From the NCBI GenBank assembly GCA_944382845.1, contig CALWNN010000007.1, positions 1-38,849 on the forward strand: a DNA stretch of 38,849 nucleotides, read 5' to 3'. This document shows positions 1-38,849 of this stretch, in pieces. The notes under the pieces are model-generated. The model was not told where the DNA came from. It made no database searches and worked only from the letters and a program-made list of their open reading frames with translations. Source of the DNA: an uncultured Clostridia bacterium (GTDB taxonomy: Bacteria > Bacillota > Clostridia > Oscillospirales > Ruminococcaceae). The position numbers and the translations under genes were made by a program. The number at the start of each line of letters is the position of its first letter. Position 1 is the first letter of the stretch.

Positions 1-182
1 TTAATCACGTTGCGACGAAAAGCAATCTGTCGCTGACTGCAGCAAGCTGCAGATAGGAGCTTTGCTCCTCAGGGTTTCAGTGGGGGATTAAAACCCCCAC
101 TGAAAAACTGAATGGAACCCTGCCTCCTATTGGAGGCAGACCTGCCGAATATTCGGCAGGGGGACATCGGCGACTTAGTTAT
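1..182 (-). repeat. Dispersed hairpin repeat, copy 1 (cut by window edge)
   Basis: Copy of the repeat family shared with five other intergenic places in the window, here in minus orientation (the conserved end ATAACTAAGTCGCCGATGT reads on the minus strand at 164-182). It carries five hairpins: CTGCAG/CTGCAG (37-52), GGAGC/GCTCC (56-68), a perfect 12-bp stem TTTCAGTGGGGG/CCCCCACTGAAA (75-105), TGCCTCC/GGAGGCA (121-138) and the perfect 20-bp palindrome CCTGCCGAATATTCGGCAGG (141-160). The other end is missing because the window begins inside the copy. Confidence 0.9.
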
Positions 183-277
183 AAAGCTTAAAATACAGTA
201 TAACAGCTTAATTTAAAATTGTAATATTTTTGTTAATAAGTTATAAAAACCGAAATACTTAAATCGAAAACGTTTGT

Positions 278-291
278 TGTAAACGATATCA
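278..291 (+). promoter_or_regulatory. Catabolite-responsive element (cre) candidate
   Basis: TGTAAACGATATCA matches the Gram-positive CcpA consensus TGWAANCGNTNWCA at every fixed position. It lies about 58 bases upstream of the -35 box of the solute-binding protein gene, so it would sit where cre sites often act as activators or distal repressor sites. That CcpA binds here is inference; no ccpA gene is in the window. Confidence 0.55.
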
Positions 292-348
292 GGTTTTCAA
301 TGTGCAAAATAACCAAAATCTCAAATGATTTATATTGCAAAATGACGA

Positions 349-377
349 TTGACGGAATTTTAAGTTTTTGATATTAT
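349..377 (+). promoter_or_regulatory. Promoter of solute-binding protein gene
   Basis: TTGACG (349-354), 17-base spacer, TATTAT (372-377). The predicted start near 384 gives an unusually long leader of about 115 bases. Confidence 0.7.
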
Positions 378-389
378 AAACTTAGGAAA

Positions 390-413
390 GGCACTTAAAA
401 AAGTGTCGTTTTT
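390..413 (+). promoter_or_regulatory. Terminator-like hairpin in leader
   Basis: GGCACTT, loop AAAA, AAGTGTC, then GTTTTT, starting only a few bases after the predicted transcription start. A second hairpin CGTCTG/CAGACG (451-471) precedes the ribosome binding site at 481-488. Together they could form an attenuator or a 5' stabilising structure; the role is inferred. Confidence 0.4.
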
Positions 414-498
414 CGGTTCTGGCCGAAATGTAATAATTCCGATTGTTTTACGTCTGAAGGAGATACAGACGGATATTTTGAAGGAGGTATACCACTTA

Positions 499-1944
499 AT
501 GAAACTTACAAAACGTGTTATTGCCGGTATGATCGCTGTTCTTTCGGCTTTCTCAGTTGTAGGCTGTGGAAAAGACGACGGCTCCGGCGATGGCGATAAG
601 GGCGCAGTTGCATTTACAGACGAACAGCAGAAGATAGTTGAAGAGCTTGCAAACAGCAGTACTCTCCCTGACAGAGAGCTTGCAAACAAAGAAATCAACT
701 GGTTCGGTCACTATGACCTCAACCCAAGCGAGGGAAAATCCGCAAGTGCAGATATTGAGCTTTTTAAGCTTAAATACGATGGAGTAATCAAGGATAACTC
801 AACTACATGGGAAACCAGATTCGACGATCTTGCAAAACTTGTTATAGCAGATACCGCACCGGATTTCTTTGCAGCGGATGACATGGACGTATTCCCTAAG
901 GGCGCTATCAGAGGAATGTTCCAGCCTATTGACGACTACATAGACTTTGACTCGGCTCTCTGGAGCGACGTTAAGACTGCCGCAGACGAGTTTGTATTCA
1001 ACGGCAACCACTACGTTGCACTTATTGAGGTTCAGCCTAATTTGGTTTGCGTTTATAACAGAGCTACAATTGATGCTGAGGGATATGAAGATCCTGCCGA
1101 GCTTTTTGCTAACGGCGAGTGGGATCTTGACATATTCTTTGAAATGTGCGAAAACTTTGTAGACCCTGATCAGGAAAAATATGCTCTTGACGGATACTGG
1201 TACGATGAAGCTATCCAGCAGACAACAGGTGTTCCGCTTATCGGTCTTGAAGACGGTAAGATCGTAAGCAACCTCGGAAGCGCTGAGATCGCTGTTATTG
1301 AAAACAGAATGTACGATGAAACAAGAAAGGGTATCGTATTCCCAAGAAAGGATAACAACTGGAAAACAAGAGGTTCAGGTCAGAACGGCGAAGGTCTTGG
1401 CGATGGAAAGACCCTCTTTATTCCTATCGGACTCTGGGCTCTTGAAGATGCTCCGGAGAAAACCAAGCTCTTCGGCGACATTGCCGCAGGCGAAGTTATG
1501 TTTGTTCCTATGCCTGACAACACAGACAACGAGCCTTACTATGTAAGCGCAAGAGTCAACGGTTACGTTCTTTGTACAGGTGCGCCTAACCCAGAGGGAT
1601 TTGCAGCTTACATGGATTGTAAGAGAGCATGTCTCCTTGACGAAGGCATCCAGCAGATCGGTGTAGAACAGCTCAAGAACGTTTACGGCTGGTCTGACGA
1701 AATGATTGAAATGAAAAAGACTATTTATGATATGTGTAAGGAAAACCCTGTATTTGAATTCTACAACGGTGTTGACGATCAGCTTTCTTCACTCTTCAAC
1801 AACACAATCAGTGCAGGTACAATGACAGAAGGCGAGGACGGCGCTACAACATGGACCGAGCTTGTTGGTCAAAACGAGAGTGCTGTTAATTACCTTGTAA
1901 ACCAGGCTAACACAGAGATTGCCAATAATACCGGTGCTAACTAA
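499..1944 (+). CDS. Extracellular solute-binding lipoprotein (ABC sugar uptake, family 1)
   Basis: Substrate-binding lipoprotein of a carbohydrate-type ABC importer, expected on the outer face of the membrane. The 481-residue protein has a Lys-rich start, a hydrophobic signal and a lipobox ending in Cys23 (VVGC), then a Gly/Asp-rich linker. The mature part looks like a family 1 solute-binding protein (aromatic and acidic binding-cleft residues, terminal helices). The start is ATG 499 behind a perfect AAGGAGGT at 481-488; the frame is open further upstream to a GTG at 403, but that part lacks signal features. It has its own promoter and terminator and no permease or ATPase of the sugar-importer type beside it, so its partners must be elsewhere. 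Ligand unknown; a sugar or oligosaccharide is inferred from the family and the cre site. Confidence 0.8.
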   Translation: MKLTKRVIAGMIAVLSAFSVVGCGKDDGSGDGDKGAVAFTDEQQKIVEELANSSTLPDRELANKEINWFGHYDLNPSEGKSASADIELFKLKYDGVIKDNSTTWETRFDDLAKLVIADTAPDFFAADDMDVFPKGAIRGMFQPIDDYIDFDSALWSDVKTAADEFVFNGNHYVALIEVQPNLVCVYNRATIDAEGYEDPAELFANGEWDLDIFFEMCENFVDPDQEKYALDGYWYDEAIQQTTGVPLIGLEDGKIVSNLGSAEIAVIENRMYDETRKGIVFPRKDNNWKTRGSGQNGEGLGDGKTLFIPIGLWALEDAPEKTKLFGDIAAGEVMFVPMPDNTDNEPYYVSARVNGYVLCTGAPNPEGFAAYMDCKRACLLDEGIQQIGVEQLKNVYGWSDEMIEMKKTIYDMCKENPVFEFYNGVDDQLSSLFNNTISAGTMTEGEDGATTWTELVGQNESAVNYLVNQANTEIANNTGAN

Positions 1945-1980
1945 TTTAAAGCTCAAAGTAAAACATATCAGATAACATTA

Positions 1981-2012
1981 AAGGGAAACCCGAAACCGGG
2001 CTTCCCTTTTTT
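1981..2012 (+). terminator. Rho-independent terminator of solute-binding gene
   Basis: 12-bp stem with one mismatch (AAGGGAAACCCG / CGGGCTTCCCTT), loop AAAC, followed by a T run. It makes the upstream gene a single-gene transcript. Confidence 0.85.
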
Positions 2013-2310
2013 GCTGTAATAGAGTTTGATTTGCCACACTCTTTGAAGAACCCAAGCTTTTCCGAGAAAATCGTCATAGGTTCGGGATTTAATACAAGGC
2101 ACCGTTGACTGCCGATTGCGAAATCATCGAAATTTTACGTGCGGATTTCGTAAAGGCTTTTACCCTTACTTAATAAGGCCCCTTCATGACCCGATTTATT
2201 TCTCTGTCAATTGACCGATTTCACAAAAAAACTGCTTCTTTTTTAGCTTAAGGGTTGAAAATAATAAATTTAATGTTACTATGCTGTTACGTATTTGTTT
2301 CTGAAATAAC

Positions 2311-2417
2311 TTTTTCAACAGGCATATAATTTAAAAATGTTGAAAACTCTGTTGAAAACGTTGAAAACTCAGCGTTTACAGTGAAAAAACAACGGGAGTT
2401 TTCAAAGCTTTCAACAC
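2311..2417. other. Cluster of TTGAAAAC motifs in the natA-like upstream region
   Basis: Three direct TTGAAAAC copies start at 2340, 2352 and 2361 (9-12 base steps) and inverted forms lie at 2314-2319 (TTTCAA), 2396-2405 (GAGTTTTCAA) and 2409-2415. TTGAAAACTC at 2361-2370 and GAGTTTTCAA at 2396-2405 form a perfect 10-bp inverted repeat. TGAAAACGTTGAAA (2353-2366) also matches the cre consensus except for one base. The rest of the 2013-2610 gap holds only AT-rich sequence and a promoter; no gene was recognised. Confidence 0.45.
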
Positions 2418-2514
2418 CTGTCCGAAAAATTACCCTCATTAAAATGTTGGCGAAAAAACTGCGAAAATTTTCTGTAAAACCTCGTTACAGAATTATTACA
2501 GATTCAAAATTTTG

Positions 2515-2543
2515 TTGCTTTTCTATATAAAATATGTTACTAT
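2515..2543 (+). promoter_or_regulatory. Promoter of ABC exporter operon
   Basis: TTGCTT (2515-2520), 17-base spacer, TACTAT (2538-2543), about 70 bases upstream of the ATPase start. Confidence 0.5.
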
Positions 2544-2613
2544 AAAGCGTGACCGTAATATGCTTGCGTTTATTAAAAACCAAAACACTACTATATTGTA
2601 AGGGGGATACCTT

Positions 2614-3360
2614 ATGTCAGAAAACGTTCTGGAAGTCAAAGGACTTTCAAAAATGTACAAAAAAGGGGTATATGCCGCCCATGATGTGACCTTTAATATC
2701 AAAAAAGGCGAAATATTTGCTCTTATAGGTCCAAACGGTGCGGGAAAAACCACTACTATCCGTATGATATCAACTCTTCTTACAGCTACCGAAGGCGACG
2801 CTGTAGTTGCAGGTCACAGCATACTTACAGACGCCGCAAAAGTAAGAGAAAATATTACTTATCTTCCCGACGAAGCGGGCGCTTACAAAACAATGAAGGG
2901 AATTGACTATCTTGATTTTATGGCAAAGCTTTATGCTCCGGATAAGAACCACGCTAAAGAGTATGTTGAAAGAGCAAAAGAGATTTGCGGACTGGGCGAC
3001 AGACTTTTCGATAAAATTGAAAGCTATTCAAGAGGTATGATAAGAAAACTTCTTCTTTCAAGAGCCGTTATGTCAAGACCTGCTCTTGCAATTCTTGACG
3101 AGCCTACAAGCGGACTGGATATCCTTAACGCTCTTGAAATAAGACGAATGATAAAAAAACTTGCCGCAGATGAAGGAATGAGCTTTTTGTTAAGCTCCCA
3201 CAATATGCTTGAGATAGAATTTGTTTCGGACAGAGTCGGAATAATTGCAAAAGGAAATCTTCTGGAAATCGGAACTCCTGAGGAACTTAAAGCAAAACAC
3301 AATGCCAAAAATCTTGAGGAAGTATTTGAAGGGATGGTGAAGAACAGTGAAATTTGCTAA
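2614..3360 (+). CDS. ABC transporter ATP-binding protein (NatA/CcmA-like)
   Basis: 248-residue nucleotide-binding subunit of an ABC-2 type exporter, acting at the inner face of the membrane with the permease encoded next. Walker A GPNGAGKT is at residues 39-46, the signature is the variant YSRGM instead of LSGGQ, and Walker B with the D-loop reads LAILDEPTSGLD. The length is typical of the NatA/YhaQ group. ATG 2614 follows AAGGGGG at 2600-2606. Its 3' end overlaps the permease start by 14 bases, implying translational coupling. Sodium export is the classical role of NatAB, but drug, peptide or lipid export is equally possible, so no symbol is given. Confidence 0.88.
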   Translation: MSENVLEVKGLSKMYKKGVYAAHDVTFNIKKGEIFALIGPNGAGKTTTIRMISTLLTATEGDAVVAGHSILTDAAKVRENITYLPDEAGAYKTMKGIDYLDFMAKLYAPDKNHAKEYVERAKEICGLGDRLFDKIESYSRGMIRKLLLSRAVMSRPALAILDEPTSGLDILNALEIRRMIKKLAADEGMSFLLSSHNMLEIEFVSDRVGIIAKGNLLEIGTPEELKAKHNAKNLEEVFEGMVKNSEIC

Positions 3361-4690
3361 CCTTTTCAGAAAGGAGCTTAAAGAGCTTCTTACACCATCA
3401 ACTATAATCACAACTATTGTTATGATGTTTGTCCTTGTTTTTGCCGGAAATGCTTTCGGCGGAATAATCGAGGACTCAGTTGAACAAATGTCGGTTATGA
3501 CCATTTGCGACAAGGATCAGAGCCAAATTTCAAAGGATCTTATAAAACAGCTTACCATAAGCGAAGTAGATGAAGAAACAGGCGCCGTTATATCCTACGA
3601 TGACAGCCTTGTGAAGCTTGTGGATATTCAGTCCGAGGACTACGCAAAGGAGCTTGAGAGGCTTGATGTCAATAATGCTATCATTATTCCCGAAGGCTTT
3701 GGCGACGCTCTTTTAAACGGCAAGGAATGTGAAATAATTTCAATTTCAAAAATGAGTTCCTCCGCAACCCTTTCAAATATTTCACTTAACGATTCCGCTG
3801 TAGAATCTATCCGGCAGATTGCAAAGACATTGTATATTGCTAACAAGGGAATTTCTCTTGAGGATATCGCAAAATCCGAAACATTGGTTACTGTTTCACC
3901 AATAACTATTGTTGCAGACAAAAGTGCTCCGGTTTCCTCTACTCTCATTTCTTCACTCACTTCAATGCAAAGTATGTTCGTACCAATCGTGGTGTATGTG
4001 CTTATAATGTTCTCATCCCAGCTTATTATGACTGCAATCTCAACGGAAAAGATCGACAAGACCCTTGAAACACTTCTGTCTGCGCCTGTGTCAAGACTTT
4101 CCGTGCTTCTTGCAAAAATGCTTGCCGCCGGAACAGTCGCCGCCTTTAATGCAATAGCTTACATGATCGGTTTCAGCCAGATGATGGGCTCTATGACTTC
4201 TGAACTGCCATCAGGGATAGATGCTGATAAATACTTAAGCGAATTAGGTCTTACCCTTTCATTTTCAGGATATATTCTTTTAGGACTTCAGCTTTTTGTT
4301 ACCGTGCTTATTACCCTTTCGGTTTCCCTTGTTCTCGGCGCTCTTGCAAAAGACGCAAAATCCGCACAGTCACTTCTTATGCCAATTATATTTATGGCAA
4401 TTATACCATATATTCTTTCAATGGTAATGGATCTTAAAGAATTAAACCCCATTCTCAGAATAATCGTCTACGCTATCCCGTTTACCCATACATTTACTGC
4501 CGCGGAAAACATCATGTTCTCAAATATGGGAATCTTCTGGGGAGGCTTTGCTTACCAGTGTATTCTTCTTGTTATCTGCATGGCGGTTGCGGTAAAGATA
4601 TTCACTACCGACAGGATTTTCACTGTTACCTTAAACTTCGGCGGAAAGAAAAGGGCAAAGAAGAATAAAACTCTAAGCGAGAACGAATAA
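3347..4690 (+). CDS. ABC-2 type permease (NatB-like)
   Basis: 447-residue membrane subunit matching the upstream ATPase. One membrane helix near residues 18-41 is followed by an extracytoplasmic domain of about 165 residues and then a cluster of hydrophobic helices from about residue 208 to 435, ending in a basic, Lys-rich cytoplasmic tail. This one-plus-several helix plan with a large first outer loop is characteristic of NatB/YhaP permeases. The start is a GTG inside the ATPase gene; no in-frame ATG fits better. Exported substrate unknown. Confidence 0.82.
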   Translation: MKFANLFRKELKELLTPSTIITTIVMMFVLVFAGNAFGGIIEDSVEQMSVMTICDKDQSQISKDLIKQLTISEVDEETGAVISYDDSLVKLVDIQSEDYAKELERLDVNNAIIIPEGFGDALLNGKECEIISISKMSSSATLSNISLNDSAVESIRQIAKTLYIANKGISLEDIAKSETLVTVSPITIVADKSAPVSSTLISSLTSMQSMFVPIVVYVLIMFSSQLIMTAISTEKIDKTLETLLSAPVSRLSVLLAKMLAAGTVAAFNAIAYMIGFSQMMGSMTSELPSGIDADKYLSELGLTLSFSGYILLGLQLFVTVLITLSVSLVLGALAKDAKSAQSLLMPIIFMAIIPYILSMVMDLKELNPILRIIVYAIPFTHTFTAAENIMFSNMGIFWGGFAYQCILLVICMAVAVKIFTTDRIFTVTLNFGGKKRAKKNKTLSENE

Positions 4691-4737
4691 CAAATATAAA
4701 CTATGATATCAAGGCAATCTAAGAAAGGAAATATCTT

Positions 4738-5820
4738 ATGATAAAAAATCTTTCAAAAAAGCTTAGTGCAATACTCATTGCCACTCTTATGCTTATTGCA
4801 AGCGGATGCACTGAAAATGACGACTCCTCAGGCTCAAAGCCCTCTGATTCATCAGACGGCGCTTTGACAACTACCGCCCCGGCAGAAACCTCTGCTCCGG
4901 ATACGTCAACCACCACCGCCTCACAAACCTCGTCAAATGACGATGACGACCCCGAAAAACCGCCTGCCGACGGCGAACCCTCAGGAATTACTCCTGCAAT
5001 GTGGAAAATTGAAACGGAAAAGGGCAACACCATCTATATGCTTGGTTCAATGCACGTTCTTCCCGATGAGGCTTATCCTTTGCCCGATATTATCATGGAC
5101 GTTTACGAAAATGCCGACGCCGTTGCGTTTGAATGCGATACCAATGCGTTTTTAGAAGATACTGAAGCCCTTAGCGAATACTACTCCATGATGCTATTAA
5201 GCGACGGAACGGTCAAAGACCACCTTGACGAAGATGTATACAACGGTATTGTTGAAAAGCTTACCGACTGGGGAGTTTATAATGTGACGTATGATTACTT
5301 CCACCCGGCAGTATGGAGTTCGCTTCTTGAAGAAACCATCAGCCAGAAAGCCCAGATGTATGCCGACAACGGAATAGATTACTATTTCCTTGACCTCTGC
5401 AAGGAGGACGGAAAGGAAATTATCGAAATTGAAAACGCAATGGATCAGATGAAATTGCTTTTTGGATTTTCAGATGAGTTTTACAACCTCCAGCTTAGTT
5501 CATATCTTAAATACTCCGACGATGAGATCGTTGAGCAGTACACGGAACTTTACAAGGCTTGGGCAGAGGGAAATGTTGATTCTTTAGCTGAAGAGGACAC
5601 AGAGGGTATGACCGAGGAGGAAATTGCCCTTGTGGAAGATTACAACAAAAAGCTTCTTGACGACAGAAATATCGGCATGGCAGATAAGATAGAAGAGCTT
5701 TGTCAGGGAGACAAGGACATTTTATACATGGTCGGAGCGGCTCACTTCCCCGGAGAAAACGGTATTTTAAGCCTTCTTGAACAAAAAGGCATTGAGTACG
5801 AAAGAGTTTCCTATGAATAA
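4738..5820 (+). CDS. TraB/GumN-family lipoprotein
   Basis: 360-residue lipoprotein: signal peptide with lipobox ASGC (Cys24), a Ser/Thr/Asp linker to about residue 82, then a TraB/PrgY/GumN domain. The two GxxH motifs of the TIKI/TraB superfamily are visible, GSMH (103-106) near the start of the domain and GAAH near the C-terminus, together with the conserved Glu in AFECD. Some relatives are metal-dependent peptidases and others inactivate pheromone signals, so an extracellular metallohydrolase is plausible but unproven. ATG 4738 follows GAAAGGAA. The gap of 47 bases to the permease gene would allow co-transcription. A strong terminator follows. Confidence 0.8.
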   Translation: MIKNLSKKLSAILIATLMLIASGCTENDDSSGSKPSDSSDGALTTTAPAETSAPDTSTTTASQTSSNDDDDPEKPPADGEPSGITPAMWKIETEKGNTIYMLGSMHVLPDEAYPLPDIIMDVYENADAVAFECDTNAFLEDTEALSEYYSMMLLSDGTVKDHLDEDVYNGIVEKLTDWGVYNVTYDYFHPAVWSSLLEETISQKAQMYADNGIDYYFLDLCKEDGKEIIEIENAMDQMKLLFGFSDEFYNLQLSSYLKYSDDEIVEQYTELYKAWAEGNVDSLAEEDTEGMTEEEIALVEDYNKKLLDDRNIGMADKIEELCQGDKDILYMVGAAHFPGENGILSLLEQKGIEYERVSYE

Positions 5821-5844
5821 TCAAAACAACTGAATATTATAAAA

Positions 5845-5886
5845 AAACACCTTTTCGCAATTATGTACGAAAAGGTGTTTATTTTT
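5845..5886. terminator. Bidirectional terminator between TraB-like gene and acpP
   Basis: Perfect 13-bp stem AAACACCTTTTCG / CGAAAAGGTGTTT around a 10-base loop, with T-rich sequence on the right and an A run on the left. It can end both the plus-strand lipoprotein transcript and the minus-strand fatty acid operon. Confidence 0.88.
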
Positions 5887-5914
5887 GCTTTGTTCTGTAC
5901 TTTTAAGCAGAGAA

Positions 5915-6136
5915 TCAAGCTTCAATAAGCTTAACGATATCTCCTACAGTCTTTACATTTTCAAACTGCTCGTCAGGAATTTCAATTCCAAACTCATCCT
6001 CGAAAGACATAACAAGGTCAGCAATGTCAAGAGAATCAGCGCCAAGATCTTCTGTGATAGAAGCTTCAAGTGTTACCTTATCCTCATCAACATCAAGCTG
6101 ATCAACGATAATTGCCTTTACTTTATCAAATACCAT
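5915..6136 (-). CDS. acpP: Acyl carrier protein
   Basis: 73-residue acidic carrier that holds growing acyl chains on a phosphopantetheine arm. The attachment serine is Ser35 in the motif GADSLD; the flanking helices II and III are typical. ATG 6136 follows GGAGGG. It is the last gene of the minus-strand fatty acid cluster, 78 bases after accA and directly before a strong terminator. In many Clostridia acpP lies beside fabH or fabD instead, so the order here is rearranged. Confidence 0.96.
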
Positions 6137-6214
6137 TTACATTCCCTCCATTCGTGGATTTTTCTATTAAAGCAAAGAGTTTTATTTTCACTTTGCATTA
6201 ATTGTCGCTAAGAA

Positions 6215-7021
6215 CTAATTTTCTGAAAACTCGCCTACTTTTCTAAATTTAGTATACCTTTCATTCAGCAATTCGTCAAGTCCTTTTTCACATTTTCTTT
6301 TGATTGCCCCGGAAATATATTCGGAAATATACTCGGCAGTAAGCTCCGGATCGTTGTGCGCCCCTCCGGGAGCTTCCTCGATGATCCCGTCGCAGATGCC
6401 AAGCCTTGAAAGATCCTCGGCAGTGATCTTTAAAACCTCGCAGGCTTCTCTTTCACGGCTTGCGTCTTTCCAAAGAATCGACGCACAGCCTCTTGGTGAA
6501 ATTACCGAATAAAGTGCGTTTTCAAGCATTGCAAGTTCATCGCAAACGGCAAGCGCCAAAGCTCCGCCGCTTCCTCCTTCTCCGAGAATAATTGTAATTA
6601 CCGGTGTTTTAAGGCTTGAAAATTCCATAAGATTTTTTGCAATGGCTTCTCCCTGACCTCTTTCTTCAGCTTCGATTCCGCAAAAAGCTCCGGCTGTGTC
6701 AACAAGACAAATTACCGGTCTGTGAAACTTCTCAGCCTGCTTTGCAAGCCTCAAAGCCTTTCTATACCCTTCCGGGTGAGGCATTCCGAAGTTTGAAGCC
6801 TTGTTTTCTTCAAGATTTCTTCCCTTTACAGTTGCAATAACAGTTACAGGCTTTCCCTTGAAATATCCTACCCCGCCGATAATTGCACCGTCGTCGCCGT
6901 AAAGCCTGTCGCCGTGCATTTCAAAAAAGTCGTCAAAAAGCATTGGAATATAATCCCTTACAGTAGGCCTGTTTTTATGTCTTATTATATCAAGCCGTTC
7001 GCAAGCTGTCAAGCTGTTCAT
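6215..7021 (-). CDS. accA: Acetyl-CoA carboxylase carboxyltransferase subunit alpha
   Basis: 268-residue alpha subunit of the carboxyltransferase half of acetyl-CoA carboxylase, which moves CO2 from biotin to acetyl-CoA to make malonyl-CoA. It has the crotonase-like fold with the GEGGSGGALA glycine-rich segment and the conserved DTAGA(F/Y)CGIEAEERGQ region. It is shorter than the E. coli protein (319) because the N-terminal extension is trimmed. ATG 7021 has GGAGAA in front, and the gene lies 17 bases after accD, with which it forms the heterotetramer. Confidence 0.95.
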   Translation of the reverse strand: MNSLTACERLDIIRHKNRPTVRDYIPMLFDDFFEMHGDRLYGDDGAIIGGVGYFKGKPVTVIATVKGRNLEENKASNFGMPHPEGYRKALRLAKQAEKFHRPVICLVDTAGAFCGIEAEERGQGEAIAKNLMEFSSLKTPVITIILGEGGSGGALALAVCDELAMLENALYSVISPRGCASILWKDASREREACEVLKITAEDLSRLGICDGIIEEAPGGAHNDPELTAEYISEYISGAIKRKCEKGLDELLNERYTKFRKVGEFSEN

Positions 7022-7038
7022 AGAAATTTCTCCTTTTC

Positions 7039-7899
7039 TTACCCCTTGTGGAGCTTTATAAGGTGAGCGATAGTCCTTCTTATTTTACTTCTTTCAACTA
7101 TCATATCGATAAATCCGTGCTGTAGCAGAAATTCGGCAGACTGGAAATCATCAGGAAGTCTTTGCTTTATAGTTCCCTCAATTACTCTTCTTCCTGCAAA
7201 TCCTATAAGCACCTTAGGCTCTGCAATGATTATATCTCCCACAGAAGCAAAAGAAGCGGTAACTCCTCCTGTAGTCGGATCGGTCATAACTGTTATATAT
7301 AATCCTCCCGAATCGCTGTAACGCTTTGCCGCAGCGCAGGTCTTTGCCATCTGCATAAGAGAAACGGTTCCCTCCTGCATTCTTGCTCCTCCGGAACAGG
7401 TAAACATTATCACAGGCAGCTTTTTCTTCTCAGCCTGTTCAAAAGCCCTTGTTATCTTCTCGCCCACAACGCTTCCCATTGAAGCCATCATGTACCGCGA
7501 GTCCATTATACCTATAACTACCTTTTCGCCGCGGATTGTAGCTTCGCCTGTGATAACTGCGTCTTTAAGCCCTGTTTTGGCTCTGAGATCCGCCTGCTTT
7601 TCAGGATATCCCTCAAAGTCTATGGGGTTTTTTGAAGTCATAAGGGGATCGTACTCAACAAAGCTTCCCTTGTCAACAGTTATATCAAGTCTTTCACGAC
7701 TTGATAATCTTGCGTGATAATTGCAGTTGGGACACACCTTCCCCGTTTTTTCAAACTCCTCCATAAAAACAACGTTTGAGCATCTGGGGCATTTGAACAT
7801 AAGCCCTTTGGGAATACTGGGCTTGCCCCCTTCGTTGGAGTTTTCTTTTTTGTCCCCGTTAAACCTCATTTTAACAACAGAAAAAAGATCCTCTAACAC
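7039..7899 (-). CDS. accD: Acetyl-CoA carboxylase carboxyltransferase subunit beta
   Basis: 286-residue beta subunit, pairing with AccA. An N-terminal zinc ribbon with CPRC and CPNC is followed by the carboxyltransferase fold with the GARMQEG oxyanion-hole segment and TTGGVTASF. The start is assigned to GTG 7899, nine bases after a clear AAGGAGG; the frame stays open eight codons further to a TTG at 7923, but that would place the ribosome binding site inside the gene. The gene begins 29 bases after accC. Confidence 0.94.
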   Translation of the reverse strand: MLEDLFSVVKMRFNGDKKENSNEGGKPSIPKGLMFKCPRCSNVVFMEEFEKTGKVCPNCNYHARLSSRERLDITVDKGSFVEYDPLMTSKNPIDFEGYPEKQADLRAKTGLKDAVITGEATIRGEKVVIGIMDSRYMMASMGSVVGEKITRAFEQAEKKKLPVIMFTCSGGARMQEGTVSLMQMAKTCAAAKRYSDSGGLYITVMTDPTTGGVTASFASVGDIIIAEPKVLIGFAGRRVIEGTIKQRLPDDFQSAEFLLQHGFIDMIVERSKIRRTIAHLIKLHKG

Positions 7900-7928
7900 A
7901 ATATCACACCTCCTTATAATCAATAATA

Positions 7929-9275
7929 TCAGTATTTAAGCTCTGCTCTTGAAAGATAACCGTTATCGTAATCTCCCTTGATAAAGCCTTCGCTTCTTAT
8001 AAGAGCAAGCTGGAAATCAATATTTGTCTGAACACCGTCAACGATAAACTCGGAAAGAGCCCAAGTCATTTTGGCAATAGCTTCTTCTCTTGTATGAGCG
8101 TACACGATAAGCTTTCCTATCATTGAATCGTAATAGGGAGGAATTTCGTAACCCTGATAAACCGCGGTGTCAATTCTTACTCCAAAACCACCCGGAATGT
8201 GAAGGCTTTTTATGAGTCCCGGAGAAGGTCTGAAATTAAGCTTCGGATTTTCAGCGTTGATACGACATTCGATAGCATGACCTGTAAGCTTTATATCCTC
8301 CTGCTTGTAGGAAAGTTCTTTTCCCATAGCGATAAGAAGCTGTTCCTTAACAAGATCCACCCCTGTGACAGCCTCTGTAATCGGATGCTCTACCTGAATA
8401 CGGGTGTTCATTTCCATAAAGTAATAATCCCCGTGTTTGTCAACAAGAAATTCAATAGTTCCTGCGTTTACATATCCGCAGGCTTTTGCTGCGTCAACAG
8501 CAGATTTACCCATTCTTTCTCTGAGTTCTTCCGTCATGATAGGAGAAGGAGTTTCCTCTAAAACCTTCTGGTTTCTTCTCTGCATTGAACAGTCACGCTC
8601 GCCCAAGTGGATCACATTTCCGTGTTCGTCTGCAAGTATTTGTATTTCAATATGCTTTGGATTTTCAATAAACTTTTCAATATAAATTTCATCGTTTCCA
8701 AAGCAAGCCTGAGCCTCTTGCTTAGCGGCTTCTATCTGACTTTCAAGTTCATCCTCGCTTCTTACTATTCTTATTCCTCTTCCGCCGCCGCCTGCCGAAG
8801 CCTTTACCATAACGGGATAGCCTATTTTCCCTGCAAGATCAAATGCGTAATCAATGTTTTTTACAGCGCCGTCAGAGCCCATGATAACAGGGACTCCCGC
8901 CTCTTTCATGGTCTCCTTCGCCTGCGCCTTATCGCCTAACATCTCAATGCTTTCAGGCTTGGGTCCTATGAACTTTATCCCGCATTTTCCGCACATTCTG
9001 GCAAAATCAGCGTTTTCGGAAAGAAAACCGAATCCGGGATGTATAGCGTCAGCCTGTGTTACCTCGCAGGCCGCAATTATAGCTTTCATGTTAAGATAAC
9101 TGTCCTTACTGGGAGCAGGTCCGATGCACACTGCCTCGTCAGCTATTTTTGCATGAAGAGCGTTTTTGTCTGCTGTTGAGTAAACCGCAACTGTATGAAG
9201 TCCAAGCTCACGGCAGGCACGGATTATCCTTACCGCTATTTCTCCTCGGTTTGCAATAAGTACCTTTTTAAACAT
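7929..9275 (-). CDS. accC: Acetyl-CoA carboxylase biotin carboxylase subunit
   Basis: 448-residue ATP-grasp enzyme that carboxylates biotin on AccB using bicarbonate and ATP. The N-terminal [12 protein letters not shown], the ATP-binding glycine loop [10 protein letters not shown], and the catalytic/metal region [11 protein letters not shown] are all intact and the length is normal. ATG 9275 follows AAGGAGCGG. Lies 65 bases after fabZ. Confidence 0.97.
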
Positions 9276-9340
9276 ATTTATTCCGCTCCTTTTTTATGTT
9301 ATTATGTCAACTGAAAAGGAGCCGCTCCTTTCACACCTCT

Positions 9341-9772
9341 TTACTTAATAGCAAAGGTTATTTCGCATGAAACAGCCTTTTCTCCGTCAACAGTCGCTAT
9401 TGCAGTTCCAACTCCTATAGGACCTCTTATTTTTGTTATGCTCACTTCAAGTCTCAAGGTGTCTCCGGGAACAACCTGACGTCTGAACTTTGCATTATTG
9501 ATTCCGCCGAAAAGTCCGATTTTTCCTTTGTTTTCAGGAATTGAAAGAAGCGCTACAGCTCCCGCCTGCGCAAGCATTTCAACCATTAAAACCCCCGGAG
9601 TTACAGGATAGTCCGGAAAATGCCCCTTAAACCAGAAGTCATCAGCCTTGATATATTTTGTAGCAACAACGTGCTTGCCGACTTCCATTTCATTTATTTC
9701 GTCAATAAGCAGAAAAGGGTCTCTGTGAGGAATTATTTCCTTTATCTGCTCCTTATCCAAAAGAACCGCCAT
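9341..9772 (-). CDS. fabZ: 3-hydroxyacyl-ACP dehydratase FabZ
   Basis: 143-residue hot-dog-fold dehydratase of the elongation cycle, removing water from beta-hydroxyacyl-ACP. The catalytic His is in [16 protein letters not shown] and the catalytic Glu in the helix that follows (VEMLAQ). Standard length. ATG 9772 with GGGAGGAAAA upstream. It sits 15 bases after accB in the usual Firmicute order accB-fabZ-accC. Confidence 0.96.
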
Positions 9773-9787
9773 AATTTTCCTCCCTTA

Positions 9788-10258
9788 TCAACCGATTATC
9801 ATTACCGGCTGGTCATATTCAAGAGCGTCGCCGTTATTAACAAGAATTTTCTTGACTGTTCCGGTAAATTCACTCTGAACCTCGCTCATAACCTTCATTG
9901 ATTCGATGATGAAGATGACGTCTCCCTGAGAAACACTGTCTCCTACTTTAACAAAAGGCTTTGCGTCAGGCGATGGAGCGGCATAGAAAGTTCCCACAAT
10001 CGGGCTTTTTACTACATTCCCATCTATTTTCTCTTCTGCTTGCGGCTTTGTTTGCTGAACAGCGGTCTGAGACGGCATTGCTTCCACAGGAGGCATTGGA
10101 GCAGGCATTCCCATTACAGGGGCTGGCTCCTCCTTTGCCTTGATTGAAATTTTCATATCTCCGTCCTCGACAGTGATTTCGCCGAGATTTTTTTCGCTTA
10201 CAAGGCATGCAAGCTTTTCAATATTTTTAAATGTAAAATCAAAATCAAGCTTAGACAT
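9788..10258 (-). CDS. accB: Biotin carboxyl carrier protein
   Basis: 156-residue carrier of acetyl-CoA carboxylase. An N-terminal domain is followed by a flexible Pro/Ala/Met/Gln linker (about 45-80) and a biotinyl domain. The biotin-accepting lysine is Lys122 in ESMKV, a variant of the common EAMKM. ATG 10258 is preceded by GGAGATATT. Twelve bases after fabF. Confidence 0.95.
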   Translation of the reverse strand: MSKLDFDFTFKNIEKLACLVSEKNLGEITVEDGDMKISIKAKEEPAPVMGMPAPMPPVEAMPSQTAVQQTKPQAEEKIDGNVVKSPIVGTFYAAPSPDAKPFVKVGDSVSQGDVIFIIESMKVMSEVQSEFTGTVKKILVNNGDALEYDQPVMIIG

Positions 10259-10270
10259 TATAATATCTCC

Positions 10271-11509
10271 TTAATCCTTATATTTCTTAAAGCAGAGCGT
10301 TGCGTTGTGTCCTCCGAATCCGAGAGAATTTGAAAGTGCAACGTCAACGGTAGTATTTCTGTTTGCCTCCGTAACATAATCAAGGTCGCACTCAGGGTCG
10401 GGTGTTTCATAGCCCATAGTCCTGTGGATAAAGTCCTCTTTACAGGAAAGAGCAGTAACTATTGCTTCAACAGCCCCTGCCGCGCCTAAAAGGTGTCCTA
10501 TCATTGACTTTGTTGAATTTACAGGCACTTTATGAGCGACTTCCTCTCCAAGAGCGACTTTGATGGCTCTTGTTTCAAACTTGTCATTAAGACCTGTGGA
10601 GGTTCCGTGGGAGTTGATATAATTTACCTCTTCAGGCTTTACGCCTGCTTCCCCGATAGCAAGCTCGATAGCCTTTGCAGAGCCGGCTCCCTCAGGGTCG
10701 GGGCTTGTCATGTGGTAAGCGTCACCTGTTGCGCCGTAACCGCAAATCTCCGCATATATTTTAGCTCCTCTTGCCTTTGCGTGTTCAAGTTCTTCAAGAA
10801 TAAGTATTCCTGCTCCCTCGCCTAAAACAAATCCCTGTCTTTCAGCGTCGAAAGGAGTTGAACACTTATCAAGCCTGTCGGATTTTGAAAGAGCCTTCAT
10901 GTTATTGAAGCCGCCAAGAGTAAATTTTGTGATAACAGCTTCGCTTCCGCCACAGATACAAGCGTCAAGGTATCCGTCCTTTATTTTTCTGAAAGCCTCT
11001 CCGATAGCATGAGAGCCTGAAGCACACGCGGTAACTACAGGGAAGTTTGCTCCCTTAAATCCTGTTCTTATGGAGATCATGCCCCCTGCCATATTTGCAA
11101 TCATCATAGGAATAAAGAAAACCGAAATCCTGTCGGGACCTTTTTCAAGGAACTTGGTATGCTCAGTCTCTATCTGCTGAAGTCCTCCGATACCTGCGCC
11201 TACGATAACTCCCACTCTGAATGGATCAAGGTCTGAAAAATCAGTCTCGCTGTCCTTCAAAGCCTGATCTGCGGCATAAACAGCAAACTGGGTAAAGCGG
11301 TCCATTCTTCTTGCTTCCTTCTTTTCGATCACTCCCGTGTAGTCAAAATCCCTGACTGCGCCCACGATCTTGATATCAAAATCGCTTGCATCGAACTGAT
11401 CTATATATGAAAAGCCAAGCTTGTTCTCCTTGATATTTTCCCAGAATTCCGGAACATTCTTTCCAAGAGGATTTACTGTTCCCATACCTGTGATAACTAC
11501 TCTTTTCAT
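10271..11509 (-). CDS. fabF: Beta-ketoacyl-ACP synthase II
   Basis: 412-residue condensing enzyme that extends acyl-ACP with malonyl-ACP. The Cys-His-His triad is visible: Cys162 in VVTACASG, His in NSHGTST and His in GHLLGAAGA. The full thiolase fold is present and no domain is missing. ATG 11509 has AAAGGAATT upstream. Starts 24 bases after fabG ends. Confidence 0.97.
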   Translation of the reverse strand: MKRVVITGMGTVNPLGKNVPEFWENIKENKLGFSYIDQFDASDFDIKIVGAVRDFDYTGVIEKKEARRMDRFTQFAVYAADQALKDSETDFSDLDPFRVGVIVGAGIGGLQQIETEHTKFLEKGPDRISVFFIPMMIANMAGGMISIRTGFKGANFPVVTACASGSHAIGEAFRKIKDGYLDACICGGSEAVITKFTLGGFNNMKALSKSDRLDKCSTPFDAERQGFVLGEGAGILILEELEHAKARGAKIYAEICGYGATGDAYHMTSPDPEGAGSAKAIELAIGEAGVKPEEVNYINSHGTSTGLNDKFETRAIKVALGEEVAHKVPVNSTKSMIGHLLGAAGAVEAIVTALSCKEDFIHRTMGYETPDPECDLDYVTEANRNTTVDVALSNSLGFGGHNATLCFKKYKD

Positions 11510-11533
11510 GTGAATAATTCCTTTCCTTTATTT

Positions 11534-12268
11534 TTACATTGAAAGTCCGCCGGAAATTTCAATTACCTGACCTGTTACATAGCTTGCGTCCTCCGACGCA
11601 AGGAAGGATACTACTCCTGCTATCTCGTCAACAGTGCCGTAACGCTTCATTGCAATGAGATTAAGCATTGCCTCTCTCTGGGCGTCTGTAAGCTTGTCGG
11701 TCATAGGAGTTTTGATAAATCCCGGCGCAACTGCGTTACAGGTGATTCCTCTTGACCCAAGCTCCTTTGCAACAGTCTTGGTCATTCCGATGATAGCCGC
11801 CTTTGACGCACTGTAGTTCATCTGACCGGGATTTCCGTAAAGACCCGCTACAGAAGAAAGGTTGATAATCCTTCCCGAACGCTGCCTCATCATTACAGCT
11901 CCCGCAAACTTTGTCATGTTGAAAACGCTTTTCTGGTTTACGGCAATTACCGTGTCGTACTGCTCCTCGCTCATTCTTGCAAGAAGTCCGTCCCGGGTTA
12001 TACCTGCGTTATTTACAAGAACATCGATAGTTTTGAAACGTTCCTTTATCTCAGAAACAGTTTCCTTAACGCTGTCGTGATTTGAAACGTCGCAGATAAA
12101 CACCTCGCACTGAACTCCGAGAGCTCTTATCTGTTCAACAATATCGTTTCCCTCAAACATTGCCTCGCTTACATCGTTCAAGGCAATATCAAAGCCGTCC
12201 TTAGCAAGTCTTAAAGCGATGGCTGCGCCTATTCCTCTTGCAGAACCTGTAATAATAGCTGTTGCCAA
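11534..12268 (-). CDS. fabG: 3-oxoacyl-ACP reductase FabG
   Basis: 244-residue short-chain dehydrogenase that reduces beta-ketoacyl-ACP with NADPH. The Rossmann loop TGSARGIG is at the start, and the catalytic residues are in INLSSVAG and YSASKAA, with the C-terminal GGLSM of FabG. Start choice: an ATG at 12277 abuts the Shine-Dalgarno AAAGGA with no spacer, while TTG 12268 lies nine bases after it and gives exactly the E. coli length and an N-terminus of the usual form, so TTG is preferred. The copy 2 repeat lies immediately upstream. Confidence 0.93.
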   Translation of the reverse strand: MATAIITGSARGIGAAIALRLAKDGFDIALNDVSEAMFEGNDIVEQIRALGVQCEVFICDVSNHDSVKETVSEIKERFKTIDVLVNNAGITRDGLLARMSEEQYDTVIAVNQKSVFNMTKFAGAVMMRQRSGRIINLSSVAGLYGNPGQMNYSASKAAIIGMTKTVAKELGSRGITCNAVAPGFIKTPMTDKLTDAQREAMLNLIAMKRYGTVDEIAGVVSFLASEDASYVTGQVIEISGGLSM

Positions 12269-12302
12269 AAATATCATTCCTTTCGCATTTAACTTGAATA
12301 AA

Positions 12303-12498
12303 TTTAAATCGGAGCAAAGCCGATTAAGCTTGTTTAAAATTGGCTGCAATGATTGCAACTCGTCGCAGTTTGTCCCTCAGGGATTTCAGTATGGAATTCC
12401 TAATAACCCCCACTGAAACTCCAACAGAAGGCTAACCCGTCTTATATGAGGCATACCCGCCGAATACTCAGCAGGGGGGACATCGGCGACTTGGTTAT
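12303..12498 (-). repeat. Dispersed hairpin repeat, copy 2
   Basis: Occupies most of the 243-base gap between the SGNH gene and fabG, in minus orientation. Both family ends are present: TTTAAATCGGAGCAAAGC at 12303-12320 and the ATAACCAAGTCGCCGATGT end at 12480-12498. The segment CGGAGCAAAGCCGATTAAGC is shared with copy 5 but not with copies 1 and 3. The central TTTCAGTGGGGG hairpin is degenerate here (one arm remains as CCCCCACTGAAA). Confidence 0.85.
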
Positions 12499-12511
12499 AT
12501 CTTACAGGAAT

Positions 12512-13381
12512 TTATTCCGTAATAAAGTCCTTTACCTTTTCATACCAGAATTCTCCCAGCTTCTTATATCCTTCTTCACTGGGGTGAACGCCATCGTAAA
12601 GATCTTCTTTTGTAAGGACGCTGTTTACATCGGCAAGTTCTATATTCTTTCCTTGCGCCTGCTTCTTTTCCACTATTTCCTTTACCTTGGCATTGTAGTC
12701 GTCAACGTATTTGTCCATATCCTCTACAGTAAAATATTCTGCCGGGATATATGTATTATCCGTTGCGTCCATGTATGGAATTGTCGCCAGAAACAGCATT
12801 CCGTCCTCCGGGATATTCTCAAGGAATATATCCACAAGATTTTCAAGTCTTGTTCCTGCCTCGTCAAGCTTATAGAGACTTAAAATATCGTTTGTTCCTA
12901 TCTGTAGAAGAACAACGTCCGGCTCATACTCCGGCACAAGCTTTTTAATAAATCTTGTTATACCGCTTCTTGCGCCCGTTACAGATTCGCTTGCCGGTAT
13001 CTGGTCTATTGCAAACGCAGTATATCCGCAATGATCGCCGTCATAACAATTGCCGCTTTGCTTGTTTCCGACAAAATCTACATACTGAGAATATCCGTTT
13101 TCTTCAAGCAGATCGCAGAGAGTTACCCTGTATCCTCCTTCAAGCCAGAATCCGTCTGTGATGGAATCTCCCGCCGCCATAAGCTTAATGCTTTTTGGCT
13201 CTTTTATCTCATCAGCTTCAGGGCTTTGCGAAGAATTATCCCGCGCCGAAGTTGTCATGTTATTCGTCCCTTCCGTATTGTTTTGCGAACTGCCTGAGCC
13301 GCTTGATTCAGAACTGCCCCCACAGCCGCTTAAAAACGTCATAGCCGCCGCAGCAGCCGCAAGAATCTTTTTCAATTTCAT
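12512..13381 (-). CDS. SGNH/GDSL-type esterase lipoprotein
   Basis: 289-residue lipoprotein: signal peptide with lipobox LSGC (Cys20), a Ser/Gly/Asn/Thr linker to about residue 60, then an SGNH hydrolase domain. Nucleophile Ser73 lies in GDSITDG, the Gly/Asn block is QIGTND, and the Asp-His pair is in DGVHPSEEGY near the C-terminus. The layout resembles carbohydrate esterase family 3 acetyl-xylan esterases, so deacetylation of hemicellulose or of a cell-surface glycan is plausible; substrate is inferred. ATG 13381 follows AAGGAAGGG. It lies 20 bases after the phospholipase-like gene, inside the fatty acid cluster. Confidence 0.82.
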   Translation of the reverse strand: MKLKKILAAAAAAMTFLSGCGGSSESSGSGSSQNNTEGTNNMTTSARDNSSQSPEADEIKEPKSIKLMAAGDSITDGFWLEGGYRVTLCDLLEENGYSQYVDFVGNKQSGNCYDGDHCGYTAFAIDQIPASESVTGARSGITRFIKKLVPEYEPDVVLLQIGTNDILSLYKLDEAGTRLENLVDIFLENIPEDGMLFLATIPYMDATDNTYIPAEYFTVEDMDKYVDDYNAKVKEIVEKKQAQGKNIELADVNSVLTKEDLYDGVHPSEEGYKKLGEFWYEKVKDFITE

Positions 13382-13401
13382 TTTTGTTCCCTTCCTTTTC
13401 T

Positions 13402-14085
13402 TCAGTAAAGCCCCTTATCGGAAAGCCACTTATAAACCTCCTCCGAAGAGTTGTCAATAAATTCACAGACCTCTTCATAAGTGAGATACACCGGACTTTT
13501 AAATCGGTTTTCCCCTTCAAAATAGTTTTCTGCTATCCATTTCATAGTAAGGTTTATCTCATTGACACGTACAAAGCCGTCAACTTCAAAATGTTCGGGC
13601 TTTTCAAGAAAAAGCACCGGGTCGGTTTTGAAGGGGTATTTTTTTGCTATAATATAATCTGTACCGTTCATATCCCTTGTTATTTTGTAGAAAAACTCAA
13701 TATCATCCTGATAAACCCCGATTTTTTCCATTTTCCCGACGTATTCCTGCCGTACGGTTCTGATGAAAAGTTCATCGGTAACAAGGTGTGCCGCATATCC
13801 GCACATAAAGTCATAGTCAGCTCTTGTTTTGACGCAAAAGCTTTTTACAAAATCCTCAAGGCGGTCATGAAAAAGTTTAAGATTATCCTTCTGCAAAAAA
13901 GTGCTGTCAACTATCCCCTGACGCAAGTGTGATATCTTTTTCATTTCCCTTTTGTAATTTTCACGGGAATGTACAGCGTCGGGAGCGATATTTCCAACAA
14001 CAAAAGCCTCAGGATCCTTGATTTTTTCTCCTGCTTTTTCCAGAATCAACTCCCCCACGGCAATATGCGAGACTATTCCGCTCAC
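13402..14085 (-). CDS. Zinc-dependent phospholipase C-like protein
   Basis: 227-residue protein resembling the zinc-dependent phospholipase C fold (S1/P1 nuclease-like, PF00882 type). Likely metal ligands are in SH near the start, GNIAPDAVH, the HLRQ region, FHDRLEDF and GYAAHLVTDE. No signal peptide is seen, so it should act in the cytosol or at the inner membrane face. The start is GTG 14085, nine bases after GGGAGG. It lies 42 bases after fabK and 20 bases before the SGNH gene, so it is probably transcribed with the fatty acid genes; a link to membrane lipid turnover is inferred only from that context. Confidence 0.7.
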   Translation of the reverse strand: MSGIVSHIAVGELILEKAGEKIKDPEAFVVGNIAPDAVHSRENYKREMKKISHLRQGIVDSTFLQKDNLKLFHDRLEDFVKSFCVKTRADYDFMCGYAAHLVTDELFIRTVRQEYVGKMEKIGVYQDDIEFFYKITRDMNGTDYIIAKKYPFKTDPVLFLEKPEHFEVDGFVRVNEINLTMKWIAENYFEGENRFKSPVYLTYEEVCEFIDNSSEEVYKWLSDKGLY

Positions 14086-14127
14086 AGCTGCTCACCTCCC
14101 TTGTGAAAATAAATCTTGACGGGAATT

Positions 14128-15066
14128 TTATTTTGAAAGAAGCTCCTCTGCCTGGCTGAACATCTCTTCGATGATATCCTTGGCAGGCTCTATCTTTGTT
14201 ACAAGTCCTGCGATTGCGCCGCAAAGGAAGGAACCCTCTTCAAGATTTCCGTCCTTAACAGCTTTTCTGAGAGAACCGAGAGTTATCTCTTCAAACTCTT
14301 CCGGAGTAATTGTTCCATTCATTTCACCGCTTGCAAGCTTCTTTGAGAATTTTGTCTTTACGTTTCTGCAAGGATGACCTGTTGTTCTTCCTGTCACAAT
14401 GCTGTCGGTATCCTTAGCGTCTATTACAAGCTGCTTGTAGGTGGGGTGTATCTGACATTCTTCAGCGGCAAGAAATCTTGTTCCTACCTGTACGCCCTGA
14501 GCCCCGAGCATAAATGAAGCCGCTATTCCTCTTCCGTCTGCGATTCCTCCCGCTGCGATAACAGGGATATTCACTCCGTCAACTACCTGAGGAACAAGGC
14601 ACATAGTCGTGTTTTCGCCTATATGACCGCCGGACTCTGTTCCTTCCGCAACAACAGCGTCAGCTCCCAGCTTTTCCATTCTTCTTGCAAGAGCCACCGA
14701 CGGGATAACAGGGATAACTTTTATCCCCGCCTCTTTCCACTTGGCCATATATTTGCCGGGGTTTCCCGCGCCTGTTGTAACCACCGGCACCTGCTCGTCG
14801 ATAACAAGCTGAGCAAGTTCTTCGGCATTAGGGCTCATAAGCATAATATTAACTCCAAAAGGCTTGCCGTTTACATTTGCCTTTGTTTTTCTTATTTCTT
14901 CCCTTAAATAATCAATAGGAGCAGAACCTCCTGCAATGATTCCAAGACCGCCTGCGTTTGTTACTGCGGACGCCAGGGTAGACTCGGCTATCCATGCCAT
15001 TCCGCCCTGTAAAATTGGGTACTTGATACCAAGAAGTTCAGTTATTTCAGTCTTTTTAGTAGTCAT
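14128..15066 (-). CDS. fabK: Enoyl-ACP reductase II (FMN-dependent)
   Basis: 312-residue TIM-barrel flavoprotein that carries out the last reduction of each elongation cycle. It has the FabK/nitronate monooxygenase fold: PILQGGMAWI at the start, the FMN-phosphate segments IAAGGIADGRG and LGAQGVQVGTRF, and the catalytic region ESGGHIGE. No fabI is present in the window, and the position directly after fabH supports FabK over nitronate monooxygenase. ATG 15066 follows AAGGAG. Confidence 0.93.
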   Translation of the reverse strand: MTTKKTEITELLGIKYPILQGGMAWIAESTLASAVTNAGGLGIIAGGSAPIDYLREEIRKTKANVNGKPFGVNIMLMSPNAEELAQLVIDEQVPVVTTGAGNPGKYMAKWKEAGIKVIPVIPSVALARRMEKLGADAVVAEGTESGGHIGENTTMCLVPQVVDGVNIPVIAAGGIADGRGIAASFMLGAQGVQVGTRFLAAEECQIHPTYKQLVIDAKDTDSIVTGRTTGHPCRNVKTKFSKKLASGEMNGTITPEEFEEITLGSLRKAVKDGNLEEGSFLCGAIAGLVTKIEPAKDIIEEMFSQAEELLSK

Positions 15067-15111
15067 GATATACTCTCCTTAAAATTTGGTTTTCCTGTTT
15101 ATTTATGTTTT

Positions 15112-16107
15112 TCAGTACTCAAAAATAACTCCCGCATAGGTAAGTCCCGCACCGAATCCCACAAAGCACACCTTGTCTCCGCTCTTTACTTTCCCCTTTT
15201 CGATCGCCTCGCAGAATGCAATAGGGATAGACGCGCTTGATGTGTTTCCGTACTCAGAAAGGTTAAGGAAAAACTTATCCATAGGAAGCTTTAAATTCTT
15301 TGCCGCAGTTTCAATAATGCGGAAGTTTGCCTGATGAGGAACGATAACGTCAATGTCACCCGGCTCGATTCCTGCTTTCTGACAACACTCTTTTGTTACC
15401 ATAGGAAGGACTCTTGTTGCAAACCTGTATACTTCTTTGCCGTCCTGATAAAGGTAAGGTCCGTTTCCCTCAGGCATTTTTTCATCTATTACAGTTTCTT
15501 CTCTGCCAAGAGGATTTTTTCCCAACACATTTCTTGCCATCAGAAACTGTGCGCCGTTTCCGTCAGCGCCAAGATAGCTTGAATAAAGTGTATCCTCTTT
15601 CCTTTCAACAACAACTGCGGCAGCTCCGTCCCCAAAAAGAATACAGGTAGACCTGTCCTTGTAGTCAGTGATCTTGGAAAGCTCCTCGGCGGAAACCACA
15701 AGAACGTATTTTAAACTGTCATCAGTCTGAAGATATCTTTTTGCCATGTCAAATCCATAGACAAATCCCGAACAAGCACAGTTTACATCAATAGTCATTG
15801 AGCCTGTCGCTCCTATCTCTCTCTGCACCATGCAAGCCACAGACGGCGTGTAATAATCGGGTGTGATAGAAGTAGCTATAATAAGCCCTATATCCTCTCC
15901 TTTAAGTCCCGCTCTTTCAAGAGCCTGCTTTGACGCCTCCGCCGCAAGGTGAAAGGTAGGCTCTCCGGCCGCTATTCGTCTTGAACTTATTCCTGTTCTT
16001 GAGACAATCCACTCGTCGTTTGTATCAACGATCTTCGCAAGGTCGTCGTTTGTAAGCCTGCCTTCAGGAACGCATTTTCCCACTCCGAGAATTTTAACTC
16101 CGGTCAC
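15112..16107 (-). CDS. fabH: Beta-ketoacyl-ACP synthase III
   Basis: 331-residue initiating condensing enzyme, joining acetyl-CoA (or branched primers) with malonyl-ACP. The Cys112 nucleophile in NCACSGF, His in VPHQAN and Asn in GNTSSASIP complete the triad. It is the first gene of the minus-strand cluster. The start is GTG 16107, eight bases after GGAGG. Its near-consensus promoter faces the fabD promoter across a 244-base divergent region, where shared control is likely. Confidence 0.96.
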   Translation of the reverse strand: MTGVKILGVGKCVPEGRLTNDDLAKIVDTNDEWIVSRTGISSRRIAAGEPTFHLAAEASKQALERAGLKGEDIGLIIATSITPDYYTPSVACMVQREIGATGSMTIDVNCACSGFVYGFDMAKRYLQTDDSLKYVLVVSAEELSKITDYKDRSTCILFGDGAAAVVVERKEDTLYSSYLGADGNGAQFLMARNVLGKNPLGREETVIDEKMPEGNGPYLYQDGKEVYRFATRVLPMVTKECCQKAGIEPGDIDVIVPHQANFRIIETAAKNLKLPMDKFFLNLSEYGNTSSASIPIAFCEAIEKGKVKSGDKVCFVGFGAGLTYAGVIFEY

Positions 16108-16153
16108 TTATAATTCCTCCTGTTCCGTTTTTACAGTATGGGTATTCTATCAT

Positions 16154-16182
16154 ATTATACCTCATTATGCCCGAAAGGTCAA
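16154..16182 (-). promoter_or_regulatory. Promoter of the fabH operon
   Basis: On the minus strand: TTGACC (16182-16177), 17-base spacer, TATAAT (16159-16154), about 47 bases before the fabH GTG. Confidence 0.85.
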
Positions 16183-16200
16183 CAAAAATTTGTGAATAAA

Positions 16201-16215
16201 ATTGGATTATCAAAT
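16201..16215. promoter_or_regulatory. Palindromic operator candidate between fabH and fabD
   Basis: ATTGGATTATCAAAT pairs at 6 of 7 positions around a central T. It sits between the two divergent -35 boxes. The TTTGA...TCAAA pattern resembles FabT-type fatty acid regulator sites of Firmicutes; no regulator gene is in the window, so identity is inferred. Confidence 0.4.
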
Positions 16216-16252
16216 TATTTGTGAGTTGTTCATAAGCTTATGCCTACGGTTC

Positions 16253-16279
16253 TTGACAAACATCTTTAATTGATATAAT
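16253..16279 (+). promoter_or_regulatory. Promoter of fabD operon
   Basis: Consensus TTGACA (16253-16258) and TATAAT (16274-16279), with a short 15-base spacer; TAATAT at 16276-16281 would give 17. A 7-bp inverted repeat TTGTATA/TATACAA (16296-16316) lies in the leader just downstream. Confidence 0.7.
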
Positions 16280-16351
16280 ATATTAATAAGTATGTTTGTA
16301 TATACGGGATATACAAGGCTTATATATCACAACAGACAAGGAGTATTCATT

Positions 16352-17278
16352 ATGGCTAAGAATATCTTTTTATTTTCGGGACAAGGCTCCCAGTATGTGG
16401 GCATGGCAAAGGAGCTTTGCGAAAATTCTGAGAGCGCCGCTAAAGTTTTTGAGACCGCTTCTGAAATATTAGGAACAGACATTGAAAAAATCTGCTTTGA
16501 AGGACCTGAGGAGGAACTTAACAAGACCATAAACTCCCAACCGGGCATTATGGCGTGCTCCCTTGCCGCCTTTGAAGCCGCAAAGGAAAAAGGAATCGAT
16601 TTTGACGGGGTTGCAGGTCATTCCCTTGGCGAATATGCCGCTATGGTCGCAGCAGGAGTTGTTACTATCGAAGACGGTTTTAAACTTATCAAAGCGAGAG
16701 CTGCGGCAATGCAGAAAGCCGCCGAAAACCCAGACGGCGCAATGTATGCGATTATCGGGCCTGACGCCTCGGAGGTAGAAAAGGTCTGCAAAGAAACGGA
16801 AGGGTATGTTGTTCCTGTAAACTATAATTCAACCGTTCAGACTGTTATTGCAGGAGAAACCGAAGCCTGTGAAAGAGCTGCGGCCGTATTTGCAGAAAAA
16901 AAGGCAAGAGCGATCAGACTCAACGTTGCTTCCGCTTTTCACAGCGAGATAATGCGCCCTGCCGCAGAAGAATTTATAGCCGCCGCAAAGGAAATAACAT
17001 TTAAGCCCGCCGAGAAGGAATTTTACTCAAACGTGCTCGGAGGAAAGCTTACCGATTTTTCCGATATGCCCGCTCTTCTTTCAAAGCATATCGTATCGCC
17101 TGTTAAATTTACGTCGGAACTTGCCGAAATGGCAAAAGCGGGTTATGAAAACTTTATTGAACTCGGACCTAACAAGGTACTTACGGGACTTGTTAAAAAG
17201 ACCCTCAGAGGAGCTAACGCTTACAATATCGAAAATATGAAAACTCTTGAAAAGACTCTGGAGGGTATCGGACTTTAA
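16352..17278 (+). CDS. fabD: Malonyl-CoA:ACP transacylase
   Basis: 308-residue acyltransferase that loads malonyl groups on ACP. Active-site Ser91 is in GHSLGEYAA, the catalytic His in SAFHSEIM, and the N-terminal FSGQGSQ is standard. ATG 16352 follows AAGGAG; the frame is open 20 codons further upstream across the leader hairpin, which is not coding. It is on the opposite strand from the rest of the fatty acid genes and leads a group with a dCMP deaminase and two shikimate genes. Confidence 0.96.
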   Translation: MAKNIFLFSGQGSQYVGMAKELCENSESAAKVFETASEILGTDIEKICFEGPEEELNKTINSQPGIMACSLAAFEAAKEKGIDFDGVAGHSLGEYAAMVAAGVVTIEDGFKLIKARAAAMQKAAENPDGAMYAIIGPDASEVEKVCKETEGYVVPVNYNSTVQTVIAGETEACERAAAVFAEKKARAIRLNVASAFHSEIMRPAAEEFIAAAKEITFKPAEKEFYSNVLGGKLTDFSDMPALLSKHIVSPVKFTSELAEMAKAGYENFIELGPNKVLTGLVKKTLRGANAYNIENMKTLEKTLEGIGL

Positions 17279-17320
17279 AGTGCCAAGCCCGGATATTTTA
17301 ATTCAAGGAGGATTCTGTTT

Positions 17321-17800
17321 ATGAAACGTACAGATTACATAACATGGGACGAATATTTCATGGGAATCGCTGTTCTTTCAGCTCAGAGAAGCAAGGACTC
17401 AAACACTCAGGTCGGGGCTTGCATAGTTTCCGATGAAAACAAGATACTTTCCATGGGTTATAACGGTATGCCTACGGGCTGCGACGACGATGAAATGCCT
17501 TGGGCAAGAGAGGGCTCTCCTCTTGAAACAAAATACCCCTTTGTCTGCCATGCGGAGCTAAACGCTATTTTGAACCGTTCGACGGGAAGCCTTAAAGGCT
17601 CAAAAATTTATGTTACTCTGTTTCCCTGCAACGAATGTGCAAAAGCAATAATTCAGAGCGGAATAAAGGAAGTTATCTACATGGAGGACAAGTACGCAGA
17701 CACAGACGGAACAAAAGCCTCAAAGAAAATGTTTGAAATGACGGGAATCAAAACAAGACAATATAAAATGTCCGGCAGAACCGTTTCACTAAACCTTTAA
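17321..17800 (+). CDS. dCMP deaminase family protein
   Basis: 159-residue zinc deaminase of the ComEB/dCMP deaminase type, converting dCMP to dUMP for thymidylate synthesis. The zinc site is visible as HAE (in CHAELNAI) and PCNEC, and the substrate segment includes NTQVGACIV and [11 protein letters not shown]. Cytosolic. ATG 17321 follows AAGGAGG and lies 42 bases after fabD. Some relatives act on cytosine or free nucleosides, but length and motifs fit dCMP. Confidence 0.9.
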
Positions 17801-17835
17801 TGCAAAAAGACCGACTTTTAAGGAGATGACTGATT

Positions 17836-18684
17836 ATGAAAGGAAGATACGCTATTTTAGGAGGCTCTTTAAAGCATACCATGTCCCCTCCTATCCATGC
17901 AAGACTTTTTGAACTCAAAAACAGAGAATTTCAATATGAAATAATCGAAGCAGACGCTACGGAGCTTGAAAAAAAAGCCGACTACCTTAATTCTCTTGAC
18001 GGGTATAATATCACTATCCCTCACAAGGTGGAAATAATAAAATATATAGATGTTCTTGACAAGTCTGCGAAAAGATACAATTCCGTAAACTGCGTGTGCA
18101 GAAAAGACGGAAAGCTTACCGGCTTCAACACCGACTGCGATGGATTTTTAAGAACCATTTCTTCAATGGGGGTTTCACTTTCGGGAAAAGTTCTTCTTAT
18201 CGGCTGCGGAGGCGTGGGAAGAATGATGGCTATAGAATCCGCCCTCGAAGGAGCAGAGCTGTACATTGCCGTGCTTCAAAGCGATATTCCTCTTGCCGTA
18301 CAAGTCAAAAAAGAAATTCTCGAAACAAAACCTGACGCAAAAATAAATATTGTATTGAACACCGAAATTGACACCGGAATAAAATACGACCTTCTTATGA
18401 ATGCCTGCCCTGTGGGAATGTACCCGAAAACTGACGCTTGCCCCGTAAGCGATGAAGTTATTGCCACTTGTGAAGCAGTTTTTGAAGTTATCTACAATCC
18501 GAGAGAAACTCTTCTTATGAAAAAAGCAAGAGCTATGGGCAAAAACTGTCAGGGCGGAATGGCTATGCTTGTATGGCAGGCAGTATCTGCTCACGAAATA
18601 TGGGACGGGGATACTTATTCAGACGAAGAAGTGTCAAAGATAATTGCCGAAATGGAAGAAAAGGTGGAAAAGGATTTCAGATAA
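17836..18684 (+). CDS. aroE: Shikimate dehydrogenase
   Basis: 282-residue NADP-dependent enzyme of the shikimate pathway. The substrate-binding segment is at the N-terminus (LGGSLKHTMSPPIHARLF), catalytic Lys lies in YNITIPHK, Asp in GFNTDCDGF, and the Rossmann loop is GCGGVG. The C-terminal GGMAMLVWQA is conserved. ATG 17836 after AAGGAGATG. Fourteen bases separate it from aroK, which performs the next step. Confidence 0.92.
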   Translation: MKGRYAILGGSLKHTMSPPIHARLFELKNREFQYEIIEADATELEKKADYLNSLDGYNITIPHKVEIIKYIDVLDKSAKRYNSVNCVCRKDGKLTGFNTDCDGFLRTISSMGVSLSGKVLLIGCGGVGRMMAIESALEGAELYIAVLQSDIPLAVQVKKEILETKPDAKINIVLNTEIDTGIKYDLLMNACPVGMYPKTDACPVSDEVIATCEAVFEVIYNPRETLLMKKARAMGKNCQGGMAMLVWQAVSAHEIWDGDTYSDEEVSKIIAEMEEKVEKDFR

Positions 18685-18698
18685 AAGGAGAGAAAAAC

Positions 18699-19208
18699 AT
18701 GAAAAGCGTGTTTTTATGTGGCTTTATGGGTTGCGGAAAGTCAACGGCAGGCAGAATACTTGCAAAAAATCTCGGTCTATCCTTTTTTGATCTTGACGAA
18801 TATATCGAAAAAAAAGCAGAAATGAAAATTTCCGAAATATTCAAAAAATACGGCGAAGAGCATTTCCGTAAGCTTGAAAGCATGGCCATAAGCGACTTCA
18901 AGGATAAAACCGGAGTCATTGCCACAGGCGGAGGAGCCCTTCTTTCGGAACAAAACAGCAATCTTGCAAACAGCTTTGGAATTACTGTTTTTATCGATGT
19001 TCCCTTTGAAGTATGCTACAGTCGTATAAAAGGCGATATCCGCAGACCTATTGCTTATAATTCCACAAAGGAACAGCTTAAAGAGCGATTTGACTTTCGT
19101 TATCCGCTTTACAGATCCCATAGTCTTATTACCGTTTCCGGAAGCGGCTCGCCGGGGCATATTGCCAAACAGATAGCAGAAGCTATTGCCGGATCAAAAC
19201 GGATTTAA
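18699..19208 (+). CDS. aroK: Shikimate kinase
   Basis: 169-residue P-loop kinase phosphorylating shikimate. Walker A is GCGKST within GFMGCGKSTAG; the shikimate-binding DLDEYIE and the GGGA loop (ATGGGALL) are in place. ATG 18699 follows AAAGGAGAG; the frame is open upstream into aroE but that part is not coding. The last codons run into repeat copy 3: the stop codon TAA is part of the repeat end TTTAAATCGG, so the C-terminus may have been trimmed or altered when the repeat arrived. Confidence 0.93.
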   Translation: MKSVFLCGFMGCGKSTAGRILAKNLGLSFFDLDEYIEKKAEMKISEIFKKYGEEHFRKLESMAISDFKDKTGVIATGGGALLSEQNSNLANSFGITVFIDVPFEVCYSRIKGDIRRPIAYNSTKEQLKERFDFRYPLYRSHSLITVSGSGSPGHIAKQIAEAIAGSKRI

Positions 19209-19330
19209 ATCGGAGCAAAGCTCCTATCTGCAGCTTGCTGCAGTCAGCGACAGATTGCAATCGTCGCAACGTGATTAAGTCTGTCTGCCGAAAAGCAGAC
19301 ACCCTTATCAACGCTTTGCTCCGATTTAAA
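19204..19330 (+). repeat. Dispersed hairpin repeat, copy 3 (with perfect 18-bp terminal inverted repeats)
   Basis: 127-base form bounded by TTTAAATCGGAGCAAAGC (19204-19221) and its exact reverse complement (19313-19330). Inside it shares the GGAGCAAAGCTCC and CTGCAGCTTGCTGCAG hairpins and the CGACAGATTGCAATCGTCGC segment with copies 1 and 4, but lacks the TTTCAGTGGGGG and CCTGCCGAATATTCGGCAGG hairpins and the ATAAC end. It lies between aroK and the SGNH lipoprotein gene. Confidence 0.88.
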
Positions 19331-19360
19331 AAACACAAAAACAAAAGAGAGGAAAACCAT

Positions 19361-20212
19361 ATGATCAGAAATAAAAGATCAGGATATTTGCGGTCCGTTG
19401 TGGCTTTGATGTGCTGTTTAGTTCTTGGGGGATGCGGAGGCGACTCCCTTGACTATGTTCCTCTTACTGTTACTACAAGGAACTCTCAGCAGGGATCTCC
19501 CTCAGAAACCGACGAGCAGAAAGCTTCCGGTACCGTCACAACCGCTCCCGAAACCGGCACCACTGCAAGCCAGACTACGACTTCCAATGAAAACGAGCCT
19601 GACGAGGACGAAAATACAAATGAGGAAAATTCTCTTTCAGACTCTGAATATCTGGAAAATGCGTTGTTTATAGGAGATTCAATATGCTCGGGGCTTTCTT
19701 CGTATCTTGATGAATATTCAGATGGAAAAAACGTTCTTTCTTACCGTGACGGAAGAACGGGAAGTATGTTCAATGTAAATTATCAGGTTGACGGAAAGGA
19801 ATATTCCCTCGATGAGGCTTACGCTGAAATTGACCCCGACTACGTTTATTTCTGGCTGGGAACGAATGAGATTGCAACTTTAAGTCCGGAAAAATTTTCT
19901 CAGGGGCTTGAGGAACTCGTAAATGAAGTTATGGGAGAGGACGCAAAAGAAAAGAAAATAGGTCTTGTTTCAATGGCGCCTGTAGGAAGAAGCTACAAAA
20001 TAACCCCGGACGAAGTAAACGCCTACAACGAAGCCATGAAAGCTCTTGCGGAAAAAATGGGCGGAAACGTTACATACATTGATATACATTCGGCTGTATG
20101 CGCAAGCGACGGCTATCTTTCAAGCGAATACGATTCGGGAGACGGACTTCACATAACAAACAAAGGCTACAGAGCCATTTCAGAGGCACTTCTTAATGCA
20201 AAGATGCAATAA
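19361..20212 (+). CDS. SGNH hydrolase lipoprotein
   Basis: 283-residue lipoprotein with lipobox LGGC (Cys25), a Thr/Ser/Glu-rich linker (about 35-95) and an SGNH hydrolase domain: Ser107 in FIGDSICSG, Gly/Asn block WLGTNE, and Asp/His in DGLHITNKGY near the C-terminus. It is related only distantly to the SGNH lipoprotein at 12512-13381. Likely an extracytoplasmic esterase or deacetylase acting on surface or dietary glycans; substrate unknown. ATG 19361 follows GAGAGGAAAA. Copy 3 of the repeat lies in its leader. Confidence 0.8.
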   Translation: MIRNKRSGYLRSVVALMCCLVLGGCGGDSLDYVPLTVTTRNSQQGSPSETDEQKASGTVTTAPETGTTASQTTTSNENEPDEDENTNEENSLSDSEYLENALFIGDSICSGLSSYLDEYSDGKNVLSYRDGRTGSMFNVNYQVDGKEYSLDEAYAEIDPDYVYFWLGTNEIATLSPEKFSQGLEELVNEVMGEDAKEKKIGLVSMAPVGRSYKITPDEVNAYNEAMKALAEKMGGNVTYIDIHSAVCASDGYLSSEYDSGDGLHITNKGYRAISEALLNAKMQ

Positions 20213-20243
20213 ATGATCATTGATTCAGCGAAAGGAACATATC

Positions 20244-20987
20244 ATGATAAAATATTGTAAAAGCTGTGGAAAGGAATACAAAGGCGACTGGTGCGAGCAT
20301 TGCGGCTTCGGCAAGCCCGACCTTGAAATCAAGGCATTCGACAAGTACAAAGTAAACAAGCCCGAACGTTTTATGACCGAAGAAGAAAAAGCTCAAAGAG
20401 CGGAAGAATACAAAAAACAAGCTAAAGAATCATCAAAAAACAAAACCTCCGCAAAACCTCTGCAAAAGCCGGCAAAGGGTTCGCAGTGGGGATTTATAAT
20501 TCTTGTTGCAGTCGTATTTGCGGCAATAGTTATTTTCATGCTGTGGCAGAATGGTATCATTTTTCACAAGGACAAGACAGAAGTCATAACCACCTATTTC
20601 AATTCTATCCAGACAAACGATTTTGAAGGATATATAAGCACGATGGTGGAGCCTATGGCTGAAGATTACCGTGAAGAAGCCGAAAATCATGGCCTTTCGG
20701 AAGCCGAATTTTTAAGGCAGTCTTATTCGGATTATTCAGAGGGCTTCGGCGAAGGTTACACCATAAGCCTCACCTTTGGAAACGAGGAGCAGATGAGCGC
20801 TGACGAGATATCCTCAAGCGAGGAGATACTTGAAAACGCTTACGGCGAAAGCTTCAACATAAAGGAAGCCTACAAGATCGCAACCACCGCTCAGTACAAA
20901 GGAAGCATAACCGAAGAAACCGTAAACTACTATGTTTACGTCGGAAGGATAAAAAACGACTGGTATATACTGAACATCGACGGATAA
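20244..20987 (+). CDS. Zinc-ribbon single-pass membrane protein, function unknown
   Basis: 247 residues. An N-terminal zinc ribbon (Cys5, Cys8, Cys17, Cys20) is followed by a charged Lys/Glu helix, a single membrane span (about 82-101) and a C-terminal outer domain of about 145 residues that looks like a small alpha+beta, NTF2-like fold (DUF4878-like). Topology with the ribbon inside and the domain outside is inferred from the positive residues before the span. I do not recognise a specific function. ATG 20244 follows GAAAGGAAC and lies 31 bases after the SGNH gene, so they may be one transcript. Confidence 0.7.
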   Translation: MIKYCKSCGKEYKGDWCEHCGFGKPDLEIKAFDKYKVNKPERFMTEEEKAQRAEEYKKQAKESSKNKTSAKPLQKPAKGSQWGFIILVAVVFAAIVIFMLWQNGIIFHKDKTEVITTYFNSIQTNDFEGYISTMVEPMAEDYREEAENHGLSEAEFLRQSYSDYSEGFGEGYTISLTFGNEEQMSADEISSSEEILENAYGESFNIKEAYKIATTAQYKGSITEETVNYYVYVGRIKNDWYILNIDG

Positions 20988-21007
20988 AAAGTCGGGAAAT
21001 AAAATAA

Positions 21008-21037
21008 CCGCTGCCAAAAAACAGCAGCGGCATTTTT
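21008..21037. terminator. Bidirectional terminator
   Basis: CCGCTGC, 9-base loop, GCAGCGG, then CATTTTTT on the plus strand and an AT-rich tail on the minus strand. It separates the convergent zinc-ribbon and CAP protein genes. Confidence 0.85.
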
Positions 21038-21055
21038 TATTTATATAAATTGAAA

Positions 21056-22528
21056 TTATCCCGCAAAAATCATTACCCAGTAATAAATTCCGTCTGATTT
21101 AAAATACCCTATTCCACAGTGAGTGTAATTAGTGGAAAGAAGCGCCTCCCTGTGTCCCATGGTCGAACTCATCCATGCGTCGATTGCCTCTTTGGGAGAG
21201 CCTTGTCCGTAAGCGATATTTTCAGCGGCTGTATAAAAGATGCCCATTTCAAAAACTTTTGAGAGTATCGTTGTGCCGTCGGGTCTTGTATGGGAAAAAT
21301 AATCTGAAATCTCTTCCGCCCTTATCATTGCATATTTGTGAAGAGTTTTATCCTCAACAAGAGAACTTGCTCCCACTGCTTTTCTCTCGGCATTTGCATA
21401 TTTTAAAACTTCTTTGCAAACCGAACCTGGAGTATCTTTATCAACAGCTGTAGTTGTTGTTGTGGTGGTAACCCAAGTCTTTTTGGAGGTCGTAACCACA
21501 GGACTGTCTGTTTTGGCAGGAGAAGTCTCTTTTGACTGTATTGTGACAACCGCAGGCTTTGTTGACTGAATATAATTCTTGCTTACAAACCCTGTCTCAG
21601 AATTGTATTTAACAGCATACCAGTTTCCGCTTTCACCAATCACCTGAACAGACTGACCTTCCGAAAGAACGCCGAGCTTACTATATGTATTTCCCGCTCC
21701 GCTTCTGACATTAACAGCACTTTTAGCGTACATCGTCTTTTGTGACACCGGCGTGTAAAGTGTTGCCGGAGAAGTTGAAGCAGGCTTTCCCGCCGAAGAA
21801 GCCGTTGTTGTTACAACAGGCTTGGCAGAAGATTTTGTCGCTTTTGATGTGGAAACCGTATGCTTTACCGGAGTCGTGGGAACGGCGGTTACGCTTGCTG
21901 TCTGCACCGAAGTGCTTACAGATGTTGAAACAGAAGCTTCCGTGCTTTCCTGCTGTTCTTCCGAAATCTTTTTCACGGCCTCTCTGAATCTTTTTATATC
22001 TTCATGAATTTCAGTAACGTCAACTGGATTTTCACCGCTCGGATCAAGTCCGTTTTGTATTACGTACAAATAAAGCTCACCGGTTTTATTTTCGATGTCG
22101 TTCCATATTTCATAAACCTCCGGATAAGACTCGCTCATTCCTTTCATAGTCTGAGAAATAACTTCCATTTCTTCAGCCAACATATCAAATCTTATCTTCA
22201 GATCAGCTCCGTCTGTTTCCTCTCCTTCAGAGGTTTTTCCTGTTTGCGTATAACATTTTATTTCGTTTACGACCTTGCCCCACAAATTGTTTTCAAGCCA
22301 CTGTTCAACGTCGGTAAAATCAAGTCCTGCGGAATCGATTCCCAAAGGCACACCCTCAAGCAGCTTTGATAAACTGTCCGAAACAGCAATCGGCGCAGTA
22401 GTATTGCTGCCTGAACCTGAATTACTGCCATTTCTGTCGGAAACGCTGCTGCAGCCTACCGCAAAAAGACAACACATTCCGGCAGCGCATATACCTACCG
22501 CAGCTTTTTTTATATTGTGAATATTCAT
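21056..22528 (-). CDS. CAP-domain lipoprotein with SH3b domain
   Basis: 490-residue surface lipoprotein. Lipobox AVGC (Cys26); a helical region to about 200; a Ser/Thr/Val-rich linker; a bacterial SH3 (SH3b) domain around 270-330 with the typical VNVRSGAGNTYSKLG and GNWYAVKY; a Thr-rich linker; and a C-terminal CAP (SCP/PR-1-like) domain from about 370 with the His in FSHTRPDG, Glu in AENIA and GHREAL. SH3b domains commonly bind cell-wall peptides; the role of bacterial CAP domains is mostly unknown. ATG 22528 follows AAAGGAGA. The gene has a consensus promoter of its own. Confidence 0.87.
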   Translation of the reverse strand: MNIHNIKKAAVGICAAGMCCLFAVGCSSVSDRNGSNSGSGSNTTAPIAVSDSLSKLLEGVPLGIDSAGLDFTDVEQWLENNLWGKVVNEIKCYTQTGKTSEGEETDGADLKIRFDMLAEEMEVISQTMKGMSESYPEVYEIWNDIENKTGELYLYVIQNGLDPSGENPVDVTEIHEDIKRFREAVKKISEEQQESTEASVSTSVSTSVQTASVTAVPTTPVKHTVSTSKATKSSAKPVVTTTASSAGKPASTSPATLYTPVSQKTMYAKSAVNVRSGAGNTYSKLGVLSEGQSVQVIGESGNWYAVKYNSETGFVSKNYIQSTKPAVVTIQSKETSPAKTDSPVVTTSKKTWVTTTTTTTAVDKDTPGSVCKEVLKYANAERKAVGASSLVEDKTLHKYAMIRAEEISDYFSHTRPDGTTILSKVFEMGIFYTAAENIAYGQGSPKEAIDAWMSSTMGHREALLSTNYTHCGIGYFKSDGIYYWVMIFAG

Positions 22529-22592
22529 CGCCGCCGAATCTCCTTTCCAAAAAACCAAAAATAATCAAGGCAATCGACCATTCTACATACTA

Positions 22593-22621
22593 ATTATATA
22601 ATCAAATCTTTTTTCTGTCAA
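22593..22621 (-). promoter_or_regulatory. Consensus promoter of CAP/SH3b gene
   Basis: Minus strand TTGACA (22621-22616), exactly 17 bases, TATAAT (22598-22593): a perfect vegetative promoter, with the start codon about 65 bases downstream. Confidence 0.88.
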
Positions 22622-22716
22622 CAATCTTAATCAGTTCATTTCAGACAAAAAAACACCCGAATTTTTGTAAAAAAATTTTTTACTTAAAACTTTGTAAATT
22701 CAATTTCAAAACAGGT

Positions 22717-23529
22717 CTATCTGAGATGCTTTTTGTAGAATCTCTCAGTAATTTTTATCGGCATGACAAACAGAAAAAGCTGGGCTGCGCAGGGAATAAG
22801 AAAATCGGTAAATCCCGAAAAACCCCGTCTGAAATTTCTCCACCTTACTTCAATAAACGATCTTGTGTTTTTCCAGTTTCTGCGCCTGCCGTAGTTTTCG
22901 GCAGTTACTCTGTAATCAACAAGTATCTCGTTTGTATTTGCGCTTTTCTTCCCTGCCATCAGCATTCTGCACACAAAATCGTAGTCCTCGCATCTTTGAT
23001 CCTCGTTAAAGCCGCCGATATCAATAACAGCCGACTTTCGTACTGCAATGGACGGATTGTTTATAGGATTTCTCCGCTTTGCATATTTTATAATTTCCTC
23101 ATGAGTAAGCGGAACTTTCTTAACTGCTATCTTTTCCCCGGTGTCCGAGTCAAATTCTTCGATATAGCCTCCCGCCATCATAAGCTCACTGTCCTTTTCA
23201 AACATATTTACTTGTTTTTCACAGCGGTAAGGACGGCATATATCATCGCTGTCACACTTTAAAATAAGCTCGTTTTTGCAGGTTTTTATGCCGATATTCG
23301 CAGCAGAGGCAGTACCCACATTCTTTTCAACATACACAGGCTTGAAAGTATCCTTGAATTTTTCCTTGTATCCGTCAATTACCCTGTATAGCTCCCCGGT
23401 AAGCTTTCCATCGCATACAAGAACCACCTCGGAGGGAAAAAGTGTCTGAGAAAAAACGCTTTCAAGACATTTGTCTAAAAATTCCGGTTTCTCTTTTTCA
23501 TAAACGGAAATAAGCATACTGTAGTCCAT
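22717..23529 (-). CDS. Family 2 glycosyltransferase
   Basis: 270-residue GT-A-fold glycosyltransferase of the EpsE/WcaA type. It starts MDYSMLISVY and has the nucleotide-sugar segment SVFSQTLFPSEVVLVCDG, the metal-binding motif KCDSDDICRP (DxD) and the acceptor-side CEDYDFVCRML. A short basic, hydrophobic C-terminus may touch the membrane. Start: ATG 23529 with AGGAGA upstream fits the family N-terminus; ATG 23571, 14 codons earlier, has no binding site. Its neighbour across the divergent gap is a sugar transferase, so a role in surface polysaccharide assembly is inferred. Confidence 0.83.
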   Translation of the reverse strand: MDYSMLISVYEKEKPEFLDKCLESVFSQTLFPSEVVLVCDGKLTGELYRVIDGYKEKFKDTFKPVYVEKNVGTASAANIGIKTCKNELILKCDSDDICRPYRCEKQVNMFEKDSELMMAGGYIEEFDSDTGEKIAVKKVPLTHEEIIKYAKRRNPINNPSIAVRKSAVIDIGGFNEDQRCEDYDFVCRMLMAGKKSANTNEILVDYRVTAENYGRRRNWKNTRSFIEVRWRNFRRGFSGFTDFLIPCAAQLFLFVMPIKITERFYKKHLR

Positions 23530-23664
23530 AATTTTACAAAATTCTCCTGTTTTGATTCCTAAAATTTTCATTTTTAATTATTATAAAACCTTTTGGAAGT
23601 CTTGTCAATCGCCTGTAAAATTAATCGGAAAACTGCATAAAATAATTATTCCTTTTAAATTCAC

Positions 23665-23693
23665 TTGAAAAATATATCGAAAGCTGTTATAAT
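23665..23693 (+). promoter_or_regulatory. Promoter reading through repeat copy 4 into the sugar transferase gene
   Basis: TTGAAA (23665-23670), 17 bases, TATAAT (23688-23693). The predicted transcription start (about 23700) lies in the first bases of repeat copy 4, so the repeat forms nearly all of a leader of about 210 bases. Confidence 0.75.
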
Positions 23694-23858
23694 ATAACCA
23701 AGTCGCCGATGTCCCCCTGCCGAGTATTCGGCAGGTCCGCCTAATATGAGGCAGGGTTCCATTCAGTTTTTCAGTGGGGGTTTAATCCCCACTGAAAAAC
23801 TGAGGAGCAAAGCTCCCATTTGCAGCTTGCTGCAGTAAGCGACAGATTGCAACCGTCG
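23694..23858 (+). repeat. Dispersed hairpin repeat, copy 4
   Basis: Plus orientation, beginning ATAACCAAGTCGCCGATGTCCCC right behind the promoter -10 box. Contains the CCTGCCGAGTATTCGGCAGG, CAGTGGGG/CCCCACTG, GGAGCAAAGCTCC and CTGCAGCAAG-type hairpins and ends in CGACAGATTGCAACCGTCG; the GCTTTGCTCCGATTTAAA end is missing. An unrelated small stem CGGGTGAAATTTTCCCG follows. Confidence 0.88.
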
Positions 23859-23910
23859 GGTGAAATTTTCCCGATACAGCGGTTTTGTTGCTGCGAAAGG
23901 ATGAAAACTT

Positions 23911-25335
23911 ATGTCAAACAGAGAACAGTTCAAGCGGATAATAGTGTTTTTCGCTTCGCTGGTGCTTATATTTTGTGTGTCGGCAAGCTTCAGCTTTGTA
24001 TGGCACAACCTTTACAATAGTCATTTTGGTGAAAAAATAGGCGAAACCTACTTTTTCTGGCAGAGGGGAAATTTTCTTCTGGTGTGCGTATATATGTTTG
24101 TGTATGCGATTTTTGCAAGGACATTCAACGGATTCCGTGTAGGATATCTTAAAACCGCCGGTCTTATCGGCTCACAGGTGCTTGCTCTCATTGCTGCAAA
24201 CTTTGTTACATACCTTCAGATATCCCTTATTGGACGAGCTCTCGTAAACGTTACCCCAATAATGATTCTTACCGCATATCAGGCGGTAATCGCTGCCATA
24301 TGGGCATTCGGAGCAAACTATGTTTATTCTAAAATTTATCCTCCGAGAAAAATGATAATCGTTTACGGAAACACAAGTGCAAGAGATCTTGTTGACAAGA
24401 TGAGCAGCAGAGTTGACAAGTACATTATATGCTCTTCGATTTCAATTGCCGAAGATATCGAGGTAATAAAGAAACATATACTTGAGTATGAAGCTGTTAT
24501 CATATGCGATGTTCCGTCGCCTATAAGAAACCAGCTTTTAAAATTCACTTACGACAGGTCCATACGCACATATCTTACGCCGAAAATATCGGATGTTATA
24601 ATAAGAGGTGCAGATGAAATAAACCTTTTTGACACTCCCCTGCTTTTAAGCCGTAATTTGGGACTTACCTTTGAACAGAGGATATTAAAAAGGATTCTTG
24701 ACCTTGTTCTTTCCCTTGTTGCGTTCATTATTGCAAGCCCCTTTATGCTTGTTACCGCCCTTGCAATAAAGCTTTACGACAGAGGGCCTGTGCTTTATTC
24801 TCAGGAGCGTCTTACTTTAAACGGCAAGGTGTTTAAGGTATACAAGTTCAGAAGCATGATAGTAAACGCTGAAAAGGACGGAGTTGCACGGCTTGCAAAG
24901 GAGCATGACAGCAGAATAACTCCTGTGGGAAAGATTATAAGAAAAATAAGATTTGACGAGCTTCCTCAGCTTTTCAACATATTAAAGGGCGATATGTCCT
25001 TTGTAGGTCCAAGACCCGAAAGACCATCTATTGCCGAGCAGTACGAGCAATCTATTCCGGAGTTCAGATACAGGCTTAAGGCAAAGGCGGGACTTACCGG
25101 ATACGCTCAGGTAATGGGCAAATACAATACTACTCCATACGACAAGCTAAAGCTTGATCTCATGTACATTGAAAACCAGTCGGTGCTTCTTGACCTGAAA
25201 ATACTGTTTCTCACAATAAAGACGATATTTATCCCGGAAAGCACAGAAGGAGTCACGGCAGATACTGCGGCTCCTGCCGAAAATGTCAAGGTAGAACCTG
25301 CAGGCACAAAAAGCCATAACGAAATAAAGTTATAA
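23911..25335 (+). CDS. Polyprenyl-phosphate sugar phosphotransferase (exopolysaccharide priming enzyme)
   Basis: 474-residue membrane enzyme that transfers a sugar 1-phosphate to undecaprenyl phosphate, the first step of an exopolysaccharide or capsule repeat unit. Four membrane helices lie within residues 1-125, a CoA-binding-like domain follows, a further helix is near 268-290, and the C-terminal bacterial sugar transferase domain has YKFRSM, RKIRFDELPQL and the catalytic stretch FVGPRPERP, plus KAGLTGYAQV. It resembles WbaP/WcaJ/CpsE. ATG 23911 with GAAAGG upstream. The stop codon TAA is part of repeat copy 5 (ATAAC). Confidence 0.92.
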   Translation: MSNREQFKRIIVFFASLVLIFCVSASFSFVWHNLYNSHFGEKIGETYFFWQRGNFLLVCVYMFVYAIFARTFNGFRVGYLKTAGLIGSQVLALIAANFVTYLQISLIGRALVNVTPIMILTAYQAVIAAIWAFGANYVYSKIYPPRKMIIVYGNTSARDLVDKMSSRVDKYIICSSISIAEDIEVIKKHILEYEAVIICDVPSPIRNQLLKFTYDRSIRTYLTPKISDVIIRGADEINLFDTPLLLSRNLGLTFEQRILKRILDLVLSLVAFIIASPFMLVTALAIKLYDRGPVLYSQERLTLNGKVFKVYKFRSMIVNAEKDGVARLAKEHDSRITPVGKIIRKIRFDELPQLFNILKGDMSFVGPRPERPSIAEQYEQSIPEFRYRLKAKAGLTGYAQVMGKYNTTPYDKLKLDLMYIENQSVLLDLKILFLTIKTIFIPESTEGVTADTAAPAENVKVEPAGTKSHNEIKL

Positions 25336-25528
25336 CTAAGTCGCCGATGTCCCCCTGCCGAATATTCGGCAGGTCTGCCTCATATTAGGCGGGTTTAATT
25401 CAGAATTTCAGTGGAGGGCGTCAGGTAATCCCAACCTGAACCCCCCCTGATGAGCAATGTTGACTGTGGCGATTGCGATCGTTGCCGCCAAGTTTAGGCA
25501 AGCTTAATCGGCTTTGCTCCGATTCAAA
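25332..25528 (+). repeat. Dispersed hairpin repeat, copy 5
   Basis: Full-length plus-orientation copy running from ATAACTAAGTCGCCGATGT (25332) to GCTTTGCTCCGATTCAAA (25511-25528), filling most of the gap between two genes. It keeps CCTGCCGAATATTCGGCAGG; its middle has diverged from copies 1 and 4, and AAGCTTAATCGGCTTTGCTC is shared with copy 2. Confidence 0.88.
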
Positions 25529-25582
25529 AGCATAGCATAAAAAGTAAAATATTTTTACAGCATAATCAAAGAGGTAATTTTC

Positions 25583-26716
25583 ATGTTAAACAAAAACGGA
25601 GGAGACAGATTCTCAAAGCTCCAGAAATACGAACCAATCATTGCAGGCGCGGCTTTATTTATAGGTCTCGCCTTGCTTGCGGCATATATTATAACCTTTG
25701 TTATCAAGACAAACAACGATGCAGAGCAGTTTATAACAAAAACGTCAAGCGCTTTTTATGAAAACACCTCTATTGAAAAATTTTTCGATTTTGAATCTCT
25801 TGACATTTCCGTTTCTGCCGACGGCTCAGAAATAGTAGAAACGGTTGAGCTTTTCGAGGGGGTATACCTTACTGCGGACAGCAGGGGCGTAACAGTTCTT
25901 GTAGACGAAAACAGCAAACTTATAAAGTCGTCTGTTTTTGTTGCCGATAACGGCGACAGAATAAACGCATATTCAAATGAAAACGGAGTAACATTCGCAT
26001 CAGAGGGAAGCAATATTAAGGAATTTACCTTAAACGGTTATAATTTTGTAATTGACGATGACAAAAAAGTAACCGTTGACGGGTACAAGCTTATATCAGA
26101 CTCGTCGGCTGTTCCTGTGACGACAACTGCTCAGACGACGACAGTTCCGGAAACAACTACCGTGCCCGAAACAACGACTGTTCCCGAAACATCGGGAATT
26201 GAAGGCTCTGATACCAAAACTGCTACGACAACGACTGCAACAACAACTACAACCACAGTTGCTACAACGACCACTCCTGCTCCTACCACTACCACTACCA
26301 AGAAAACGACTGTGACCACTCAGTACAACACCAGCGATGAAATGATCGCAGAGGTTCTCAAGCTTGTAAACGAGGAGAGAAAAAAAGCCGGACTTTCTCC
26401 GCTTTCCGGACTTATTGCTCTTGACAAGGCAGCCCAGATAAGAGCCGGCGAGATCACCGGTGCGGATTCAAACTTCTCCCACACAAGACCAAGCGGAAAG
26501 CAGTGGTACACCGTGCTTGATGAAAACTACATTTGCTACACTGCGGCAGGAGAAAATCTGGCAGCAGGTCAGTCTACTGCCGAAATAGTAGTTTCCGAAT
26601 GGATGGCATCCCCCGATCACAGAGCAAACATTCTTGAACCCGAATTCAAATACATGGGTGTAGGATACGTGGAATATGACGGCTATCTTTACTGGGCGCA
26701 GCTGTTTTTAAGCTGA
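25583..26716 (+). CDS. Membrane-anchored CAP-domain protein with Thr-rich linker
   Basis: 377 residues. A short cytoplasmic N-terminus is followed by one membrane span (about 19-41, uncleaved anchor), an outer beta-rich domain of about 130 residues, a linker of near-repeats VPETTT and Thr runs (about 185-245) and a C-terminal CAP domain with FSHTRPSG, AGENLA and PDHRANIL. The CAP domain is similar to that of the protein at 21056-22528. The linker probably spans the cell wall. ATG 25583 follows GAGGTAATT. Function of the CAP domain unknown. Confidence 0.87.
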   Translation: MLNKNGGDRFSKLQKYEPIIAGAALFIGLALLAAYIITFVIKTNNDAEQFITKTSSAFYENTSIEKFFDFESLDISVSADGSEIVETVELFEGVYLTADSRGVTVLVDENSKLIKSSVFVADNGDRINAYSNENGVTFASEGSNIKEFTLNGYNFVIDDDKKVTVDGYKLISDSSAVPVTTTAQTTTVPETTTVPETTTVPETSGIEGSDTKTATTTTATTTTTTVATTTTPAPTTTTTKKTTVTTQYNTSDEMIAEVLKLVNEERKKAGLSPLSGLIALDKAAQIRAGEITGADSNFSHTRPSGKQWYTVLDENYICYTAAGENLAAGQSTAEIVVSEWMASPDHRANILEPEFKYMGVGYVEYDGYLYWAQLFLS

Positions 26717-26729
26717 CCTTAAAAATTTC

Positions 26730-26827
26730 AAATCGGAGCAAAGCTCCTCAGTTTTTCAGTGGGGGATTAAAACCCCCACTGAAACCCTGCCGAATATTCG
26801 GCAGGGGAACATCGGCGACTTGGTTAT
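26730..26827 (-). repeat. Dispersed hairpin repeat, copy 6 (compact form)
   Basis: 98-base minus-orientation form with both family ends (AAATCGGAGCAAAGC at 26730-26744; ATAACCAAGTCGCCGATGT on the minus strand at 26809-26827) and only three hairpins: GGAGC/GCTCC, TTTCAGTGGGGG/CCCCCACTGAAA and CCTGCCGAATATTCGGCAGG. The CTGCAG hairpin and GCCTCC hairpin are missing. Confidence 0.9.
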
Positions 26828-26844
26828 TTGTCTGACAGATATAC

Positions 26845-26879
26845 AAACCCCCGTGACTTTCCGAGTCACGGGGGTTTTC
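26845..26879 (+). terminator. Terminator after CAP gene and repeat copy 6
   Basis: 14-bp stem AAACCCCCGTGACT / AGTCACGGGGGTTT around TTCCG, followed by a short T tract. Strong stem, weak T tract. Confidence 0.7.
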
Positions 26880-26914
26880 CATTTCACGCAAACTATCATA
26901 GCAACAAATTCAGT

Positions 26915-26948
26915 AAAAACAAAACTCTCCTTTTTCGGAAGGAGAGTT
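26915..26948 (-). terminator. Terminator of the metY-like transcript
   Basis: On the minus strand AACTCTCC, loop, GGAGAGTT followed by TTGTTTTT, 19 bases past the metY-like stop codon. Confidence 0.82.
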
Positions 26949-26966
26949 AATGTCAATCATGAGATA

Positions 26967-28238
26967 TCATTTGCCTATCGCAGCAAATCCTCGTTCTACA
27001 TCCTCGATAATGTCCTCAACATTTTCAAGTCCTACAGAAAAACGAATAAGTCCGCCGTCAATTCCCGCTGCAACAAGCTGTTCATCGGTAAGCTGACGGT
27101 GAGTGGCTGACGCCGGGTGAAGAACACAGGTACGAATGTCCGCAACGTGTACTTCGTTTGAAGCAAGCTTTAAACTGTCCATGAATTTAACTGCATTGTC
27201 ACGTCCGCCCTTTATTGAGAAGGAGATTACCCCGCTTGTTCCCTTGGGAAGGTACTTCTTGGCAAGATAATTGTACTTGTCCGATTCAAGTCCCGGATAA
27301 GACACAAAGTTAGCATATCCTGAATCTTCAATGAATTTTGCCACTTTAAGAGCGTTTTCGCAGTAGCGGTCCATTCTCACTGCAAGAGTTTCGATTCCAA
27401 GGTTTAAAAGGAACGAACTGTGAGCCGCAGGATAACAGCCGAAATCCCTCATGAGCTGCATTCTTGCCTTTGTAATATAAGGTGCGGCAGGATATTTTTC
27501 AGTGTAGATTATTCCGTGATAACTTTCGTCAGGCTCGGTAAGTCCGGGGAATTTTCCGTTTGTAAAGTCAAACTTTCCGCTGTCGATAATTGCTCCGCCA
27601 ACCTGCACTGCGTGTCCGTCAAGGTACTTTGAGGTCGAGTGCATAACAATATCGGCTCCCCACTCGATAGGACGGCAAAGATAAGGCGTTGCAAAGGTAT
27701 TGTCAACAATAAGAGGAACTCCGTTTGCGTGCGCAACTCTCGCCCATTTTTCAATATCAAGAACTGTAAGAGCAGGGTTTGCTATAGTTTCTCCGAACAT
27801 AGCCTTTGTGTTTGGCTTGAAAGCAGCCATAAGCTCTTCCTCGCTTGCGTCAACATCAACGTATATACACTCTATTCCCATTTTTGCAAGAGTTACAGAG
27901 AAAAGATTTATTGTTCCGCCGTAAATGGACGAGGACGCAACAAAGCTATCCCCGGCACTGCATATGTTGAGAATTGAAATGAGAGTTGCAGCCTGTCCCG
28001 AAGAAGTACACATTGCGGCAACTCCTCCCTCCAATGCGGCAAGCTTCTTTTCAACAGCGTCTGTTGTGGGGTTTTCAAATCTTGAATAAATAAGACTCTT
28101 TGTGGGGTCGTCAAAAACTGCCGCCACGTCGTCTGTCGAATCGTAAACGTAGGTGGTGCTTTGTACGATAGGCATAACTCTTGGTTCGCCGTTTTTAGGT
28201 GTGTAGCCTTCATGAAGGCATTGTGTTTCAATTCTCAT
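26967..28238 (-). CDS. metY: O-acetylhomoserine sulfhydrylase family protein (Cys/Met PLP enzyme)
   Basis: 423-residue PLP enzyme of the Cys/Met metabolism family. PLP-lysine Lys204 lies in HSTSKYLDGH; Tyr in YSRFENPTT, the phosphate-binding SSGQAA and IVDNTFATPYLCRP are typical of MetY. It should make homocysteine (or methionine) from O-acetylhomoserine and sulfide or methanethiol in the cytosol. Methionine gamma-lyase is the main alternative. ATG 28238 with AAGGAAGA six bases upstream is preferred over ATG 28256, which has no binding site. Follows the lipase by 45 bases. Confidence 0.88.
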   Translation of the reverse strand: MRIETQCLHEGYTPKNGEPRVMPIVQSTTYVYDSTDDVAAVFDDPTKSLIYSRFENPTTDAVEKKLAALEGGVAAMCTSSGQAATLISILNICSAGDSFVASSSIYGGTINLFSVTLAKMGIECIYVDVDASEEELMAAFKPNTKAMFGETIANPALTVLDIEKWARVAHANGVPLIVDNTFATPYLCRPIEWGADIVMHSTSKYLDGHAVQVGGAIIDSGKFDFTNGKFPGLTEPDESYHGIIYTEKYPAAPYITKARMQLMRDFGCYPAAHSSFLLNLGIETLAVRMDRYCENALKVAKFIEDSGYANFVSYPGLESDKYNYLAKKYLPKGTSGVISFSIKGGRDNAVKFMDSLKLASNEVHVADIRTCVLHPASATHRQLTDEQLVAAGIDGGLIRFSVGLENVEDIIEDVERGFAAIGK

Positions 28239-28283
28239 GAATGATCTTCCTTTCATTTTATGTTGTTTGTTTGAAATTCAAAG

Positions 28284-29615
28284 CTAAAAGCCTTTTTCTA
28301 TAAGTTCCTTTATAATATCCATATAAAAAGCTCTCACATCAAATCCGTCAATGTTTTCACGGTTAAGATCGATTACATCTCCGTGAGATATTCCTCTTTT
28401 ATATCTTCCGTCAGCATTTACAGTCTTGAAATCTTCGCCCCATTTCATAGCCTCAATAGAAACAAGCCCGTCGTTTTCTCCGTCAAAATGCTTTACAAGA
28501 TGATATGAAAGGTTAAGAGGAAATTTCCCGCTTTGCGCCTTTGACATTATCGAGCCTATGCTCTGATAATAAACCTCCGCAGAGTCGTGATATTTTTCGT
28601 TGAATCCCTTACAGCTTGAAGCGGTAAGGTCATTTACTGCGCTTAAAAAGTCAGGCTCCTTGTCCCCGAGTTTTTTTAAGGCGGAATTATATTTATTTGC
28701 AATTGCAAGGCGCATCTTTTCGGGAACTTTTTCAAGAAGATAGTCTGCAAACATACAACCTCGGTGAGGAGTATTTACTGTTGTAAGAGAAGCCACCATG
28801 TCGGCGCATCCAAAACCGCTTATTGCGCATCTGCTGTCAAGACCGCCCTTTGAGTGAGCGATTATATTAACCTTTTCACATCCTGTTTTTTCTACAATAT
28901 CCCTGATTCTTTGTGCAAGCTGTTTTCCGCACACCTCAACAGAAGCGGCGGATTCCTGCTCTCCGTAATAAATCTCACAGCCGTTTCTTTTAAGCGCACC
29001 GGGAATCCTTCCCCAGTAGTTGAAAAACCTTATGTCACGAAAGAAAACTCCATGAACAAGAACAACCGGATATCTTGTTTTACAAATATGGTTTTCAGCC
29101 TGAATCTTATCTTCCCGAAGCTTTTCTTCTTCAAATTCAGCTTCCTTGTTTGTGACTAATATAATTTTAACAAGAACGATTATATTTATCACAGGGATAT
29201 ATCCGCAAATAATCCCTATAAGCCTGAGAGTTATCCCAAGCTGAACAGAGGTAAGATACACCCTGATTATACCGTTTATAAACATTATCAGAAGAGACAA
29301 GACCGATATGACTGCCGAAGCAATCCTGATACCGAGAGAAAGCTCTGAAAATACAAGATAATACGCTCCGAAAGCGATATTGAACACGCAGAGAGCCAGG
29401 AACATTCCAAGAATAAGGCTTCCGCATTTTAATTGGAGCAGACGTTTTGTACTATATTTTCTTAGTGTGGGTTTTACGTTAAGGTAAATAAACACAACGG
29501 TAAACGCCAATGCCGCAATAACTGTAACAAAGACCGAAGCGTCAAGCAAAGCACACAAAGGCAACCAGTTTGTGCATATAAAAAGAATTATCGTTTTAAA
29601 ACAGGCAGCAATCAT
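28284..29615 (-). CDS. Membrane-anchored alpha/beta hydrolase (lipase class 2-like)
   Basis: 443 residues. About five hydrophobic segments fill residues 5-155, then a charged Glu/Lys helix, then a soluble alpha/beta hydrolase domain. The oxyanion segment PVVLVHGV is at 183-190, the nucleophile Ser255 is in AHSKGG (the triacylglycerol lipase family usually has GHSxGG), and a late Asp and His are in FDGENDGLVS and ISHGDVID. The catalytic domain appears to lie on the cytoplasmic or outer face according to a topology I cannot settle. Lipase or acyl-ester hydrolase is inferred from similarity to bacterial lipase A type enzymes. ATG 29615 follows GGGGAAG. Confidence 0.78.
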   Translation of the reverse strand: MIAACFKTIILFICTNWLPLCALLDASVFVTVIAALAFTVVFIYLNVKPTLRKYSTKRLLQLKCGSLILGMFLALCVFNIAFGAYYLVFSELSLGIRIASAVISVLSLLIMFINGIIRVYLTSVQLGITLRLIGIICGYIPVINIIVLVKIILVTNKEAEFEEEKLREDKIQAENHICKTRYPVVLVHGVFFRDIRFFNYWGRIPGALKRNGCEIYYGEQESAASVEVCGKQLAQRIRDIVEKTGCEKVNIIAHSKGGLDSRCAISGFGCADMVASLTTVNTPHRGCMFADYLLEKVPEKMRLAIANKYNSALKKLGDKEPDFLSAVNDLTASSCKGFNEKYHDSAEVYYQSIGSIMSKAQSGKFPLNLSYHLVKHFDGENDGLVSIEAMKWGEDFKTVNADGRYKRGISHGDVIDLNRENIDGFDVRAFYMDIIKELIEKGF

Positions 29616-29682
29616 TTTTCTTCCCCAATCAAACTTTTCTTGTATCTGTTTTATTTGTTATGCGTCTTTCAAAGATGATCCC

Positions 29683-31119
29683 TTAAACATTTATCTCCGC
29701 AACGTCGTCCGAAACCCCGTTGGCTTCAAGTACAGGCTTAACGCAATTTTCAATAAATTCATCAACCTGTTCGGGACATCTTCCGATAAAGTTCTCAGGC
29801 TTCATGATAGCGTCCATTTCTTCCTTGGTTATCATAAACATGGGGTCGTTTAAAATAAGTTCGCAAAGGTTGTTGTCAAGTCCCTCACGCTTTACTCTTG
29901 CACCTGCCATCATGGAATATTCCCTTATTCTCTCGTGAAGTTCCTGACGGTTGCCACCCTTCTTGACAGCGTCCATCATGATGTTTTCGGTCGCCATAAA
30001 GGGAAGCTCTGCCATAACTCGTCTTGTGATGATCTTGTCATAAACAACAAGTCCATTCTCCGGGTCGGTCACGTTAAGCATTATGTTCAGAATTGCGTCA
30101 ACTCCGAGGAAAGCCTCAGCAACCGATATTCTCTTGTTTGCAGAGTCGTCAAGAGTTCTTTCAAACCACTGGGTTCCCGCTGTGAATGCAGGGTTTAATA
30201 CGTCGCACATAACGTATCTTGCAAGTGATGTTATCCTTTCGTCTCTCATAGGATTTCTCTTGTACGCCATTGCGGAAGAACCTATCTGGTTTTTCTCAAA
30301 AGGCTCTTCTATCTCCTTGAACGACTGCAAAATTCTTATGTCGTTTGAAAACTTGCTTGCAGACTGTGCGATTCCCGCAAGCACTGAACAAACCTGATAA
30401 TCGACTTTTCTTGAATATGTCTGACCGGAAACAGGCACAACTGCGTCAAATCCCATTTCCTCGGCAATCATTTTTTCAAGCTCCTTTATTTTAGATGTAT
30501 CACCCTCAAAAAGCTCCATAAATGAAGCCTGAGTTCCCGTTGTTCCCTTTGAGCCGAGAAGCTTCAGATTCTTTATTCTGAAATCAAGATCCTCAAGGTC
30601 CATAAGAAGCTCGTTGCACCACAAGGTTGCACGCTTGCCCACTGTTGTAAGCTGGGCAGGCTGAAGATGAGTATAAGCAAGGCAGGGCAGGCTTTTATAC
30701 TTATCCGCAAAAATCGAAAGCTGAGAAATAATCTTTACAAGCTTTCTTTTTACAACCTTCAGAGCGTCTCTCATTATAATTATATCTGTATTGTCGCCAA
30801 CGTAGCACGATGTTGCCCCAAGGTGGATTATCCCGGCAGCCTTCGGGCAAACCTGACCGTAAGCATACACATGAGCCATAACGTCGTGACGGACAAGCTT
30901 TTCACGCTCTGCGGCCACAGCGTAGTCAATGTTTTCAACGTTTGCTTCAAGTTCGTCCACCTGTTCCTGAGTTACAGGAAGCCCGAGCTTCATTTCAGCT
31001 CTTGCAAGGGCTACCCAGAGTTTTCTCCATGTAGTGAATTTTTTATCGGCAGAAAAAAGGTATTGCATTTCCTTGCTTGCATATCTTGTGCAAAAAGGGC
31101 TTTCGTAGCTGTTTGTCAT
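29683..31119 (-). CDS. purB: Adenylosuccinate lyase
   Basis: 478-residue cytosolic enzyme that catalyses two fumarate-releasing steps in purine synthesis. The fumarase/ASL superfamily signature SSAMAYKRNP is at 281-290; the HDVMAHVYAYG and TSCYVGDNTD segments are conserved. ATG 31119 with AAAGGACG upstream; the frame remains open 24 codons upstream through the promoter, which is not coding. First gene of a probable purB-lipase-metY transcript (gaps 67 and 45 bases); the grouping is not an obvious pathway. Confidence 0.95.
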   Translation of the reverse strand: MTNSYESPFCTRYASKEMQYLFSADKKFTTWRKLWVALARAEMKLGLPVTQEQVDELEANVENIDYAVAAEREKLVRHDVMAHVYAYGQVCPKAAGIIHLGATSCYVGDNTDIIIMRDALKVVKRKLVKIISQLSIFADKYKSLPCLAYTHLQPAQLTTVGKRATLWCNELLMDLEDLDFRIKNLKLLGSKGTTGTQASFMELFEGDTSKIKELEKMIAEEMGFDAVVPVSGQTYSRKVDYQVCSVLAGIAQSASKFSNDIRILQSFKEIEEPFEKNQIGSSAMAYKRNPMRDERITSLARYVMCDVLNPAFTAGTQWFERTLDDSANKRISVAEAFLGVDAILNIMLNVTDPENGLVVYDKIITRRVMAELPFMATENIMMDAVKKGGNRQELHERIREYSMMAGARVKREGLDNNLCELILNDPMFMITKEEMDAIMKPENFIGRCPEQVDEFIENCVKPVLEANGVSDDVAEINV

Positions 31120-31162
31120 AATTAAAACGTCCTTTCGATTCGTATTAAAATTGAATAAAAAC

Positions 31163-31191
31163 ATTATAACATATTTTTTTGAATATAACAA
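31163..31191 (-). promoter_or_regulatory. Promoter of purB
   Basis: Minus strand TTGTTA (31191-31186), 17 bases, TATAAT (31168-31163). Confidence 0.78.
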
Positions 31192-31313
31192 GACTTTATC
31201 TCCGGTTAATTGAAAAGTCGCAAATACAACCAGAAGGCACGCAAGAACTTTTGTGGTAAATTGGCGTTACAAAGCAGATTTTATTTTCTCACAAGTGAAT
31301 TTTTCACAGGTAA

Positions 31314-31356
31314 AATATAAAAAAAGACGCTGAACCCAACGAAAAGGGTCAGCGTC
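31314..31356 (-). terminator. Rho-independent terminator (minus strand)
   Basis: GACGCTGACCC / GGGT(T)CAGCGTC stem with a T run at 31319-31325 on the minus strand. It would end transcription from the GH operon or from the candidate RNA before the purB promoter. Confidence 0.85.
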
Positions 31357-31424
31357 ATGCTGAAGATGGAAACGTGGCTTTAACACGTGACTACGGGTAC
31401 GTGTTGTCACCAAGGCGACAACAC
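31321..31424 (-). ncRNA. Candidate structured RNA or regulatory 3' UTR with terminator
   Basis: Minus-strand block in the 494-base gap between the GH5 lipoprotein gene and purB. It has hairpin GTGTTGTC/GACAACAC (31401-31424) and the competing pairing AACACGT/ACGTGTT (31382-31405), which share GTGTT, plus ACGTG/CACGT (31372-31388) that would compete again. It ends in an 11-bp terminator hairpin GACGCTG(A)ACCC/GGGTCAGCGTC (31326-31356) with a T7 tract only on the minus strand. Upstream at about 31453-31560 lies a 36-codon open frame on the same strand with no start codon or binding site. No RNA family was recognised. Confidence 0.35.
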
Positions 31425-31613
31425 AGCGTATTTCATTTTTTCTGTAGCTTATTCAAACCGCTAAAAAAGTGTTACCCACATAACAGAAGTACCCGGAAAA
31501 GACGGAGAGTTCTGTGCTTGCGGGGTTTTTGACTGTCAAAGAATCAAAGCCTCCGATTTGACGTTATTTCACAAGTCATTGACAAGAGCATATGCCTATC
31601 CGCCTTTTAAAAT

Positions 31614-32777
31614 TCAGCTTGAAAGTGAATCCATAATTGCATTGACGATTTCAGGAGCATACCACGACAAATCATTTCGGTTAAAAATTCCGAACAGTTC
31701 GTTTCCGGATATGTAATATCCGTTATCCCACCATACGCACGGTATACCGTATTTTTCAGCGGTGCTTACATAATAGGAAGCCCATTTTTCAACCTCTTCA
31801 TTATTTCTTGTCATCAAGTCGCCGTCAATAAGCTTCGATACCGCTCCGTATTCTGTTATTATTACGGGAATACCCTTGCTCGTAAAAGTTTGGTCAAGAT
31901 TATAGAACAGATTGTCTATCTCGGACGCACAGGAATCGTCAAAATTATATGCGTTCCAGCTTTCACCCACAGAATCGTATGTAAAACGGTATGGAGTATA
32001 CGCATGAATTGAAACTCCTACATACTTGTCGTCAGGAATTGTCAGATTTTCAATAGCAACCGAAACAGGCTGTGCGGCAAATGTGGTTATAAGAAGAGTT
32101 CTTTTTTCGTTGTTTCCTCCTGTTGCTCTGACAGCCTTGATAAAAGTGTCGTTAAGCTGATTAAGAGCGTCTCTTCCCTCTTCTGTTCCTCCGTTCCATT
32201 CGTTTGTTCCGCCCACAATTCGAGGCTCGTTAAGTCCCTCGAAAATAAGGTGATCGCCATAATCGGAAAAACGTTCTGCAATCTGAGTCCAAAGGGCGGT
32301 AAGCTGTGCTTTTACATCGTCAAGTCCGTCATACTGCGGCTTTATCCAGTTGGTCTCGTGATGAGTATTCAGGATAACATACATATCGTTTTTCATAGCA
32401 TAGCCTACAACTTCCTCAACACGGTTCATCCATTCTTCGTCAACAGTATAGTCCGGGGCTTCTCCCATATAACCGTCCCAAGTTGTCGGAATACGGATAG
32501 TATTGAAGCCCGCTTTGTATACCTCGTCTATCATTTGCTGAGTTGTGACCGGATTTCCCCATGCGGTTTCGCCTCCCTCTGCGTCGAGGGTGTTGCCCAA
32601 ATTCCAGCCTGCACCCATTTCAGCGATAAGTTCGGTTGAGGTTATGTCCCGCATTTCCCCAAGCGGACGGGTATCTTTCTCAGCAGCTTTTTCCTCGGTA
32701 GGTTTGTTTTTTCCTGCGCACGCAGTCATTGAAGCCGCCATGACTGCCGCCGTAAATAAAGCAAAAACCTTTTTCAT
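31614..32777 (-). CDS. GH5 (subfamily 4-like) endoglucanase/xyloglucanase lipoprotein
   Basis: 387-residue lipoprotein: lipobox MTAC (Cys20), short Lys/Glu linker, then a complete GH5 TIM barrel. It has GWNLGNTLDA, the acid/base Glu184 in GLNEPR and the nucleophile Glu309 in ITEYG; IRIPTTW and HHE are typical of subfamily 4. It should cleave beta-1,4-glucan, xyloglucan or mixed-linkage glucan at the cell surface. No dockerin or carbohydrate-binding module, so it is membrane-tethered, not cellulosomal. ATG 32777 follows AAAGGAAG. Last gene of the abfA operon, 19 bases after the other GH5. Confidence 0.9.
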   Translation of the reverse strand: MKKVFALFTAAVMAASMTACAGKNKPTEEKAAEKDTRPLGEMRDITSTELIAEMGAGWNLGNTLDAEGGETAWGNPVTTQQMIDEVYKAGFNTIRIPTTWDGYMGEAPDYTVDEEWMNRVEEVVGYAMKNDMYVILNTHHETNWIKPQYDGLDDVKAQLTALWTQIAERFSDYGDHLIFEGLNEPRIVGGTNEWNGGTEEGRDALNQLNDTFIKAVRATGGNNEKRTLLITTFAAQPVSVAIENLTIPDDKYVGVSIHAYTPYRFTYDSVGESWNAYNFDDSCASEIDNLFYNLDQTFTSKGIPVIITEYGAVSKLIDGDLMTRNNEEVEKWASYYVSTAEKYGIPCVWWDNGYYISGNELFGIFNRNDLSWYAPEIVNAIMDSLSS

Positions 32778-32796
32778 AAAAATCTTCCTTTCAAAA

Positions 32797-33807
32797 TCAA
32801 AGACACTGAATTATCCTGTTCAGAAACGGTGAATAGTGTTCGCCGCTTATGCCGAAATTCATACTCTTATATGTCCACGCCGCTCTGCCGATGCCGTACT
32901 TTTCAAAAACGCTGTGAATATCTTCAAACCATAATGCCGTATCGCTTATGTCTGCCATGTCAATAACCCCGTACTCTCCGCAGTAAAGCGGAACATTGGC
33001 ATTTTCGGCAGCTTCGACCGCCTCGGAAATAAGCTTTTCCATAAATTCAACTCCCATTCTGTCAGTATTGTAAAGACCTGAACCAAAACAGCATATTTCT
33101 TTTGAAACCTTGCGGTAACTTTCAATATTTTCGGAATAGCGGATGGCTCTGTCTGCCAGAAGCGGCTGCCACGAGGCAAGCTGGTGAGTGAACAGGAACG
33201 GTTCATAAAAATGAAAATTGTACACGATATTATCATTTTCAGGCAGTTTCAGAAGCGCAAGGGTATGAACGCTGTTCCACTGTATTCCGCCCACGATAAT
33301 TTTTGTTTCAGGAGCAAACTTTCTGATTTCGGTTATCGCCCTTGAAGCAAGGCTGTTCCAGCGTGAGTTGTCCCGTTCAACGATTTCATTCAGAAGTTCA
33401 AAGGAAACAAAGCTGTATTTACCGTATCGTGCGGCAATGTTTTTCCACAGAGAAATAAACCTGTCCTGCAATTCGGCGCTGTCAAACATCACATTGTCCT
33501 CAGGCTTGTTGTCAAAGGAAAAGCCCTTTGTGCGGTGAACATCAAGAATAAGATTCAGCCCGCATTTTTCGCACCATTCAACACAGCTGTCAATATGCCC
33601 GTATCCGCTTTCCTGCGGAATACCGTCCTCGTCCTCAATCACATTATAATCTATCGGAAGACGAATATGGTCAAGCCCCCAGCCTGCGATTGTCCGAATA
33701 TCATTTTCTGTGATAAACTCACTATAATGCTTCTCGGAATACTCGGAACATTGCGAAAGCCAACCGCCGAGATTTATTCCCCGCATATAACCGTTAAACT
33801 TTTTCAT
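32797..33807 (-). CDS. Cytoplasmic GH5 glycoside hydrolase
   Basis: 336-residue GH5 barrel with no signal peptide. N-terminal MRGINLGGWLSQ, HIRLPIDYN, acid/base Glu141 in LLNE and nucleophile Glu278 in CGEYG are present. It resembles the intracellular GH5 enzymes (subfamily 37-like) that trim imported beta-linked oligosaccharides. ATG 33807 with AAGGAGAAATAC upstream, 12 bases after abfA. Exact linkage specificity cannot be read from the sequence. Confidence 0.83.
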   Translation of the reverse strand: MKKFNGYMRGINLGGWLSQCSEYSEKHYSEFITENDIRTIAGWGLDHIRLPIDYNVIEDEDGIPQESGYGHIDSCVEWCEKCGLNLILDVHRTKGFSFDNKPEDNVMFDSAELQDRFISLWKNIAARYGKYSFVSFELLNEIVERDNSRWNSLASRAITEIRKFAPETKIIVGGIQWNSVHTLALLKLPENDNIVYNFHFYEPFLFTHQLASWQPLLADRAIRYSENIESYRKVSKEICCFGSGLYNTDRMGVEFMEKLISEAVEAAENANVPLYCGEYGVIDMADISDTALWFEDIHSVFEKYGIGRAAWTYKSMNFGISGEHYSPFLNRIIQCL

Positions 33808-33819
33808 ATGTATTTCTCC

Positions 33820-35310
<1,491 letters not shown>

Positions 35311-35351
35311 TCAATAAGGGGCCTGCCCTAAGTTTGTTAAAATCATTTTAC

Positions 35352-35380
35352 ATTATGGCACAGAAAAACACAATAATCAA
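35352..35380 (-). promoter_or_regulatory. Promoter of the abfA operon
   Basis: Minus strand TTGATT (35380-35375), 17 bases, CATAAT (35357-35352). A half-site ATATGTTA lies 14 bases upstream of the -35 box. Confidence 0.6.
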
Positions 35381-35394
35381 TAATGCAATTATAC

Positions 35395-35483
35395 TAACAT
35401 ATCCTGCAATATTCACACGCTGAAAAAAAACAGCCTCTTGACATAAGCTGCACAATATGTTAGCATATAAGTATTATATGTTA
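35395..35483. promoter_or_regulatory. Candidate AraC-regulator half-sites
   Basis: ATATGTTA occurs three times in the divergent region: on the minus strand at 35402-35395 and on the plus strand at 35455-35462 and 35476-35483. The two plus copies are 21 bases apart (two helical turns), as AraC-family half-sites often are. The first two extend to a 13-bp inverted repeat with one mismatch (TATACTAACATAT / ATATGTTAGCATA). Confidence 0.5.
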
Positions 35484-35513
35484 TTGTTTTTGCCGATAAT
35501 TCTGTATTATAAT
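35484..35513 (+). promoter_or_regulatory. Promoter of the araC-like gene
   Basis: TTGTTT (35484-35489), 18 bases, TATAAT (35508-35513). A second possible promoter is TTGACA (35438-35443) with TAGCAT 17 bases on, overlapping a half-site. Confidence 0.6.
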
Positions 35514-35590
35514 TTAAATACAGGATTAACAGCAGATAGGTCAACGCCGCACAGAGCTTGTAAGGCGTTGTCACAAAGGAGGTATGAACT

Positions 35591-36538
35591 ATGCAGGTAA
35601 CCAACGTAGGATATAACCACTTTCACGACGCTGATTTTTTCATCAACCGTCCTAACGGTTCAGGCGACTACCTTATGCTGCTTTTAAAAACTCCTGCAAC
35701 ATTTATTATCAACGGAGTGGAACAACACGCCGAGGCAAATTCCGCTTTTCTTTACAATAAAGGAACTCCCCAGATATACAAGGCGTGCGGAGCCCAGTTC
35801 GGAAACGATTGGTTTCACTTTCTTCCTGATAATAATGAGGACGTGAAATTTCTCGACGCTCTGGATACTCCCTATGATAAGCTGATAAAGCTTGACAGCA
35901 CATCGGAGCTTTCGGTTCTTGTCAGTATGATGTCGCACGAAAATTATTCCAAAAACATTTTTAAAGCCGATTCCGTGGACTTGCTCATTAAGCTGTTTTT
36001 TATCAAGCTGAATGAAAAAATACATTCTTACACAAATGAGAATTTGGGCTCATGGCATGAAAAAATGTCCATACTGAGAACTAATATTTATAATATGCCT
36101 TCTCACGACTGGAACATTGACGGACTTGCCCATATGCTTACTATGAGTCGCTCCTCCTTTCAGCATATGTATAAAAAAGTGTTCGGAACAACGCCCATGA
36201 ACGATGTCATAACCAGCCGTACCGAGTACGCTAAATATCTTCTTTCTTCAACCGATTATTCCGTTGCTCATATCGCTCAGATGTGCGGATATTCTTCGGA
36301 TATACATTTTATGCGGCAGTTCAAGCAGAAAACAGGTATAACGCCCTCGGAATACCGCACTTCAAATCACAGCAAAAAAAGCAATGAAATATCTCAGATT
36401 AAAATCCTCCTTATTTCTGATGCAGCACAGCAGATAAAGCTGTCAGGCTATTATCCTGCAAGCCTGCATGAATATACTTCCTTGCCGACATCGACAAGCA
36501 GGCGCAGGAGCGCATGGAAAGGCTCACAGAGCAGATGA
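35591..36538 (+). CDS. AraC-family regulator with mobile-element-derived 3' end
   Basis: 315-residue regulator: N-terminal cupin-like sugar-sensing domain (about 10-110) and C-terminal AraC double helix-turn-helix (about 165-265; HDWNIDGLAHMLTMSRSSFQ and YSVAHIAQMCGYSS, ending GITPSEYR). It probably controls the divergent abfA operon in response to arabinose or xylan sugars. ATG 35591 follows AAAGGAGGT. From 36481 its reading frame runs out of frame through a tnpV remnant, so the last 19 residues are not native and the original end was lost or changed. The DNA-binding domain itself is intact, so activity is likely kept. Confidence 0.85.
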   Translation: MQVTNVGYNHFHDADFFINRPNGSGDYLMLLLKTPATFIINGVEQHAEANSAFLYNKGTPQIYKACGAQFGNDWFHFLPDNNEDVKFLDALDTPYDKLIKLDSTSELSVLVSMMSHENYSKNIFKADSVDLLIKLFFIKLNEKIHSYTNENLGSWHEKMSILRTNIYNMPSHDWNIDGLAHMLTMSRSSFQHMYKKVFGTTPMNDVITSRTEYAKYLLSSTDYSVAHIAQMCGYSSDIHFMRQFKQKTGITPSEYRTSNHSKKSNEISQIKILLISDAAQQIKLSGYYPASLHEYTSLPTSTSRRRSAWKGSQSR

Positions 36539-36660
36539 AACGGGCGCAGGGTATCACAGAGCCGCTAAAGGTAGAAAATCAGCTTGAATGGGTACAAAGG
36601 CTCAATAACATAAAGGCGTGTGTGAGGGAGATTGTGAACGAGGAAATCATTTACACATAA
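36481..36660 (+). pseudogene. TnpV transposon-protein remnant (C-terminal part)
   Basis: The frame from 36481 codes LADIDKQAQERMERLTEQMK, QGITE, LEWVQRLNNIKACVREIV and NEEIIYT before TAA, which is the C-terminal half of the small TnpV protein of gut Clostridia mobile elements (59 residues remain of about 120). The N-terminal half and the start codon are absent; an upstream TGA closes the frame at 36469. It overlaps the 3' end of the AraC gene in another frame. Confidence 0.8.
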
Positions 36661-36667
36661 CAGACTT

Positions 36668-36694
36668 GAGGCAGAGGTGATATGCCTCTTTTTT
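36668..36694 (+). terminator. Terminator after tnpV remnant
   Basis: GAGGCA / TGCCTC, 9-base loop, six T. It would end AraC/tnpV read-through before the tetR promoter. Confidence 0.75.
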
Positions 36695-36712
36695 ATAATT
36701 TTAGGAATGGTC

Positions 36713-36741
36713 TTGTCAAAAATGGTCAATGGATATATAAT
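36713..36741 (+). promoter_or_regulatory. Promoter of the tetR-hydrolase operon
   Basis: TTGTCA (36713-36718), 17 bases, TATAAT (36736-36741). Confidence 0.75.
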
Positions 36742-36748
36742 ATGCTTG

Positions 36749-36769
36749 TATTAACTGTTACGGTCAATA
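36749..36769. promoter_or_regulatory. TetR operator candidate
   Basis: 21-base imperfect palindrome TATTAACTGTTACGGTCAATA, 8 of 10 positions paired around a central T, covering the predicted transcription start. Suited to autorepression by the TetR protein encoded directly downstream. Confidence 0.5.
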
Positions 36770-36781
36770 GGGAGAATGTAT

Positions 36782-37393
36782 ATGAATGACAAGTTTTTCA
36801 AACTTCCATTAGAAAAACAGAGGCGTATCATAAATGCTGCTTACAAAGTGTTTTCCGAAAACAGCTACAAAAAAGCACCTATGTCAGAAATTGCAGACGA
36901 GAGCGGCATTTCAAAAGCGTTGCTTTTCCACTACTTTACAAATAAAAAAGAATTATATCTGTATCTATGGACGAACGCTATTGAGATGACAAGGAAAGCA
37001 GTTGCAGAATACAAAACTTTAGAAACAGATGATTTTTTTGAAATGCTGAAAAGGAGCCTATTATCAAAGTGTTCGCTTATGCGAGAGTATCCGCATTTAT
37101 ATGCTTTTTCGCTCAGGGCATATTATGAAACGACTCCAGAAATACAAAATTCCATTCAAGAAAACTTTAATGATGTTAGCAAGGCAAGTGAAATGATAGT
37201 GTTTGAGAAGATGGATATATTAAAATTTCGGAAAGATATTGATATAAAAACAATGTATGCTGAAATCTTTTATGCTGTCGATGGGTATATGCTGAAAAAA
37301 TATCGTTCAAATTGTATTATACCAGATGAAATTGAGAAAGAAATCATTGTTTTAATTGATTTTTGGAAAAAGGTTTATACGCAGGAGGTGTGA
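36782..37393 (+). CDS. TetR-family transcriptional regulator
   Basis: 203-residue repressor. The N-terminal DNA-binding domain has the typical RRIINAAYKVFSENSY, MSEIADESGISKALLFHYF (helix-turn-helix) and NKKELYLYLW pattern; the C-terminal helical ligand domain is divergent. ATG 36782 lies seven bases after GGGAG; ATG 36776, two codons earlier, is too close. Its stop overlaps the GTG of the next gene. Leucine codons are often TTA (about 7 of 18), unlike the CTT-dominated genes to the left, which suggests acquisition from another genome. It probably represses itself and the downstream hydrolases. Confidence 0.88.
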   Translation: MNDKFFKLPLEKQRRIINAAYKVFSENSYKKAPMSEIADESGISKALLFHYFTNKKELYLYLWTNAIEMTRKAVAEYKTLETDDFFEMLKRSLLSKCSLMREYPHLYAFSLRAYYETTPEIQNSIQENFNDVSKASEMIVFEKMDILKFRKDIDIKTMYAEIFYAVDGYMLKKYRSNCIIPDEIEKEIIVLIDFWKKVYTQEV

Positions 37394-38199
37394 ACAAAAT
37401 ACAACATAAAACAATTTTGGCACAAGGCGGAATAGTACATTATTGGATTATCAAAAATGAAAATGTATCAGACTGTATTGTTTTTACGCATGGAGTAACC
37501 GCAGACCATACCATGTTTGAAAAGCAGATACCTTACTTTTCAGATAATTACACAATCATCTTATGGGATGTTCCTATGCATGGATTGTCAAGACCATATC
37601 AGCAATTCAATTATCATGATACAGCAGAAATATTACATAGCATATTGCAGAAAGAAAACATTGAAAAAACATTTTTAGTGGGAATGTCTATGGGTGGCTA
37701 TCCAAGTCAACATTTTGCTGCTTTGTATCCTGATATGGTAAAGGGATTTGTGGCGTTAGATACAACACCATTGGGACTTAAATATTACTCAAAATCAGAC
37801 ATATGGTGGCTGAAGCAGGTTGCTCCTATGGCAAAATGCTTTACAGCCAATCTTTTGAGAAAGAGCATGGCATGGTCGATATCAGAGAGCCGATATTCCT
37901 ATCAAAAAATGTTGTCTATGTTAAAACCACTGTCTAAGTCAGAAATTATCCAGCAAATGCGGATTGCTTATGAGTATTTTATTGTAGAAAATAAAGATGT
38001 AGATTTTTTGTTTCCTGTATTGATATTAGTGGGTGAGAAGGACAGAACAGGCAAGGTTAAGACATATTGCAAAGAATGGGCAAAACAAACAGGTTATCCG
38101 CTACATTTTATAAAACAAGCAAAGCATTTTGCCAATGGAGATAATCCAGAACAAGTAAATAAGGAAATAGAAAACTTTATTATCGAAACTGTCCGCTAA
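37390..38199 (+). CDS. Alpha/beta hydrolase
   Basis: 269-residue soluble alpha/beta hydrolase. The HG oxyanion segment is in FTHGVTADH, nucleophile Ser100 is in GMSMGG, Asp in LVGEKDRTGK and His in KQAKHFANGDNPE. A helical lid is in the middle. The start is probably GTG 37390, overlapping the TetR stop (GTGA), with AGGAGG at 37383-37388; the spacing is unusually short, so translation coupling or another start (TTG 37363 or an internal one) is possible. Substrate unknown; small esters, lactones or haloalkanes fit the family. AT-rich codon use as in tetR. Confidence 0.82.
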   Translation: MNKIQHKTILAQGGIVHYWIIKNENVSDCIVFTHGVTADHTMFEKQIPYFSDNYTIILWDVPMHGLSRPYQQFNYHDTAEILHSILQKENIEKTFLVGMSMGGYPSQHFAALYPDMVKGFVALDTTPLGLKYYSKSDIWWLKQVAPMAKCFTANLLRKSMAWSISESRYSYQKMLSMLKPLSKSEIIQQMRIAYEYFIVENKDVDFLFPVLILVGEKDRTGKVKTYCKEWAKQTGYPLHFIKQAKHFANGDNPEQVNKEIENFIIETVR

Positions 38200-38212
38200 G
38201 AAAGGAAAAATT

Positions 38213-38849
38213 ATGCTGTATTATGATGAATACGGAAATAAGGAAAATCCAACCATCTTACTGCTGCATGGGGCGGGTGCGCTTGATACATTTTGTGGGC
38301 AATATTGCTTTTCTGATAAATATCATCTTGTTGTACCTCACTTGGCAGGTGCAGGGAAGGCGGCTGGTGAGATTTATGAGCCGCAAAAGACCGTAGAGGA
38401 ACTCTTTACGCTCATTAAAGCCCTGCATAAAAAGCGAATTGGCGTAATCGGTCATTCGCTTGGAGGACAGATTGCAATAATGCTTGTCAGCAAACAGCCC
38501 GAATTATTTAACTTTGCCGCATTTTTAAGCGCATGGGTAAATCCCAAGCCGAAAACAATTCGGAGGTACTGTTCTCTTGCAGGGTTATCCGCAAAAATGC
38601 TGCATTGGAGATGGTTAGTGCAGTTTCAGGGAAAATATTGGAATTACACCAGAGAACAGGTAAATAATATGGCGGAATATTCAAAACAGATTACTCCACA
38701 AGTGTATCGTTCCTTTTTTTCTAATACATTAGATTTATCAAAGTTACCTGAATATCAAGCAGTAACGATACCTATGTTGGCGATTTGCGGGAGTAAGGAA
38801 GTTAGAAATATGAAAATTTCTCTTACATTACTTGCTCGAAATCCAAACT
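38213..38849 (+). CDS. Second alpha/beta hydrolase (cut by window end)
   Basis: Starts at ATG 38213 after GAAAGGAAAA, 13 bases after the previous gene, and is open to the last base (212 codons seen). It has LLHGAGALDTF (oxyanion loop), the nucleophile elbow GHSLGG and the AICGSKEV segment where the catalytic Asp region usually lies. It is not closely similar to the first hydrolase. Third gene of the tetR operon; likely another esterase-like enzyme of the same resistance or catabolic unit. Confidence 0.8.
   Translation, partial: MLYYDEYGNKENPTILLLHGAGALDTFCGQYCFSDKYHLVVPHLAGAGKAAGEIYEPQKTVEELFTLIKALHKKRIGVIGHSLGGQIAIMLVSKQPELFNFAAFLSAWVNPKPKTIRRYCSLAGLSAKMLHWRWLVQFQGKYWNYTREQVNNMAEYSKQITPQVYRSFFSNTLDLSKLPEYQAVTIPMLAICGSKEVRNMKISLTLLARNPN

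Follow-up and report, generated by a model that had tools for sequence, protein, structure and literature searches.

The window analysed, a stretch of 38,849 nt that coincides with contig C7 from its first base, holds six related intergenic sequences (copies 1 to 6), and related sequence was confirmed at all six places named by the first-pass annotation. Copy 1 (1-182, + strand) has its right end at 165-182 and is cut on the left side by the contig end; the two strands of its arm B, read off the sequence, lie at 29-36 (GTCGCTGA) and 167-174 (TCGGCGAC), and its M hairpin at 76-104 (TTCAGTGGGGGATTAAAACCCCCACTGAA). The motif TTAATCACGTTGCGACGA, which had been taken for an end of this copy, is an internal module in other copies. 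Copy 2 (12303-12498, + strand) is complete, with the left end at 12303-12320 and the right end at 12481-12498, and it lies between two genes of the - strand, one for a short-chain dehydrogenase and one for a GDSL lipase. Copy 3 (19204-19330) carries an inverted left end at either side (19204-19221 on the + strand, 19313-19330 on the - strand) and no right end; its TTTAA includes the stop codon of a shikimate kinase ORF (18573-19208).

Copy 4 (23694-23858, - strand) has a right end at 23694-23711, while a left end was not found. It contains a terminator-like site (23817-23803, - strand). A promoter-like site on the + strand (23665-23693; TTGAAA, 17 nt, TATAAT; 11 of 12 positions, a consensus match only) ends at the base immediately before it, which makes copy 4 a possible 5' leader of the sugar transferase gene at 23911-25335. 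The TAA stop of the same gene is overlapped by the right end of copy 5 (25332-25528, - strand), which is complete. Copy 6 (+ strand) is a short complete form of 101 bp that begins at 26727, not at 26730 as first given, and ends at 26827; it comprises a terminator-like site (26735-26747, + strand) and an M hairpin (26755-26783, + strand). Between 23500 and 27000 six terminator-like sites were counted, compared with 3.3 (sd 2.0) in shuffled sequence, and two of the six lie inside copies 4 and 6. Fixed ends had been ascribed to all six copies; both are present in copies 2, 5 and 6 and are not in copies 1, 3 and 4. Nor are three copies found on each strand: judged by right ends, three copies are on the + strand and two on the - strand, copy 3 being without a right end. 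None of the nine window proteins scanned with Pfam is a transposase, as had been noted.

The family extends far beyond the window. Pattern searches of the whole home genome (2.14 Mb) with up to three mismatches gave 157 left-end and 151 right-end sites, compared with two sites per end pattern in reversed-pattern controls, which excludes a chance origin. The hairpin-built, non-coding element is present at about 150 or more places, approximately one copy per 14 kb, and is a main shaper of spacers and assembly gaps in this genome. A scan of named genomes with the protein encoded at 25583-26716 gave a single distant hit, in Ruminococcus sp. RGIG6843 (36% identity), and the host is on this basis tentatively regarded as Ruminococcus-like. 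Many contigs of the home assembly break at copies, so that counts taken from draft genomes are probably too low. With up to two mismatches, the right-end letters were found 135 times in the home genome and 0-2 times in each of 60 relatives; the relatives therefore have other letters.

The 85 complete copies, those with both ends, served as the home-genome set for termini, modules and flanks. They start with TTTAAATCGG and end in GGTTAT(A), and these termini are sharp and asymmetric. The first base is T in 85 of 85 copies with the adjacent outside base at background, and the left TT is conserved to 100 and 98%; at the right terminus GGTTAT is conserved to 80-100% per base (TTAT to 98-100%), followed by A in 84% and then by background. 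Element length ranges from 85 to 319 bp. About ten types of hairpin module, combined in 67 different strings, lie between the ends, as first described, and their order is constant in 84 of the 85 copies. Hairpins can be expanded in tandem, up to 4 or 6 units, and a g hairpin followed by TCAGTTTTT, a terminator-like arrangement, occurs in 19 of the 85. Single-arm copies with the same termini are also present; those with arm B only have the near-inverted termini TTTAAACC...GGTTATA. Wide-spaced pairs of left and right ends number three (two on C2, one on C3), and for two left ends, on C2 and C3, an unpaired right end of the same strand follows at a distance of 1.9-4.8 kb.

The core of the element consists of two arms, the left end pairing with one central segment and the right end with the adjacent segment. 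Elements of this layout but with different letters are present in other genera and families of the same order, and relatives in other genera retain the arm pairing. Across genera, arm A scored -18.7 kcal/mol with its own strand and -12.9 kcal/mol across genomes, and arm B -12.9 and -6.7 kcal/mol, respectively, with strands picked by eye and the own strand taking first rank in 7 of the 12 rows for arm B; for each arm, none of 20,000 permutations was as good as the own pairing. These data support conservation of the stems with compensatory change across genera, in agreement with the earlier observation that stems stay paired. RNAalifold returned an empty structure for 58 aligned copies (a structure was obtained with five copies and a poor one with 15), and the fold was for this reason derived from the consensus and put to a permutation test across genomes. 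Single copies vary in stability: copy 6 folded as DNA reached a z-score of -7.1, and copy 2 only -1.9, with 7 of 200 shuffles folding equally well.

Several observations indicate that copies have spread. The flanks of the six closest full-length pairs (91-94.5% identical) are unrelated. Copy 2 is absent from the orthologous spacer in two genomes of the same genus (G001 and G002), copy 5 is absent in G001-G003, where the spacer measures 17-24 nt, a G314 copy is missing at the orthologous spacer in G118 and G205, and a G152 copy is missing in G678, G280 and G006. Element-free orthologous spacers were thus found in related species; an exact empty site was not recovered among the species compared, because their intergenic DNA is too diverged. 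For lack of such a site the target rule draws on a single homologous site (G001, which is without copy 5, has TATAA at the corresponding stop codon) and on three head-to-tail junctions of copies. In these junctions GA, AG and GG precede TTTAAATCGG, which fits insertion at the TTATA of a resident copy. When 132 offsets were tried on the 85 copies, flank matches of 3 nt reached 8 copies and those of 4 nt reached 7 at the best offset, 3-5 above shuffles, and 6-nt matches never exceeded two. No flanking repeat was seen at any of six G152 copies with 95-100% mutual identity. No clear target duplication is apparent, and a 2-nt form may be compatible with the data, the tandem junctions fitting a 2-nt TT duplication as well as none.

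A called gene is overlapped by more than 40 nt in 6 of 142 copies (home-made gene caller). Nine joined-flank cases passed a loose filter for intragenic insertion, none of them convincing; in two, C34:17277 and C84:9562, each side was open for more than 200 nt. Insertion into promoters was considered and dropped, as the 85 copies showed no enrichment of a -35 motif 15-19 nt upstream of TATAA. Blastn against plasmids and phages and one pattern scan of viral contigs gave no match to the family.

No earlier report of the family was found in the open-access PMC papers searched. The window copies are not CRISPR repeats, as had been stated, being kilobases apart, in both orientations and of different lengths. 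Integron attC sites are formed by RYYYAAC...GTTRRRY boxes at the borders of single-gene cassettes; in the present element the right end is GTTATAA instead of GTTRRRY, and its copies lie scattered over both strands. In Correia/NEMIS, RUP, ERIC and further MITEs of bacteria, the ends are inverted repeats and the target is as a rule duplicated. The element resembles them in being short, intergenic and of high copy number, with a possible effect on neighbouring transcripts, but neither feature was seen in it: comparison by eye showed no match in two-arm copies between TTTAAATCGGAGC and the reverse-complemented right end, TATAACCAAGTCG. The proposed MITE-like nature accordingly stands as far as spread is concerned (copy number, sharp ends, unrelated flanks, element-free spacers) and fails in the strict sense.

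The nearest known designs are BOX elements and REPINs. The BOX element of Streptococcus, as characterized in PMC3049150, is a boxA-boxB(n)-boxC composite for which parasitic spread was proposed; like the present element it is small, intergenic and of high copy number, with fixed ends around a variable number of hairpin modules whose folds make few contacts with the ends. The present element differs in its two arms, formed by pairing of either end with one of two neighbouring central segments, and in having about ten module types in order. The terminal repeats of BOX are said in that paper to resemble those of ISSpn2, whereas no such partner is known for the present element; the comparison is one of design, not of sequence. 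According to PMC3116915 and PMC3733652, a REPIN consists of two short REPs in inverted arrangement and is linked to a RAYT gene, and REPs end in a GTAG-type tag. REPINs and REPs are likewise non-autonomous, hairpin-forming, extragenic and of high copy number, with movement in trans proposed, and CGTC REPs, too, are described as lacking a dedicated transposase. The present elements, of the size given above, differ by their termini (TTTAAA and GGTTATA, no GTAG-type tag) and by the lack of any Y1 (PF01797) match in 7 of 10 inspected carriers.

The six places in the window are probably members of a non-autonomous mobile DNA family that is recognised by its structure and inserts beside TATAA. An enzyme supplied in trans would recognise the arms in their folded state, more likely in single-stranded DNA than in a cruciform, and would place the element next to a TATAA of the right-to-left strand, duplicating at most 2 nt of the target or none. 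The arm tips carry ordered, droppable and tandemly expandable hairpins, whose variation would be tolerated since reading is confined to arm bases and termini. Copies would persist mainly in intergenic spacers, and their frequent sites just before ribosome-binding sites or just after stops would reflect target choice together with purifying selection and would not be a sign of function. Against this reading stand the failure to recover an exact empty site, the absence of an orientation bias in G256, the uneven folding of single copies, the empty RNAalifold structure and the enzyme search, in which one family, Y1, was covered and no associated enzyme was found. No autonomous parent with matching ends was recognised in 17% of the home genome, and no autonomous partner at the unpaired left ends among those listed. 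The enzyme would be a concrete target that should be common to carriers in several families, and arms whose letters change between genera while pairing is kept provide natural compensatory mutants for testing recognition and movement of folded DNA. More tentatively, the data may point to a mobile class in several families of one order whose recognition unit is a covarying two-arm single-strand DNA fold instead of terminal repeats, which inserts without duplication beside TATAA and whose mover is not a recognisable Y1 transposase.

A narrower version of this reading, possible though doubtful, makes the element a relic or active derivative of the IS200/IS605 type, moved in trans by a Y1 HUH transposase on the lagging-strand template as for REPINs. 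Elements of this type are not known to have a terminal inverted repeat or to make a duplication; they insert beside a fixed short sequence and show an orientation bias with respect to the replication strand. The hairpins near both ends, the short fixed sequence that seems to adjoin the insertion, the lack of a terminal inverted repeat in two-arm copies and the lack of a clear duplication agree with it. So does orientation in G000, where copies on one contig share their direction in 197 of 265 pairs (maximum of 2000 shuffles, 61%) and 55 of 66 run against the distant gene majority of their contig, as do 15 of 19 where local genes are divergent or convergent; local and distant gene direction are largely confounded, conflicting in four copies only, two each way. 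Coupling to replication is hinted at by this bias, but G256 is without any (11 copies opposed to genes and 10 in the same direction; 18 orientation switches of 40, shuffle mean 20.4). The enzyme search, which covered the Y1 family, also weighs against it. PF01797 matches occur in 128 of 298 family genomes overall; they were found in 3 of 13 genomes searched in this way, stop-free in G293, broken in G000 and a fragment in G152, whose copies are nevertheless nearly identical. The ends of the element were not seen by eye at these three loci. With Y1 free of stops in one and absent or broken in nine of the ten inspected carriers, it was rejected as the general partner.

That the element is instead a classical MITE of the DDE type, with TT or TA duplicated unnoticed within TTATA (2 bp) and an insertion-sequence transposase that went unseen, is unlikely. 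The near-inverted termini of the arm-B-only copies and the equal fit of a TT duplication to the tandem junctions speak for it, but in two-arm copies the two termini otherwise differ. The would-be target bases at both ends are, moreover, almost invariant, which is unusual for a 2-bp target, and no ORF-bearing version was recognised outside the stretches between the wide-spaced end pairs on C2 and C3.

The copies are rather unlikely to owe their spread to usefulness as a host RNA element, be it a 5' leader, an intercistronic structure or a weak terminator, and the related suggestion of RNA structures that punctuate transcripts found little or no support. A Shine-Dalgarno-like motif of the leftward gene lies within 40 nt of the left end in 26 of 85 copies (wrong sense, 3), a stop codon overlaps the right end by 4 nt in 14 of 53 right-side genes, and the possible leader position of copy 4, the terminator-like sites in copies 4 and 6 and the g hairpins described above point the same way. 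It is also favoured by the orientation of 55 of 69 G000 copies between co-directional genes, which oppose those genes. Against it, G256 has no orientation bias to genes, and the mostly opposed direction of G000 copies places the TCAGTTTTT tail on the untranscribed sense. On the left-to-right strand, stem mismatches comprise 166 G.T and 181 A.C cells, and the lack of an overall G.T (G.U) excess leaves an RNA role with little support: 23 stem pairs favour G.T, 35 favour A.C and 23 are equal, and G.T and A.C number 19 and 25 in arm A and 87 and 117 in the tips, yet arm B leans to G.T (60 vs 39). Copies are also missing beside orthologous genes. Rfam 15 gave no match in the window at the gathering score, and one copy searched at E up to 1 gave three sub-threshold matches that look like chance (best E 0.005, an archaeal sRNA).

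Perfect hairpins could partly persist through replication-slippage correction, a point against the mobile-element reading. That the copies are passive palindromes produced by replication slippage, with no dedicated mobility, fits the tandem expansion of hairpins and is very improbable in view of their sharp common termini at 85 home-genome sites, their unrelated flanks and their absence at orthologous sites.

The six intergenic copies reported for the window in the first-pass annotation are present, three of them defective: copy 1 (1-182) is truncated by the contig end, copy 3 (19204-19330) has two left ends, and copy 4 (23694-23858) is without a left end. The window, contig C7 of the home genome (G000; 93 contigs, 2.14 Mb), holds only part of the family, which extends far beyond six copies: with up to 3 mismatches, the right end CATCGGCGACTTGGTTAT was found at 151 sites and the left end TTTAAATCGGAGCAAAGC at 157 sites of the whole genome, the reversed pattern of each occurring at 2. 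Many contigs start inside or within ~300 bp of a family copy, including the window at position 1 and contigs C2, C13, C20, C25, C48, C55, C63, C72 and C84; the repeats thus probably break the assembly, making the copy number a lower bound.

A total of 85 complete copies was obtained from 105 stretches of the home genome (369,666 bases, 17% of the genome, picked for holding copies). They are 85-319 bp long (median 191), with a G+C content of 0.47 versus 0.32 in the 40-nt flanks. Both termini are sharp: on the left, the first T is invariant in 85/85 copies and the adjoining outer base lies at background level; at the right terminus GGTTAT is conserved (80-100% per base) and followed by A in 84% of the 85 copies. 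In 84/85 copies the modules run (a)n or (b)n, X, G, g, M or t, K(n), J, P or p, and only C65:5587 (PJ) departs from this order. Every module is a hairpin apart from X, which forms one strand of arm A. No copy combines a with b, or M with t; tandem runs reach 4 (a) and 6 (b). The 85 copies comprise 67 distinct module strings, and 7 are without any recognised module. Folding of the consensus of 58 copies gave two arms: arm A pairs the left end with the central CTTAATCACGTTGCGACGA, and in arm B the right end (TCGGCGAC-TT-GGTT) is paired to the central AACC.GTCGC(T/C)GA. Copies with one arm only also occur, their termini unchanged.

One full copy matched 15 of the 298 genomes of the host family at E<=0.01. 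Matches in G036, G211 and G304 were left out, and 18 loci were read; 16, from nine genomes besides home, show the layout, the remaining 2 being chance-like or ambiguous. The arms in these relatives differ in sequence and retain pairing. With strands picked by eye, arm B paired at -12.9 kcal/mol with its own strand versus -6.7 cross-genome (12 rows, 9 genomes; own strand top-ranked in 7/12 rows), and arm A at -18.7 versus -12.9 (10 rows, 7 genomes); for each arm 0 of 20,000 permutations reached the observed pairing. The arm B test excluded locus L074, for which no partner strand was evident, and the near-duplicates L077, L087, L089 and L091; the arm A test excluded L070, L074 and the loci of G152, G314 and G205, where no arm A was recognised. 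Selection on structure, as proposed earlier, is supported by these values, which point to compensatory change in the stems. A right-end variant, CATGGGCGACTTGGTTAT, occurs in the home genome at C8:7991-8008, C2:20955-20972 and C2:59443-59460; judging by the arms of the C8 copy (CGCCCATGACC/GGTCATGGGCG), pairing seems to be kept with changed letters here too. A search of 394 genomes of the order with an M-hairpin pattern hit 6, including four from other families. Twelve such loci were read outside the pairing test, one cut by the sequence end and one without the left part; of the ten from the four other-family genomes, nine end in (A/G)TTATA and one in GCTATA.

Among full-length copies, the six most similar pairs share 91-94.5% identity and have unrelated flanks. 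Aligned flanks of copy 2 (12303-12498) are 241 nt apart here versus 13 nt in G001, and 254 nt versus 36 nt in G002; the spacer of copy 5 (25332-25528) measures 247 nt here, as against 21 nt in G001, 17 nt in G002 and 24 nt in G003, with TATAA at the homologous stop codon in G001. A G314 copy is absent from G118 and G205, and a G152 copy from G678, G280 and G006, a different insertion occupying that site in G226. A G226 repeat distinct from the family, whose long ends are inverted (ACTAATAACCATTT...ATGGATAAA), was found via the flanks of G152 copies at C61 ~2250-2480 (L299), in a spacer shared with the G152 element, and at C98 ~10800-10950 (L304). Three head-to-tail junctions are compatible with insertion at TTATA of a resident copy. 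No exact empty site was recovered in these comparisons. Flanking repeats show no clear excess (best 8/85 copies at 3 nt and 7/85 at 4 nt, 3-5 above shuffles as the best of 132 offsets), and none was seen in six G152 copies 95-100% identical to each other. MITE-like spread, as first suggested, is supported by the absence of copies at orthologous spacers and by the unrelated flanks; a MITE in the strict sense is not.

The search for a mover covered one enzyme family, PF01797 (Y1). It matched in 3/13 genomes searched, stop-free only in G293, where the element's ends were not seen at the Y1 locus. Y1 is not associated with the element, since 3/10 inspected carriers match (one stop-free) versus 128/298 genomes of the host family. 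A broken IS200-type Y1 transposase with internal stops lies at C31:251-484 (L239) of the home genome, family ends not being seen around it.

No match was found in Rfam at gathering score, in plasmids and phages by blastn, or among viral contigs for the exact right end, and searches of open-access papers found no published account of the family. Among known elements, BOX elements are nearest in design (PMC3049150) and REPINs in logic (PMC3116915). The family is filed under neither, nor as a strict MITE, and is classed as a new form of small composite interspersed repeat.

A role in punctuating transcripts, the other reading offered at first, finds little support. Six terminator-like sites lie in 23500-27000, two of them inside copies 4 and 6 (26727-26827), and 19/85 copies carry the same terminator-like hairpin followed by TCAGTTTTT; the copies may therefore affect transcripts, by whatever means they spread. 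G.T and A.C mismatches in the stems of 58 home copies are near balance (166 vs 181), with 19 vs 25 in arm A, 60 vs 39 in arm B and 87 vs 117 in the tips, so neither strand stands out consistently as a selected RNA. Folded as single-stranded DNA, copy 6 is far better than shuffles (z -7.1) and copy 2 only somewhat better (z -1.9). A promoter-like site (23665-23693) abuts copy 4 at its right end (23694-23711); transcribed from this site, copy 4 would serve as a 5' leader for the sugar transferase gene. Shine-Dalgarno-like motifs lie within 40 nt on the left side of 26/85 copies (3 in the wrong sense), the right-side counts being 5 and 6 (wrong sense); for 14 of 53 genes on the right side, the end of the gene lies 4 nt within the right terminus.

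Among 142 home copies set against called genes, 55/69 between co-directional genes oppose those genes, 55/66 oppose the distant gene majority of the contig, as do 15/19 between diverging or converging genes, and local and distant directions conflict for four copies only, two each way; 197/265 copy pairs within a contig share orientation (shuffle mean 50%). Replication-coupled insertion, suggested by these figures, is not relied on, because copies in G256 (42 left ends, 7 contigs) show no preferred direction relative to genes (11 vs 10 in the 21 co-directional cases from 30 loci) and do not cluster by orientation (18 switches out of 40, against a shuffle mean of 20.4).

Copies at C3:54052-54241 and C51:18595-18730 of the home genome sit in the loop of an apparent terminator hairpin, split by insertion. 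Same-strand left and right ends lie far apart at C2:20955-22897 (1.9 kb) and C3:29441-32699 (3.3 kb), neither end having a nearer partner, and these pairs are possibly remains of a longer element.
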